From positions 1 to 64,000 of the forward strand of contig RSEH01000239.1 of the NCBI GenBank assembly GCA_006503475.1: a stretch of DNA of 64,000 bases, given 5' to 3'. Below are positions 1-64,000 of the stretch, in pieces. The notes under the pieces are model-generated. The model made no database searches. It had not been told where the DNA came from and saw nothing but the letters and a program-made list of their open reading frames with translations. The translations under genes were made by a program, and so were the position numbers. How positions within the stretch are numbered: the first letter of the stretch is position 1; every line of letters begins with the position of its first letter. Source of the DNA: Stentor roeselii. Its lineage: Eukaryota > Ciliophora > Heterotrichea > Heterotrichida > Stentoridae.

Positions 1-2
1 GC

Positions 3-191
3 CTGGTGATTCTCGAATTAGCTACTTCAAAATCGATAATTGAGATTAAGGAAGATATTGAGTCATGCTTAGAAACTGTTTCAAGTAAAGGATTATTCTG
101 GCTGAGAGAATTACTAAGAAATATGCTTTGTGAAAGTCTTGAAGATCGATTGAAGTTCTCGGAGCTTGCTGATCTTGCTATTTATTTTTAG
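3..191 (+). CDS. C-terminal end of a WD40-pseudokinase family protein (5' part outside window)
   Basis: The frame is open from the left edge and ends at TAG (189-191). The 62 visible residues align with the C-lobe end of the complete family member at 22690-27213: LVILELATSKSI here against LVIIELASLENI there, LLRNMLCESLEDR against ILRNMLLDCPQDR, and a short hydrophobic tail ending in F. This is the helix F to helix I part of a protein-kinase fold. The catalytic residues lie outside the window, so activity cannot be judged. The next gene is a pepsin-like gene in tail-to-tail orientation (1455-2711), the same pairing seen twice more in this window. It also matches the kinase remnant at 17135-17648 (LELATSKSITEI), so it probably belongs to that subfamily. 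Confidence 0.8.
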   Translation: MVILELATSKSIIEIKEDIESCLETVSSKGLFWLRELLRNMLCESLEDRLKFSELADLAIYF

Positions 192-1454
192 GATATTAAA
201 TCAATTATTACTAGGTATTTATTGTTTTCATGTGCTGAACTTTTAAAATTTGATTAGTTTTTAGAAAATTTAATTGAAGTTGATTTGAGTGATCGAAGAA
301 TTTAATAAGATGAAGGAATGGAATTTTTGGGGATGTTTTATTGAAAATATGGGAGAGTTGATTATTATTGAATTTATATTTGATATTTAATTCATTTTGA
401 AGGACATTTATTAGTTATAGACCTTTTGGGGTATATTTCTATGAAAACTGATTCTGCATCAAATAAGTATTTTATTTTAGCATAATTTTAGTTTATCCAT
501 TATTAAGTACATGATTTATTGAATATATATATAAAATATTCTATTTCTGTATTTAAATTCTTTAGTAATTTCTAGCCATAATTGATTTTGAGTCAGTTAA
601 CCTTATAAATCTAAAAATTAGATTAACTTTAATTCATCCGATATCAATTTGGCCATTTTATATACACAATATGTCAATAAAAATTACAATATGATAAATC
701 ATATTTATGATTTAATCACGATATTTCTAAATAATCATTAAAGAGGTATAATCTGAAATAACTATTTTATAGAATATTTGAAGTTTCAGAAGATTTAATA
801 AATGAAAAATTTTAACAAAGATTTATATCATAATTAAAGGTTATTTCAAATTGATATTTATTAAGAAAGAGTTAATACTGTTAATAGCTTAGATTGAATA
901 TATTAAAATTTATTGAAAACTTATGATTCAAATAAAAATAATTCGATGGAAACTTAGTAATCAATATATCATATCCTGAAAATAGTCTTTTTTGATATTT
1001 TACTTTTCATCTTAATAATTAAGTCACCAAACAATTTTTAAACTAAACTTTAAGAGATTGAATTGATTTTCTAATCAATTATAATTTCCATAATTCTTAT
1101 AATCAAATCTCTAATATTATTATGACTTAAATTATTTTTCATATCTTCTTAAATCCCTCCAATAAAAATTCGTTTAACTATTGCTAAATATGTTTCACTG
1201 ATAGGTAATTTCTCTTTGTAAGACTACTTGAATATAAATAAAGATGCTATATTAGTTAGTTTAATCCCAAATATTTGATAAAAAGGCTTAAATTTTTAGA
1301 GTTTTATCATGAGATCTTTTATAAAAATTTGATTAATATGGCTATTCTTATTAATTAATCAAATCTATTATAAATGCTCATAATCATGAGAATTGTTCTT
1401 TAATTAATTCAAAAGTTAAAATAATTTAATATCCTAATCTAACTTACTACCTAA
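192..1454. other. AT-rich intergenic spacer
   Basis: About 1.26 kb between the 3' ends of two convergent genes. No open frame of note, no recognisable RNA gene and no clear tandem repeat was seen. The last 60-70 bases before the pepsin-like stop resemble sequence just after the decayed copy at 16564 (a shared GGATATTAAAT block), so the duplicated unit reaches a little past the stop codon. Confidence 0.6.
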
Positions 1455-2711
1455 CTAAAGTATTCTTTGATAATTATTTTCCAAGTTTTCTTCAGTTTTT
1501 CTTACATATAAGACTCCAAACGAGAGAGTGATAACTACAAAAATACTTATTCCACTTTGATACACAAATGTTAAATTTTCATCATTATATTCATATTCAA
1601 TAGCTTCCTGAACATAGATAATCTTATTAACTATGTCAAACATGGAGTAATAAGATCTGAAAAATGGCAATCCAAAAATATCATTATAACTATGTTTGTT
1701 AGGTATAATTAAAAGTGTGCAGTACCCATTTTTTTCATGCATAAGATAGCTTTGAGGCTTGATAGAAATATTATAATGAATAGTATCATTAAAATGAACC
1801 TCATACACCAAAGTAGGAAATTCAGAAATGCATTTGCACATCATTAACTTCTGATTATCAGTTGAGTAGTAAAACTTACACATTGCATTTTGAGGAATTC
1901 TAGGAAGGAAAAAGTTATAATAGAAATAATAACCAATTTTCAAATATTGGCTATTGATATCAAATGTAAAATAGGTGTTATTCAATGAAAATAAGTCTGC
2001 TATACTTTTGTAATGTGAATAACCCATCCAATATGACCTATCATAACTAGCATTGATTTTTTTTATCGGGGTTCCATTACCAAATTCCTCAGGATCCCAG
2101 TACCCAATAGTCAATTCTGATTGTTTCTTTATAATATTAGGATTATTAATATAAATAGAATATATTTGCTGGAATATAAGATTCTTTGAAATTAAATTCT
2201 CAAAAAGGGTTGTATAAGCAGAAGTCTTGAAGCCAAGCCCAATATATCCATCAGCTTTAACAATATCACTTATATTATCTTTCTTTATCAAAACAAAATT
2301 TGTATTGTTTATGTATCGATTACCAATTAAGAAATCATCTCTTACCCAGAATCCTTCAAAATAGTTAGAAGAACTTGTAAATGATATTTTCTCGTTATAC
2401 ATATAGGAATTTTTACTTTTATATTGACTGTATCTATTTTCTGATTTATGGCAATTGCAATTTTCTCCTGATATCATCGTAAAATCGTTATTCATATTTA
2501 GTCCAAGTTTGAATAGCTGAGGAGGGTACCCAACTCCGATTTCTATCGTAAATTCATAATTTCCTATTTCTGTTATGTGAAATGATGATGCTTTTATTGA
2601 TGCATTCAGAGAAAGGTGCTCTGGTACAATTTTTACCTTTTTTTCAATCGATTGAATAGGTAAAGATAGCATGCTACTCGAGACCAAAGCTAATAAAACA
2701 ATTCGTAACAT
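1455..2711 (-). CDS. Pepsin-like (A1 fold) type I membrane protein, catalytic motifs lost
   Basis: 418 residues. An N-terminal signal peptide (LRIVLLALVSSSMLSLP) is followed by the pepsin-type N-lobe motif IGVGYPPQ. Where an active pepsin has DTG seven residues after the Q, this protein has N-M-N. The C-lobe DTG position reads D-I-N. The C-terminal pepsin signature is well kept (IFGLPFFRSYYSMFD). It is followed by one transmembrane helix (ISIFVVITLSFGVLYV) and a short basic tail. A CxC pair (NCNCHKS) after the first motif is shared by all family members here. The product is probably a surface or endosomal protein that binds rather than cleaves peptides. Loss of proteolysis is inferred from the missing DTG motifs. 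A decayed relative lies at 15450-16564. Confidence 0.85.
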   Translation of the reverse strand: MLRIVLLALVSSSMLSLPIQSIEKKVKIVPEHLSLNASIKASSFHITEIGNYEFTIEIGVGYPPQLFKLGLNMNNDFTMISGENCNCHKSENRYSQYKSKNSYMYNEKISFTSSSNYFEGFWVRDDFLIGNRYINNTNFVLIKKDNISDIVKADGYIGLGFKTSAYTTLFENLISKNLIFQQIYSIYINNPNIIKKQSELTIGYWDPEEFGNGTPIKKINASYDRSYWMGYSHYKSIADLFSLNNTYFTFDINSQYLKIGYYFYYNFFLPRIPQNAMCKFYYSTDNQKLMMCKCISEFPTLVYEVHFNDTIHYNISIKPQSYLMHEKNGYCTLLIIPNKHSYNDIFGLPFFRSYYSMFDIVNKIIYVQEAIEYEYNDENLTFVYQSGISIFVVITLSFGVLYVRKTEENLENNYQRIL

Positions 2712-2736
2712 TTTTATTAGAAATTAACTATTAAAA

Positions 2737-2744
2737 TATAGACA
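2737..2744. promoter_or_regulatory. Candidate upstream octamer TATAGACA
   Basis: TATAGACA lies 26 nt upstream of the start codon at 2711. The same octamer, in either orientation, recurs just upstream of several accessory-region genes (see findings). Function is unknown. Confidence 0.35.
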
Positions 2745-2927
2745 TCAAATAAGTTGTAATGTTTCAAGGATCAACATATGGCCTAGATTATATTTTGTTT
2801 ATCAGAGCAGATAAATGAAAATAAAGTATTAAAATTGAAATTTGGAATCGTGATTTTGTTTGGTTTACTAAAACAATCTATTCATATTCTATAAGATGTA
2901 CTAAATTATTCTCTAATTTATGCCTAA

Positions 2928-4181
2928 CTAATAAATTCTTTCGTAAGATTCCTCTACTTGAATGTCTCTTTTTCTTATAGAATAGACTCCTAAAGAAATA
3001 GACACTAATATAAAAATAGCTAATCCACTTTGGTAAGTATTTGAAGTACGTTTATTATATTTATATTCATTATTAATTGATTCCTGAATCCAAATAGTTC
3101 TCTGAGAAATATCAAACATTGAATAATAAGTTCTAAAAAATGGTAAACCTAAGACATCATCGCTAAAATGAGTATTTGGAACTACCAAAATAGTACAATA
3201 TCCATTTCCTTCATAATTTAAGTAACTCTCTGGGCCAATCGTAAAGTTTTGATTTTTAGACCCATAATTATACGCTTCAAAAATAATATTTGGAAATGAA
3301 TAATCACATAAACATATCAACAACTTTTGATTATTTAAGTAATAAAAAGAGCAAACTCCTTTGGGTAATTCTGGAAGAAAAACTGTGTTATAGTAAGTAT
3401 AACCAAGTTTAATATATGGACTGTTCAAGTCAAAATACATATTTCGTGTTGGGTAGATTCGATTTCTATTTATCCAAGTAAACCAACTTTGTCCCATCCA
3501 ATATGAACCATTCAATCCTGCATTTATTCTTTTCATTGATTTTTCTTGGGCGAATTGTAGAGAGTCCCAGTATCCCAGAGTGAGTGTTGATTGTTTTTTT
3601 GTAATATTAGGATTGTTAATATAAACTGAAAATTTTTTCTCTAAAATGAAATTATTAGAAAGTGAACTTTCAAAAAATGTTGAAAAACTATTAATTTCTA
3701 ATCCTAGTCCAAAAAAACCATCTTTCATATCAGAATCGCTGACATTTTCACGTGTAATAAGTATGAAATCAGTATTATTTATATATTTGTTGTTTATGAG
3801 AAAATTATCACGTGCCCAGAATCCTTCATACAAATTTGAAGAAATATCAAAAGTAGCTTTAGTCGAATACATATAAAGATTAGCACTTTCAATTTGTTTA
3901 TATTTATTTTTGGTGTTATGGCAATAGCATCCATCAAAAGATATTGCAGAGAAATCGTGATTCAAGTCTAAACCAAGGTTGAATATTTGAGCAGGGTACC
4001 CAATTCCCACTTGAATAATCAATTCTTCGTAGCTTATTTCTTTTATGGGTATTTTAGTCATCATAACAGATCCATCAATTTTGGTATCATTTGGCAGAAC
4101 CTGTATTTTTTTTTCTATTGATAAAATAGGAAAAGATAGCATGCTTGATGCAACCATTAGACAAAAGCAAAAGAAAATCAT
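2928..4181 (-). CDS. Pepsin-like (A1 fold) type I membrane protein, catalytic motifs lost
   Basis: 417 residues, tandem paralogue of the gene at 1455-2711 (216 nt apart, same strand). Signal peptide (IFFCFCLMVASSMLSFP), pepsin N-lobe motif GIGYPAQ, C-lobe signature VLGLPFFRTYYSMFD, then a C-terminal membrane helix (GLAIFILVSISLGVYSI). The first catalytic site keeps the Asp but lacks Thr-Gly (D-L-N). The second site is also D-L-N. It is the only copy here that keeps Asp at the first site, so it may be nearest to an enzyme, yet it lacks both DTG glycines. The conserved cysteine pair appears as GCYCHN. The start is preceded by TATAAAT. Confidence 0.85.
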   Translation of the reverse strand: MIFFCFCLMVASSMLSFPILSIEKKIQVLPNDTKIDGSVMMTKIPIKEISYEELIIQVGIGYPAQIFNLGLDLNHDFSAISFDGCYCHNTKNKYKQIESANLYMYSTKATFDISSNLYEGFWARDNFLINNKYINNTDFILITRENVSDSDMKDGFFGLGLEINSFSTFFESSLSNNFILEKKFSVYINNPNITKKQSTLTLGYWDSLQFAQEKSMKRINAGLNGSYWMGQSWFTWINRNRIYPTRNMYFDLNSPYIKLGYTYYNTVFLPELPKGVCSFYYLNNQKLLICLCDYSFPNIIFEAYNYGSKNQNFTIGPESYLNYEGNGYCTILVVPNTHFSDDVLGLPFFRTYYSMFDISQRTIWIQESINNEYKYNKRTSNTYQSGLAIFILVSISLGVYSIRKRDIQVEESYERIY

Positions 4182-4206
4182 ATTTATAAATTTAATTATG
4201 TCTTAA

Positions 4207-4235
4207 TATAGACTTAATCATTTTTAATATAGACT
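4207..4235. promoter_or_regulatory. Two TATAGACT octamers upstream of a pepsin-like gene
   Basis: TATAGACT occurs at 4207-4214 and 4228-4235, 26 and 47 nt upstream of the start codon at 4181. Each differs in the last base from the octamer seen before other family members. Confidence 0.3.
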
Positions 4236-5140
4236 TACTTATTTTTTAGTAAAATTGATACTTTAATTTAGATTTTTTAGAATAAATTTAGAGTATTAAT
4301 AGGATTTCTTGTCAGAAGCAAATTACTTATTTAATTATAGTCAAAATTTTTATTGGTTTGATTTATATGAATGATTAAAAGTCGTTCAATATTCATCAAA
4401 ATCTAGTTTAAATTTATTATTTATCTAATAATATTGATATTCGGACCTCTTAGAGGTAGATTGAATATTGTATTCTAATATGTATTTTAGATTATTATTC
4501 ATTTTTAGAAATATAAGATATATTGACACATAGTTTGAATATAACTCAATACAATAAGACCTAATTCATACTCATTTGACTTTTATCATCGCAAGTTTCC
4601 TAACTCTTAAATTATAAAATTTTTAGAAATAAACTAAATTTATAGGAAATTAGGATTCGCTACTACTAATAATCTTTTAAAATTAAAGAAAATTAATAGA
4701 AGATTTGATTTTAGTCTCATATCAGATTTTTAATATTTAACAGATAATTTCCACATTTTTTTGTAGACAAAAAATTGGAGATGTATTAGATAAAATGTAG
4801 ATTGGATAAATTTAATTTATCTTCATTTTTCTGTAGACATTTTGTGAAATATAACTAAAACTAAATTCAAAATTTTTGTTAAAATTAAGTAAATTCTCTA
4901 ATTGTTGATATTAGTAAACAAGCTTCATAATGTTCAAGTGGATAATTTTTTTAATAAGCGTTAGAGCTAGTTTATTTAAAAACTAGAGTATTAATTGATT
5001 ATATATTGTAAACTCACAATGCCATTTCTGAAGAGTACATCAAGAATTATGATATCAGATTATTGAATCTTTTAGGTGAAGAGAAAAGTATTGGTATTAA
5101 AAGAATTAATAAATAATAAACTTATAAAAATAATCAAATT

Positions 5141-5280
5141 TAATTTCTCTTCAGTACCATAGCAGAATAACTCAAATGACAAATTCAAAATTCTCTTAGT
5201 GCTATATTAGAATAACTCAATAATGATATATTATCATCAAATTTCTCTTAAGTGCTAATATCTTATTTAACTCATAATTA
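5141..5280. repeat. Degenerate tandem repeat, about 50-bp unit, three copies
   Basis: Three diverged copies start at about 5142, 5189 and 5240. Each has a TTCTCTT core, then AGTGCTA or a variant, then a (A)TAACTCA-like end. No coding potential was seen. Copy boundaries are approximate. Confidence 0.5.
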
Positions 5281-6276
5281 TATTGCGAATCAATTTATTT
5301 TCATTTTAGTAAAATCATGAAAATAAAAATTTCATTGAATAGTATCCCTTTAGAAAACAATCAAAATTAATAGAAAATTGTACATCACGGTCTTCTATGA
5401 TATCTTTGAATACTGTTTTAAATGACTTTCAATAGTAATGATTAAATTCGGATTTAGATCATATAAAAAATACCTATTATTGCATAATTCATTATTTATT
5501 CACAAGAATTTTTGCAAAATTATCCCACTTGCTTATTGAAAATGTAATGAATATTTTTGAGTCTAATCCATAAAAATTTTTTCCAGGATTGAATTTTGAT
5601 TTAGTAAATAATTATCAAACTCATATAAGATTTGTATAGTTATTAGAATAATTAGTATGCAAACTTCAAATAGATAAAAGAAAAACTGCACCTTTTTCAA
5701 GTTAATCAACATGGATATTGAATAATGTACTTGCTTGGATTTTAAACTAGAAAAAAGTATTTTATCTTAGATATAAATAAGATCCAGATATTTGAATTAT
5801 CAGAAAACTATAAAAAGTTTCTTATTCAAAGCAGATAACAATTTTATTATTGAACCTGCAAAGGAACTCTCAAGAATTCAGCCTTTAAAATGATTCATTA
5901 AACAACTTTTATTTTTATAAGACTCAGAAATTTAATTAATTATTAAAATTGAAGATTTTTTCGGAATTGAGTCTTGAAAAGAGATCAATAATATTTAACG
6001 TTGAAATAAATTAGAGCTTATCATTTTATAGTCTTTAAGATCTTATCACTCTCTCGTTATGCTATTTATTATTAGAAAAATAAACAATTAATAATCTTAT
6101 TATAGTTTATTTTAATCTATATATATGATGACGTTTAACATCTAGGTTGATTTAAGGCAGCAATTTTCTCTAAGTTTGATATCTATGAAGGTAAAGGATC
6201 AAAAAAATATGAAAAATTTAATAAAGCTTTATAAATGTCTACAAAAAAATGAAGAAATTCTAACATAAAGAATTAT

Positions 6277-6284
6277 TGTCTATA
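6277..6284. promoter_or_regulatory. Candidate upstream octamer TGTCTATA
   Basis: TGTCTATA lies 178 nt upstream of the WD40 start. It is kept at the matching place in the other arm (TATAGACA at 21649-21656, 179 nt upstream), although flanking bases differ. Confidence 0.3.
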
Positions 6285-6461
6285 TTTTTATGTCTTCAAA
6301 TATATAAAAATTATTACAAATCTTAATAGTATAGTTTGAAATCTTTTTAATTTATCTTAATTTGAGTTAAGAGCTTATTTATCTAGTAGGTCTAGCTTAT
6401 TCTAAGTGATAACTTAGATTTAAATTTTTTGAGTATTCAATAGTTGGAACATAATATATAA

Positions 6462-9400
6462 ATGGATTTCTGTCAAGTACCCAATTTACAAGTTAGTCCA
6501 AAAACTTGTAAAAATTCCAAAACAATTGAAGAAAATTGGTTATTAGACTCGTATTTATACTATTCAAAATATCATCAAAAGTCAATAGTAGGTGATCACA
6601 AGTGTGATATAGATTACTTAGTTTATGGCGATTTATATATTCCTGAATATAAAGATGCTTACTCTTACAATGCCCCATTTGCTGTTTCTCCTTGTGGCAC
6701 TTATATAGCAACTTGTGTTGGCCATTTCATTAGGATTTTTGATTTGAAATAAGATATTCTACTTTTTTCAATCAATATCATTAATAGTTCTGAAAGTAAG
6801 AGTTTTTTTCACTTTAATACACGTTATTGTTCGTTAAATTATTCAAGTGATGGGAAATATTTAATATATACTATTCAAGAAAAAGTTCATAATGTTATTG
6901 TCTGGAACTTATATGAGAGAAAAGAAGAATTTTCAATAAAGGGATCTTTTGAAAAACAAAATACATTATTTTCATTATCCAAAGACCATAAAAAATTTGC
7001 CTTTCTAACCAATAAAAAATTAATAATCTGGAATTTGCTAAAAACCTCAGAAGAATTCAGCCTTCCAGAGGTTTTATTCCAAGATTTATGTTTTTCATCA
7101 GATTCACAATATTTAATTACTCAAGAAAAATCAGGTTCACTAATAATTTGGAACCTTGAACAAAAATCAATAATTATTAACCTTGAAATTCTAGTACCCT
7201 CAATAAAAGTTAAATCATTTGAAAGTAATGGGACGTTAGTTTTAGACAATCAAATGAAAGGATCAATTGAAGTCTGGAATGCTTTTGAGAAAAAAAAGAT
7301 CATAAATCTTGAAAATACTGAAAATTGTTTTGCATATGAAAAAAATTTTATTTATTATCGAAGTGATTCAATGGATGTTAATTTAATATAAAAAAATTTA
7401 CAAAAACTTATTTGAAATTACATGAAAGCAGGTTTTCCTCTTGTGAAAAATCATTGTTTTCACCTGATGCAAAATATTTAGGAATGGTGTTTTATGAGTA
7501 CTTTTTTGTATTTAAAAATGAGAAATTTCTGGAAAATGAGGTTGAAGAGCCTCATATAATGTATTATATGGATGTTAAAAATTTATTGTTTTCAGATGAT
7601 AGTTGTTATTGTGCTGTAATGAGTCTTGATAACAAGATATATGTGTTTGACTTGCTTATAAGAGATTTCTTTATTCAACTGGACTATAATTTCAACCTGA
7701 AGTTTAGTCAGAAAATTTATCATCATTTAGTGGCAGAAGAACCAGAAGATTTTGAAAAAATTACGAAATATTATCCTAAGGTCAGGTTAAGAGTAGAAAA
7801 TTTTTTGTCTACGAATAATCTAAAATATAAATCTATGACTTTTTGCAGAAAGTCTTTTAAAGATTTGGTCAGTATGAATGAAGAATTCCACAAGGGTGCT
7901 TTAATTTCCAAATCGAGTATTGAGTACCATGATCAAGATTTAAATAAAGAAATCTTAATCCAAAAAATAAAAACTTCAAATCAAAAGTTCAACTTTTCAT
8001 TCTCAGAATTAAAAATGCAAATAATCTTTATTCCAAATATTCTCCATGTAAAAATTATTTCACAATACATTACAGAAGTTATGAAGTTTTATTTTGGAAT
8101 TTCGATGAAAATAAGCAATTATTTCCTTTTTCCGATAATCCTGATATTATAAGTTGCTTATCTTGTTCTCTCGATATGAAGTTCGCAGTTGTTGAGCTTT
8201 CAAATTGGACAATGTCCGTATGGAACATGACTGAGAAAAAGATTGAATTTACTCCTTTTATCGAAGACTCTGTAATTGAAATTTCTCTTTCAAGTTATGG
8301 AAACTACTTGTCAATAATCTTTAAAAATAATAAAATAAAAGTTTGGAGAGTGAAAACGAGTCAAGAAGTTTTTGCCTTAACAGTTGATATTTTTCATAGT
8401 TTTACTTTTTCCCCTCAGGAAAAGTATTTCCTGGTCTTCTATACATTTAGAAATATAATAATCTGGAACTTAGAGCTTAATCAAGAGGAAATGACAATTA
8501 AGGAAGAATTAGAAAATGGACCTGCTTTTTTTTTCACTCATAATGATGAATTTTTGTTCATAAATGAAAAGGCTACAATTGGATGTTTTCACTTCTGGAA
8601 TTTAGACTTGAAGAAAAAAATAATTATGAGGAATGATTTAGATGATTATCAATCTCGATATGATTATAATATTTCGGATTACTCTGCAATTAGTCAACTT
8701 TTCGCAATATCTCGATCTGATGATATAAACTGTGAAGCTGAAATATGGAATCTTATGAGTGAAAACCTTATTTTTTCATATGAAACTACTGAAATCCGCT
8801 TATTAAAATTTTCTCCTGATGGACAACATATTGATTTATTATTAAAAGAAAGTTTTATCATCCTAAACATTCAAAACCATCAAGAAATAGATTTAAATAG
8901 AAAAATAGATTTCAATGATTATAAACCTTTTAGAAAGACTGAAAGTTTTTCATTTTCTCATGATGGTGAAGTGATATTATTGAAAAAAATTAAATCAGTT
9001 ATTATATTTTATTTGAAAGAAAATAGATATAAAAAAATTAAACCTATGAATAATAAATCTTATATTAGATCTGTAGACTCTAATATGCACAATAATATAA
9101 TTTTGATCAAACAAGATTCTTCTTTCATTGTATTCTGGAATATCTATACATTAAAAAATCAATTAACCATTAAAACTCATAATTATTTAAATATTTATAA
9201 AGGTAAAAGCTCTTACTGCGAGGAAAATCAACTCTATAAATATTGTTCAAACGAAGAATTCTTAGCAATAGAGGACTATAATAAAAGTATTAAAATATAT
9301 AATTTACTTGAGATGAAAGAAGAATTTACTCTCAATCCATGTGATGATTCTTCAAATTTATTCTCAGATAATTTTGAATTTAATTTTTGCTACTCTACAG

Positions 9401-10281
9401 ATTTTGTATTTAGTTATTATCGGAAGTATTTTGTAACTGCATCTAGAGATGGAATCATTAATTTTTAGGATATAAATGAGAGAAAGCTCATATTTACTCT
9501 AGGTTATCATGAAGGTGTTAAAAATCTATTTTTTTCAGCAAATGAAAATCTTTTAGCATCTGTGTGTGATCAAAGAACAGAATTATGGGATATTCAAAAC
9601 CGGAATGTTTTATATACAATTAATGACACTGCAGAAAATGTTGCAATTTGTCCTGAAAATGTATTTTTTGTATTCTGCCATCATCTAAAAATTAGAATTT
9701 GGGATTTAAAAATCAACAGGTTGGTGATAACATTAGATTATAAGTTAGTTAATATAGATTGTGCACATATTATAGTAGATCTTCAAGAAAAATTAAAAAT
9801 TATCATATCAAGTCAATATTTATGGATTTCTTGTTTAAAAGGGGTATTCAAATTTTCTCTATGGAATAAATTGTGTGGTTTACTTAATAAATTTTTAACC
9901 ATCTGCATAAAGCAAAGGGAAAACTTTGAGGATCTGCATAAAGATATGATTGTAGCTCTAAAATTATACGATTATAATAAATTTTATTCAAAAAGCATAA
10001 TCAAAGCTAAAAAAAAATATAATCAACTTGCGTCAAATTTCATTATTGAATATTCCCTCACAAAATGTAGTGTTTTGTCAAAAATGCTTTCAAGATATAT
10101 TATTGATTTTTCGAAACTTAGTTGTCATCTGTCTCATTTAAGCCCTCATGCAATTGAAATCCTTAATCATTATTCAAAAGTAGCATATATGGAAGATGGC
10201 AATGATGATAATAACGATATGCGGGTTTTACTATTTTTAACTGATTTCAGCAATGAAATAATTAAATTAATCATTGATTAG
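6462..10281 (+). pseudogene. Decayed WD40-repeat gene (paralogue of 17649-21470)
   Basis: The start (MDFCQVPNLQVSPKTCKNSK) and nearly all of the 1,273-residue protein of the opposite arm can be followed, but the frame is broken. TAA stands where the intact copy has CAA (about 6750). Small indels shift the frame near 7385 and near 8010-8160. TAG stands where the intact copy has TGG (about 9466). The remaining open stretches are 6462-6752, 7035-7391, 7412-8152, 8176-9468 and 9562-10281. The start keeps the TATAAATG context. No kinase-domain remnant follows the last stretch, unlike the other arm. It is a host gene copy under relaxed selection; a translated product is unlikely. Confidence 0.88.
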
Positions 10282-10290
10282 TAATAAAAA

Positions 10291-10655
10291 TCCATAATAA
10301 AGTCAATAATATCATGAAAATACAGAAAAAAAACTGAAATGATTATTTCAAAGAGGTTTTTATCAATATTGATAAAATAAAGAGTTATCGTGATTTATTT
10401 CTGATACAGCTTACAATGATTAAAACTACTAAAAATTCCATATTAACTAAGTTAAAGATTTAAAATCCTGAATATAATGACATTCGATTAAAAATAACAT
10501 CTTTTATCTAAAATAAAAATCTTAATCATTTTAATCAATAAGAAATCATATCCTCATCTAACAATATCAAATATTCAATAAAATTGAATTCATTCCATAA
10601 TCCTCAAAACTCCATAATCCTAATCAAATTTCTATCTACTACTTATCTAACTACT
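10291..10655. other. Short AT-rich spacer
   Basis: 365 nt between the decayed WD40 copy and the 3' end of the receptor gene. No gene or repeat recognised. Confidence 0.6.
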
Positions 10656-13600
10656 CTAATCATCACCCTCAAGTCCATTCTCAGTAGAATTTGGAATTCT
10701 ATCAAAATACCCAAGCTCTTTCGCAAAAACTTCATTATCCTTTAAAAACTGAAACAAAAACAACAATCCAATATCAGCCCCTTTTTTATTCTGTAATGGA
10801 TTCGGAGTCCTATAAATAAAAAAAATTCCAGTAATCAAAATCCCAAAAGACCCCACAGGAGTAATAATCGCCCAAGCCAGATAATTCTTAACTTCTCTAA
10901 AAATTGAAGAGGTAAAAACAATCCAAAAGGAAAGCGAAAGACTCATCAATTGAGCGATATTCGCATGTTCATAGTTATAAGGTTTAAACTTCAAAGTTAA
11001 AATAATCAATATTCCTATAAAAAAAGCAGAAAGTAAACCATGAGCAGTCTGATCACTTTTTTTCAATGTTTTACTTAGACATACTAAAATCACTTGAAAA
11101 ATGCTAAAAATTGACAAATACCAGGATTTTGTCCTGATCATCAAACAAGTCTGAACATTTTCCCAGTAAGGTTTCATGAAAGTTGATAAAGCCACGTAAA
11201 AAACAAGGAATATAAAAGTTAATATTGCGAAGGACTTGTGACTATCAGTATAACAAAAAGTGTAACAGTCAGAATCCAAGTAAAGGTCAGAAAAATCATC
11301 TCCAATACTTTTCCTGCAAAGAAATAAGTTCATTAGCATTGAAATCACTGGGATAAAAGTAATGCTGGAGATTAATGGAAAGAGAAATTCATTTAAAAAT
11401 GTCAAGTTTTCTATCAACCAGTTGTTTTTTAATCTTAAAGCATGTTTCAAGACTATCAAACAAAGAAAAACAGTCCAAAAGATGCAGAAGGACAGAACAA
11501 AATAAAAAAATTTCCAGAATTTATCCTGTGATAAATTATAAAACTCATTGTAATTAAAAGATAAAAATAAATCTGAATCCTTGAAAATTTCTTTAAAATA
11601 AGAAAGACTCGGCCCTAAAATCACGATTTGAAAAAACTGGAAAAAAAAACTAGCAAAAAAAACTTTATCTGAAAAACTCGCTTCATAAACCCCTTCAATC
11701 AAAAAGTAACTCATTTCAAATCTCTTCCAAGAACAAACAGCACAAAGGACCGAGACAAGAATTAAAACAAAACAAAGAACAAACATCACCATTATTCCTT
11801 TTTCTGATTCTTGAATTTGCTCTTCTTCAAAGGGACAATCGAATTTTTCTATAAAATTTTCCGGAATTGAATCATCAGGCCATTCAATTTTATTTTCATA
11901 GAAAAGAAAAGTATCTGAAAGTTTATCTAGAGTTAAAATCGCCTTTTGAGTGAAATTTTCACCTTCTAGAAAAAATTGAGAAATTTCGAATTTTGCTGAA
12001 GCTTTATTGTTACTGTCTCTACTAAAATAAATATCTCCCATGCACCCTTTGACTTTGATATCTCTGATGATTTTCATTAGTTCAACTGGATTTTCTATGT
12101 CTTTTCCTTGTGCAAGGGCGTAGTTTATTGCAGTAGTTGCGACAGTCACTGTGTCATGACTCATACAGAAAAAATTGAGATTTTTGAATAATTGACTCAT
12201 TTCTTGGTAAAGTTGTTGACCGTTTGAACCTGTCCATTCTTTGTATCCGATTAAGAAACTTCCTGATGTTAATTCAATGATTTTTGATTTGTGGGTTATG
12301 TTTTTTTCTCGGTTGAAACTCTCGATAAAGCCTAGGTCTAAGATGGAGTATAATTCACCTTTTCTTAAACCTACATCATAAAGTGCTTCATAAATAAAAC
12401 TACTCTGCCAGAAGAACACCATAAAAAACCTACAACGAGAGTTTTTTGCTACTTCAAAATATTCTCTAAACTCATGAAAATCCTCTCTAGTATAATTAGA
12501 TGGTATCACTCTTAAATGTTCTGGGTTAACAATATCAACTCCTCTAGCTAAACACAAGCTTTGAAATCCAAGAAACATTTCCGCATACGCTTCATCATTC
12601 GTTCCAAACAAAACAACAGATTTCCACCCAAGAGACAAAATAAAATTTAAAACATTTGTCATATACTCTAATTCAGAAACCGTCATTTTCACAAAAAAAT
12701 TCAAATTTTCTTTATTTTCTACAATTTTATTTTGAGCAAACATAGAAATCTGAGGAATTTCCTTATTTAAGTACTTTAAAGCCATTGCATTTCCAAATGC
12801 GCTCCAATACCAATAACTTGTTAAATAAAGAATAGGAAAAGGCTCGTAAAGTACTTCAGAGAGTTTCATTGTGTACCACGAAAGATCGAATGAAAAAATT
12901 CCTGTATCTGTTGGCCTGAGGACTATTTTAAATCCAGGGATCAAGTTAAGCGAGTTGACTTTAGAAACAGCGAAAATCGCTGCATTGAAGAGGTAACTGA
13001 AAATTTCAACACTATACCAATTAAAGATCTCATTTGTGCCATTTGCAATGAGAAAAACTAACTCTTTAGTAATAGAAACATTTATAGAGTTTACACCTCC
13101 TGGGTAAAGAATTTCTTCAGAAATTGAAATATTTTGATTGATACTTCCAACGGGAGTAACTTGGTTATTTTTTAGGTTTAAAACAGAGAAACCTTCAGTT
13201 TTCACTAGTTTCTTTTCGATTATTTTAAGAACTGATAAAAAACAGTAGTTTTCGTAACTTGAACTTGATTCCAGCCCAGTTTGACTAAGTATTAAACTTC
13301 CTTCAATAAAAACAGCACCAATAGAAAAAGATGAAAAGATGAAAAGTGCTCCAATATCATTAACCCTTTTCAAAATCAAACTTTTTTGAATAATTCCCAA
13401 GCTAGGTCCTTGGTCAATGATTATCAAAAACCTAAACCCTGTATTTTTTACTTCTTTTTGAATTAAGTTCAACCCTCTCTGCAAGTCAAGGTTTTCATCA
13501 TAAGTGATCATTTTAAAAACTTTACTTTTCAGCCTTGAATAAATTTCATTAGCGAAATTTAGAACTTTATGCGAACTGGAAGTGAAAATTATCAAATTTT

Positions 13601-13985
13601 TTAAATCCAGCTTTAAAATTAACTTTTCTATGGCTTTTGATTCCTCAGTTGTTGATGTCAGGGAATAGATTCGGCTGCTTGATACTTCGGAATTTGAGTT
13701 GGAAGATAAGGTTATGTATTTGGAACTTGAGGATTTTGATAACTCGTCGAATATTGGAAGAGAAGCTGGCTTTAGAGTTATATCTATGAAGACTTGCTGT
13801 GAATGGATTGAAGACTCTGGAAGATGAGGCGGTTCTGCGGAGAGAAGAGCCATGTTGGGGAATAAGGAGAACTCTCTTAGAAGGGAAGGTGGAGTTTCTT
13901 CTGATATGAATACTGGGATCTCATCCAAACTCTTTTGAGCTAAAGCTGAGATTAGTATCAAAATCAAAAACATTATAATAATCAT
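10656..13985 (-). CDS. Receptor-like protein: periplasmic-binding-protein-type ectodomain plus multi-TM region
   Basis: 1,109 residues. Signal peptide (MFLILILISALAQ), then a large extracellular part to about residue 720. Residues about 100-280 hold alternating hydrophobic strands and helices (LIIFTSSSHKVLNFANEIY, then FLIIIDQGP). Residues about 330-690 resemble the type I periplasmic-binding or ANF-receptor fold (ILSLGWKSVVLFGTND, then RCRFFMVFFWQSSFIYEAL). The C-terminal 390 residues hold about nine hydrophobic segments, from MVMFVLCFVLILVSVLCAV to SFGILITGIFFIY. The arrangement recalls class C receptors, but the membrane part looks more like the C-terminal region of large ciliate membrane proteins (a KPY motif before the last helices). 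Ligand unknown. The gene sits alone between the arms of the inverted repeat. An ANF-type fold is likely; the membrane class is uncertain. Confidence 0.65.
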   Translation of the reverse strand: MIIIMFLILILISALAQKSLDEIPVFISEETPPSLLREFSLFPNMALLSAEPPHLPESSIHSQQVFIDITLKPASLPIFDELSKSSSSKYITLSSNSNSEVSSSRIYSLTSTTEESKAIEKLILKLDLKNLIIFTSSSHKVLNFANEIYSRLKSKVFKMITYDENLDLQRGLNLIQKEVKNTGFRFLIIIDQGPSLGIIQKSLILKRVNDIGALFIFSSFSIGAVFIEGSLILSQTGLESSSSYENYCFLSVLKIIEKKLVKTEGFSVLNLKNNQVTPVGSINQNISISEEILYPGGVNSINVSITKELVFLIANGTNEIFNWYSVEIFSYLFNAAIFAVSKVNSLNLIPGFKIVLRPTDTGIFSFDLSWYTMKLSEVLYEPFPILYLTSYWYWSAFGNAMALKYLNKEIPQISMFAQNKIVENKENLNFFVKMTVSELEYMTNVLNFILSLGWKSVVLFGTNDEAYAEMFLGFQSLCLARGVDIVNPEHLRVIPSNYTREDFHEFREYFEVAKNSRCRFFMVFFWQSSFIYEALYDVGLRKGELYSILDLGFIESFNREKNITHKSKIIELTSGSFLIGYKEWTGSNGQQLYQEMSQLFKNLNFFCMSHDTVTVATTAINYALAQGKDIENPVELMKIIRDIKVKGCMGDIYFSRDSNNKASAKFEISQFFLEGENFTQKAILTLDKLSDTFLFYENKIEWPDDSIPENFIEKFDCPFEEEQIQESEKGIMVMFVLCFVLILVSVLCAVCSWKRFEMSYFLIEGVYEASFSDKVFFASFFFQFFQIVILGPSLSYFKEIFKDSDLFLSFNYNEFYNLSQDKFWKFFYFVLSFCIFWTVFLCLIVLKHALRLKNNWLIENLTFLNEFLFPLISSITFIPVISMLMNLFLCRKSIGDDFSDLYLDSDCYTFCYTDSHKSFAILTFIFLVFYVALSTFMKPYWENVQTCLMIRTKSWYLSIFSIFQVILVCLSKTLKKSDQTAHGLLSAFFIGILIILTLKFKPYNYEHANIAQLMSLSLSFWIVFTSSIFREVKNYLAWAIITPVGSFGILITGIFFIYRTPNPLQNKKGADIGLLFLFQFLKDNEVFAKELGYFDRIPNSTENGLEGDD

Positions 13986-15449
13986 TGATTATTTATTCGA
14001 GTAAGGATAAATAAAGATTTAGGTTATGTCTATAATTTCTCTCAGCATTTATATTATGCTTGATTTTTGTAAAATTTATTTATTTGTTTTTTTCAAATTA
14101 GAGAATTTTATAGGAATGATAATGTCTTGAAAGGTGAAATTCTTCTGAGTTAGTTGAATTAGACCTTTATATTATTTTTATCATTAGGAGTTGAATAATC
14201 GTGATAAAATTTGACTAAATTCATGAAATATTGGCATAATAAATAATTTTCAATAAAACTCACGCATATGAAAGAAATTTGGTTTTTGGAGCCTTGATAA
14301 AAGATTTAGATGTTTTTCCTAAGTTATTTAAATCAAATAAAATTATCATTGAATATCTCTGTAATAATTTAAATTTCTAGTTAGTTCTTTATAAAGACTT
14401 AAAAGATTTGATATGAAAAGTATTAGGGGAATGATTAGGTAAATAATCCAGCAAAATTTCTTAAAAATTGAAGAAAATGAGTTTATATAATAATTTTTTT
14501 TTCAAATATCAAGGAATAAAATGGATTTTGAATTATAAGTAATTATCTTCACTTTCAAATAAGAATACTGACTAGGAATATTCCTAGAAACCTTAGAAAT
14601 ACGAATCCATCACTTTTCTTAGTATCAGAAAATTTTTATAAGATTGGATGCTTCTTTGAACTTCTAATTATTTAATTATCAGATTTATCGATTCTAATTT
14701 TAAATTCATTAAAATATCACTTTTTCAATTATTCTAAGGATTCAATGATCTCATTTTTCAGATTCAAGACACTTCTTGCATAAACTTCTAATTTGGTACA
14801 ACTTTTATAATAATCGTGATTTAAAAGCAAAAATATTTTTAAGAATTCCAAAATACCTTAACAATCAATCATTATTCAAAAGACTTCGAAGTCTTTTCTT
14901 AACTGAATCCAAAAGAAATCCTTTTGTTGCAAATTGAATATTTTTAAAAATAATCAGGAATTATTCAAATTCCTATGCTTCTTATTAGATGGAAGAAAAT
15001 ATTTTATAAGATTATTTTATTGAAAGATTTATATTAAAAAACCTTCATTAGAAAAGATGCTTGATTTGATTTTATTGTGGAGATACGTTTTCTATAATGA
15101 GTGGAAAGTTTGATTAAAAATTCTTAATAAAACATTAAATATTGTTTCAAAGATTCCTGATAATAAATTAAGAATTAACAGTAACGAATTCTTTTAGATT
15201 GGATGATGAGAAAGTATAATATAAAGATATAAAAATCATTTATAAAAAATTTTACATTAATGTCAAGAACCCTTGAATCAATTTACAAATAGCTTTAATT
15301 TTAGAAAAGGCTAAAAATGATTTTTTTTTTATAATTTTCAAATTTTTTGAAGTATCACATGATAATTTCAATAATTTTAACTTTAAATGCAAGGAATATT
15401 GAATTTATAAAATTTGTTATTAATAAGATTTCTTGTAATCAAGTAAGTT
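13986..15449. other. AT-rich intergenic spacer
   Basis: About 1.46 kb between divergent units. Apart from the octamer at 14027-14034, no gene, RNA or clear repeat was recognised. Confidence 0.55.
14027..14034. promoter_or_regulatory. Candidate upstream octamer TGTCTATA
   Basis: TGTCTATA lies 42 nt upstream of the receptor gene start at 13985. It is the same octamer, in the opposite orientation relative to the gene, as before the pepsin-like gene at 1455-2711. Confidence 0.35.
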
Positions 15450-16564
15450 TCATCAGAAATCCTTTCATTCTGAGAATTTAGAAATTATTAACTTTTCTAT
15501 AACAATTCAAACAGTACCCTCTTCAAATATTCAGACTTGAACTAAATATGAATAACTATTTTTCCATGATATAGAAGAAAGTTGCAATTTCCATAATCAG
15601 AAAATAGATACAATCAATTCAAAAGTAAAAATTTATCTACGTATAACGAAAAAATATTATTTGAAAGTTCTTCTAACTATTTTGAAGGATTATGGGCAAT
15701 AGATAATTTTTTTAATTGGCAATCGATATATAAAAATTTTTTTTTGAGAAAGAAAGATAAGTGACTTTGTTAAAGCTGATGGATACATTGATCTTGGGTT
15801 CAAGACTTCTGGTTATTCAACCCTTGTTGAGAATTTAATTTCAGAGAATTTTATATCCCAGGGAATATATTCAATTTATATTAATAATCCTAATATTATA
15901 AAGAAACAATCAGCATCAACTATTGGGTACTGGGATCCTGAGGAATTTGGTATGGAACCCCGATAAAAATCAATTATGATTATGATAGGTCATATTTGAT
16001 GGGCTACTCACATTAAAAAGGCATAGCTGATTAATTTTCGTCGTATAACACCTATTTTACATTTGATATCAATAGCCAATATATGAAAATTTGCTATTAT
16101 TTCACTTTTTTCATCCTAGAATTCCTCAAAATGCAATGTGAAATCTTTACTGCTCAACTCATAATCAGAATAAAGATGTTCATATGCAGTTCTGAATTTT
16201 CTATTCTAATATATCAGGTTTATTTTCATTTTACTATTCATTTCAATATTTCTATCAACTTTAAAGCTATCTGATGCATGAAAAAAATGGGTTTTGCACA
16301 CTTTTAATTCTACCTTGCATATATAATTATTATAATATTTTTGGGTTACCATTCTTCAGATCTTATTACTCCATATTTTACATAATTAATAAGATTATCT
16401 ATATTCAAGAAACTATTGAATATCAATATAATTATGAAAATTTTCCATTTGTATATCAAAGTGGAATATATATTTTAGTAATTATCACTCTTTCATTTGG
16501 AGTCTTATATGTAAGAAAAACTGAAAAAAACTTATCAAAAATTATCAAAGAATATTTTAGTTAG
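15450..16564 (+). pseudogene. Decayed pepsin-like gene (paralogue of 1455-2711)
   Basis: Translated pieces follow the protein of 1455-2711 from before the GYPPQ region to the C-terminus. The clearest pieces are the start of the N-lobe (LNMNN), a C-lobe stretch (IINNPNIIKKQSA, IGYWDPEEFG) and the last 97 codons (16274-16564), which keep IFGLPFFRSYYS and the membrane helix. Several frameshifts and stops lie upstream, and the signal peptide is not recognisable. This host gene copy is tail-to-tail with the WD40 gene of the right arm, repeating the gene pairing seen elsewhere in the window. Confidence 0.85.
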
Positions 16565-17134
16565 GAAGTAATTAAAATAGGATATTAAATGATTTCTATT
16601 CAAGTATCCTTACCATCAGAATTTACCTATGAAGTTTAACATATAGTAATAGTCAAATATACTTTTCATTGCAAAGAATTAAAGAAACTATGAAAATAAT
16701 TGAAGCAATAATAGAATTATAGAAAAATAAATTGATCAAAAAGCTTTATTATTGGAATAAAGGGTTTGATGATAAGAATAATCGAAATTCTTATTAATTG
16801 AGAATCAATCAATCTCTTAAAGGGTAGAACTGACTTGACTCAGTTATCTTATTGTGAATCGACTTTGGCTGTATCTGGGATTGTAACTTGACTTTTGGTC
16901 TTATTCTTGATTTTCATAATTTCACTGAATTTGAAAAAATATCCTTTTCAATTTTCAAAAAAACTTACAGTTAGCCATTCTCAATCTTATAACCCAATCA
17001 TATGAGATTTAGATTTAAATGTTCAAAAATTTAGTATCCAGTAAACCTTAGAGCAGAATGAAAATAGTTTTTAAATTCATCAAATATAAATAATCAATCA
17101 TATAAAATACGACTATTAATAATCATCTTCTAAC
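16565..17134. other. AT-rich spacer between convergent gene remnants
   Basis: 570 nt between the stop of the decayed pepsin-like gene and the end of the kinase remnant. The first 40 nt resemble the 3' flank of the 1455-2711 gene. Nothing else recognised. Confidence 0.55.
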
Positions 17135-17200
17135 CTAATAACTAATATCAAGATTTTCTAGCTCACAGAATCTTAACCGATCTTCAGGTCTTTCACAGAG

Positions 17201-17289
17201 CATATTTATTATATTTTTAAAATATAACAAAAAATCTATTTATGTTCAATATATTCATACATTTTAAATAAAACATAATTAACATATTT
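17201..17289. repeat. 82-bp insertion flanked by 7-bp direct repeats (CATATTT)
   Basis: CATATTT occurs at 17201-17207 and again at 17283-17289. Removing one repeat plus the sequence between them (82 bp) exactly restores the coding string RNMLCERPEDR that paralogues show at this place. The insert is almost pure A+T and has no open frame. The outline fits a small transposon-like insertion with a target duplication or an unexcised ciliate internal eliminated sequence. Confidence 0.75.
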
Positions 17290-17479
17290 CTCAGTAATAC
17301 TTTAAGCCACAACAAGCTTCGATTGGATAGATTTTTTAAAAATGATTCAATATTTGCTCTTATTTCAGTTATCGACTTTGAAGTAGCTAATTCAAGAACT
17401 ACCAGGCCTAAAGAATAAACATCACATTTTTCAAAATCAATAATTTTGTCTGAACTTAATTTTTCTTCTTTTGAGGATC

Positions 17480-17625
17480 GGCAATCATCAATTTTATCAA
17501 AATAATCTTTTTCTTCATCTGAATATCGAGAATCATCACTATCAAAAATTTCTCTATCTGAGTGTCGAGAATCATCAATATTATCTAAAATATATTTTTC
17601 ATCATCTGAGTATCGAGTTAATTTT
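17480..17625 (-). repeat. Acidic S/D-rich tandem coding repeat
   Basis: On the minus strand at least three imperfect units encode DDSRYSDEE-like peptides (RYSDDEK, DDSRHSDRE, DDSRYSDEE, then DDCRSSKEE). The repeat lies between the WD40 stop and the kinase remnant, where the full-length paralogue has no such sequence. Confidence 0.6.
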
Positions 17626-17639
17626 TATTTATTACTACT

Positions 17640-20600
17640 AATCAATAACTAATTTTTAATTATTTCATTGCTGGAATCATTTAAAAATAGTAAAACCTGC
17701 ATATCATTATTCTCATCATTGCCATCTTCCATATCTGCTACTATTGAATAATTATGATTAAGAATTTCAATTGCGTGAGGACTTAAATGAGACAGATGAC
17801 AACCAAGTTTCGCAAACTCAATAATATATCTTGAAAGCATTTTCGACAATAGACTACATTTTGTGAGGGAATATTCAATAATGAAAATTGATGCAAGTTG
17901 ATTATATTTTTTTTTAGCTTTGATTATGCTTTTTGAATAAAATTTATCATAATCATATAATTTAAGAGCAATAATCATATCTTTATGCAGATCCTCAAAG
18001 TTTTCCCTTTGCTTAATGCAGATGGTTAGAAATTTATTAAGTAAAAGACACAATTTATTGCAAAGAGAAAATTTGAATACTCCTTTTAAACTAGAAATCC
18101 ATAAATATTGCCTTGATATGATAATTCTTAATTTTACTTGAGTATCTGCTATAATATTTGTACAATCTAAATTAGCTAGCTTATAATCTAAAGTTATCAA
18201 CAATCTGTTGATTTTTAAATCCCAAATTCTAATTTCCAGATTTTGGCAGAATACACAAAATACATTTTCAGGACAAATTGCAACATTTTCTGAAGTGTCA
18301 TTAATTGTATATAAAACATTCCGGCTTTGAATATCCCATATTTCTGTTCTTTGATCACATGCAGATGCTAAAAGATTTTCATTTGCTGAAAAAAATAGTT
18401 TTTTAACACCTACATGATTACCTAGAGTAAATATGAATATTCTCTCATTTAAATCCCAAAAATTAATAATTCCATCTCTAGATGCAGTTACAAAATACTT
18501 CCGATAATAACTAAATATAAAGTCTATATAGTAACAAAAATTAAATTCAAAATCATCTGAGAATAGATTTGAAGAATAATCACATGGATTGAGAGTAAAT
18601 TCTTCTTTCATCTCAAGTAAATTATATATTTTAATACTTTTATTACAGTCCTCTATTGCTAAAAATTCTTCATTTGAACAATATTTATAAAGTTGATTTC
18701 TCTCACAATAAGGACTTCTACCTTTATAAACATTAAGATTATTATAATTTTTAATGGTTAATTGACTTTTTAATGTATAGATATTCCAGAATACAATGAA
18801 AGAAGAATCCTGTTTGATCAAAATTATATTCTCGTGCATTGAAGGGTTAACAGATTCCATAAATGATTTATTATTCATAGATTTGATTTTTTTATATCTA
18901 TTTTCTTTTATATTTAAGATAATAACTGATTTGCTTTTTATTAATAATATGACTTCACCATCATGAGAAAACGAGAAATTTAAAGTCTTTCTAAAAGATT
19001 TAAAATCATTGAAATCTATTTTTCTATTTATGTTTATTTCTTGATGTTTTTGAATGTTTATTATAAGAATACTTCCTTTTAACAATAAAGCAATATTTTG
19101 TCCATCAGGAGTAAATTTTAATGAGCGGATTTCAGTAGTTTCATATGAAAAAACAAGGTTTTCACTCATAAGATTCCATATTTCAACTTCACAATTTCTA
19201 TACCCAGATCGAGAAATTGCAAAAAGTTGACAAATTTTTGAATAATCCGAAGTAATACAATAATATCGAGATCGATAATCATTTAAATCATTCCTCATTA
19301 TTTTTATTTTTTTCTTCAATTTTAAATTCCAGAAGTGAAAAAATCCCATTGTAACCTTTTCATTCATAAGCAAAAACTCATCATTATTAGTAAAAAAGAA
19401 AACAGCTTCTCTTTCTAATTCCTCATTAATTGCCATTTCCTCTTGATTAAGTTCTAAGTTTCTTATTATTATACTTCCAAATTCATAACAGACCAAAAAA
19501 TATTTTTCCTGAGGTGAAAAAGTAAAACAATTAAAATTTTTAACTGTGAAGGAAAAAACTTCTTGATTACTTTTGACCTTCCAAACTTTTACATTATTAT
19601 TTTTAAAGATTATTGACAAGTAGTTTCCATAACTTGAAAGAGAAATTTCAATTACAGAGTCTTCAATTAAAGGAGTAAATTCAATGTTTTTATCATTCAT
19701 GTTTAATACGGAAATTGTCCAATTTGAAAACTCAACAACTGCGAACTTCATATCGAGGGAACAGGACAAACAACTTAAAATATCAGGATTATTGGAAAAA
19801 GGAAATAATTGCTTGTTTTCATCGAAATTCCAAAATAAAATTTCATTACTTCTGTAATTTGTTGTGAAAAATTTTTTAATTGGAGAATGTTTTGAATAAA
19901 TTGTATTTCGCATTTTTGATTCTGAGAATGAAAAGTTGTACTTTTGATTTGAAGTTTTTATTTTTTGGATTAAGATTTCTTTATTGAAATCTTGATCATG
20001 GTATTCAAGAGTTGATTTAGAAATTGTAGCACCCTTGTGGAATTCTTCATTCATACTAACAAAACTTTTAAAAGGCTTTTTCATCGAATCATTTTTTTTA
20101 TATTTTAGAAAATCATTCAAAGTAAATACATTTCCCACAGTTAACTTAATCTCAGGATAATATTTCACAATTTTTTCAGAATCCTTTATTTCTTTTCCAA
20201 CTGAATGATGATAAAACTTTTGTGTAAAGCGAAGGTTGAAATTATAGTCCAGTTGAAAAACAATCTCTCCTTTAAACAACTCAAACACAGTAATCTTATT
20301 AGAAGAGCTTACAACAAAACAATGAGAATTATCACCCGAAAACAATAAATTCTTAACATCCATAAAAAAAATAACAAAAGGCTCTAAAACTTCATTTTCC
20401 AGAAATTGATTATTTTTAAATATCATAAAACTCTCTGAAGACGTCATAGCTAAAAATTTTGCCTCATGTGAAAAAAATGATTTTTTACAGAAGGAAAACC
20501 TGTTTTTATCCAATATCAAATAAGTTCTTGAAAGATTTTTTATATTAAAAATGACATCCTTTGAATTATTCCTATAATAAATAAAATCTTCTTCATATGA

Positions 20601-21905
20601 AAAAAAATTTTTAGTATTTTCAAGATTTAAGATTTTTTTTTCTTCAAAAGCATTCCAGACTTCAATTGATCCATTTTTTTTATTGTTTAAAATTAATGTC
20701 CCGTTACTTTGAAATGAGATGATCTTTATTGAGGGTAGAAGAATTTCAAGGTTAATAATTATTGATTTTTGTTTTAGACTCCAAATTATTAGTGAGACTG
20801 TTCTTTCTTGTGTAATTAAATATTGGGAATCTGATGAAAAACAAACATCTTCGAATAAAACATCTGGAAGGATTAATTCTTCTGAGTTTTTTAGCAAGTT
20901 CCAGATTATTAATTGTTTATTGGTTAGAAGGGCAAACTTTTTTTGGTCTTTGGATAATGAAAATAATGTTTTTTGATCGAAAAATGATCCATTTATTGAA
21001 AATTCTTCTTTTCTTTCATATAAGTTCCAGACAATTACATGATGAACTTTTTCTTGAATAGTATATATTAAATATTTTCCATCACTTGAATAATTTAACG
21101 AAGAATGAGGTGTGCTAAAGTGAAGAAAACTCTTACTTCGAGAATTATTAATCATATTGATTGAAAAAATTAGAGTTTTTTGTTTGAAATCCCAAATTCT
21201 AATGAAATGGCCTACACAAGTTGCTAAGTAAGTACAACAAGGAGAAACAGCAAATGGGGCATCATAACAAAAAGTCTCTCTGTATTCAGGATTATAAATA
21301 TCGCCATCGTCCAAGTAATCTATATCGCATTTGTGATCACCTACAATTGACTTCTGCTGATATTTTGAATAGTATAAATACGAGTCTAATAACCAATTTT
21401 CTTCAATTGTTTTGGAATTTTTACAAGTTTTTGGACTCACTTGTAAATTGGGTACTTGACAGAAATCCATTTATATATTATGCTCCAAATATTGAAAACT
21501 AACGAATTTTAAATTCTAAGTAATCACTTGGAATAAGTAGGGCTATTATAAATTAATGACTTAAAACTCAAATGAAGATAAATAAAAACGATTTCAGAAT
21601 ATATTATAAAGATTTGAATAATTTTTTAGATATTTGAAGACATAAAAATATAGACAATAATAATTTATGTTAGAATTTCTTCATTTTTTTGTAGACATTT
21701 TTAAAGTTTTATTATATTTTTCATATTTGTAAATTTCTTTACCTTCATAGATATCAAACTTTAAGAAAATTGCTGCCTTAAATCAACCTAGGTATTAAAC
21801 ATTACCACAATAGAGATTAAAATATACTATACTAAGATTATTAATTGTTTATTCTTTTAATAATAAATAGCATAGCCGAACATGCTTAGATCTTAAGGAC
21901 TAAGT
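17640..21905 (-). repeat. Right arm of the 4.3-kb inverted repeat
   Basis: Reverse-complement partner of 6025-10290. Homology runs from near the WD40 stop codon to about 435 bp upstream of its start, ending near TTAAGATCTAAGCATG. This arm has the intact reading frame. Confidence 0.85.
17649..21470 (-). CDS. WD40 multi-propeller protein, kinase-like tail lost
   Basis: 1,273 residues. From about residue 60 to 1090 there are many WD40-type blades, recognisable by strand-d motifs such as IWDFKQK, VWNLYERK, IWNLLKN, VWNAFEEK, VWKVKSNQ, IWNLMSEN, FWDLNER, IWDIQSR and IWDLKINR, enough for at least two propellers. A helical region follows (LLNKFLTICIKQRENFEDL). The protein aligns over its length with the N-terminal 1,200 residues of the 1,507-residue protein at 22690-27213 but stops before the kinase-like domain, whose remnant lies downstream (17135-17648). 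The start is in TATAAATG context. It forms the right arm of the inverted repeat. Whether the shortened product works is unknown. The intact frame argues for recent or current selection. Confidence 0.82.
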   Translation of the reverse strand: MDFCQVPNLQVSPKTCKNSKTIEENWLLDSYLYYSKYQQKSIVGDHKCDIDYLDDGDIYNPEYRETFCYDAPFAVSPCCTYLATCVGHFIRIWDFKQKTLIFSINMINNSRSKSFLHFSTPHSSLNYSSDGKYLIYTIQEKVHHVIVWNLYERKEEFSINGSFFDQKTLFSLSKDQKKFALLTNKQLIIWNLLKNSEELILPDVLFEDVCFSSDSQYLITQERTVSLIIWSLKQKSIIINLEILLPSIKIISFQSNGTLILNNKKNGSIEVWNAFEEKKILNLENTKNFFSYEEDFIYYRNNSKDVIFNIKNLSRTYLILDKNRFSFCKKSFFSHEAKFLAMTSSESFMIFKNNQFLENEVLEPFVIFFMDVKNLLFSGDNSHCFVVSSSNKITVFELFKGEIVFQLDYNFNLRFTQKFYHHSVGKEIKDSEKIVKYYPEIKLTVGNVFTLNDFLKYKKNDSMKKPFKSFVSMNEEFHKGATISKSTLEYHDQDFNKEILIQKIKTSNQKYNFSFSESKMRNTIYSKHSPIKKFFTTNYRSNEILFWNFDENKQLFPFSNNPDILSCLSCSLDMKFAVVEFSNWTISVLNMNDKNIEFTPLIEDSVIEISLSSYGNYLSIIFKNNNVKVWKVKSNQEVFSFTVKNFNCFTFSPQEKYFLVCYEFGSIIIRNLELNQEEMAINEELEREAVFFFTNNDEFLLMNEKVTMGFFHFWNLKLKKKIKIMRNDLNDYRSRYYCITSDYSKICQLFAISRSGYRNCEVEIWNLMSENLVFSYETTEIRSLKFTPDGQNIALLLKGSILIINIQKHQEININRKIDFNDFKSFRKTLNFSFSHDGEVILLIKSKSVIILNIKENRYKKIKSMNNKSFMESVNPSMHENIILIKQDSSFIVFWNIYTLKSQLTIKNYNNLNVYKGRSPYCERNQLYKYCSNEEFLAIEDCNKSIKIYNLLEMKEEFTLNPCDYSSNLFSDDFEFNFCYYIDFIFSYYRKYFVTASRDGIINFWDLNERIFIFTLGNHVGVKKLFFSANENLLASACDQRTEIWDIQSRNVLYTINDTSENVAICPENVFCVFCQNLEIRIWDLKINRLLITLDYKLANLDCTNIIADTQVKLRIIISRQYLWISSLKGVFKFSLCNKLCLLLNKFLTICIKQRENFEDLHKDMIIALKLYDYDKFYSKSIIKAKKKYNQLASIFIIEYSLTKCSLLSKMLSRYIIEFAKLGCHLSHLSPHAIEILNHNYSIVADMEDGNDENNDMQVLLFLNDSSNEIIKN

Positions 21906-22689
21906 AAATAGAGAAGGATAAAATAAGGTTTATATCCTACTCCTTATATTTTTTATATAAAATACTATTATTTCTCTATACAATAGTATATAATTTCATC
22001 TAATTAAGATCTTGAATTACTTGAGTAATCAAATCACTTATTGATCAATTTATATTATTTGAGAACTTTAAAAATATTCAAGTCAAGAAATTCTTTATTA
22101 TTATAACAAAAAGTTTAAATTTTTGCAAATGATTCTGATATAAATACCCAAATTATCTACCTCTACTAAATTGCGATGATATTTTCACCTTCATTCCATA
22201 TTCTTGAGTTTCTAACCTAGACCCTAACAAAATATTCCACTCTTAAATCTAAACAAGTATAATATAATAGTCTCTAATTTTTTGTCCTTGAAAAGAATAC
22301 CTCAGAGTCCATGCCGATGATTAGTTAATATAATGAATTACTTCCCACCCTATAATTCTTCATCTTCTACTTTTCTATCAACTGGGTGACACTCTTTTCA
22401 ACTATTTTATAAATTCCAGGTAATCAGGTAAGCTATTCAATCTGAATCATGAAAAAAACCTTCGCATTTAATTGTCAATATTCATCCTTCCTTTAAACAA
22501 GCCGATCTGCACTTGGTTCAGCTTAAAGAGCAAAATTTTTTTCCTTTAATTTTTTCCAGGCCTAAAGTAATCTTATTTTTGATAAGTTTTTAAGAATTTC
22601 TCTCTCAAGTAATAATTCAATGAAAGCTTTAATAGTTAATCTTTAAATCATCTAAGTTTATTCATAACTGTTGTTGGATTATTCTATAA
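21906..22689. other. Intergenic spacer between divergent WD40 genes
   Basis: About 780 nt separating the outer end of the right arm from the start of the full-length WD40-pseudokinase gene. No gene or RNA recognised. Confidence 0.6.
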
Positions 22690-25600
22690 ATGGAATCCTC
22701 TCGAGCCCAAAGCTCTTCAGAATACATAAAAACCTGTGATTTTATCAGAAATAATGAAAATTTAACCAAGGCAGAATGGATTCATGAGTTTTATTCACTT
22801 TATTCGAGAAATAACCAGAAGCCTTTGGAGATTGACTACTCAAGGCCTCATCACTTTAGAAACTTTTATGATTTAGAAGAAGATCAGGTTATTCTAGGAA
22901 TGGCTTTTTCACCTTGTTCGAACTTTGTAGCAACTCTGACTAAGACTTCAATTAAAGTTTGGGGATTGCAAAGAAATAAAATAGAATTTTCACTCAAAAT
23001 AAATATCAGTGATAAAGAAATGATCAATGAATGTAATGATGTTATTGGGTACTTGTATTATTCTAATGATGGAAAGTCTTTGATTAGGCTTACTCTCAAT
23101 CTTGAATTATCTAAATTACAAGTAAAAATCTCTAATCTTCAAGAACAAAAAGAAGTTTTTTACCTATCATCAGATCAACTTGACACAAACTCTCATTTCT
23201 CAATATCCCAAGACCACTCCAGATTAGCTTACATATCAAACAACATCCTAAAAGTCTTCAATTTACAAAACTTCTCAGAAGAATTCACCCTTTCAAAAGT
23301 CACTTTCAATTCCTTTTGCCTTTCTTCAGATGATAACATTTTAATCACCTTTAAAGAAAATTCTCTAAAATTTTGGAATTTTCAAACAAAAGTCAATTTT
23401 AAACTAAAAATGAAAAAAAACAGTGATTTAAGCCTTCTTTCAACAAATAATAAAAAAATTTTAATAATCGAGTCAGAAGACGATCTTGAATTTTTCGATC
23501 TTCAAGAAAAAAAAATTCTTTTTCAAGTTGAAAATTTTGGCTTTTATAATAAAACAATTTTTTCAAATGACGGAAATTTTGTAGTATTTGTTGGAAATAA
23601 ACAAATTTTTGTGGAAAACTTAAAAAACTCTAGAAGAAACAGTTTAAAAGGTTTAGAACATTTTATTTTAACTTTTGTTGAAATGCAGTTTTCATTTAAC
23701 AGTCAGTTTTTAGTAGTTTCTGTGAGTGAAGAGATCTTTTTGTGGAAAAAAAAAATTCTGCCTCCTGAATTTGAAAGTCCTTCTTTTAGCTTGAAATTTA
23801 TCTGCTCTGCTTTTCTGTTTTCACCAGACAGTCGAAATCTTGCTCTTTTAGAAAAAAATGGAAGTTTAACTCTTGTTGAAATACCCAACGAATTCCAAAT
23901 AGTTCAAAAAGGCACAAGCGGCAAGTCCTTATTTCCAACCCGAAGCCTTAATCAACCCACAGAATCTAAAAATCCTGAAAACCTTAAAAATTCATCAAAA
24001 ATCTTAAAAAAACTAGAAAAAATCAACATTTTTCCTATTTTCACTCCAAAGTACTCAGAAGTTGAAATAAAAGAAAGAATAAAACAATTAAAACAAAAAC
24101 TAAACTTTTCATCTCATGGGTCAATTTCACAAGACTTTGAAATCCTGAGTTTTTCACCTAAAAAAAAATTTATTTCTACCTTCTCAAAAGATTTTTCAAT
24201 AAAATTTCTAGAAATCGAAGAAAAAAATCAAAATTTTTCTTTAAAAAACTCGAAAATAATCAGGTTTCTTTCACATTCTTCTGACTTGAACTTCGCTGTT
24301 GTCGAGTTTACAAATGGAGTGATTTCCGTTTGGAACATTGAAGAAAAAAAAGAAGAATTTAAATTATTTCCACAAGAAGTAGTCATTTTGACTGTTCTTT
24401 CTTTTAATGGGAATTATTTGGCAGTACATTTTTTATCAAATATTTTAAAAATCTGGAAAATTTTTGAAAATCGAGAAATTTTAAATTTTAGTTTTAAGGA
24501 CATTGAATCTTTTGGCTTTTCACCTGAAGGAAAATTTTTTTTAGTTGCTTTTGAGGAGAATACGATTCTTGTTTTTGACTTAGAGTCGAGAAGTGAATTT
24601 TTAAGAATTTTTCATCATTTCTGGCATTTGAAGTTTAGTAAAAATTTCTTGTTTTCTGATGATGACTGTTTTTTAATGGTTAATCAACAATGTAAGAAGG
24701 TTAAGATCTGGGATTTGATGGAAAAGACTGAGATTGAAATAGGGGAAAGTGAAGGGTATGACTATGGACTTTCAGCTTTTTCTAATAAAAATAAACTTTT
24801 TGCTATTTTCAGACCTGATATGATTGAGATCTGGGATTTACAAGAAAAAACATTGAATCATGAGGAAGAGTCTTCAAAGATCACCTCGATTTTATTCTCA
24901 CCTGATGGAAAAGTTCTCGCCTGGGAACTAGAAAAATCAATAAAAATTCTAAACATTCAAAATAAACAACTTCAGTCAATTTGTCTAGAAAAAGTCATTC
25001 CAAGTTTAAATCTTTCTACTTTTCGCTTCATTCAAACAGGACTTTCTTTCTCTGATGAAGGGAAGGTCTTATTTTATGGAACTTTTGATAAAGAATTGTT
25101 TTTTTATCAGCAAGGAGAAAATTTGAAGGTCTTTAAATTTAAAAAAAATTTTAAAGTCAATTCAATTTTTTTTAATAAGAAAAAAAAAGTTTTTGTTATT
25201 GAAAAGTTTTATTTTTTTGTTGAGGTTTGGAATTTGGAAGATTTTCAGAAAAAAATGATTCAAAATCGATTTGAGGAAAAAATTTTATTGAAATTTTCGA
25301 ATAATGAAGAAAAACTTGCGATTGACTTGGGAATGAAAAAAGTTGTTTTTGATTTGTTGAAGGAAAGTGAAGAATTTGTTTTTGAAGAGAAAGATGAATT
25401 TTGTTTTCAGTCATTTGGAGAAGATTTGGATGATTTTTATGGGAATAGCTTTAGATATTCTCAGGAAGAATTTAAGAAGATTGTTTTTTTCCCTAGGGAA
25501 GAGTTTTTCGCGTTTGAATCAGAAAATGGTGTAATTAATGTTTGGGATGCTGTTAAAAGATTACCTGTGTTTATATTAGGTGAACATTTTGGTATTAGGG

Positions 25601-27213
25601 AATTGTTTGTATCTACCAGGGAAGACTTTTTAGCATCGGTTAATTATGAAAAAATAAAAATTTGGAATTTGATTGATAGATGTGTTTATCTTGAAATTTA
25701 TGGCACTTGTACATGCATTACTTTTACATCAGACAGTCTTTTTTGTGCAATAAATGACGATCAAAGAATAAAAATATTAAACCTCTCCACAAAGAGATTA
25801 ATAATCTCACTAAATCACTGCATCCAAACAGTAAAAAACATGATATTCACAAATGAAGATCAAATTTTGTGGATATCTGGAAATGATGTTTCATTTAAGT
25901 TTGCCTTTTCGAACAAATTATTTTCTTTGCTTAACGAAGATTTGCATACTTTTATTAAACAAAGAGAAAACTTGAATGACCTGTTAAATGATATGAAAGT
26001 GGCACTTAGATTATATGATTATGATAATTATTTTACTAAAGCCAAACTCACTGCTGAAAAAAAATTCAATGAATTAGTCTCAAAAGTATTTATCACATTT
26101 TATTTAAACAAGTGCGATAATTTAGCAGAAATTCTTGTGAAATTTATAATGGATTATGCGGCAATAGGTATTTTTTTATATGATCTCAATCCAAATGCAA
26201 TGATGATTATTGAAAATCATCTAAAAAAAGTATTCAAAGATATTATTGAAGACTGCGATGTTAAGATTCTAATGTTTTTGATTGATTGCTGTCATGAAAT
26301 TAAATTTAAAGCACAACTCAAGCAAGATCTAGAAAAACTAAATGATTTGAAAAATTTTTTCAAAAAAAAAGTCTTAAACATGAACCCTTCTTCAAATTTC
26401 GAAATCGAGGAAAAAATCAACAACGAGTCTCTTCAAAAAGCCAAACTTTATCAATCAAAACAAAAAAAATTCTACGAAGTAAAACTTTCAAGATCAAAAC
26501 TTGAATTCCATACAGTGTTAATAAAGGAATATATATTAAAAAGCGATTTACCAAAAGAAACCAAGGAAAAGCTGATAATCGAATTTAAAAAAGAAGCAAA
26601 ATGTTATCAAATCCTTGAAAAATCCATCTGCAACTATTTCAGTTGTTTAAATTCAACCAAAATTTTTTTAACAATGATCGAATCTCACAAGTCTCTGAAA
26701 AAATCTTTAAAAGACTTAAATTTCCAAAACAAATTAAACGACCTTCACTATTTCAAGAAAATTCTCAACTCTTTAATCCATTCTTTCGCGATATTATCAA
26801 GTAAAAACATCTTACATCGTCAAATTTGCCCTAAATCCTTGCAAATTACATCAAACTTTGAAATAAAAATCATTAATTTCCTTTTTGCATCAGTAAAAAT
26901 CAATGAATCCTGGCATGTTCCTGAGAAAAGCCTTTTGACTAGCACAAGTCAACTTTATAGATCACCTGAAGAAAGTTCTAATGAAAACCTCGACTTGGAA
27001 AAATGCGATGTTTATTCTTTGGGACTCGTCATTATTGAGTTGGCAAGTCTTGAAAATATTAGAAAAATTAAAGAAAATCTTAAATCGTGTTTGGATGATC
27101 TGAGGATGGGAAAGTTTTGTTGGCTTTGGCCTATTTTGAGAAATATGCTTTTAGATTGTCCTCAAGATCGACCTAGTTTCTTAGAACTCTCGTTGTTTCG
27201 GTTTAATTTTTAG
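22690..27213 (+). CDS. WD40 multi-propeller protein with C-terminal pseudokinase (complete)
   Basis: 1,507 residues, the only complete family member here. Residues about 60-1120 hold some 16-18 WD40 blades (VWNIEEKK, IWKIFENR, IWDLMEKT, IWDLQEKT, VWDAVKRL, IWNLIDRC). Residues about 1130-1290 are helical. The tail, from about 1290, has a kinase fold: a Lys in VLIKEYIL, a Glu in EFKKEAKCY, then HRQICPKSLQI (1376-1386), NFLFA (1396-1400), YRSPEE and DVYSLG. The catalytic Asp (HRD to HRQ), the metal-binding Asn (to Gln) and the DFG Asp (to Asn) are all replaced, and no glycine loop is seen, so it should not phosphorylate. The start is TATAAATG. A pepsin-like gene follows tail-to-tail (27875-29113). 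The product is probably a cytosolic scaffold; partner unknown. Confidence 0.88.
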   Translation: MESSRAQSSSEYIKTCDFIRNNENLTKAEWIHEFYSLYSRNNQKPLEIDYSRPHHFRNFYDLEEDQVILGMAFSPCSNFVATLTKTSIKVWGLQRNKIEFSLKINISDKEMINECNDVIGYLYYSNDGKSLIRLTLNLELSKLQVKISNLQEQKEVFYLSSDQLDTNSHFSISQDHSRLAYISNNILKVFNLQNFSEEFTLSKVTFNSFCLSSDDNILITFKENSLKFWNFQTKVNFKLKMKKNSDLSLLSTNNKKILIIESEDDLEFFDLQEKKILFQVENFGFYNKTIFSNDGNFVVFVGNKQIFVENLKNSRRNSLKGLEHFILTFVEMQFSFNSQFLVVSVSEEIFLWKKKILPPEFESPSFSLKFICSAFLFSPDSRNLALLEKNGSLTLVEIPNEFQIVQKGTSGKSLFPTRSLNQPTESKNPENLKNSSKILKKLEKINIFPIFTPKYSEVEIKERIKQLKQKLNFSSHGSISQDFEILSFSPKKKFISTFSKDFSIKFLEIEEKNQNFSLKNSKIIRFLSHSSDLNFAVVEFTNGVISVWNIEEKKEEFKLFPQEVVILTVLSFNGNYLAVHFLSNILKIWKIFENREILNFSFKDIESFGFSPEGKFFLVAFEENTILVFDLESRSEFLRIFHHFWHLKFSKNFLFSDDDCFLMVNQQCKKVKIWDLMEKTEIEIGESEGYDYGLSAFSNKNKLFAIFRPDMIEIWDLQEKTLNHEEESSKITSILFSPDGKVLAWELEKSIKILNIQNKQLQSICLEKVIPSLNLSTFRFIQTGLSFSDEGKVLFYGTFDKELFFYQQGENLKVFKFKKNFKVNSIFFNKKKKVFVIEKFYFFVEVWNLEDFQKKMIQNRFEEKILLKFSNNEEKLAIDLGMKKVVFDLLKESEEFVFEEKDEFCFQSFGEDLDDFYGNSFRYSQEEFKKIVFFPREEFFAFESENGVINVWDAVKRLPVFILGEHFGIRELFVSTREDFLASVNYEKIKIWNLIDRCVYLEIYGTCTCITFTSDSLFCAINDDQRIKILNLSTKRLIISLNHCIQTVKNMIFTNEDQILWISGNDVSFKFAFSNKLFSLLNEDLHTFIKQRENLNDLLNDMKVALRLYDYDNYFTKAKLTAEKKFNELVSKVFITFYLNKCDNLAEILVKFIMDYAAIGIFLYDLNPNAMMIIENHLKKVFKDIIEDCDVKILMFLIDCCHEIKFKAQLKQDLEKLNDLKNFFKKKVLNMNPSSNFEIEEKINNESLQKAKLYQSKQKKFYEVKLSRSKLEFHTVLIKEYILKSDLPKETKEKLIIEFKKEAKCYQILEKSICNYFSCLNSTKIFLTMIESHKSLKKSLKDLNFQNKLNDLHYFKKILNSLIHSFAILSSKNILHRQICPKSLQITSNFEIKIINFLFASVKINESWHVPEKSLLTSTSQLYRSPEESSNENLDLEKCDVYSLGLVIIELASLENIRKIKENLKSCLDDLRMGKFCWLWPILRNMLLDCPQDRPSFLELSLFRFNF

Positions 27214-27874
27214 GATATTTTAGGTAAGTTAAAATAGGTTTTGGGTTTAGAAGTAATTTTTATGATGGAGATTTGGAAGTTTAAGGATGGTGTGAAAAGT
27301 TTTAAGGGTTTATAAGTTTGATTGATAAAATGAAGTTGAAATTTAATGATAAAACACGAAGTTATTGAATTGAAAGGTAATTCTAATTGAATGGACAAGT
27401 ATTTATTTTCATTTTTATTATAATAGTTTTATCATTTAATAACTTGCTTACTTTGAAAGAATAAGATTTGACTATTTTTATCTCATTAAAGATGAAGATT
27501 AATTTTTCTGATATTTTAAAAAAATAACTGAATATTTTCTGTTAATTAAGAAAATTTCATATTTAAGTATTGTTTAGAATATAAGTTTAAACTAGATATA
27601 TTAATCTTAAAATATCACTAAGCCTATTAATTCTCTTCAGTATTTTCTTATCAGAAATGATTACTTAAGCATAGAATCCATTGTCGACTACCATTGAATA
27701 AAAATATTCAATTATAAATACAATAAACTCATATTTCTAAACTTCTCATAAATTTTATATTCAAATTACCAAAATGTTTGTTATTCTTCAATAATCTGTT
27801 GAATAATCATTTAACAAAGAGACAAATTCCTATTTTAACTCAAAATATTATGTTAATTCTAGTTAATCTATCGA
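27214..27874. other. AT-rich spacer between convergent genes
   Basis: 660 nt between the WD40-pseudokinase stop and the pepsin-like stop. No gene or repeat recognised. Confidence 0.6.
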
Positions 27875-29113
27875 TTATATGCTTAGATATATTTGCCTTT
27901 CATCATCCCTATTTTTTCGAATGTAAATAACTCCTAAAGCAAATGCAATCATTACAACCGCAGACATTGCACTCTGATAAACGTTAAACAAACCTTTTGT
28001 AGTACTGAATTCGTTGTTTATAGACTCCTTGAAATAAATTAAGTTGTTTTCAGCATCAAACATGGTGTAGTAGGTTTTAAAAAATGGTAAACCTATAATA
28101 TCATTAGTTCTAGATTTATTATTTCTCTGTATCAAGACAGTACAAAGTCCATTTTTTTCCTTTCTCAAGTAATTTTCCTTAAAAATAAGAAAACTTCCAT
28201 GATCCGAGATATACCCAATAGTAGGAAAATAGCTAGAGCAATCACACATCAAATAGCTTTCCCTATTATCCAAAGTATAATTAAAGCAATTAGCCCATAT
28301 CTGAATATAAGGAAGGAAAAAAATATCATAATTATTATACCCCATAATAATCGATTGTCTACTAACATCAAAAGTGATATTTTGAAGCAAAACATTCGAT
28401 TTTCCATTAACAATAATAAACTTCGTTTCCACCATCCAAGCCTGTCTATCCTCCAAAGTTTTCATAAACCCAACAGGTCCAATCTGTGCATATTCAACAG
28501 AATCCCAATAGCCTAAAGTAAGTGCTGATTGTTTCAAAGCTTTATGAGGACTACTTATATATATTGAAAATCGCTTTTCTTGTAAAAAACCTTTTTTTAC
28601 TAATTGTGAAAGAATTTCTTCTTTTCCTTTCCCAAGACCTAAAAAACCATCTGCCTTTGAAAAATTTCCAATGTTGTCCCAGGTAAGCATTAGAAAATTT
28701 ATGTCGTTTATGAAATTGCTTTTTAGTAAAAGACCGTCAGATAACCAGTATCCTTCACAGTAAAAGGAAAGACAGGATTCTCCGAATAGATCTGGACTTT
28801 TTAATTGTTTGTAGTGGCTTTGGTTTGGGTTGTATTTTTTGGTGGAGTTGTGACAATAGCAACTCTCTCCTGAGACGAAGGAATAGGAGTTTACAAGGTT
28901 TAGGCCCATGTTGAGGATTTGAGGAGGGTATCCAAATCCAATTTTAATAGTAAACTCTTCTTGCTTGATTTCTGTTAAAGGAATAGCATTTAAAGCTATT
29001 GATCTATTCATATCTGACTCCTCAGGAGTAACTTTAATTATTTTTTCAATGGAAGAAATAGAAAACTTTAAAGTTTCTGCTGATATGATAGTAAAAAGAA
29101 ATAGGATTACCAT
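27875..29113 (-). CDS. Pepsin-like (A1 fold) type I membrane protein, catalytic motifs lost
   Basis: 412 residues. Signal peptide (MVILFLFTIISAETLKF), N-lobe motif GFGYPPQ, C-lobe signature IIGLPFFKTYYTMFD, then a C-terminal membrane helix (MSAVVMIAFALGVIYI). The first catalytic triplet reads N-L-V and the second D-V-S, so both DTG motifs are absent. The family cysteine pair is SCYCHNS. The start context is TTTATAAATG. This is the tail-to-tail partner of the complete WD40-pseudokinase gene. Several N-glycosylation sequons (for example NDINF is not one, but NRS and NIT are) fit a secreted topology. Confidence 0.85.
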   Translation of the reverse strand: MVILFLFTIISAETLKFSISSIEKIIKVTPEESDMNRSIALNAIPLTEIKQEEFTIKIGFGYPPQILNMGLNLVNSYSFVSGESCYCHNSTKKYNPNQSHYKQLKSPDLFGESCLSFYCEGYWLSDGLLLKSNFINDINFLMLTWDNIGNFSKADGFLGLGKGKEEILSQLVKKGFLQEKRFSIYISSPHKALKQSALTLGYWDSVEYAQIGPVGFMKTLEDRQAWMVETKFIIVNGKSNVLLQNITFDVSRQSIIMGYNNYDIFFLPYIQIWANCFNYTLDNRESYLMCDCSSYFPTIGYISDHGSFLIFKENYLRKEKNGLCTVLIQRNNKSRTNDIIGLPFFKTYYTMFDAENNLIYFKESINNEFSTTKGLFNVYQSAMSAVVMIAFALGVIYIRKNRDDERQIYLSI

Positions 29114-29626
29114 TTATAAAATTGTAATTTTTTCCACTAATTTATATAAACACTTAAAATATAGACATATTCAATTAGCATGGATCTTTTATAAGTAGGA
29201 AATTTAGTGAAATTATTTAAACTTGACTAAATTTTTAGTCTAAAAAATTAGAAATAGGATGAAGTGCTTATCCTCTTTCGATCAAGGAACCTAAATAGAA
29301 GAGTTAAGTAAAAAGAAGGTCTGAAAAATGGAAACTCACTATCTTACCTTGATTCGAATAGACTATATCAAGAATAGATCTTTTTTTCCCAATTCAACGA
29401 ATAATGATCAAAAGATATAAAAGTACCTTTTAAATCTTGCTTAGCTAGTCACTGAATAATAAAATCCCTAAATTTATCAAAATGACCTAAACTACCTAAA
29501 ATTTTAACTTTATCTAGACAAAGAACCCCTTTTACTAAATTAAAACTTTAAACTTATTTTCTTACTCAAACAACCTCTTCAAACCATCATATTTCCTAAT
29601 CTAAAATTCTAAACTACTTAATTCTT
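29114..29626. other. Short AT-rich spacer between tandem pepsin-like genes
   Basis: 513 nt. It holds the octamer at 29160 and nothing else I can support. Confidence 0.55.
29160..29167. promoter_or_regulatory. Candidate upstream octamer TATAGACA
   Basis: TATAGACA lies 47 nt upstream of the start at 29113, in the same orientation relative to the gene as at 2737-2744. Confidence 0.35.
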
Positions 29627-30865
29627 CTAAACCCTTTGATACTCATATTCCGCTTGACCCTTCCTCACATAAAATCCTCCTAAAGCAAGAGCAAAGACAA
29701 CCACAACAGCAAGTCCACTCTGATAAACCTTAAACGAACTTTCCTTGAAATCTTGCTCATGCCTTATCGCCCGCTTGAGGTAAATATTTCGGTTGTCCAT
29801 GTCAAACATGGCGTAAAACTGTCTAAAGAAGGGTATTCCGAATATGTAACTATTTTGATTCAAGTTTGGCTGAACTAATATCGAGCAATACCCTTCTTTA
29901 TTATAGTATATGTAACTTTGGGGGTCTATCGAAAGCTTCTGCGAGTTTATTGTGAAGTATAAAGTGGGAAACAGTCCTTCACAGTTACAGATCAAATAAT
30001 ATTCTTTTCCTGATGAATGGTAAAGGTTGCAGTTTGCACTTTGGGGAAGTTTTGGTAGGAAACTATTGTGAAATGTAGAGTTTGGGATTTTCAGTGAGGT
30101 GCTTGTTAAATCGAATATTGCGAGGTAAATGTTTCTATCTACAATCTGATCTTTTATTTGCATCAAGGTTACTGAAGCTTGCCATCCAGTATTATTTGAA
30201 TAAACCGGGACTTTCCAAGTAGTACCACTTTCTCCATACTGTTCCGAGTCCCAATATCCAATAGTAAGCATCGATTTCTTTTTAATTGTATTCGGATTAT
30301 TAAAAAAAACCGAAAATCTCATCTCTTCAATTCTATGCTCAGACCTCAGCCTATATAAAGTAGTGAAATGTGAATTATTAGCATAGAAGCCAAGTCCAAA
30401 GAAGCCGTCAGCAGTGACCCAATCAGGAATATTATCATTTTGTATTGCGATGAATTCAGTAAATTTTATAATCTTCTTACCTATCAAGATGCAATCCTTC
30501 GCCCAGTACCCTTCGAAGTTATAAGAAAAACTACTGAAGTTCACCTTTTTGAAGGAACTCTCGAAGTTCAAGCTATTCTGAGGGGAGTACTTGTTTTCTG
30601 ACCTGTGGCAATAGCAGGTGTCCAGCGGGATAATCATGAAGTCGTTGTTCAGGTTTAGCCCCAGGTTGAGCATTTGAGGTGGATTACCGATTCCCATTTT
30701 TATCGTGTATTCTAAGGTACTTATCTCTTTTAGTGGAATCATCGGCATACTTATTGAGCTGGAAAGGGGTTTGACTGGCTCTAGGGACAGTTTGATCTGC
30801 TTTGAGGTCAGTGGGATCGAGAATCTACTCGCTGAGACTACTACCAGTAGCAAAATAAGTGACAT
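29627..30865 (-). CDS. Pepsin-like (A1 fold) type I membrane protein, catalytic motifs lost
   Basis: 412 residues. Signal peptide (MSLILLLVVVSASRFSIP), N-lobe motif GIGNPPQ, C-lobe signature IFGIPFFRQFYAMFD, and a C-terminal membrane helix (GLAVVVVFALALGGFYV). The catalytic triplets read N-L-N and D-L-T instead of DTG. The cysteine pair is TCYCHRS. The start is in TATAAATG context. It is the second gene of a tandem pepsin-like run (27875, 29627, 32399), all on the minus strand. Its base composition is somewhat less AT-rich than the copies at 1455 and 2928. Confidence 0.85.
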   Translation of the reverse strand: MSLILLLVVVSASRFSIPLTSKQIKLSLEPVKPLSSSISMPMIPLKEISTLEYTIKMGIGNPPQMLNLGLNLNNDFMIIPLDTCYCHRSENKYSPQNSLNFESSFKKVNFSSFSYNFEGYWAKDCILIGKKIIKFTEFIAIQNDNIPDWVTADGFFGLGFYANNSHFTTLYRLRSEHRIEEMRFSVFFNNPNTIKKKSMLTIGYWDSEQYGESGTTWKVPVYSNNTGWQASVTLMQIKDQIVDRNIYLAIFDLTSTSLKIPNSTFHNSFLPKLPQSANCNLYHSSGKEYYLICNCEGLFPTLYFTINSQKLSIDPQSYIYYNKEGYCSILVQPNLNQNSYIFGIPFFRQFYAMFDMDNRNIYLKRAIRHEQDFKESSFKVYQSGLAVVVVFALALGGFYVRKGQAEYEYQRV

Positions 30866-32398
30866 TTATATTTATGCCCAATCTGATAAAGATGTCTATA
30901 ATTTCTATAGCTTGAAATAATGAAATATTTGAAGAATTTTTATATATTTGAATCGATCGGGTTTAACTAATAAAAGAATGATTATGAAGGAATTAAGTTT
31001 CTTTGGTTTTCCAGAATTGGTTAAATTTTTATTATGATATTCATGTAATTCAATTTCACTGTGACGCTGTAAACTCATAGAGGTTTACAAAACGATTGCT
31101 ATTTCAGTGAATCAAATCATCAAACAATCAAAGTTGTGATATTTTGAAATCCCTCATATTTAAAAAATATTCAAATATTTTTTCTAATCTAACAAAAAAC
31201 ATGTAAGAAATTATTATGTAAGAGACGGTAATGTGAAATAGATTGAACTTAAATTAGGATTCTAAAAATCATCTATACTAAGGAACTAATCACTTGACGT
31301 AGTCTGGAAAAATCATTTGATTTATAAGGAAAATAATGGTGGTCTTATTCAATTTTTGTGGATTTTTCAAACTTTCATTATATGAAAAGCCTCCAATCTC
31401 ATTCATTTAAGTTAATTGATAGATTTTTTTAAATTAAGAAATATATGTTTAAGGATCTTTAGATGGGTTGATAAAATTCTGAAATTTTCTTCATTCCAGC
31501 GTTAAAGAATTGAATCATAATTTGAAGTTAAATGTCTTGAAATTTAAAAAAAAGTATTTCCGTTGTTTATAATTTTGATTTTTTAGACTAAAAGAATAAT
31601 AAAAACGATTATTCCGAAGAGAATATTTAATACTTGTTTAATAATATCAGTCAAACTTTAACTGATTGTTTTTGTATATTTATTTATTCATATGAGTTAA
31701 TAAAAAATTCATATAGGAAATGGTTTTCGACTGGAATTTTAAGTTGAAATAAATATATTACAAATCATTTACCAAGAAAAAGTAAAGTTTATTTATTTAC
31801 TTGACAGCATTTCCTTGAATTAAATGATTTATAAATTAAATAGTGTCCAATTTATGTAATAATGGTGCAAATTGAGCACGATTTATATTCGACTTCAAGT
31901 AAATTAATAGGTTATTATTTTATATCATTAAAAGAATAAATTAATCAAACCACAGAGAATTAAATCTTCATAAAATTACTGAAGCGCCATCATCTCAAGT
32001 TGAAATTCGATGAAAATATTTTTCATATTTTATCGATTCCAATTTTCGTGTTTGTTTAATAAAAGAATTAAAAAGATAATAACTCTCCGTTTGATATTGT
32101 TAAAGATGAATTTAACTAGTTTCATAGACTTGAAAAGTCTGATTTAAGTGCAAGTAATTTTTATTAAAATTGTAAAAATTTAGGAAATTAAAATCTTCAA
32201 AAGACTTCAGACATGTTCAATTGAAAAAGAGTTTTATCAATTTCATGCTCCTTTATATAGTTTTAAAGTTATGTTGTTGCAGATTTTAAATATATTAAAA
32301 TCTAATCATTCATAATAATTATCTTTCTTCATACAGCTTTCAAGTTTATGCTTATCTAAATTTCATTATTTAATATCTAATTATAATCAATAAACTAT
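30866..32398. other. AT-rich intergenic spacer
   Basis: About 1.5 kb without a supported gene. I looked for a further decayed pepsin-like copy and did not find one. Confidence 0.55.
30893..30900. promoter_or_regulatory. Candidate upstream octamer TGTCTATA
   Basis: TGTCTATA lies 28 nt upstream of the start at 30865. With one following A it forms TGTCTATAATTTCT, which is also found upstream of the receptor gene at 14027-14040. Confidence 0.4.
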
Positions 32399-33652
32399 CT
32401 AGTAAATTCTTTGATATGTCTCTCCTTGATTATTTCCTAAATTTCTTACATAAATTACTCCAAAAGAAAGAGCAGCTAAAACAAACATTGATATTCCACT
32501 TTGATATACAAGAAAATAACTTTCATTTAATTTGTATTCATAAGTTATTGCTTCTTGAATGTAAATATACCTATTATCAGCATCAAACATTGTATAGTAT
32601 GCTTTAAAGAATGGTAGGCCTAAAATATGCACATTCGAATCAAGATTTCGCTGAATTTGAACAGTGCATAGTCCATTTTTTTCTTTTTTAAGGTAAAATT
32701 CTTTATAAATTCTTATATACCAGCCATTCACATTGTATCCTATATAAGGGTAATCAGCTTCACACATGCAAATTAAATATGATTCCTTATTATCCAATTC
32801 AATAGTACTACAGTTATTATTTGCTAAATATGGAAGAAAATAATTATCAAAATGATCTTTAGGCAGTTTGATACTCTGAATATTAAAATTGAAAGCTACA
32901 GAATGCGAAATTGAATAAAACCAATCATCAATTATAAGATTGGATGCTTTCACGGTCCAAGAATAACTATCATTTGCTAGTTTTAAAACTCTAGATGATC
33001 CACCTTGTGCATACTCTAAAGGGTCCCAGTATCCCAAAGTAATGCAAGACTGTTTTTTTATATTTTCCTGATTGTTTATATAGACTGAAAATATTTGTTG
33101 TTTTATTATACCCATTCTCTTTAAAAGTGAAAGGATATTAAAATTATAATTGCCAGAATAAGGTCCCAATCCAATAAAACCATCAGCACTAAAATAACCA
33201 GGGTCATTGTCTTTAGTTACCATGATAAATTCAAAATAGTTCACATATTTACTTGCAATTAAAATATCATCAAATACCCAGTATCCTAGATAGTGATATG
33301 AATATTGATTAAAACTCACTCCATTGCCAATCTTAAAGTTTGGGCTTTTAAATGGAGTATATTTATGTTCAGATTTATGACAAGCGCAGTTATTACCTGA
33401 TACATATGTAACAGTGTCATTCAAATTTAATCCAAGATTCATCACCTGAGGTGGGTACCCGAGCCCAACTTTTATTATGAATTCTTCATGTTTTATTTCT
33501 CTTAAGGGAAAGGCAGACAACTTCAAAGACCCATTGAAATTCGTATAATGATTCAGAACTTTCATTGTTTTTTCATTTGATAATATTGGAAATGATAGCT
33601 TTGCTACTGAAGCGACTGTCAAGAGTAAAATATAAATCATATCCTTAACCAT
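32399..33652 (-). CDS. Pepsin-like (A1 fold) type I membrane protein, catalytic motifs lost
   Basis: 417 residues. Signal peptide (MIYILLLTVASVAKLSFP), N-lobe motif GLGYPPQ, C-lobe signature ILGLPFFKAYYTMFD, and a C-terminal membrane helix (GISMFVLAALSFGVIYV). The first catalytic triplet is N-L-N. The second reads N-F-N, so even the second Asp is gone, making this the most thoroughly inactivated copy. The cysteine pair is NCACHKS. A second in-frame Met (MIYILL) four codons in could be the true start. A TATAAATA sequence precedes the first ATG. Confidence 0.85.
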   Translation of the reverse strand: MVKDMIYILLLTVASVAKLSFPILSNEKTMKVLNHYTNFNGSLKLSAFPLREIKHEEFIIKVGLGYPPQVMNLGLNLNDTVTYVSGNNCACHKSEHKYTPFKSPNFKIGNGVSFNQYSYHYLGYWVFDDILIASKYVNYFEFIMVTKDNDPGYFSADGFIGLGPYSGNYNFNILSLLKRMGIIKQQIFSVYINNQENIKKQSCITLGYWDPLEYAQGGSSRVLKLANDSYSWTVKASNLIIDDWFYSISHSVAFNFNIQSIKLPKDHFDNYFLPYLANNNCSTIELDNKESYLICMCEADYPYIGYNVNGWYIRIYKEFYLKKEKNGLCTVQIQRNLDSNVHILGLPFFKAYYTMFDADNRYIYIQEAITYEYKLNESYFLVYQSGISMFVLAALSFGVIYVRNLGNNQGETYQRIY

Positions 33653-34247
33653 TATTTATATTCAAATAAAGCTACAAATTTAAAAGTAGACAATCAATTT
33701 ATAGAAAAATAGACTCATATTAGCTTTATATTAAAATCTAATCTAACAATTTTTTGTCCAAATATATTTCATCAATATAAAAATTTTTAGTATATGAGTC
33801 AAAATCTCATAGGAATGGAATGAAGGACTCTTGAAATAGAGTATAACATAAGAGTCTTTATATCTTGGGTACTTTCTGAAAGTTATATGCTTTAAAAATT
33901 TTTCATCAGATGTTCATAAGCTGATCTGATATATTTTTCTTTGATTGTCTCTAATATTTCAATTGGAATTCACTATTAAACTTACAGAATAAAGCTTTAT
34001 TCTAAATAAGCATCAGAATCCTCAAATTCTAAACCGATCTCTAATCCCAAACCTCAACTATTCTTTTATAGATAATTATCCCTTATATAAAAATGCTTAA
34101 ACATTCAAAAAAAAATGAAAAATGATTGATTCATAAAACTCTAAACAAAATTCCTAATGATTAAAACCAAATCAAAACCAACTCCTTCCTCCTCTAATCA
34201 AATCCCTTTCCAATTCCCCAAATTCTCTAAAACTAATCCCGAAATAA
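33653..34247. other. Spacer between divergent pepsin-like and DYRK genes
   Basis: About 595 nt. A weak AGTAGACA variant of the accessory-region octamer lies at 33685-33692. This spacer marks the change from sparse accessory DNA to the compact gene-dense region. Confidence 0.55.
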
Positions 34248-35711
34248 ATGGATCCTCAACCTAAACATAAAATGATGACTCACTTATCACCAAAGCCCCA
34301 TTCAAAGCCCCTTCATAACTTTTCCAATACCTCAACTCAAAGTTCAATTCAAAAGACTCTTCAAAAGCATCTCTCATCCAACATCTGTCAATCTCCAATC
34401 TTAAAGTACTCAAGTCCTTACTCTCTAAACTCAAGCAAGCGTTTATTTCCATCAAGTCCTTCAAATCAACTCCATTCATCAGATGAGTCTTTTTTCCATT
34501 CCTTAAAATTCCCAACAAGTCCTTCAACGATCATCTCAGGACTTCCAAACCTTCCAGACTGGGTAAAACAAGAACTTTCCACATATCAAGTCATTCATTT
34601 CATGAGTCGTTGCCAAAAGCCTCTTTTAAATCCAGCTGAAATTGAAGTCGAAGGCGAAATCAAAGTGACTCTTGGGGATGACATCGAATATCGATATGAA
34701 ATTCTCGGATTTCTTGGAAAAGGGTCTTTTGGAGAAGTCTTTCGTGCTTTTGACCATCAAGAAAAAAATGAAGTCGCTGTTAAGGTCGTTAGAAGTAAAG
34801 AGAAATATTTAGAACAGGCAAGAAGTGAAATTGAAATTTTAAAGTTTATTAAGGAAAAAAGTGAATGTAAGACTCAAATTGTGAACTTTTTGAGAAGCTT
34901 TTTGTTTAGAAATCATCTGGTATTGGTTTTTGAATTGCTTTGTGAAAATTTGTATGAGTTTTTAAGGAAAAATAGTTTTCGAGGACTTAAAATTCAGCAA
35001 ATTAAAAAAATCGCTTGTCAGGTGTTGAAAGTTTTGAGTTTTTTGGAAGGGGTGAATTTGATTCATTGTGATATTAAACCGGAGAATTTACTTATTCAGT
35101 CTTCCAAGTCGAGTTCAATCAAAATGATTGATTTTGGATCTGCTTGTTTTGAAGAGAGACAGGTTTTTACTTATATACAGAGTAGGTTTTACAGGGCTCC
35201 AGAGATTGTCTTCGGTATGAGATATTCTTCAGCAATCGACATTTGGAGTTTCGGGTGTCTTCTCGTCGAGCTCTACACCGGAATGCCTATTTTTCCCGCT
35301 GAAAACGAGAAAGAATTAATTTCCTGCATAACTGAAGTCCTAGGAGAGCCTAGTTCATCATATTTATCAAAAGGAACTCGTTCTCACATTTACTTCTACG
35401 CAGACGGACACATAAAACCTTTTCAAAACAGCCGTGGACGTCGACGATACCCTTCTTATCGGTCTTTAAAAAGCATTTTAAAGTCAGCTGATGAAGAATT
35501 CGTGTCTTTAGTCTCCAGTTGTCTTCAGTGGGACCCTGCTCATCGAATTTCAGCTTCTTCTGCGTTGAAAATTTCTTGGCTTTGTGATACTTTCAAGTCG
35601 CCCAAGGTCTATGGCCGGTACTGCAAACTAAGCATGGAAGACATAATAAAACACACTCCCCACCTGCACAAACTAATGACTCACAAGTTTAAGCCTTCGG
35701 CTATAAATTAG
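34248..35711 (+). CDS. DYRK-family dual-specificity protein kinase
   Basis: 487 residues. Residues 1-130 are Ser/Pro-rich and probably disordered. A DH-box-like segment (VEGEIKVTLGDDIEYRYEIL, 134-153) precedes the kinase domain (about 150-465). Motifs: glycine loop GKGSFGEVF, Lys179 (VAVKVV), HCDIKPEN with Asp275, DFG at 295-297, and the activation loop YIQSRFYRAPE, with Tyr309 matching the autophosphorylated second Tyr of the DYRK YxY motif; the first is Phe. HCD in place of HRD and SRFYRAPE are typical of DYRK. All catalytic residues are present, so it should be active. Members of the family control growth and polarity, and the substrate here is unknown. Its stop lies 5 nt from the convergent importin-like gene. 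Confidence 0.95.
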   Translation: MDPQPKHKMMTHLSPKPHSKPLHNFSNTSTQSSIQKTLQKHLSSNICQSPILKYSSPYSLNSSKRLFPSSPSNQLHSSDESFFHSLKFPTSPSTIISGLPNLPDWVKQELSTYQVIHFMSRCQKPLLNPAEIEVEGEIKVTLGDDIEYRYEILGFLGKGSFGEVFRAFDHQEKNEVAVKVVRSKEKYLEQARSEIEILKFIKEKSECKTQIVNFLRSFLFRNHLVLVFELLCENLYEFLRKNSFRGLKIQQIKKIACQVLKVLSFLEGVNLIHCDIKPENLLIQSSKSSSIKMIDFGSACFEERQVFTYIQSRFYRAPEIVFGMRYSSAIDIWSFGCLLVELYTGMPIFPAENEKELISCITEVLGEPSSSYLSKGTRSHIYFYADGHIKPFQNSRGRRRYPSYRSLKSILKSADEEFVSLVSSCLQWDPAHRISASSALKISWLCDTFKSPKVYGRYCKLSMEDIIKHTPHLHKLMTHKFKPSAIN

Positions 35712-35716
35712 GTTAA

Positions 35717-37138
35717 TTAAATGTCAAACTTCATCGGCTGTTCCTCAGAAATCCCCTGAATTCTAAAATGTTCCAAAACAACTAAAACAGCATCAGCAAA
35801 TCTAAAATCAACCAAAATCTCCTTCAATGCAATTTCAACTCCAGAGTCCTTTAAAACTTCCAAAGTTTCCCTATCCGCCCTCTGAAAAGAAAAATGCAAA
35901 AAATTAAGAATTTCCTTAAAACCCGCTTTTTCCTTAACCTCTTCCAAATTCAAGCAAATAAACCTAAAAACTCCGAATTTTTCTAAAGTTTTCACATCAC
36001 TCGGGCGGATCTTAACTGACAAGTTGCGAAAGAAAAAAGCTGCATTGATATGAATCGAGTTTTCATCATTATTTAAAAATTCCATCATTTTTTCAATAAG
36101 TGTCTGATTTAATAACTGCTTCGCGATTTCATACTTTTCAGCTGCGAGGTTAGAAAAACATAAAAGCGCATCAGTCTTAATGCTTTGAATTTGTGAGGAA
36201 AGACAACTAAATAGCTCTGCCAAGACCCCAGCTTCGACAAGCATTTCAGTAAAACGTGAGTCTTCACTTGCTAATACAAAAGAAACAAGGCGAAGACTTA
36301 AATAACCCTTTTCCTGCTTCAATCCTTCAACAAATATTCTACAATTCCCTTGATTAATAACAAGTTCAATAAAATCCTCCCTTCCCCTAAACACATTTCC
36401 AAGAATTCCAAAAATCGCATCTTTTTCCTCATCAACATTCATCCTTTCCTTTAAAACTCTTAACAAAGTCTTCATCTTACCTTCTGAAAGTTTTAAAATT
36501 TGCTCTGAAAATGAATCCAACGCCCACATCACAGTTCCCATCGTCACCGCAGGTAAAGTTTCAAGTTGAATCAATTCAATCAAGCAGTCAAGTAACCCAA
36601 AAGTCACAAATCGCGATTTTAATGATTTTGTTTCAATCATCAAATTTGTAAGGACCCAAATCGCATTTCTGCATAGTTCTGTTCGATGCTTGCTTAAAAA
36701 AGGACTTAATGATGAGAAGACTCCACTTCGGACTAGGTCTTCGTTGAACTCAGGGAAGTAAAAAGTTAAAGTAATCAGAATGTTTGTCACTTGTATTTGA
36801 CATCCTTCGATTTGAAGTAAAGAAAGTAAAAAAGTTATATCTTCTTGAGTTAATAGGAGAAGGTCTTGTGAGGAGAAGATGGAAAATAACTTGGAAATTG
36901 ATGAGGAATTTAATTGGTGGGACTTCAGAGATTCTAGATGGGACTTGAGTTGAAAATAGGGAGATTCTTGTGGATTTGAATTGAAATTTAAACGTTTTTG
37001 GATTGAGTTTTGAAGACGTTTTTTTTTTCTTAAGGATACTGAGAAGTCGGAAGAGGTTTGCTTTGAGGATTCGAAGTTTTGGGAAAAGAGTTGTGAGTTT
37101 CGCGAGATTAATCTTTGGTGTATGTTTGGTACCGCCAT
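35717..37138 (-). CDS. Importin-alpha-like armadillo-repeat protein
   Basis: 473 residues, slightly shorter than typical importin-alpha (about 500-550). The N-terminus resembles an importin-beta-binding segment: an Arg/Lys-rich stretch with VSLRKKKR and QKRLNF (about 34-53). The rest is helical and fits tandem ARM repeats, with repeat signatures such as LCRNAIWVLTNLM and FSNLAAEKYEIAKQLL. Importin-alpha carries proteins with basic signals into the nucleus together with importin-beta. The NLS-groove Trp/Asn pairs are only partly visible (WVLTN, W in VMWALDS), so cargo binding may differ. The alternative is another ARM-repeat protein. It is convergent with the DYRK gene. Confidence 0.75.
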   Translation of the reverse strand: MAVPNIHQRLISRNSQLFSQNFESSKQTSSDFSVSLRKKKRLQNSIQKRLNFNSNPQESPYFQLKSHLESLKSHQLNSSSISKLFSIFSSQDLLLLTQEDITFLLSLLQIEGCQIQVTNILITLTFYFPEFNEDLVRSGVFSSLSPFLSKHRTELCRNAIWVLTNLMIETKSLKSRFVTFGLLDCLIELIQLETLPAVTMGTVMWALDSFSEQILKLSEGKMKTLLRVLKERMNVDEEKDAIFGILGNVFRGREDFIELVINQGNCRIFVEGLKQEKGYLSLRLVSFVLASEDSRFTEMLVEAGVLAELFSCLSSQIQSIKTDALLCFSNLAAEKYEIAKQLLNQTLIEKMMEFLNNDENSIHINAAFFFRNLSVKIRPSDVKTLEKFGVFRFICLNLEEVKEKAGFKEILNFLHFSFQRADRETLEVLKDSGVEIALKEILVDFRFADAVLVVLEHFRIQGISEEQPMKFDI

Positions 37139-37344
37139 TTATGGAAGAGTTAGATTGGGTTGGACTTATAGGATTATTGGGAAGGATGATTATTGTTGAG
37201 TAGAGTAATTGTTTATTCTTTGAAGCATTCCAGAAATTCCCAACCCACCAAAACAAAAAAATTTCCCACATTCAAAAAGAACCTTCTAAACAATCCCGAA
37301 AACTTCTAAAACCATCCAAAATCCATAAATCGCTCTTACCTAAT

Positions 37345-37905
37345 TTATTGAAGTTGTAAAATTGCTTCTACAGTATCCCCTCCAGTAGACCTCAAAGCCT
37401 TGATAGCCTTAGCCTTAGTGCTCTTCGTATGTTCCATAACATTCTTAATATCCTCAGGGTTAAGTCCAGTTTCATCTTCCTCATCATTCTCATCCGCTTC
37501 TTCCTTAATAGTCTCAATTTTCGACTCATCCTTCTTCGGCAGTTCGGCTTTAATATTACTAAGATCGGCATTAGCAGGCATCTGACTCAAGTCTTCAAAT
37601 TTCGCAGCTCCTAAGACCACATAAATATCAGCATTAGGACTTTTAAGCACTTCAGGAGTTTCAACAATGAAAAGCATGTTTTTCGCTCTCTTCATAGTGA
37701 CTCGAGTGATTCCAGGAACAGGTTTAAGTCCAAGTTTTTGCATCGCTTTTCGACATTTCTTCTCTCCTCGATTTGGCTTGGGCCCTGCGGCGCCTCCAGC
37801 TGTTGTTGTTGTTGGTTCTGCCACGTCGTCTGAGTCGCTGTCGGGCTTTTTGTCTCCTGGGACTTCTTCGACAGTGTCTTTGTGTAGGGTCTCAGAGGCT
37901 GACAT
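37345..37905 (-). CDS. NACA: Nascent polypeptide-associated complex subunit alpha
   Basis: 186 residues, near the usual length of 170-215. An acidic Ser/Thr-rich N-terminus is followed by the NAC domain (about 46-110; NRGEKKCRKAMQKLGLKPVP, then ITRVTMKRAKNMLFIVETP and YVVLGAAKFEDLS) and a C-terminal UBA domain (LNPEDIKNVMEHTKSTKAKA, ending AILQLQ). It pairs with the beta subunit at the ribosome exit tunnel to shield nascent chains from mistargeting. This is a conserved housekeeping gene. It is divergent from the pepsin-like gene at 38005, with 99 nt between start codons. Confidence 0.97.
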   Translation of the reverse strand: MSASETLHKDTVEEVPGDKKPDSDSDDVAEPTTTTAGGAAGPKPNRGEKKCRKAMQKLGLKPVPGITRVTMKRAKNMLFIVETPEVLKSPNADIYVVLGAAKFEDLSQMPANADLSNIKAELPKKDESKIETIKEEADENDEEDETGLNPEDIKNVMEHTKSTKAKAIKALRSTGGDTVEAILQLQ

Positions 37906-38004
37906 TTTTAAGGATGAATGGAAGAGATGAGATGAGGGAATTGTGGAGAAGAAGGGTGTTAGTGAAAGGTTTGAAGGAAAGTTTAAAGGATTGGTGGATG
38001 ATAA

Positions 38005-39243
38005 ATGACATTTTTTTTTATAATTATGGTCTTTATTCTTCTGTTGACCTTCTGCTCTGCTAGCATCGAGTTGGATATTGAGAGTTTAGTTAAAACAACT
38101 CCGAGATCGAAGACTTTGGACTCGATTTCTCTTTCGAGGAACCCGGTGTTGAACTTTTATAATGAAGAATATACTGTCAAGCTTAGTCTTGGAACTCCAC
38201 CGCAAGATATTAACTTTGGGTTGAATTTAATGAATGATTATACTTTAGTGCCTTTGGATACTTGTGATTGTCATGCTTCGAATACTTGGTATTCACCTTC
38301 TCAAAGCTCCACATTCAAAAACACAAGTGAAGGCTTCGTGTACCCAGGTACCTGGTGGGATGTGAAAGGTCACTGGGCAAAAGAATCATTCTACGTAAAA
38401 AAAGACGAAATCAAGAAAACCGATTTCATCGCAATAAAATCCGACAATGGCCTCGAAGGTTTCGCCGCTGACGGTTTCTTAGGTCTCGGTTTCGGTCTGG
38501 CAGGAGACGGTCACGAAAGTTTAATATCTTACATGAAGTCGAAAGGAATCATAAAAAAGGCGATTTTTTCAGTCTACCTCAACAACTACCTGAACAGTTA
38601 CAAAAAGTCAGCATTGACCATCGGCACCTGGAAGCCAGAAGACTACAGCAATGGAGCTGCCGCAATCATTAAAGTCGACAAGTTCAGCGCAGGCTGGGAG
38701 ACAAAAATCGGTGGAATGTGGGTCGACCGGACTCGAGTCTTTTCTGGTTCTGATTACCTGGTATTTGACTTGCTTGAAAGCACTTTGATATTAAGTCAAT
38801 CAGCTTACAATGCCTTTGTAGTCCAGTTACAGAAAGCAGAACCTTCATGTAAGGACTATGGCTTTGGGTACCTTCACTGTAAATGCACATATGGAGATTA
38901 TACTAAATTCCCTGATATCAGCTTTGGAATCGATGCTCAACAGTTCTTAGTGCATGCTGAGAATTACTTGAATTATGTTTATAATGACATGTGCGAAGTT
39001 ATGGTTGACCCGAATCTTGAGAATGATGTCTGGGTAATTGGATTGCCTTTCTTTAGAGAGTATTACTCCATGTTCGACCTTGAACATCGAGAGATTCGCC
39101 TTGCAAGGGCTATGAGAGAAGGATGGTTTTACAATACTTTTAAAGTTTATCAGTCTGGAATCGCTTTTGCTTCTGTTGTGATTGTCGGAGCTATTGCCCT
39201 GGCTTTTAAGAGAAGAGATGATGGTTACCAGTTAGTTAATTAG
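38005..39243 (+). CDS. Pepsin-like (A1 fold) type I membrane protein in the core region, catalytic motifs lost
   Basis: 412 residues. Signal peptide (FIIMVFILLLTFCSAS), N-lobe motif LGTPPQ (62-67), C-lobe signature VIGLPFFREYYSMFD, and a C-terminal membrane helix (IAFASVVIVGAIALAF). N74-L-M replaces the first DTG and D-L-L the second. The cysteine pair is TCDCHAS. Unlike the accessory copies it is richer in G+C and has the canonical GTPPQ, so it may be closest to the ancestral gene of the expansion. Translation may start at the first ATG or at the Met seven codons later. Confidence 0.85.
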   Translation: MTFFFIIMVFILLLTFCSASIELDIESLVKTTPRSKTLDSISLSRNPVLNFYNEEYTVKLSLGTPPQDINFGLNLMNDYTLVPLDTCDCHASNTWYSPSQSSTFKNTSEGFVYPGTWWDVKGHWAKESFYVKKDEIKKTDFIAIKSDNGLEGFAADGFLGLGFGLAGDGHESLISYMKSKGIIKKAIFSVYLNNYLNSYKKSALTIGTWKPEDYSNGAAAIIKVDKFSAGWETKIGGMWVDRTRVFSGSDYLVFDLLESTLILSQSAYNAFVVQLQKAEPSCKDYGFGYLHCKCTYGDYTKFPDISFGIDAQQFLVHAENYLNYVYNDMCEVMVDPNLENDVWVIGLPFFREYYSMFDLEHREIRLARAMREGWFYNTFKVYQSGIAFASVVIVGAIALAFKRRDDGYQLVN

Positions 39244-39321
39244 AAGTATTAAAACTTTCACTTAATATTCCTAAAATCTAGGGAATATGTTATTATTGCA
39301 ATTAATAAATTAGGACAAGTT

Positions 39322-40254
39322 TCACTGATAATCATCGAGGTGCTCTTCTTCATTAAAAAAACCTTTTTTTAAGTCCTGTGAAAGTTCAAGTCCTTTAGGG
39401 CACTCAATGAGTTTTTCCTTTGAGTACTTCTGAAGTCTTTTCCACTTTTTCGTTAAACAAGAACAAGAATAGTTAGAACAACAGATAAACTCAAACTTTT
39501 CTCCTAATTCTTTCGCAGTTTGCCCTGCATAGAGATAGTCAACATAAAGTTCATAACTTTCTCTAACAGCAGGACAACTAAAGTAATGATCACAAAAGCT
39601 GTTATTAAAAGTCCTAAAGCCATCAACTTTTTCTTTATAATCATCCCCGTAGACCTTCCTGAAAAAACATTCTCCGTCAGTAAGAGGACCAGAACTAGTG
39701 CTGCTTATAAATTGTAAAGATTCCCAATTTTCTCTTACAAATAAGAAAAGTTTGTTGTATGCTTCTCTTTGATTAGCACAGTTGGCTTTTAATTTATTGA
39801 TAGTCTTTGTTGGAGGCTTCTTATTTTCCAATATATCTCGAATGATTCTTTTATGCCCACGAATGAGTTTAACCCGATAATATTCTTTTTTAGGTTCTAA
39901 TGATTTACTTTTTTTCCCTTTCTTGACTTTTTTCGCGCTGATGAAAAGTCGTAAAATGTTGTCTTTTTTTTTAGACTTTGGCTTTGAAACCTTCTTTCCG
40001 CCTCTGGACTTTTTTCCTGTATTCGGAATGAGTTTTAAGAGAATTTCTTCACTGTTCAATGCGACTTCTACTTGTTTTGAATGGTCAGGTAATATTGGAT
40101 CGTACTCGATTATTGACGTGGCTGTCATTGAGCTGAGGGTCATTGGAAAAGTGCTTAATTCGTTGAAAACTGGAATTATTTCGAATTTGTGACAATTTGG
40201 GTCGAAGACTTCTTCCCAGTCTGGCTCTGTGATGTCGTCTTGCTTTAGCTTCAT
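39322..40254 (-). CDS. Unknown protein with basic linker and Cys-rich C-terminal half
   Basis: 310 residues. I do not recognise a family. Residues 1-75 are acidic and hydrophobic, residues 80-125 are strongly basic (KKSRGGKKVSKPKSKKK, KKVKKGKKSK) and could be a nuclear signal, and residues 150-290 are helical with a cysteine/histidine cluster (FCDHYFSCP, ICCSNYSCSC) that could bind zinc. No signal peptide or membrane segment is seen. It is convergent with the pepsin-like gene at 38005 (78 nt between stops). It could be a lineage-specific DNA- or RNA-associated protein; that is a guess. Confidence 0.75.
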   Translation of the reverse strand: MKLKQDDITEPDWEEVFDPNCHKFEIIPVFNELSTFPMTLSSMTATSIIEYDPILPDHSKQVEVALNSEEILLKLIPNTGKKSRGGKKVSKPKSKKKDNILRLFISAKKVKKGKKSKSLEPKKEYYRVKLIRGHKRIIRDILENKKPPTKTINKLKANCANQREAYNKLFLFVRENWESLQFISSTSSGPLTDGECFFRKVYGDDYKEKVDGFRTFNNSFCDHYFSCPAVRESYELYVDYLYAGQTAKELGEKFEFICCSNYSCSCLTKKWKRLQKYSKEKLIECPKGLELSQDLKKGFFNEEEHLDDYQ

Positions 40255-40969
40255 ATTATATAATATATATTATTGGAATTTATATAGAATAAACAGTAAT
40301 AAATCAAGTCAAACTTCTACAAATTTGGATTACTTTTTGACGATTTATATACTTTACAAAAAAATTTGGAATTTTAGTTTATGGGTTATTAGGGTTAAAT
40401 TCGGGAATTTGTTGGGGTTTGGGTTTTGAATGTGGGATTTGATATGGAATTTTAGGGTAAAGGTAAATTGTCTACAGAATTTTCATTTTATTAGAGGGAT
40501 ATTTTTTAAATGGAAGTTCGGATTAAAGTGATTTTTTATATTTGAGTATATATTAAATCTTATGATGAAAGATGAATTAAGATCAAAATTAGGTTATGTA
40601 AAATCGGTTTAAACTTAAATCTAAAAGTTTTGAGGAAAGTTTTTTACAATTTTTTTTTTGAGTACTTGAGATGATTTTAAAACTTATAGATTAAAAATAC
40701 CTGAATTTGAAACTATTGATTTGGGGTAGTTTTTCAGGTTTTTTATAAGGATAGATGTGATAATTTTCTTAACTATTCATGAGAAATAGATATTGATATT
40801 AGAAAATATTCATATAAGGCCATGTAAAAGTTAATATCAACAAATAAATGCATATAAAAACCACTGATTTTCAACTCATAAATAATTTAACATTAAAACC
40901 ACTGATTCTCAAACTCATAAATAATTTAACATTAAAAGCAAAATACTCAAACTCATAAATAATTTAACA
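40255..40969. other. Intergenic spacer with tandem repeat at its end
   Basis: About 715 nt of AT-rich sequence. The last 115 nt consist of the tandem array described separately. Nothing else recognised. Confidence 0.6.
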
Positions 40970-40995
40970 TTAAAAGCAAAAATACTCAAACTCGA
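40855..40995. repeat. 38-39-bp tandem repeat overlapping the end of the Myb gene
   Basis: The core CTCATAAATAATTTAAC recurs at 40875, 40914 and 40952, with a partial fourth copy starting at 40991 (periods of 39, 38 and 39). The third unit contains the stop codon and last codons of the Myb/SANT gene (stop at 40970-40972). The array therefore looks like repeated copying of the gene's 3' end into its flank. Confidence 0.85.
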
Positions 40996-41425
40996 TATTC
41001 TCATCAAACTGTTTCAAATCAAATTCATAAATTCCTTCATCCTCCTCTTTCTTAACCCCAATACTTTCCCCACAACTATTTTTAACATAATCCTGAATTC
41101 TATCTTCAGTCGAGGAATCTCTAAAAATCTCTGAATCTGAGGTGCTTTTCTCATCAAAAACCTTTTCATCCTTCTCCATTTTCACCTTCTCTACACTTTC
41201 CTGACACTTAACATCATTCAAAACAACATTCTCTTCAAATCGAGTCTTAAAACTCACCCTTTCCTTAATCATCAACTTCTGATAATGCGAGCGACACTGT
41301 GCAGGAGTCCTCGAGCCAATCATGACTGACAAGTCATTCCAAACAGGTCCTCTAACAGCAAAAGCTTGCAAAAAGGCTTCTTTTTCCAAGTTGTTCCACC
41401 TTCCAGATCTAAACTTTGAGTTCAT
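40970..41425 (-). CDS. Myb/SANT-domain protein
   Basis: 151 residues. A single SANT/Myb repeat fills residues 6-56 (SGRWNNLEKEAFLQAFAVRG, then WNDLSVMIGSRTPAQCRSHY), with the spaced tryptophans and the RTPAQCRSHYQK helix typical of DNA-binding Myb repeats. The rest is acidic and likely disordered. A small transcription or chromatin factor is the likely role. The last codons (EYFCF) are built from the 38-39-bp tandem repeat. The gene is divergent from the XK-like gene, with 48 nt between start codons. Confidence 0.85.
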   Translation of the reverse strand: MNSKFRSGRWNNLEKEAFLQAFAVRGPVWNDLSVMIGSRTPAQCRSHYQKLMIKERVSFKTRFEENVVLNDVKCQESVEKVKMEKDEKVFDEKSTSDSEIFRDSSTEDRIQDYVKNSCGESIGVKKEEDEGIYEFDLKQFDENIEFEYFCF

Positions 41426-41473
41426 AATTATATCTTTAAAGATACATCACCTTATTTATTCTATTCTAATAAA

Positions 41474-42010
41474 ATGTTGGGAAGACAACTCAAGAAGTTC
41501 AAATTGAAAAATATCAAATCTTTCATGTTTTACCTCTGCTTGTGGGACATCACGACGGACATCTGCTACTTGGTGAGTAGACCTGCGATAAATGATTATC
41601 TTTGGAAGTTGTCGATCTTTACTGTGGCTTTGAACTTAATAGGCCCTGCTTTGATTTTGATTTGTGGACAGGCTTTTAATACTTTTATTCATGTTGTTGT
41701 TTTCAAGTCACAAAAATTTTCAATGCAAGCTTATGTTGAAGAGACTTGTCATTTGTTAGACTTGAGTCATGCTTTCTTATTCAAAACTCTTCTAGATAGA
41801 GATGTTGCTAAGAAAAAGGCTTTTTATAGAAGTGCGTTTTTGGTACATATCACTTTTGAGTCGTTTCCTCAACTGGTTTTGCAGTCTGTGACCAACCAGA
41901 AGTTGGGTCTTTGGATGGAACCTTTAGGAGTTATTTCGCTGATGACGTCTTCTTTGATGATTTTCTTCACAATACTCATAACAATAAAGACCGACAAGTA
42001 TTACCTTTAA
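41474..42010 (+). CDS. XK-related-like membrane protein (short)
   Basis: 178 residues with about four hydrophobic segments (IKSFMFYLCLWDITTDICYL, FTVALNLIGPALILICGQ, LGVISLMTSSLMIFFTIL and a weaker one). WDITTD near the first segment and ESFPQLVLQ before the last are typical of XK/XKR family scramblase-related proteins. Those proteins are usually 350-450 residues, so this is either a short member or matches only their core. The assignment rests on these two motifs. The next gene, encoding a predicted myristoylated ankyrin protein, starts 42 nt downstream. Confidence 0.6.
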   Translation: MLGRQLKKFKLKNIKSFMFYLCLWDITTDICYLVSRPAINDYLWKLSIFTVALNLIGPALILICGQAFNTFIHVVVFKSQKFSMQAYVEETCHLLDLSHAFLFKTLLDRDVAKKKAFYRSAFLVHITFESFPQLVLQSVTNQKLGLWMEPLGVISLMTSSLMIFFTILITIKTDKYYL

Positions 42011-42052
42011 ATAAACCATCTCATTATAATCTGGCGAAAATAAACCACAATA

Positions 42053-43162
42053 ATGGGAAACTGCGGGTCATCTAAAAAGCCTTTAGAGATCTTTAATAAC
42101 ATTTTCCTCCGTGCAGAAAAAATAATCCAGCACAATGACCTATTCTCATTCGAACTACTGACTCACACTGAGGAGTTTCGAGAGAACTTCAAAGTTATAG
42201 ACAAGGCTTATTTCGAACAAGACTCTCTGAAGTTAAACCTTCTGTCATTAGCGGCTTACAGCGGTTCAGGTGACTGTTTCAAGCAGATTCACTCCGAACT
42301 AAAGAGCAGCTTCGACACAACGAATGACTTGTTGACCAGTCAAGGCACTTCCTTGCTCGAAGTAATCTGCACAAGAGGAAATATCGACATCCTTGACTAC
42401 TTCTTACCTCACTTCAAGTCCAACCCACGAAGAACAGTCACTTCAGAGTTAGCTGAAAGTCTTGAATTCGAAGAGCAAGAAAAGAACGAAAAGCTTAAAA
42501 CAAAGCAGATCTTGACTCCTATTATGAAAGCTTGTGAAATGGGGAATATCAATATAATCGCTCATGTCTTTAAACATTTCAAGGATAAGAAACCTGTGCC
42601 TTATGAACTTGATATTAATTATCAAGATGATAGAACTGGTGAGAACTGCGCACTTATCGCTTGTAGAAGTGGAAATTATGCAATGATTCGATTTTTGCAT
42701 CAGAATTGTCACTGCAACTTCAGAATTACTAATAAACTAGGAGAAAATGCTTTACAGGTCTTAGCTGCTGCGAATAATAAGTCAGAAATGAAAGAGTTTC
42801 ATGAATGTCTGGTTTTTTTAGTGAATCATGTTGGAGTTGACGTGATTTATAACTATGAAGAGACTTTACTGCTTATTCAAAGTGAAAGGTCTATCATGTT
42901 TTTAGAGAAAAAGTTAAGTGATAAGGGAATTGTTATTGAAAAGGAAGAGATTGAAGCGAAAAATAGAATTATGAAGGTTCAACATGTGAAGTCCATGATT
43001 GAAGAGAAACTTGATTGCATTGTAGGGAAAAATTTCAACTTTTGCACTATGTATGCTGAGTGCATGGATGACGATGATGATCAGATCTCTGTGATTTCTG
43101 ATCATCCTGCTAATGGCAAACCTTTTGAAAGCTTTTTGAGTGATGTTAATCCGAATACTTAA
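42053..43162 (+). CDS. Ankyrin-repeat protein with predicted N-myristoylation
   Basis: 369 residues. The start MGNCGSSKKP has Gly2 for myristoylation and Cys4 for palmitoylation, so membrane attachment is likely. Residues about 60-260 carry degenerate ankyrin repeats (LNLLSLAAYSGSGDCF, then LTPIMKACEMGNINIIAHVF, NCALIACRSGNYAMIRFL and NALQVLAAANNK). The C-terminus is acidic (MDDDDDQIS). It probably tethers partners at a membrane; the partners are unknown. It is the first of four same-strand genes separated by 9-10 nt. Confidence 0.85.
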   Translation: MGNCGSSKKPLEIFNNIFLRAEKIIQHNDLFSFELLTHTEEFRENFKVIDKAYFEQDSLKLNLLSLAAYSGSGDCFKQIHSELKSSFDTTNDLLTSQGTSLLEVICTRGNIDILDYFLPHFKSNPRRTVTSELAESLEFEEQEKNEKLKTKQILTPIMKACEMGNINIIAHVFKHFKDKKPVPYELDINYQDDRTGENCALIACRSGNYAMIRFLHQNCHCNFRITNKLGENALQVLAAANNKSEMKEFHECLVFLVNHVGVDVIYNYEETLLLIQSERSIMFLEKKLSDKGIVIEKEEIEAKNRIMKVQHVKSMIEEKLDCIVGKNFNFCTMYAECMDDDDDQISVISDHPANGKPFESFLSDVNPNT

Positions 43163-43172
43163 TTTAATAGAA

Positions 43173-44057
43173 ATGTCTATAATTATGAATCAGCTATTTG
43201 AAGATAGTTTCAATGCAGAGATTCAAAGACTCTCTAGAGATATAGGACTTGAAAATAAACTATATTCTCCAGGATTTGAACAATGTCGTTCCTACCTCAA
43301 CACTTTCGATGATTTCATATCTGAACTCAGGTCCATTATTGACAATACAGACCAAGTCAAATTAGGAAGTCAAGGTAAAAGTGAAGCTGAAATTATTCAA
43401 GGAAGACTTAAATTGATTGATGACAGTCTTGATTCAAATATCTCAATGATTTCTGACCTCATTCCTGAACCTTTACCGAACTTCGAAGGAGCAGGTCAAA
43501 ACAAAGTCCAGAAGTTAGCAGTTCTAGAAGACTTCAAACTTATTCAAAATCCAGAAAACAACGGAATCCTTCATCAGACCTACTCATTAAAAGTAACAGT
43601 TTGGAACGACAAAGACCTCGAAGACGTTTCTCTTCTTTTCTGCTCAAGTGAAAAAGAACTTCCCTTACTTTCAATAAAGCTTTTGAAAGCGAACAGAAGT
43701 GAACATCTGAGCTTTTCAATTCCATATGACTTGTTCTTCACATCTCAATACGGCGCTCTTTATTTAGTGAACAGTGCCAACGAAGACCTGGCACACATCG
43801 AGATCTACCCGATCGAGATAATCGAAGTGATGAAAGTAAACGACAACTTGCAAGTCAAAGTCAAAAGCAACCTCGGCACCAGCTTGGGCGTCATAATTGT
43901 CCAGTCCAACCATGAAGAAGAGAAAAAGATTGCGAAAGAAAATCAATTAAATGCTGGAGAAGTCTCTTGTTTTACTTTTGACTTGAGCAGCTCGACCTTC
44001 GCTGTTTACGCTGGAGACTACATCAGAAGCAACGAAGTGAAATACCTTCTTGGCTAG
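43173..44057 (+). CDS. Unknown soluble protein, coiled-coil N-half and beta-rich C-half
   Basis: About 294 residues from the ATG at 43173; an ATG at 43185 (MNQLFEDSF) is the other option. An earlier in-frame ATG (43143) overlaps the preceding gene and is less likely. Residues 1-100 are helical (FNAEIQRLSRDIGLENKLY, LKLIDDSLDSN). The remainder has alternating beta strands (TYSLKVTVWNDKDLEDVSLL, IEIIEVMKVNDNLQVKVKSN). I do not recognise a family. No signal or membrane segment is seen. It lies between an ankyrin gene and a SPICE1-like gene with gaps of 10 and 9 nt. Confidence 0.75.
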   Translation: MSIIMNQLFEDSFNAEIQRLSRDIGLENKLYSPGFEQCRSYLNTFDDFISELRSIIDNTDQVKLGSQGKSEAEIIQGRLKLIDDSLDSNISMISDLIPEPLPNFEGAGQNKVQKLAVLEDFKLIQNPENNGILHQTYSLKVTVWNDKDLEDVSLLFCSSEKELPLLSIKLLKANRSEHLSFSIPYDLFFTSQYGALYLVNSANEDLAHIEIYPIEIIEVMKVNDNLQVKVKSNLGTSLGVIIVQSNHEEEKKIAKENQLNAGEVSCFTFDLSSSTFAVYAGDYIRSNEVKYLLG

Positions 44058-44066
44058 ATAGTAATA

Positions 44067-45245
44067 ATGAATAAAAGGCGCCCTCTTTGGGATGACTCAC
44101 TCGCTGACAGGACTCAGTATCGGCTCACTTACGCTGAACAGATACAGAGAAAAGCTGCTTTGGTCTCGAAGAACAAAGAATCCGCACGAGAAGAACTTCA
44201 GAAACGTCAGGAACTGTTGAAACAAGGAAAAATCCCGGAAGAAATCAAAAAAACTATGAGAAATGTCTCTGCGAAGCCGAAAACGACTTCAGCGAATAAT
44301 ACGCCTTGTGTGATGAGTAATGCAAAAAACTCTTTGAAAAATCTTAAAGAACCCAAAGCGCCGGAACAGGGTGAAACGCACTTCGCGCCTTTGAAGAAGA
44401 CTCAAAAACCTTCTATTGAGGATCATCTTGATACACTCACGAAACTTGATCAGGCTATGAAAGAACTTGAAGCCGCCATGATCAAAGCTGCAAGTCCTGA
44501 AGGGAAACAATGTGAAGAAGTCAAGGTTTTGGATGAAAGCATCTCTGAAGGATCGCTCTTTGGATTCTCGGATGATGAGGAAGGGGGAATGTCGAGGATC
44601 AGTGAGAAGTCGAAAGTGAATAATGATGACTTGAGGTCGAGATATCATGAAATACTTCAAGATGTTAACAAAGAGTACTCATGTCATACTAGAGACTTTG
44701 AAGAAGATTTTATGGTCAGCACGAAACATTGGCAGGAGCAGAAAAGTAAAGAAAAAACTCAGGAAATTAGAGAAAAACCCCAGGAAATTAGAGAAAAACC
44801 CCAAGAATATAGAGAAAAACCCCAGGATATCAGAGAAAAACCCCAGGAATATAGAGAAAAACCTCAGGAATATAGAGAAAAACAGCAAGAAATTAGAGAA
44901 AATACCAGGCCTGACATGATTTTTCAGAGAAAAAATGACTTTTTCAAAGAAGAACCCATCACTTTCGACAACGTCTGGGCTGACGAAGACGCTTTCAAGA
45001 TTCTTTCTCTCGTTGAAGAAACCCGTAAAGACCTATGCCAGATGAACATCAGCACAAATGAAGACTTCGAGGTTTCAATTCCAAGTCCTCAGCCCTTCCA
45101 ATACGACAGTGACGTGATTCCTCAGAAGTTCAACTTGGTGCCTTTGGACAAGCCGAGCATTCCCAGGGCGGGGACTTCTTCATTAAGCATTTTCAATCAT
45201 GTGAGAAATGTGAAACTAGACTGTAGAAAGTTTATTATTAACTAA
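44067..45245 (+). CDS. SPICE1-like (spindle/centriole-associated) protein with internal repeats
   Basis: 392 residues. The N-terminal 60 residues (LWDDSLADRTQYRLTYAEQI, then SKNKESAREELQKRQELL) resemble the conserved N-terminal block of SPICE1: WD.S..D....RLT..E...RK....SKN. SPICE1 takes part in centriole duplication and spindle assembly. The middle is disordered and charged. Residues about 232-280 are seven to eight copies of a heptapeptide REKPQEI/Y encoded by a 21-bp repeat. The tubulin gene of a centriolar class starts 10 nt downstream, which supports a basal-body role. The family call rests on the N-terminal block alone. Confidence 0.6.
   Translation: MNKRRPLWDDSLADRTQYRLTYAEQIQRKAALVSKNKESAREELQKRQELLKQGKIPEEIKKTMRNVSAKPKTTSANNTPCVMSNAKNSLKNLKEPKAPEQGETHFAPLKKTQKPSIEDHLDTLTKLDQAMKELEAAMIKAASPEGKQCEEVKVLDESISEGSLFGFSDDEEGGMSRISEKSKVNNDDLRSRYHEILQDVNKEYSCHTRDFEEDFMVSTKHWQEQKSKEKTQEIREKPQEIREKPQEYREKPQDIREKPQEYREKPQEYREKQQEIRENTRPDMIFQRKNDFFKEEPITFDNVWADEDAFKILSLVEETRKDLCQMNISTNEDFEVSIPSPQPFQYDSDVIPQKFNLVPLDKPSIPRAGTSSLSIFNHVRNVKLDCRKFIIN
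44757..44905 (+). repeat. In-frame 21-bp tandem repeat (REKPQE heptad)
   Basis: About seven copies of a 21-bp unit of the form AGAGAAAAACCCCAGGAAATT encode REKPQEI or REKPQEY. Units differ by few bases (Ile/Tyr/Asp-Ile variants, the last with REKQQE), so the array is young and could vary in copy number between strains. Confidence 0.9.
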
Positions 45246-45255
45246 ATAATTCAAA

Positions 45256-46518
45256 ATGAGCTGTGTTGTTTTGCAGGTTGGACAATGTGGAAATCAAATC
45301 GGTCTACAGCTCTGGAAATTGTTGAAAGATGAGGTTCGTAGCAATAACAATACTTATTTCAATAGGAATACTGAAAGGGCTAGATGTATCATGGTTGACT
45401 CTGAACCTAAGGTTGTTGATAAACCGTTTGTGAAACCGGCTCATCCACTTTATAATACTTTGAGTCCTTCGCTTGTTGTGAAGAGTAACTCGGGAAGAAG
45501 TAATAATTGGGCTACAGGTTACGCAGATCGTCCAGAAAAAGATTCAAATCTTTCAAGCCAAACAATGGAGATGCTTCGTCGCGAAATCGAGCAATGCGAC
45601 TACTACAAGACCTGCATAATGATCCACAGTCTAGCAGGCGGTACAGGTTCAGGTCTAGGCAGTAAACTAATCGAGTTAATCCGTGACGACTATCCAATCT
45701 GTTTCATATCAACAGCATCAGTTTTCCCATTCGAGTCGGGAGACACTCCACTTCAAGACTACAACTCCGTCTTTTGTCTAAGCCACATTCAAGACTTTTC
45801 CGATAGTTGCGTTTTTTTCGAAAACGACGAAATTTACCGAGTAGTCCAAAACTTCAACATTCGAGAGCCGAGTACTCACAACTTGAACCAATTCATCGCT
45901 TTTAGCTTGTTCAACCTTCTGATCCCTGCACGTAACTCTGACTTTGACTTGAATGGTTTTTTTTCTGATTTAACACCCTGCGACATGTTCAAGTTCATTG
46001 AAACTAAAACTTTTCCTTTTGTGATCGACAAGCAGAAGACTTTCTTGAGAGACTCTTCTTGGAGTGCAGTGATTGAAAGTAGTTTGAAGCATTTTTCTAA
46101 GTTCGAAGGAGACTCGTTGCCTTCGACTATAGCTGCGAAGGTTTACTTTAGAGGAGATGACTCGGTCAGTGAACTTGACAGGCAGATTAGGAATATTCAT
46201 GGAAAAGTCTCCGGGTTGTTGAAGCCGGTACCTTGGGTTGATAAGGATTATTTGAAACTTTCACTTGTGCCTGAAAAAGCTATGAGTAGCAAGTATCAGA
46301 TTGATAGAAGTATGACGATTGCTGCTAATAGAGTCAATGTTATTAAGCCTATGATTAAACTTCTGGCTAGTGCTAGGTCGAAGTTCACTGCTGGTGCTTA
46401 TTTGCATTGGTATGAAAAGTACGCTTGTGGAAGGGATGATTTTCAGCAGGCTTTTGAAACTGTTGATAAGATTATTAGAGATTATCAGAATTCGTTGAGG
46501 ATTAATTATATAATGTGA
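45256..46518 (+). CDS. Divergent tubulin, zeta (eta)-like or delta-like
   Basis: 420 residues. Tubulin hallmarks: VLQVGQCGNQIG at the N-terminus, MVDSEPKVV, RSNNWATGY (81-89) and the GTP-binding loop AGGTGSGLG (127-135). The N-terminal half (DYP, GDTPLQDYN, FSDSCVFFENDE) is closest in my memory to zeta (eta in ciliates) tubulin; the delta class is the alternative. It is not alpha, beta or gamma: the C-terminal acidic tail is absent and the sequence ends RINYIM. Zeta and delta tubulins act at centrioles and basal bodies. The stop is TGA, showing that TGA terminates in this genome. The preceding gene ends 10 nt upstream. Confidence 0.9.
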   Translation: MSCVVLQVGQCGNQIGLQLWKLLKDEVRSNNNTYFNRNTERARCIMVDSEPKVVDKPFVKPAHPLYNTLSPSLVVKSNSGRSNNWATGYADRPEKDSNLSSQTMEMLRREIEQCDYYKTCIMIHSLAGGTGSGLGSKLIELIRDDYPICFISTASVFPFESGDTPLQDYNSVFCLSHIQDFSDSCVFFENDEIYRVVQNFNIREPSTHNLNQFIAFSLFNLLIPARNSDFDLNGFFSDLTPCDMFKFIETKTFPFVIDKQKTFLRDSSWSAVIESSLKHFSKFEGDSLPSTIAAKVYFRGDDSVSELDRQIRNIHGKVSGLLKPVPWVDKDYLKLSLVPEKAMSSKYQIDRSMTIAANRVNVIKPMIKLLASARSKFTAGAYLHWYEKYACGRDDFQQAFETVDKIIRDYQNSLRINYIM

Positions 46519-46664
46519 TACTTTTTTGACGTGGAAAAGAAGTAGATTAGAAGGAGGACTGAGTTATTAAGGTATCATTGAAAGGTTTATTTAAGCATAA
46601 AAATTAATCATAATGATTCTATCATTGAATCCTTATAAGTCTATATATTCTATAATATATTTAG

Positions 46665-47738
46665 CTATCCTGCAAAAATCGAACTCTCCAAACTACGTAA
46701 TTTTGCCTCTCTCGCTTTACTAGGTGAGACCTGTGTTTTCCTGGGACTATTCCAATTTTCAGTGAAGAACTGCGAAAAATCATTCCTCCTTCCTTTGGAA
46801 TCCTTATCAACCCTAGTTCTAATTCCAAGTTTTGCCAGTCTAGCCTGTAAGCCAGTGACATCAGAATAATAATTAGTTCTCAATTTGACCTTTCCAGTAC
46901 CTTTACAAAGTCCACTTAAATTATCCAGATCAAGTTGTATAAAAACTAAATGAAAGCCATTCATGAGGTCCTTAAACTTATCTTCTGAATAGTTAATCGG
47001 TATTCCTTCAACAGCAATTTCATAAATTTCAACTTGATTAGGAGCAGGAGTGATAATCAAAGTTGAAAGTTCCTGCAACTTCATTTCACTCGGTGACGGA
47101 AGATGATTCAAAAAACTAGTCGAAACTCTTTCCTTCCTTTTAACCTTTTCCGGGAATTTTTGTTCTATTTTATCAGTGAACTCAAAAGATTGATTAAAAA
47201 TCTTCTGTCTTTGCAATTTCGGGTCATAAGAACTTTTCATTCTTTCATTTGAATCTCTTTGAAAAGATGACTTTAAGGGCTCTTTATGAGGACTTAACAA
47301 AAATTCTTCGCTGGTTAAAAGACTTGAACCTGATTTTCTTGCATCAGGTTTTAATGGACTTGGCTTTGAAGGGCTTTGGGCTTTGAAACTTGAAAGAGAT
47401 GAATTAAAAACTCGTTTTGACTGGCATAAGTCACTTTGATGCACTGGCTTTAGAGGAGATTTCGTTGGAGTTGAAGCCTTTGAAGGACTTGTGCGATGTT
47501 CGGGTGTTGATTTCAAGCTGCTTTTGAATAGTAGAGATTGTTTGGAGTGCGGGGTGCTTGTTTCGCTTGTGTCCACTGGTTTTTTTGGGGTGGTTGGAAT
47601 GTGCTCGATGTCGTTTAAACACTCAGTGAGTTTTTCAATGTTTGGATGGGTTTTAGCTGGCTGGTTGAGAACTCTTTTATTAACTTTCACAGGAATGGAT
47701 GATGTGGTGCTTGGCAAAATACTCCAGTCGTCTTCCAT
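46665..47738 (-). CDS. Protein with Ser/Pro-rich N-terminus and RRM-like domain
   Basis: 357 residues. Residues 1-220 are Ser/Pro/Lys-rich with many S/T-P sites (TPTKSPLKP, SPSKPSPLKP), typical of a disordered, phospho-regulated region. Residues about 236-310 fit an RRM-like fold, with IYEIAVEGIP in place of RNP2 and CKGTGKVKLR in place of RNP1. The aromatic residues that stack on RNA are largely missing from these motifs, so RNA binding is uncertain; protein binding is an alternative. A short basic tail follows. Tail-to-tail with the tubulin gene (146 nt). Confidence 0.65.
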   Translation of the reverse strand: MEDDWSILPSTTSSIPVKVNKRVLNQPAKTHPNIEKLTECLNDIEHIPTTPKKPVDTSETSTPHSKQSLLFKSSLKSTPEHRTSPSKASTPTKSPLKPVHQSDLCQSKRVFNSSLSSFKAQSPSKPSPLKPDARKSGSSLLTSEEFLLSPHKEPLKSSFQRDSNERMKSSYDPKLQRQKIFNQSFEFTDKIEQKFPEKVKRKERVSTSFLNHLPSPSEMKLQELSTLIITPAPNQVEIYEIAVEGIPINYSEDKFKDLMNGFHLVFIQLDLDNLSGLCKGTGKVKLRTNYYSDVTGLQARLAKLGIRTRVDKDSKGRRNDFSQFFTENWNSPRKTQVSPSKAREAKLRSLESSIFAG

Positions 47739-48407
47739 GTATAAATTTTTTTATTGAGTTGGGATTTTGATTATTTTGAATTTTTAGGGGTTTCTTGATG
47801 TGGAGATTAATCAGGAGAATGCATTTTTGAATTAGTTTGATTTTAGGGTTTTTTTTTTTTTGAGGGTTTTTTATGTACTTTAGAGAGATTTTTATTTGGT
47901 AGGTTTAGTTGTACGTCAGTCATTTTTAAAGGTTTTATACAAATTTAGAGATATTAGATGAATTAGCCGTGGTAGAATTTTGAAATATTTTTTAAAACAC
48001 CTAAAACCTTTCAATCAAGTCATCAAATAAGTACTAACCGAAGAAAATAGAAAAATCAGAAAGATTCCTAAATCTTCAAGTTTATGAAAAAATCTCTGCT
48101 ATCATAAAGAAAATCTAAAAATCTAAAATTTTGTAAACTCATCTCAAATGATTCTTCAATCATCTTCTAAACTTTCCATATCCAGTTCAAAAGCTCCACC
48201 AAATCAAGTCTTATCAAACAATTCAAAAACAAGCCAATCATTAACCTCAAATAAACAATCCTAAACCTACCCTTTCCAAAACTCAAAAAAAAATCTTTCT
48301 CTCCATTCAAAATCGAAATTTCATTCATTTCTTCCCAACCATCTAAACTAATACTAACCAATCTAATAACTTAAATACTAAAACATATCTTCAAAGTCTA
48401 TTATAAA
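47739..48407. other. Intergenic region between divergent genes
   Basis: About 670 nt between the RRM-like and HSF starts. It is AT-rich and probably carries both promoters. No gene recognised. Confidence 0.6.
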
Positions 48408-48953
48408 ATGAAATCCAAGAAATCACTGTCAGCCAATTCTTTTTTGATAAAAATTTACGAAATTTTGACTAACTCTGAATTCCAACAAACAATCAGATGG
48501 ACTGAGCAGGGCAAGTCCTTCGAAATAATCAACTTTCAGAGTTTCGTGAATGACATCTTGCCTCAGTACTTCAAGCACAAAAACTTCTCGAGTTTCATCC
48601 GACAACTCAACATGTACGACTTTCACAAAGTCCCAGGGGAAAGCTACATATTCAGCCATCCACTTTTTGTTGAAGGCAGCCCTGAAAGTCTTTCGAAGAT
48701 CAAAAGAAAAAACTCGACTGTCAAGCCAGAGAAAAGCCCGGATGATGAAATTGTGATCAAAATCAGGAAACTTAGGGAAAATAACGAAATACTTGAAAAT
48801 ACGGTTGAGAAACTTGAAAATATGTATAATGAAGTTACTAGCTTCAATCAGGTCTTGATCAGTCATTTGTTGAAATGTCAGGATCGAGAACAGCATTTAC
48901 AGGAAGTGCTGAGATTGTCGATGAACTACTTGAAAGTCAATAAAATGAGTTGA
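48408..48953 (+). CDS. HSF-type DNA-binding transcription factor (short)
   Basis: 181 residues. The HSF DNA-binding domain fills residues about 10-105: FLIKIYEILTNSEFQQTIRW, then FVNDILPQYFKHKNFSSFIR, QLNMYDFHKV and YIFSHPLFVEGSPESL. A heptad coiled coil follows (about 122-175; IRKLRENNEILENTVEKLEN), matching the HSF trimerisation region. No clear activation domain is present, so the protein is short compared with canonical HSF1 and may act as a repressor or need a partner. Start context TATAAAATG; the stop is TGA. Confidence 0.95.
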   Translation: MKSKKSLSANSFLIKIYEILTNSEFQQTIRWTEQGKSFEIINFQSFVNDILPQYFKHKNFSSFIRQLNMYDFHKVPGESYIFSHPLFVEGSPESLSKIKRKNSTVKPEKSPDDEIVIKIRKLRENNEILENTVEKLENMYNEVTSFNQVLISHLLKCQDREQHLQEVLRLSMNYLKVNKMS

Positions 48954-49058
48954 TTAAGTTTAATGTAATAAACTTCAGAATTTTTTTTAAGGATTGAGAG
49001 GTTAAGGATTGGAAATGTTTTGGAATTGGAAAATGATGCATTTTTAACTAGTTTTTAA

Positions 49059-51689
49059 TCATTTGCCGTTATTTTGAAGCCTCTCCATGTGCAGAGTTCT
49101 TTTAGTTAGGGTATTTCGCAGGGTTTGGACATTACCTGCTGCACAGTTAAGGGAAAGGATGAGGTTTTTGTAGTCGAGGTTTTCTAGAATTTCGTATGTA
49201 TGAAGACCATGCTTTTTTATTGTTTCCAACTCGTCAATGTAAGTGCCTTGTGAGTCTTGAGTCTCTGCTTCAACTTTAGCTCCTCTGCTCCTGCACTTAT
49301 TAAAAATTCCAGAGTAAAAATAAATCATGACCGCAAAAAAAATAGTAAGAAAAATAACAAAAGAATGAACAGCTCCAGGTATACTAATAATCCTATTAGA
49401 AATACCATTCTTCCTCACATAAACATCTCCATCCTTCTCATAAACCTTAGTAGGAAAGATATCCTCACATCCAAACATATAAATCCCAAAGCTGCAATGC
49501 ATAATAATAATAAAAGGAATAAATTTTATAGCTGCATCATTCAAATGATAAGAGAGCAGCGGAGGTTTTTTATAATGTCTCAACACAAGATACTTATCAG
49601 TCCAGTACAAGCAAAAAAGCGCGACCATTGTGACGATATTCAAAAAAGGCATCGCACTTGAGTAGAGATAACTTGTGAAGACCAGGTTCAGCACTTGAGA
49701 GTTCCGACAAGCTAAGTCAAACTGAGGACCAGCAAAGACCGTGTTAAGCTCTGACTGAGTTTTGTATCGTTTATAGCAAAGTCTTCTTTTACATATCCAA
49801 AAAGGGTATAAAGTAAGAAAAGTTAAAATGTGAGGCGAAATCACGCAGATCAATATAGTGAAAATAATTGACTCTCCTATATTTATATACCATTCCCTTG
49901 TGAAATCAGCGTATTTCCCTGTAAATATATCACTAGACCCAGGGATTTTGTAAATTGCGGAAATCCTGCTGAAATTTGCATTGACTATCAGAATAATCAA
50001 AGCAGTGTTGATGAAAATAGCGAAAAAGACCTTTATCATGATGTTGTGTTCTTCTTTAGTTTTATTTGATACCCTTTCAAATCTGCTGAGTTTTTTGAAA
50101 ATCATTCTCAAGATGAAGTTGATGAAAATTATTCCGCAGGCTGAAAAGAACTTCAGGACTAGAGAAGTTGTTATTTTTGTCATGAAGTAGCTGCAGTAAG
50201 AGCCTAGGTCTTTGTCTTCGACGATGTCAGTCCATTCTTGGTACTTGCAAAAACAGTAGGATTCGTCTTGTGACTTGTAGTGTTCTTTGGCAAAGGAAAG
50301 ACTTGCGTTTGTATCGATTTTCTTTACTTTTAAGCAGTAGTTGTCACTTGGAAGAGTGGTCTCGTAGGTTTTGATCACGTAGACTAGAACTGTTGAACCT
50401 ACTAATACTGCAAGTGCTAAAATAAATGATAAACTTTTTCTCCATCTTCTTTCACATCTTGTGATTTCGAGGTTTTCCCAGAGGATGTTGGAAGGTTCTG
50501 TTGTTTGCTTTACTTTTAGAGGAATTTCACCTTTGAAGAGCCTTTCGATTTCAATTCGCCTTTTTTTGCAACAGACTGACCTGGCAGCACATCCTTCAAG
50601 ACACAATTTCTTATTTTCCAGCTTATTAAAAATCAAATAAGCTCTATTCACCGGAAGTTTTTCATGTAAAATATCTCCACTTTTACATCGAATATGCATT
50701 TCAGTATCAAACCTGCAAATTTTTTCCTCTAAATTTTTAATTGTCTTGGTATTAGTATACCCAAGAGCAGGGGCAATAATTCTTTCATATCCAAGTTTAT
50801 TGCTAATCTGAGCCCTTTCTCGATAGTCATTAAGCATCCCAAAGTATTTCCTCGCAAGATAAACTTCAACAACTTCTCCAAACTGTTCAAAATGTTCTTT
50901 AATCTGTTCAGTCCCCAAAGTATTTTCAGGTATTCCTTTAATTTCAATAGCATAGTCCGCAGCAGTGACGTTATTTTTAAAGTTTTCAGCTACAGTTCTC
51001 TTAGAAATATAAAAATACCTGACGAAAAAGAAAGCAAAGCATAAAGCGCCAATAGAATCAGCGATTGCCATTACGATTCTATTCTGACTGATAAGTTTTA
51101 AGTCATTTTCAGCGTCGTTTAAGGTTTTCAGCGAGATTTGCTTCTGATTGGCTACAGTCCAATAAGACCATTCTTGTTTCGCTGCACCTCTGACTAGTCC
51201 TCCGCCTTGTGAATTCTGGTAAATAGGCCAAGCGGAGAGCAATGAAATGAGGATGAATAAAAAGCCCATTTGCTTGATAAACACGAAGTAAAGCTCGAGG
51301 CCGGCTCCGTATTCTCCAAGCATGCTGGTGGTTGTTGAGAACACTGAATATAGCTGATATTTCCCATCAACTAATCTTCTTAGTGTGTTTTCGTTGCGAT
51401 ATTCTTCAGCTTTTTCTAAATCAGCTAGAGTTACTATTTCTTCTATTCTCAATGTACTTGAACTGCTTTTAGAAAGCCTTCCTTTCGACGATGCGAGGTT
51501 TTCACTGTCGTCACTGTTGTCACTTCCCTCACTGTTGTCGCTTTCACTTCCTTCGCTGTTGTCACTGTCAGGGTCATTTGAATTTGTGGTGTGCATGGGA
51601 AAACTGCGATTTTTTTCCAAGTCTTCAACTTTTAGATCTGAAACTTTCGCATCTACTGCGAGAGTCTGACGAGGTGGGGCAGGGTTCAT
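49059..51689 (-). CDS. OSCA/TMEM63-like multi-pass membrane channel
   Basis: 876 residues. Residues 1-100 are acidic, with the repeat SDNSEGS. About ten membrane segments follow (LFILISLLSAWPIYQN, then IGALCFAFFFVRYFYI, SFILALAVLVGSTVLVYVI, FFSACGIIFINFILRMIF and IIFTILICVISPHILTFL). Between the second and third lies a cytosolic domain with an RRM-like start (YAIEIKGIPENTLGTEQIKE) and a cysteine cluster, ending in ILWENLEI before the next helix, as in the OSCA/CSC1/TMEM63 family of mechanically gated channels. Anoctamins are the main alternative. The gene for a 7TM receptor lies 15 nt upstream on the same strand. Confidence 0.6.
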   Translation of the reverse strand: MNPAPPRQTLAVDAKVSDLKVEDLEKNRSFPMHTTNSNDPDSDNSEGSESDNSEGSDNSDDSENLASSKGRLSKSSSSTLRIEEIVTLADLEKAEEYRNENTLRRLVDGKYQLYSVFSTTTSMLGEYGAGLELYFVFIKQMGFLFILISLLSAWPIYQNSQGGGLVRGAAKQEWSYWTVANQKQISLKTLNDAENDLKLISQNRIVMAIADSIGALCFAFFFVRYFYISKRTVAENFKNNVTAADYAIEIKGIPENTLGTEQIKEHFEQFGEVVEVYLARKYFGMLNDYRERAQISNKLGYERIIAPALGYTNTKTIKNLEEKICRFDTEMHIRCKSGDILHEKLPVNRAYLIFNKLENKKLCLEGCAARSVCCKKRRIEIERLFKGEIPLKVKQTTEPSNILWENLEITRCERRWRKSLSFILALAVLVGSTVLVYVIKTYETTLPSDNYCLKVKKIDTNASLSFAKEHYKSQDESYCFCKYQEWTDIVEDKDLGSYCSYFMTKITTSLVLKFFSACGIIFINFILRMIFKKLSRFERVSNKTKEEHNIMIKVFFAIFINTALIILIVNANFSRISAIYKIPGSSDIFTGKYADFTREWYINIGESIIFTILICVISPHILTFLTLYPFWICKRRLCYKRYKTQSELNTVFAGPQFDLACRNSQVLNLVFTSYLYSSAMPFLNIVTMVALFCLYWTDKYLVLRHYKKPPLLSYHLNDAAIKFIPFIIIMHCSFGIYMFGCEDIFPTKVYEKDGDVYVRKNGISNRIISIPGAVHSFVIFLTIFFAVMIYFYSGIFNKCRSRGAKVEAETQDSQGTYIDELETIKKHGLHTYEILENLDYKNLILSLNCAAGNVQTLRNTLTKRTLHMERLQNNGK

Positions 51690-51704
51690 ATATAATTATT
51701 GTTA

Positions 51705-52544
51705 TTAAAGCGTCATATCTGAAGGGTTGACTGAGGATTCCAGGAAAACTGTTGAGTTTTCTTGCTGGACTTTTGATTTTTTCGCAGGGTTTGAAAAGAT
51801 TTTGAATAAAAAACACATGAAATAGCCGTAGCCTAACAATGGGAAAGATATCAATGCAAGGATATCAATTAACAGGGAAGTCCCTGAAGTCCAATAGTAA
51901 CCAGTCGTGATTCCAAATGCAAGACTGAAGATATTTAAACACCAGGCATAAACCTTGAACATATGAAAATCTCTTTGTTTTGATTCGAACTCTTCAGGGA
52001 AGTACCCAGATTTAAACGTATTCAAATAGTGACTGGTCTTTAACGAGAGACTTCCAGTGAAAAAAAAACTAAAAATCAAAGGAAAGTAATTCGAAATGAT
52101 TGCGAGAAAGATTCCTGAATTAGAAGGGCTTATAAAGCAATAGTTCCCTACTCGTGAATAGGCCTGGCTTGAGTACTGCACTCCTGAGACCAGCCCTGGA
52201 AGAGCGTAACTGAGCAGGGCGAAGTATTTGAAAGATAATTCAAGCTCATACTCGATATGAACGTTCAAACAGTAAAAAATCACTCCAGAAAACGTTAACA
52301 CTGATAGTCTACCCCAGTTCAATAGACCTGCTTGAACCTGACACCCGAAGTCATCACCAGGGTCAACACAAAAACCTGCTGAAATAATCAAAATCGAACC
52401 ACAACTTAAAACTAAAATCCTGTAGTGATAGTTTTCTTTAAGCCTCGTGAAAACAATCAACAAGCTCATCAAAACCGCACAAAAAATACTAAAAATCGCA
52501 AAACAAAAGGTAATAAGAAAAAATGACCTAAAATACTCTCCCAT
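51705..52544 (-). CDS. Seven-transmembrane receptor, cAMP-receptor-like
   Basis: 279 residues with seven hydrophobic segments (FFLITFCFAIFSIFCAVLMS, YRILVLSCGSILIISAGF, GLLNWGRLSVLTFSGVIFYC, YFALLSYALPGLV, IFLAIISNYFPLIFSFFF, MFKVYAWCLNIFSLAFGI and LIDILALISFPLLGYGYF). GCQVQAGLLNWG at the start of the third segment recalls the cysteine motif of slime-mould cAR and related GPCRs. The C-tail is short and Ser-rich. Start context TATAAATG. It probably signals through G proteins, which is inferred. Its stop lies 15 nt from the next start (channel gene at 51689), another very tight same-strand pair. Confidence 0.75.
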   Translation of the reverse strand: MGEYFRSFFLITFCFAIFSIFCAVLMSLLIVFTRLKENYHYRILVLSCGSILIISAGFCVDPGDDFGCQVQAGLLNWGRLSVLTFSGVIFYCLNVHIEYELELSFKYFALLSYALPGLVSGVQYSSQAYSRVGNYCFISPSNSGIFLAIISNYFPLIFSFFFTGSLSLKTSHYLNTFKSGYFPEEFESKQRDFHMFKVYAWCLNIFSLAFGITTGYYWTSGTSLLIDILALISFPLLGYGYFMCFLFKIFSNPAKKSKVQQENSTVFLESSVNPSDMTL

Positions 52545-52668
52545 TTATATCTAAAAGTCCTTTGAAACCACCTTCTTCCAACTTCCTAAAATCAAAACTT
52601 TCAAATCACAATAAAAAGATTTTCAAGTTTTTCCACAAGGCGAATAAATACAGAATAATAATCTTGAA

Positions 52669-53935
52669 ATGTGGTACTCAGATATCTCCAGAAGTGAACT
52701 ACAGGAACTCGCCCTTAAAGGTCAAATGAAGAACCGACTTGTTACCTGGCGAATCATGTTAGGCATCTTATCAGGTCCCTTAGAAGAGAAGATCAATCAA
52801 TGCAAATCGCTACGATCACAGTACCAGTCCTTAAAACACGAGTTGGAGCCAAGCACAGCTGAAAACTTGCCTCCTGAAGTATTCAACCCTTTATCTCAAG
52901 ACACCAAAGTACTTTTTAATCAGGAACCCTTGGTACAAGCATTTCAAGAACCAAGACGTGAGGAAGACAATTCGACTTGACGTTGACCGAACTTTTCAGA
53001 AGGTCAGCTTTTTTCATCTGGACTCGACGAAAAAGGTTCTGGAAAACGTGTTGTTTGTTTGGAGCATGTCTCATTCTCTTGGCTATCGACAAGGAATGAA
53101 TGAAATCGTGGCCGTCATTGTTTTTCACGGGCTGAATGAAGAAGAAACAGAAGACGGACTTGCTGACTGGACTTGCATCGAGGCGGACTCTTACTGGGTA
53201 TTCGAAAAAATCATGAAACTGGGACTTACTGACATTTATTCAACAAATGACTACTTCAAGCATAGGACTGATAGTTTTGCAGAAATTCCTACTTTAGACA
53301 GAAGTCATGAAGAAGAAGTCTCGTCAAGTATCAGGAAGTGTCATTATATCTTTCATAGAATTCTTTCAAGGGTTGACCCGGAACTCTTTGCACATATTCA
53401 CAAACATAAATACGAGCCTCAGCTTTATTTGTTGAGATGGCTCAGGTGCATGCTTTGCAGAGAGTTTCAATTAAATCAAATTGCTGAGATTTGGGATGTT
53501 ATGTTGTCAAATGTTGATGAATCTACCTCTTTAGTTGAAATTTTGAATTATTTCTGCACTTCTTTGCTTTGTGTCAATCGATCGTCTTGTATTTTTTATT
53601 TAGTGCTTGAAAAGTCAGGGTCTTCACTTTTGCAGTTTTTGATGAAACCTTTTTCATTGATTTCGATGACAGAGTTTATTGAAAAGGCAGTGTTTTTTGT
53701 TCAGTCGAAACCGGATAAGAACTTGACTTTTGGCGTGAATGAGAAAGAAGAACCTGGAATTCTTCAGAAGGTTTTAAGTCTTTTCACTGAAAAACCTGTT
53801 GGACATGAAAAGAATCAACTGAGTGTCAGCAGTGAAAAAAGCATCTTGGCTAAAGCGAAGAAAAGTCAACTTGAAGAAGCTTTGATCAACGTCGACGAAG
53901 TGATCAACATTGTAAATCAAACTATTGAGAAGTAA
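52669..53935 (+). CDS. TBC-domain Rab GTPase-activating protein (one 16-nt intron)
   Basis: 416 residues from two exons (52669-52932 and 52949-53935). Without removing the 16-nt intron the frame ends at 52980. Removing it joins NQEPL to NQDVRKTIRLDVDRTF, giving the TBC motif IxxDxxR with the catalytic Arg finger at residue 102. The Gln finger follows as YRQGMNE (134-140), which is the form found in TBC1D5-like proteins. Both catalytic residues are present, so Rab-GAP activity is likely. The C-terminal 80 residues are charged and probably disordered. It is divergent from the 7TM receptor gene (124 nt between starts). Confidence 0.93.
52933..52948 (+). other. 16-nt spliceosomal intron
   Basis: GTACAAGCATTTCAAG has GT...AG ends. 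Removing it restores the conserved IxxDxxR motif of the TBC domain and the frame. Introns of 15-16 nt are the known Stentor type. Confidence 0.93.
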
Positions 53936-54039
53936 GAGTTATCCAGACAAGTCATCGATGAAGACCACCTCAACAAAGCTGCTCGAGTATTGAGAAAAAC
54001 TTTGGTAATTCTATATAAATATCATGAGAAATCGGATAA

Positions 54040-55116
54040 TTAAAGCAATTTGCAGTTAAAACAGTCTCGGTCTGAATACATTTCAGTCTTCTTTTTCGCT
54101 GGTTCTTGATAAACATTTTCTAACTGGGTGGTGAAAACTTCGTATAACAACAGCACTGGAAGACTTTGGTTGTCATGCATCATTCTGAGGATGTTTTCAA
54201 ATCGAGTTATTTTCTTTATCACATTGTCATCCACCTGGTACCACGCGTTTTCTTCCACCTCGTAAAAAAACCCACAGTAATGACTATACTGGAAACAAAC
54301 AATTCCTCTAAAGATAAACTTTTCGTTTATTTCTTGACCGTCTTCAGCGAAGAAAATCGCTTTCGAGTAGAGAAACTCATTCAAACATCTTAAAAGGACA
54401 TTCGCGAAAGATAGTCTTGAAGGGTCCCAAATGATTGAAATTCCCCAAACTTTAGGAGTCGTCACCCATCTTTTAACTGGCTGGATCTCTTTCAAGCAAT
54501 CTTCACATTTTCGCAGATTTGGGGCGAAACTCATGCTGTATCCAAGGATTTCATTGAAATCTACAAATTTTCCTGGTTTTGATAGAACTTGATAAGCCTT
54601 TTCGAGGTCTCGAGAATAAATTCTTAGTAAGAAGTCGGATTGGATCTCGCTTATTTCAAACTTTTTGCAACATGACCTATTTATCAAGAACCTTTCTTCG
54701 AGGATCTGGAAACCAAAGAACTTGTGGGTTATGCACATGTTTTGACAACTTGTTTCGGTGTTTTGGATACTTTCTGAGTGTAGGACTTGAAGGATTTGCT
54801 CGAAGGCTTCTACTGCACAGCCCATTTCTAGTTCTTGGAATTCAGAGGATGATGGAAGAAGGGTTGTTAATGCATTTCGAAGGTTTGTTGTGGAAAAGTT
54901 GGATATTTCTGAGTATGCCATTTGGGTGAATAAGTTCTATTTGAGTCTTACAGAAATTTCGCATGTCAAGCAACTTATCTGATTTAAATGTGTATGTGTA
55001 TTGGACATTATGTAGTTTCTTGCTTCTTTTACTGTCCACAACAGCTGAACTATTACATTAATGAAACAACTATTTTCACCCTTGTTTAGTAGGCCTTTAA
55101 ACTTCATTGAATCCAT
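54040..55116 (-). CDS. USP53/54-type ubiquitin-specific protease (one 15-nt intron)
   Basis: 353 residues from exons 55116-54952 and 54936-54040. The first exon supplies the Cys box KGLLNKGENSCFINVIVQLLW with Cys17, matching the GQNSCFLNSA..VLW form of USP53/54; an in-frame stop lies just before the start ATG. Next come SNFSTTNLRNAL and AVEAFEQILQVLH (as in NLRHAL and AAECFE..L..IH of that family), the zinc-type pairs CEDC, and the His box SHYCGFFYE (His274) with DD at 291-292. The catalytic Cys and His are both present, so deubiquitinase activity is possible. It is a minimal catalytic domain without the long tails of the animal proteins. Without the intron the gene would look like a dead Cys-less fragment starting at 54921. 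Confidence 0.88.
54937..54951 (-). other. 15-nt spliceosomal intron
   Basis: On the minus strand the sequence is GTAAGACTCAAATAG, which holds an in-frame TAG. Removing it joins the Cys-box exon to the rest of the USP domain (CEIS to NLFTQM). GTAAG at the 5' end and TAG at the 3' end fit heterotrich tiny introns. Confidence 0.88.
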
Positions 55117-55269
55117 AATTTATGATAAATAGGTAATTTAAAGTATTTGATAGCATTCTAATATAAAAGAATTGATCATGACAGATAAACTCAAAGTTTT
55201 TAGGATAATAATATAAGCTTAGATTTATAAATAGCTAAAATAATCTAATGAGTTCTCAGGGGATGTATT

Positions 55270-56213
55270 GTTAAATATAAAAACTCTTGTAGATGTGAAA
55301 AGTTTCATGAAGTAATGTAAGTAATCTTAAAGCCATTCCTTCTAATGATTTTTCTTGATAATTTTTATGCACAAAAACATATCCTTCATTAGAATATCCA
55401 TGAGCAAGGTTGATCATAAACCATTTGAACTCCTTCTTCATGACTCTTAAACAGACTATTTTCTCTTCTTAAAGTATTATCAATAAAAACATCAATAGCC
55501 TCCTTTATTACAATATAGAATAGTTCTAAGTTGCATTGTGGAATTTTCGAAGGTGCGCAGATGCTCAAGTTGTCGAGTAAAATTATAAACGGAAGTTGAG
55601 TAATATCTGATTTATTTAAATCATTTAAAAATAATTCCTTGATAGAATCTTGCATTCTGGCCTCATTGAGAAATCGAATAATATTTCATACTTAACTAAA
55701 ACACCATCAAGGTATTTTGATAAATGCTGAAGCATTTGAACTTAAAGTGTTCAAGAACTTTTGCATTTTCAGTTAGAGCTAGGTAGTTGATAATATTGTA
55801 AAATTATCTTCATAAAGTAACCTCCAATGCTTAGACAGTATATTTTTTATATCATCAGATTTAAAATAGTTAATTTGATTCAATAGTTCATTAGCTTATG
55901 AAGCAACATTTTCACAAAAGTTCATTCATCAAAATTTTTCGCTTGATAGCTGATAAATGTGAAGTAGATTTAAATATTTCTTTTAGATATAATTGTTGTT
56001 TTAATCAAATAAATAAGATGATCGAGTCCTGAAACATTCAAATGATCCATCCCATTCATTGTTGAAAAATTCTTTTTTCAAGTAAGGAAAGTGGTATGGA
56101 TTGATATCGAATTCATTGAATAATTCATGACATTGCTCTAGAGTTGGTCTTGAGTAAGATTTGGTAAAATTGAAAGTTGTTTTTTTAAAAGAGAAATTTA
56201 TAAAGGATTCCAT
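55270..56213 (-). pseudogene. Decayed gene of unknown family with an HETFH motif
   Basis: A start in ATAAATGG context (56213) opens 70 codons (MESFINFSFKKTTFNF...), then stops. Further along the same strand are open pieces in different frames: ANELLNQINYFKSDD, the 88 codons at 55655-55389 (IKELFLNDLNKSDITQLPFI), and a final piece ending ALRLLTLLHETFHIYKSFYI. The pieces are spaced as parts of one protein of about 300 residues. No 15-16-nt intron joins them, so I call it decayed. HETFH could be a metallopeptidase zinc motif, but no family is recognised. Confidence 0.5.
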
Positions 56214-57515
56214 TTATGAAAGTAAGAAAAAGTTCAACTATATATCTCTTAATAAAACAATCCTTTTAATTTACAAAACACTCTTAAGGTTTATTTCTCA
56301 GTACTGATTAAATTTATATCGAGGAATGAAACTAGATTTGACTTTAATAATACAATTATTAGGATTATTTACTAGTTGATTGAAGTAATTTTCTATTAGA
56401 ATGATTTAATAATTAAATTTATGCAGATTAGTATACTGAAACTATATAAAAGAGTCTGATATATATGGAAATAAGGATTTAGTAGAAAGGATCTATGTTA
56501 ACATTTAAGATCATATTAAAATCTAAAAAATAAATTTCAAGATATTCAATAGGTTCAATATCGTTTGAATATTTAATAAGATTTAACAGCTTTTTATGAA
56601 TATAAACGAGATATGTTTGATAGATTTAATTTATGGTGTATATTTAGTGTATAAGCAAAGTTAATTTTTCTCAGATTATTGTGATTTCAATATTTCTTTG
56701 ATATAAAATGTAATAATTTTAAAGGAACATAGCTGATTTTAATTATTTCAGTTATTAGTCATTTCTTTGTATCAAAGGTTTTGAAATTATTATGAAGACT
56801 GGAAAGCTTTAGTAAATCTTTTTTTAAACAAAAAATATATGAAATAATAATTGATGTTTTCCTTTTATAGGTACATGGGAAGAATTATAGTAACTAATCT
56901 AAGATTTTTTTTGATTTAGCTATTTTTCTTGTTTTATTTTTTACTTTATTTATGAACCGATTCTAGCTAAAAGTGGAATTACTTTTGGATATTAGAAAAC
57001 TTGAAAATTCTAAGGTTATTTGTAAATTGTTGCTTTTTACTGAGTTTTAGGCTCTATAACTAAGTATTCTTATAATCCTCCGATGATTCAAATCTTTCAC
57101 AACATCCAAATTTCGCTATTAAAACCAATTAATAATCTCTTTCCAAGCTTTATTCTCCAGTCTTCTCCAAATTTTAAGTTTCCTCGAGCCATGATTAAAC
57201 AACTCATCAAAGTCTATAATCTCACCCTATATAATTCAGGTATTTTGGATAACCTGGAGAGCCACTTATTTGAATCAAGAAAGAAATGAAGAACTGAAGT
57301 ATGCTTCGATGATTAGTTATTGATTCAAGTCTAGAATATTAGAAAGCATAATTTTTCTGGTACTCGGTGAATCAATAAGCCTACCTCATAAATAAATCAA
57401 ATTTATTAGCCTGGCCCTGAAATAGTATGAAAAGATTTGATGCAAAGTGGATTTGAGCAATTTTGATAAAACTTTAGATTAGGTAGGTAATAGGCTTTGG
57501 AAATAGTGGCTATAA
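56214..57515. other. AT-rich spacer
   Basis: About 1.3 kb. A 68-codon open stretch at 57083-57289 (plus strand) has no recognisable features and I do not call it. The 3' end of the spacer carries the TATAAATG of the next gene. Confidence 0.5.
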
Positions 57516-59516
57516 ATGGCAGCCACTGATCTTTTAGAGTCGATCAGAGCCTCGTATGCTTTGAGCTATCCTGATGATTTAAAGAAAAAAAGAGACTCAG
57601 TCATCCCCTTTTTTAAGAGTATAGGCTTGGACCTTACAAGTCTTGAAGAAATCAATACTGACTTGGACAACGATCAGTATAGTGAGTACCTTAAAATTGC
57701 CAACAACATATCGGATGCTAAGAGCAAATCCTTTGCTTTAGACCTTCTTTCTTTCAACAATGTAAAGTGGAAGCTGTCTCAGCCGAATCCTGATCACTTC
57801 GAAGTATTTCAAGGACTGTCCAATGAAAAAGATCAAAAGTTCGTAAATAGCTTTATCTCAAGTTTCGGTGTTTCATATGCTCAGGAAGTACTTGATATCG
57901 AAAAGCCTAGTGAACAAAACCTACAAGAAACTGAAAAAAATATAAAGATTTTTGAACAATTTTCAAAATGTGCTGACTTAATGGAAGAGCCTCAAAGAGC
58001 AAATTTAATGACAATAGTCTACAACTCATCCAGTGATTTACTCGACTTTATGAATACTGACTCCAAAATCATTGGGAATCGACTTAAAGAACTGCATACA
58101 ACAGCAAAACTAAAATATTCAATCGTTGAGGACCTTGCTGATCGATACTTTGACTTATTAGAGTTCAACACTGAGCTCAATATTCTTCCACCCGGCTCTT
58201 CAGACTTCTACGTTAGAAACACCAATGAAGAAATAGCAAAGACTTTACTTGAACTTGAAAATTTCCCTTTTAGAGATGATCATCTAGAGTTATTCAAAAA
58301 ATACTCAGATCTTTATAGAGAGACGATTGAAAATCTTAGACAAGAAATGATCAAAGCGCAGGAAGCTGCTAAGGAACAGCAGAGTGAAAAGAACCCAGTG
58401 AAACTTTCAACATATTATCAAACGATTGAAATCCCAGATATCAGAGCATTAGAAACAGAGGATTTACAAAAATACCTGCCGATAAAGGATAAGAATTCAA
58501 TCAATTTTAATGAATGTGAAAAAATTTATTTCTCAAAAAGAAGCAGGATTTATGTTGTTAAAGCTCTCTATGAAGGAGAGCCTGTTGCTGTGAAGTTCTT
58601 TATTGAAGATCATAAAGCTAATACAGCGAAATCTCTTTATAATCAGGCAAAATACATGATTGCTATGGGGAAAGATCCAAATTTTATCCAGGTTTATGGC
58701 GCTCTGATGATGGAAATACCAAGAGAGCTTTCAGATCGTTTTATGTACGATTCAAGAGATGAACACGGTTGTCTCGTAATGGAATACTGTTTCAACTCCT
58801 TAGCCGATTACATAAAATCTGATGAGCTACTTAATAAAATACCTTCAATTATACAGCAAGAAACATATGATTTCTCTAAATTACTCATCGATGCAATGAA
58901 AAGATTGAACAGCAAAGGAATAAAGCATAAAGACATTAAACCAGCTAACATCCTGCTAACTAGAGATCGTCAAACTAGAGAGCTAATCGTGAAAATTGCA
59001 GATTTTGATGTATCGTCTTCAGTCAAAGAAATGAAGGAAAATACTACAAAAGTTATGGAAACTAATGTCGTCGGAACTCTAGACTACTCTGCACCTGAGT
59101 TGAGATCACTTTTAACCTATAATCAAGTCAAATCGAGTACATCAGCAGCCTCTGAAGGCCCGAAAGCAAAAAGCAAAAGACTATTCAATCCTAACAGAGC
59201 TGATGTTTTCTCATTAGGTCTCAGCATGCTAGAAATGGCTTGTAAAAGTCTTGTACCTCCTAAATCTTGTGAAGGACTAAACGATTTAAAGACAGTCGAT
59301 GGATCAAAAGAAATTCTACAAAATAAGATCTATAGTATCATTGATATGCTAGGACACGGGTATTTAAAGGAACTTTTAAAGGAAATGCTTGTTGTTGATC
59401 CAACATTGAGAAAACCATTCAGAGAAATCAGTGCTTTATATTCTGAACAAAAAGATATTGCAACTTATAAAATTAGTGAGGTGGGATCAGATGAAGAGTA
59501 CTCAGATGAAAACTAG
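57516..59516 (+). CDS. Serine/threonine protein kinase with helical N-terminal region
   Basis: 666 residues. Residues 1-300 are helical and charged without a recognised domain. The kinase domain spans about 335-640: Lys in PVAVKFF, hinge CLVMEYCF, catalytic loop KHKDIKPANILL, DFDVSS in place of DFG, GTLDYSAPE and ADVFSLGLSMLEMA. HRD is HKD, keeping the Asp, and DFG is DFD, keeping the metal-binding Asp, so activity is plausible but the activation loop may behave unusually. The C-terminus is acidic (SDEEYSDEN). Start context TATAAATG. It is the only clearly intact gene between 55.2 and 62.7 kb. Substrate unknown. Confidence 0.9.
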   Translation: MAATDLLESIRASYALSYPDDLKKKRDSVIPFFKSIGLDLTSLEEINTDLDNDQYSEYLKIANNISDAKSKSFALDLLSFNNVKWKLSQPNPDHFEVFQGLSNEKDQKFVNSFISSFGVSYAQEVLDIEKPSEQNLQETEKNIKIFEQFSKCADLMEEPQRANLMTIVYNSSSDLLDFMNTDSKIIGNRLKELHTTAKLKYSIVEDLADRYFDLLEFNTELNILPPGSSDFYVRNTNEEIAKTLLELENFPFRDDHLELFKKYSDLYRETIENLRQEMIKAQEAAKEQQSEKNPVKLSTYYQTIEIPDIRALETEDLQKYLPIKDKNSINFNECEKIYFSKRSRIYVVKALYEGEPVAVKFFIEDHKANTAKSLYNQAKYMIAMGKDPNFIQVYGALMMEIPRELSDRFMYDSRDEHGCLVMEYCFNSLADYIKSDELLNKIPSIIQQETYDFSKLLIDAMKRLNSKGIKHKDIKPANILLTRDRQTRELIVKIADFDVSSSVKEMKENTTKVMETNVVGTLDYSAPELRSLLTYNQVKSSTSAASEGPKAKSKRLFNPNRADVFSLGLSMLEMACKSLVPPKSCEGLNDLKTVDGSKEILQNKIYSIIDMLGHGYLKELLKEMLVVDPTLRKPFREISALYSEQKDIATYKISEVGSDEEYSDEN

Positions 59517-60700
59517 ATTAGGTTAATTAGCTTATAGATTTGATTGAAAAAGTTTAGAATTTTTATTTTATTATTGATAAGATCTCAGACATACTTGGAT
59601 TTCATGGAGTATTAGCACAAATAACTTGCAAGACAGGTACAATTAAAGACTCTTCTTTCTCTCTTTCTTTTCCAAGACTAAGCGTTTTAAACCCAAGATA
59701 TACTTCAAAGTTAAGTGATTTAGTCAATAAATTTCCTGTTGCTCTCTAAACTTTTTTCAATAAGCCTGCCACGTAATTGTTATTTAAGAGTATTTGATTT
59801 TTAATATTCTTTTGAAATCATTAGATGATATCGTTGGTATTGGTTATCACTGCACTTACGAACAGCTGAATTGATGATAGACATCTTCGATTGTGTTGAA
59901 CAAACTTGCTCAATACTTGTTATAACATGGTTTATACTAAGAACTTAAGGATATCGACTATCTCATTTAAAGTTGAATCGATTTTCTAGACTTTCTTTTG
60001 AACTGTCTAGAAGAGGTAGCCAGTCTTTTGCAGCTTGTGAGAAGTTTAGACAGGTGAGGAAGTGAGTTTCCTTAACCAGATGCCTGCATGAGTTATCTGC
60101 AAAAACTAAATTCATCCCATATGCGACTATCATATTATTAGCCACATTGACGAAGAAAGAAAGAATCCAATCGAAGTTTTAACTTATCAAAGCCAGCCTA
60201 AATTCAACGTTGAAATCGATAAGGACGATCTCGAAACAAGTAACATCCAAGGGTGCATTAATCCAATCACATCAATGCCATAGTAGAAGACTTTCTTTTT
60301 TAGGAGAAACGACGGGCTTTATAAACGCAAGCCTGATTTACCTTTTACGAATTGCCAGGTGTGGAGTGTGTCCAAGTCACTTCAACTGGCTGGAGGTCTA
60401 GAAAATCACTCGATTTTAATTTTGAATACTTCACAGATTTCAAAATTGCGATTTTCAATTCTCAATAGTGATTTGTTCGAAGTTTAGTTTTGATGGAAAC
60501 TTGCTGGTTTAATACCTTGATGGGAATTTTAACTATCCTGAATCATTCTGAAAACTCTGAGTCGCTAACAGCATCAACTTTGAATACAGAATCCTGCAGT
60601 TCCTGAGATGAAGACTGGAGAAAGGGCTTAATGGTGAGAGGCTTTTGTAAAAAAAATCAACCTTCAAAGATTTTAAACCATCTTGTTGCTGGTGAAAAGT
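59517..60700. other. Non-coding or heavily decayed stretch
   Basis: About 1.2 kb with base composition and codon-like texture closer to coding DNA than the spacers of the left region, but every frame is broken within 60 codons. I could not assign a family to any piece. Confidence 0.45.
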
Positions 60701-62111
60701 CACAGAGGGCAGGAATTGACTTAAAAATATTTGAAATCAATGCCTTTGAGAGACAAACCACAGAAAATCCGGAAGCTTAAAGTTGAGAGCGAAGAAAAAG
60801 AAACTCAATGAAATTCCTGTGATCTTAGAGTCTTGCCAGTCAAAATTATCCAAATCTTAAAAATCCCCATCATCAAGTCTTAGTTCCAAGAAAAACTCTC
60901 AAGTGTCTTTTCAGTTTTCGTTAACAGCTTAGGATTTTTAAAGTCTGACCCAAGATCTTCAGAAGTAAATCTTGAAAGTTCCTCTCAACAAAATCTAGAG
61001 TCGTTCTTTGGCTTGAAACGGGTGGGGTTAAGAGCAGGAGTCTTCAATAAGTACCTGAAAAGACGAGACCTGAAAATCTAAGAAAATTCCTTCAAGAGAA
61101 AGTTTTTCGATTTTTCTGAAACATCTCAGGCAGTTCCCAAAAGTCAAACTCGGAGTTGATATCAAAGATAATAAAAGAACATCATCAGAGAGCACTCTTC
61201 CTTTAATCTCTAATAAAACTACTGAAATAAAAAATGTTTCTCTTTATTTGATTATTTCTCTGGCATCATCGAGAAAGCTTCTTATTTCGTTGAAATCTTA
61301 AACATGAACCCCGGTCTCCATCGGACTACCAAGACTGGGACTTTTGCCGCTGGCTTGATGGTGAAAGCTTATAAGTGGCGACGGGATGCTTAACATTACC
61401 TCATCGGCCATCATTCGCGCCACAGATGCGTCGAGACCGGCATTGCCTGAAGAATTCAGCCAGACTTCCGTCAACTTGTGGCGAATGAAGTCGAAAGAAC
61501 TCAGTGAAGCCTCTATACTTTAAAGACCTGGAAAAAAAACATAAAACCCCTCAGTTCCTATCAAATTAACCAAAAACTCCCTTGTTGATGAGAACTTCTA
61601 CATCCTAGGGTTTTATATGAAGGTCAACCCTGGAAACACCATGCTTCGAGGTAAAGATGGATGAGCTTCATACAAATAATTCACCAAAAAACGAAAGCCA
61701 GTGAAAAATTACAGGAAATTTTCAAGAAGTACGATGATATCATTCAAAAAGTCGCTAAAAAGGACAGGCTTAGCTAGAAAAAAATCAGGAAAGCTTTAGA
61801 TGTGATCGCTTCTGTCAGAAGTAACAGTTTTGATGGATTATATGGATTCTGATTTTGATGAAGCGTTTTGTGACAGGGTGCAAGAACTTTATATGGAGTA
61901 TAAGAGGTTTGTTAAATTTAGTCCTGGCTTTATTGCAAGATTCACTGCAAGCGATTTGGTTAACGGAATTCTTGAGATTCTGGGTGGAAAACGGGGAAAT
62001 ACTGAAAAGGCTACGATTTTTCTTGCGCATGACACGACTTTGTTAGTATCTTCTTGGGACTTGGATTTTGGCTCAAGGAACAGCTTCCTTTTGCTACGGT
62101 TTGTTGATTGA
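60701..62111 (+). pseudogene. Decayed histidine-acid-phosphatase-like gene
   Basis: The best piece is 61830-62111: SDLVNGILEILGGKRG, then KATIFLAHDTTLLVSSWDLD, matching the C-terminal HDTT motif of histidine acid phosphatases. Upstream, in other frames, are IIRATDASRPALPEEF (61400-61450, as in the R.TD..R motif), HRTTKTGTFAAGLM and LDVIASVRSNSFDGLYGF. At about 60745 a piece reads PQKIRKLKVESEEK, which resembles the segment after the RHG motif in PPIP5K-type phosphatases; that part is weaker. Many stops and shifts separate the pieces. It is a former host gene, and the exact phosphatase class is open. Confidence 0.5.
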
Positions 62112-62760
62112 TATGTTTTTGATGAGGCTACTGGAAAATGACTGTTAGGTGGGTCTAAAATATGGAAATTATTGAAGTTCATGGATTTTTTGAAGAGTTT
62201 GTTGACTTGCAAAAGTTTTGCACTTCCTTGATGATAGAAGCTTTGATGATTCGGAATATGCTTTTAAGAAGATTGAAAATTTTAAATTAGAAAGCGCGGA
62301 GGTTGATCTTTTATTATTAAAGAAGAGAAATCAGTGATGATTAACACGAGTATAGCACTTTTAAATTTCGCTGTAGTCATTGCACTTTTAATCTCTATTA
62401 ATTCTCTATCAAATCAATAAAAAACTCAATTAATAATATCAAAACCAATTTCAATTATCCTATAAAATATGATTTATGCTTATTTGTTCTTTCCAGCTTA
62501 CGACTTCAACCTACTCAAAGTCTCTTGAAAGCCATCTGAATATGAAGATATAAAGTATGTGTTTATTAAAATTTGATCGAATCCAAACTAGACAAACAAT
62601 CATAATTAATTGAACAGTTTGTTTCTATAAATAATCTCAGATACAAGCTCAAATAAATTATATATTTTGCAACTGTTTTTCAAGTTAATATCTGAAAGAT
62701 ATAGTATATTTATATTATCACCAATATTATTCATGAATTAAATTTATTATTAACCTCTTT
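62112..62760. other. AT-rich spacer
   Basis: About 650 nt between the phosphatase remnant and the end of the kelch gene. No gene recognised. Confidence 0.55.
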
Positions 62761-63471
62761 CTATACCCATATAGATCTAATTTTTTCGACCCTCTTTGAA
62801 ATACAATTAAATCTATATACAGTACCTTTAAAATCAGCGAAATAACCATATTCGCGTTTTATTACTGCTGCAGTAACAAGATTTCCTTCATTAATACCAT
62901 AAGGATTCACACATTTCCACATATGAATATCATTTTTTAAGGATTCATATATTTTATTGGTAATAAGGAAAATTTTTTCTTTGTATTTCGCTAAAACATT
63001 TGAAAAATCAATAAGAAGATCATCTCTAACTTTTTCATATGTATCAATCATCACATTATATGATAGCAAAAGATGTTCAGGGTATCCAGTTATTATTAAC
63101 TTATTTTTTAATTTTAAGGTAGATGTAAAAAATATTTGCTTTGGTAAATCTGCAATCCTTCTCCATCTATAGGTGCTTAAATTGAATTTTCTACTTATAT
63201 TTGACTTTCCGAAAATAGATTGGCCTCCAAACATATAGACATGATTTTTGTAAAGTGCTGGTCTTGAGTGAGCAATAGGAAAATTATCTTTAAATTCTTT
63301 ATCATGTATATTTTCATAACGATCTGTTTTGAAATTAATAATAAATGTATATGGATGATTTTCTTCATATCCTCCCCATATAAACAAATTATCATTGTTT
63401 AACTGTAAAATGCAAGGATCGATTGAATGAACATAATTCAACTTATGCCGGGTATAGGCGAAATCCTCTAA
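62761..63471 (-). pseudogene. Kelch-repeat domain, separated from its N-terminal half by stops
   Basis: About 226 codons (open from about 63471) with kelch blades: LFIWGGYEENHPYTFIINF, VYMFGGQSIFG..RKFNLST, then YRWRRIADLP and three weaker blades (LIITGYPEHLLLSYN, IFLITNKI). The preceding piece at 63511-64000 is in the same frame, but three in-frame stops (TAA, TAA, TGA) lie within about 35 nt between them and no GT-AG tiny intron can bridge the gap. Either the gene is decayed here or a small insert interrupts it. Ciliates have many coiled-coil plus kelch proteins, which is the likely original layout. No ATG opens this part on its own. Confidence 0.6.
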
Positions 63472-63510
63472 GTTTAAGCGAAATCAATTTAAAAAATATT
63501 TATATTAAAT

Positions 63511-64000
63511 TTATTTTAAGCTTATCATTTTATTTGTTTTGTTTAGAAAGAAATGAAGAAAATTATGATCAGTTCCTCCAATTTCTGAATCGAGATGATA
63601 TGATTTTTTGTAGACAATATTTTTATCTGCGTTATATTCCCACTTAGCTGAAATATTATTATTTTCAATTTGAAAAAATTTTAAATTATCTCCCTTGAAC
63701 TTATCAAAATTTAATTTGATATCTTTAATTTCTTCTAATGTTATGAAGTATTTATTACTTAAAGACTTGCTCATAATTTGAACAATTGTTTTTCCTTTAC
63801 TCTCAATATCTGTGATAATTTTTTTTAATATATTAGTAAATTGTCTCGATTTTTGTAAAATATACTTCGATTCTTCAGATATATTCTGAAATATTTTTTT
63901 TACTTTGTTGCGTAACAATTTTTCATTGTTTAGATTTTCATATAAAAAATTTGCAATATTTTGCTTTTCTTGATATCTAATTTCTCTCTCAAGTTTAAAA
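63511..64000 (-). pseudogene. Coiled-coil part of the kelch gene (5' end outside window)
   Basis: Open from the right edge to TAA at 63511-63513, about 162 codons, rich in charged residues with heptad character (FKLEREIRYQEKQNIANFLY, KKIFQNISEESKYILQKSRQ, FTNILKKIITDIESKGKTIV). It is followed by a beta-like stretch (FQIENNNISAKWEYN) and stops 70 nt before the kelch piece in the same frame. It matches the layout of ciliate B-box or coiled-coil kelch proteins, whose N-terminus would lie beyond the window. If the stops are sequencing errors or a retained insert, both parts are one gene. Confidence 0.55.

Follow-up and report, generated by a model that had tools for sequence, protein, structure and literature searches.

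At one locus of the heterotrich ciliate Stentor roeselii, genes for WD40-pseudokinases lie repeatedly tail-to-tail with genes for membrane-anchored pepsin-like proteins, which raises the question of whether the two families form a functional unit or were carried together in a duplicated segment of DNA. The window, i.e., the whole stretch analysed here, covers 64,000 nucleotides of contig RSEH01000239.1 (hereafter C160) and comprises the following features.

1..191, + strand: A, final 62 codons of a WD40-pseudokinase gene, where the contig begins (3-191 in the sequence-only reading)
1455..2711, - strand: pepsin a, membrane pseudo-pepsin of 418 aa, motifs NMN/DIN, tail YQRI
2928..4181, - strand: pepsin b, pseudo-pepsin, motifs DLN/DLN (Asp retained at both sites, Thr and Gly gone), tail YERI
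5352..5628, - strand (that of pepsin b): D-like WD40-pseudokinase relic, 80% to 26290-26011, inverted
6462..10281, + strand: B, WD40 and helical gene without kinase domain, interrupted by stops and frame changes
10656..13988, - strand: ANF_receptor gene (PF01094, 36.3 bits), C-terminal half hydrophobic and multi-span-looking (stretches judged by eye)
15450..16564, + strand: psi, pepsin pseudogene, several frames with stops, 85% to pepsin a, inverted
17217..17624, - strand: detached kinase tail of C
17649..21470, - strand: C, WD40 and helical open frame of 1273 aa, stopping short of the kinase N-lobe
22690..27213, + strand: D, intact WD40-helical-pseudokinase of 1507 aa, HRQ replacing HRD and NFL replacing DFG
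27875..29113, - strand: pepsin c, pseudo-pepsin, tail-to-tail with D
29627..30865, - strand: pepsin d, pseudo-pepsin
32399..33652, - strand: pepsin e, pseudo-pepsin, in the clade of pepsin c and the C391 copy
38005..39243, + strand: pepsin f, pseudo-pepsin, the closest in-window WD40-pseudokinase being D, more than 10 kb off

The three tail-to-tail neighbours reported by the sequence-only reading are present, but both genes are intact only in D and pepsin c. In the first (3-191 with 1455-2711), the WD40 side is a 62-residue tail clipped by the contig end, and in the second (17135-21470 with 15450-16564), a truncated WD40 gene, namely C and its detached tail, lies beside a pepsin pseudogene, neither being whole. 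B, a fourth WD40 gene in the cluster, faces pepsin b head-to-head, and its tail-to-tail neighbour is the ANF_receptor gene, a counter-example to the WD40/pepsin pairing. A fifth WD40 gene survives as the relic at 5352-5628, which shares its strand with pepsin b. At the DNA level, B and C are 86.8% identical in inverted orientation, and the tail of A is 79% identical to a pseudokinase tail on another contig, C484. Fast turnover with pseudogenes was rightly attributed to the cluster.

The Pfam family Asp (PF00026) matches all six intact pepsin-like proteins of the window over almost the entire profile (E 2e-15 to 3e-34; 57-119 bits for a cut-off of 19.9), and the D protein carries Pfam WD40 matches together with Pkinase (PF00069; 38.7 bits for a cut-off of 31.7). 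The catalytic motif of pepsin family A1 is D-T/S-G, and the kinase motif HRD holds a catalytic aspartate. In the clade of the cluster pepsins, D-T/S-G is disrupted at both sites in 10/10 rows, and the HRD aspartate is missing in 15/15 aligned pseudokinases. The description of both partners as catalytically dead needs qualifying, in that both catalytic aspartates are retained in three of the ten pepsins (b and the copies on C484 and C5) and that the pseudokinases keep the beta-3 lysine (15/15) and mostly the DFG aspartate (13/15). Judging from these residues, both families are pseudoenzymes, albeit with partly retained catalytic residues. A structure of pepsin c predicted from six window sequences was set aside (mean pLDDT 44.4).

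The membrane anchor ascribed to the pepsins is confirmed, a C-terminal hydrophobic stretch followed by a terminal YXX-phi being found in nine of the ten rows of the clade and 13/17 rows overall. Terminal YXX-phi is the LAMP-type lysosomal sorting motif, and the tail of the pepsins is a likely, putative sorting signal for endosomes or lysosomes. The terms "receptor" and "exposed" go beyond the evidence, the conserved tail pointing equally to the membranes of endosomes or lysosomes and to the cell surface. Type I topology and a short, YXX-phi-terminated cytosolic tail are shared by the cluster pepsins and LAMP-type lysosomal membrane proteins; unlike the latter, their lumenal part is pepsin-like, and LAMP families are absent from the Pfam matches.

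A conserved two-gene unit would be expected to recur elsewhere in the genome. For the adjacency count, 39 pseudokinase loci were compiled manually from several searches, some outer borders being estimated, and 65 pepsin loci were derived from 66 matches by joining two split genes and adding psi; kinase-only and helical-only matches were excluded, 18 helical-only loci being handled separately. The pseudokinase counts are lower bounds, since 96 of 495 candidates were scored in one search and 31 of 815 in another. Outside C160, C12 and C484, none of the 31 pseudokinase loci found lies within 10 kb of a pepsin-like gene and none of the 56 pepsin-like loci lies as near to a pseudokinase, i.e., both families, as far as they were located elsewhere, are unpaired. 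A single outside locus, on C391, holds both families within 20 kb, head-to-head and 14.6 kb apart, and a tblastn of both families against fetched flanks of 13 of the 31 outside pseudokinase loci recovered a pepsin-like gene on C391 only. No pepsin-like match lies on C18 or C441, the contigs with the pseudokinase relatives of D, and neither pepsin e nor the C391 copy, the clade-mates of pepsin c, has a pseudokinase as close neighbour. Pepsin f and its paralogue on C5 have a common head-to-head neighbour, a NAC-like gene (named by eye). C5 was considered as holder of a matching cluster and rejected: positions 125000-153588 (28.6 kb) contain the pepsin f paralogue and a telomere, and at E 1e-3 nothing else there matches either family. 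On C160, C12 and C484 themselves, orientations are mixed (four tail-to-tail, two head-to-head, two same-strand).

The gene trees do not branch alike either. In the pepsin tree (C515 omitted), pepsin a, psi and the C12 copy form a clade excluding C484 (100/100), whereas in the pseudokinase tree (built without rows C92, C53, C16 and C80, and with A contributing 62 aa only), A and the tail on C12 group with C484 (97/93) and C with B (100/99). The AU test against a grouping of A, the C12 tail, B and C without C484 gave p = 0.037, a marginal value for a hypothesis named after the first tree had been seen. The matching branching expected of a functional unit is thus contradicted at A/C12/C484 versus C/psi, with one test marginal.

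Spacer DNA, on the other hand, was copied along with the genes. Positions 1-3628 of C12 match most of window positions 1-4998 in three blocks (82-88%), the C12 spacer at 670-901 and that of C/psi at 16592-16821 match each other at 80%, and besides the 85% identity of pepsin a and psi in inverted orientation, spacer pieces of A/a and C/psi match too. It follows that A/a and C/psi are not independent, and the alternative of a duplicated segment, which the sequence-only reading had also offered, finds support in A/a, C/psi and the copy on C12. C160 and C12 begin at the same base, with a 22-mer found nowhere else and no telomere repeats; a natural chromosome end was therefore set aside at this position, and the assembly more probably broke within a repeat. 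The WD40 family is enriched near contig ends, 18 of 31 pseudokinase loci and 15 of 18 WD40-helical loci being no more than 10 kb from one (about 24% expected), an enrichment to be read knowing that many of these ends lack a telomere and that repeats break assemblies. The 34 control kinases for this comparison were hand-picked, C19:66436 being excluded, and the pseudokinase orientation list (22/31) was compiled manually.

Because the two families were not found as close neighbours elsewhere, their association here most likely arose by accident, through local duplication of DNA, rather than as a two-part system that works together. Overall, we consider it highly probable that two independently expanding families are involved, with a convergent arrangement copied as a segment and no conserved two-gene unit. 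On this reading, two separately expanding pseudoenzyme families meet in one AT-rich, fast-turnover cluster of this heterotrich genome, where the convergent WD40-pseudokinase/pseudo-pepsin arrangement arose; it was duplicated as a DNA segment together with its spacer, inverted within C160 and also between C160 and C12, the copies partly decaying. Each family probably acts separately. The pepsins are type I membrane proteins akin to active membrane aspartyl proteases, in which the pepsin domain is retained beside a LAMP-like YXX-phi tail; their probable role is the binding of peptides or proteins at the membranes of endosomes or food vacuoles, while the WD40-helical-pseudokinases are probably cytosolic scaffolds. 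Duplication of the segment is observed directly, whereas its direction, and the location and function of the proteins, are inferred. Several points go against this account, among them the shortness of the A tail, the marginal AU test and the pseudokinase counts being lower bounds. Chance predicts about 1.1 pseudokinase loci lying no more than 10 kb from a pepsin, and eight loci or pieces are observed, all on three related contigs, so that some linkage exceeds chance. D and pepsin c might also descend from an ancient duplication of this pair, with a spacer diverged past recognition.

Another explanation, rather improbable to us, is that the cluster pseudo-pepsins alone are a diversifying recognition system with the WD40 genes as passengers, the copies swapping segments and the protein changing freely while the frame is retained. 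Pepsin a and its C12 copy differ at 109 of 1254 bases, giving 74 residue changes, no stop and no indel within the frame, while the spacers carry several; the same 109 changes placed randomly create 6.9 stops on average and are stop-free in 1 of 3000 draws. Since the frame is retained despite neutral protein change (dN/dS 1.05), diversifying selection on the pepsins alone keeps some standing. Forty of the 74 residue changes fall in residues 161-280, and at nucleotides 601-750, 23 of 36 private changes belong to the C12 copy, a pattern like that left by conversion. Yet in none of seven windows does dN exceed dS significantly (lowest p 0.365), the 74 residue changes are slightly fewer than the 80.5 obtained by random placement, a weakly constrained residue identity predicts the same pattern, and the argument concerns a single copy pair. 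Five further pepsin pairs look constrained, with dN/dS of 0.30 (a-b), 0.16 (a-C484), 0.21 (c-e), 0.39 (e-C391) and 0.08 (f-C5). We likewise give little credence to the extended form, where the pseudo-pepsins would be diversifying endosomal or surface peptide binders generated by chromosome-end duplication and segment exchange, with the frame protected and residues changing neutrally or faster, and where the WD40-pseudokinases would be separate, chromosome-end-facing and independent cytosolic scaffolds. As for the functional unit initially envisaged, i.e., a pepsin-like recogniser outside and a WD40-pseudokinase scaffold in the cytosol, co-duplicated for diversity of specificity, it is very improbable and was rejected on adjacency, among the loci found, and on tree conflict, the two grounds that the sequence-only reading had itself named as refuting: three tail-to-tail neighbours in one window with a fourth copy on C12, the pseudoenzyme nature of both partners, the excess linkage and the one frame-retaining pepsin pair speak for it, but mixed orientations and a pair of two broken genes (C/psi) add to the case against.

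With local duplication as the preferred reading, the idea of a two-component receptor, tempting but unsupported, gives way to a simpler account, an AT-rich cluster with turnover of gene families. Of continuing interest is the gradation from protease to pseudoprotease in a heterotrich, running from a membrane aspartyl protease on C142 with both DTG motifs, through partly decayed members, to the constrained pseudoprotease f; an endosomal-type sorting tail is common to most of it, and a heterotrich is therefore a good place to ask what purpose a dead pepsin serves.

Compared with known systems, a literature search returned no WD40-pseudokinase/pseudo-pepsin pair among the matches listed, most subscription papers lying outside its scope. 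To our knowledge, the cockroach allergen Bla g 2 lacks a membrane anchor, which sets it apart from the anchored cluster pepsins, although the latter are likewise predicted to be inactive; Bla g 2 is termed an inactive aspartic protease (PMC9541408). The strings "WD40" and "aspart" are absent from the main text of PMC10946202, as far as available. According to the accessible portions of PMC6564038, the seven leading domains of species-specific genes in Tetrahymena, which include WD40, kinase and LRR families, comprise WD40 and protein kinase; such genes are enriched in germline regions that are subtelomeric or pericentromeric, where tandem duplication is more frequent and Ka/Ks higher. Those regions belong to germline chromosomes, whereas the present ones are ends of assembled contigs, and the WD40-helical-pseudokinase fusion present here is not named for the Tetrahymena families in those portions (PMC6564038). 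The pepsins also resemble the bovine pregnancy-associated glycoproteins (PAGs), a large pepsin-like family described, in the sections available, as having many modern members with catalytic-centre substitutions possibly precluding activity and ancient members predicted active (PMC2682831). PAGs are placental and, in the abstract of PMC3335542, described as secreted, unlike the cluster pepsins with their C-terminal membrane anchor and YXX-phi tail; both belong to pepsin family A1 and both count many members with an altered catalytic centre.

The tail-to-tail arrangement of WD40-pseudokinase and membrane pseudo-pepsin genes is real, and local segmental duplication explains it. Of the two readings initially offered, namely a functional unit or a duplicated segment, the latter is borne out by copied genes and spacer, while a functional pairing of the two families is not supported, considering both the adjacency count and the gene trees. 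The genes form a cluster (1-34 kb; GC 0.267 vs 0.349 in the remaining window), which begins at a contig end without telomere and is organised as follows:

1-191, + strand: A, WD40-pseudokinase tail, at the left end and first of the series
1455-2711, - strand: pepsin a
2928-4181, - strand: pepsin b
between pepsin b and B, - strand: relic of a D-like gene
6462-10281, + strand: B, broken WD40 gene
10656-13988, - strand: ANF_receptor gene (1110 aa)
15450-16564, + strand: psi, pepsin pseudogene
17649-21470, - strand: C, truncated WD40 gene
22690-27213, + strand: D, intact WD40-pseudokinase gene
27875-29113, - strand: pepsin c
29627-30865, - strand: pepsin d
32399-33652, - strand: pepsin e, last of the cluster

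The three tail-to-tail neighbours announced by the sequence-only reading are indeed present, i.e., A/a, C/psi and D/c, both genes being whole in D/c only. B has the ANF_receptor gene as its tail-to-tail neighbour and pepsin b as its head-to-head one. Read by eye, the C-terminal half of the ANF_receptor protein carries several hydrophobic stretches, as in a class C receptor; 5' of B, positions 5789-6007 are 68% like 6967-7189 within B, a further WD40 gene remnant.

Within the window, inverted matches link a to psi (85%) and B to C (86.8%), the A tail matches the C tail at 76% across 125 bases, and a 60-base spacer piece is also repeated (85%). On another contig, C12, most of window positions 1-4998 is matched in three blocks (82-88%); these cover the A tail and pepsin a, whereas most of pepsin b is absent, and the C/psi spacer matches the C12 spacer at 80% across ~230 bases. 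Since genes and spacer match between copies, one convergent arrangement is most likely the common source of A/a, C/psi and the C12 pair. The contig of the window (C160; 71,760 bases, of which the window is bases 1-64000) and C12 start at exactly the same point inside a gene, and the 22-mer at window 1-22 recurs at C12 1-22 and nowhere else in the assembly (522 contigs, 44.4 Mb); at this common start the assembly probably broke in a repeat that both contigs share.

A functional unit was expected to recur elsewhere and to leave matching trees. The genome-wide collection comprised 39 pseudokinase loci or pieces, spread over 32 contigs (lower bounds, one search having scored 96 of 495 candidates), and 65 pepsin-like loci, spread over 47 (66/66 candidates scored). 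Outside C160, C12 and C484, a partner within 10 kb was found for 0/31 pseudokinase and 0/56 pepsin-like loci, and within 20 kb for one of each. All eight close-neighbour cases fall on these three related contigs (four tail-to-tail, two head-to-head, two same-strand) against ~1.1 expected by chance genome-wide, and the local linkage is therefore real but of few origins. In tblastn searches of fetched flanks for 13 of the 31 loci, a pepsin-like gene appeared on C391 only; the contigs of D's relatives, C18 and C441, gave no pepsin-like match.

In the pepsin tree, a and psi, the latter covering 40% of columns, group together (95/89), joined successively by C12 (100/100), b (89/90) and C484 (89/89). 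A clade of its own (100/99) unites c, e and C391, with d and f/C5 further out. In the pseudokinase tree, A groups with the C12 tail (92/87), then with C484 (97/93), and C with B (100/99), leaving C441, D and C18 outside; column fill is 13% for A and the C12 tail, 30% for B and 44% for C. C484 thus belongs to the A group in the pseudokinase tree but falls outside a/psi/C12 in the pepsin tree, so that the trees conflict, and grouping A, the C12 tail, B and C together is marginally rejected (AU test, p 0.037).

Regarding catalysis, the pepsins were described as dead: the D-T/S-G signature is lost at both sites in all 10 clade rows, but the aspartate itself persists in three at the first site (N in six, S in one) and in nine at the second (N in one). 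In 9/10 rows the protein has a hydrophobic stretch near its C-terminus and ends in YXX-phi, the C484 protein being cut short; such tails direct sorting to endosomes and lysosomes. As the C142 protein combines both DTG motifs, anchor and tail, the clade probably derives from an active membrane protease. Among membrane pepsins with the common YXX-phi tail, catalytic-motif loss is graded (C142:66378-67292, C30:107304-117788). All 15 pseudokinases lack the HRD aspartate and retain the beta-3 lysine, 13/15 keeping the DFG aspartate. The D protein has no hydrophobic N-terminal leader; since residues 1145-1163 (19 residues, helical region) average a hydropathy of 1.78, above the common rule-of-thumb threshold of 1.6, its cytosolic location is one that we infer.

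Respective to selection, dN/dS is 0.28-0.49 for pseudokinase C-terminal parts (six pairs among seven main-clade members), 0.24-0.30 around D (four pairs), and, for pepsins, 0.30 (a-b), 0.16 (a-C484), 0.21 (c-e) and 0.39 (e-C391), c-d being saturated. Pepsin a and its C12 copy reach 1.05, with an intact frame and zero stops (mean 6.9 by random placement; zero in 1/3000 draws), no indel within the frame, a single 1-base gap just before the start codon, several indels in the spacers, and 74 residue changes (80.5 expected by random placement), 40 of them within residues 161-280. Private changes at nt 601-750 number 23 on the C12 side (four and nine in the others), as might remain after segment exchange. 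In no segment of this pair is dN > dS significant, and either diversifying selection or weak constraint could produce the pattern. Pepsin f and its C5 counterpart show 0.08, at a near-saturated dS of 2.58. Both stand head-to-head with a gene named NAC-like by eye (window 37345-39243, C5 129582-131381), an old conserved neighbourhood in contrast to the WD40-pseudokinase/pepsin one.

Outside the cluster, 18/31 pseudokinase loci are no more than 10 kb away from a contig end (~24% expected, binomial 4e-5) and 22/31 point outward (0.015), with the caveat that many such ends carry no telomere and that repeated genes break assemblies. By distance to contig start only (11.8% expected), the counts are 20/49 for WD40-pseudokinase/WD40-helical loci and, as controls, 4/56 for pepsins and 6/34 for ordinary kinases. 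WD40-helical loci without kinase match (among them C281, C83, C6, C517, C161, C256, C127 and C441) lie within 10 kb of an end in 15/18 cases and point outward in 16/18. Telomere repeats are present at the end of C391 and the starts of C413, C122 and C516.

The (CCCTAACA)n repeat at contig ends (e.g., C5 and C31, among matches listed) is reported for Blepharisma in a passage of PMC9942806. TAA, TAG or TGA closes all 14 long frames checked, and stop-codon use and end repeat together fit a heterotrich ciliate that uses the standard genetic code. In Tetrahymena, a passage of PMC6564038 counts WD40 and kinase genes among the species-specific families that are enriched near the ends and centromeres of germline chromosomes. 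Both families of the cluster belong among known kinds of expanding pseudoenzyme families.
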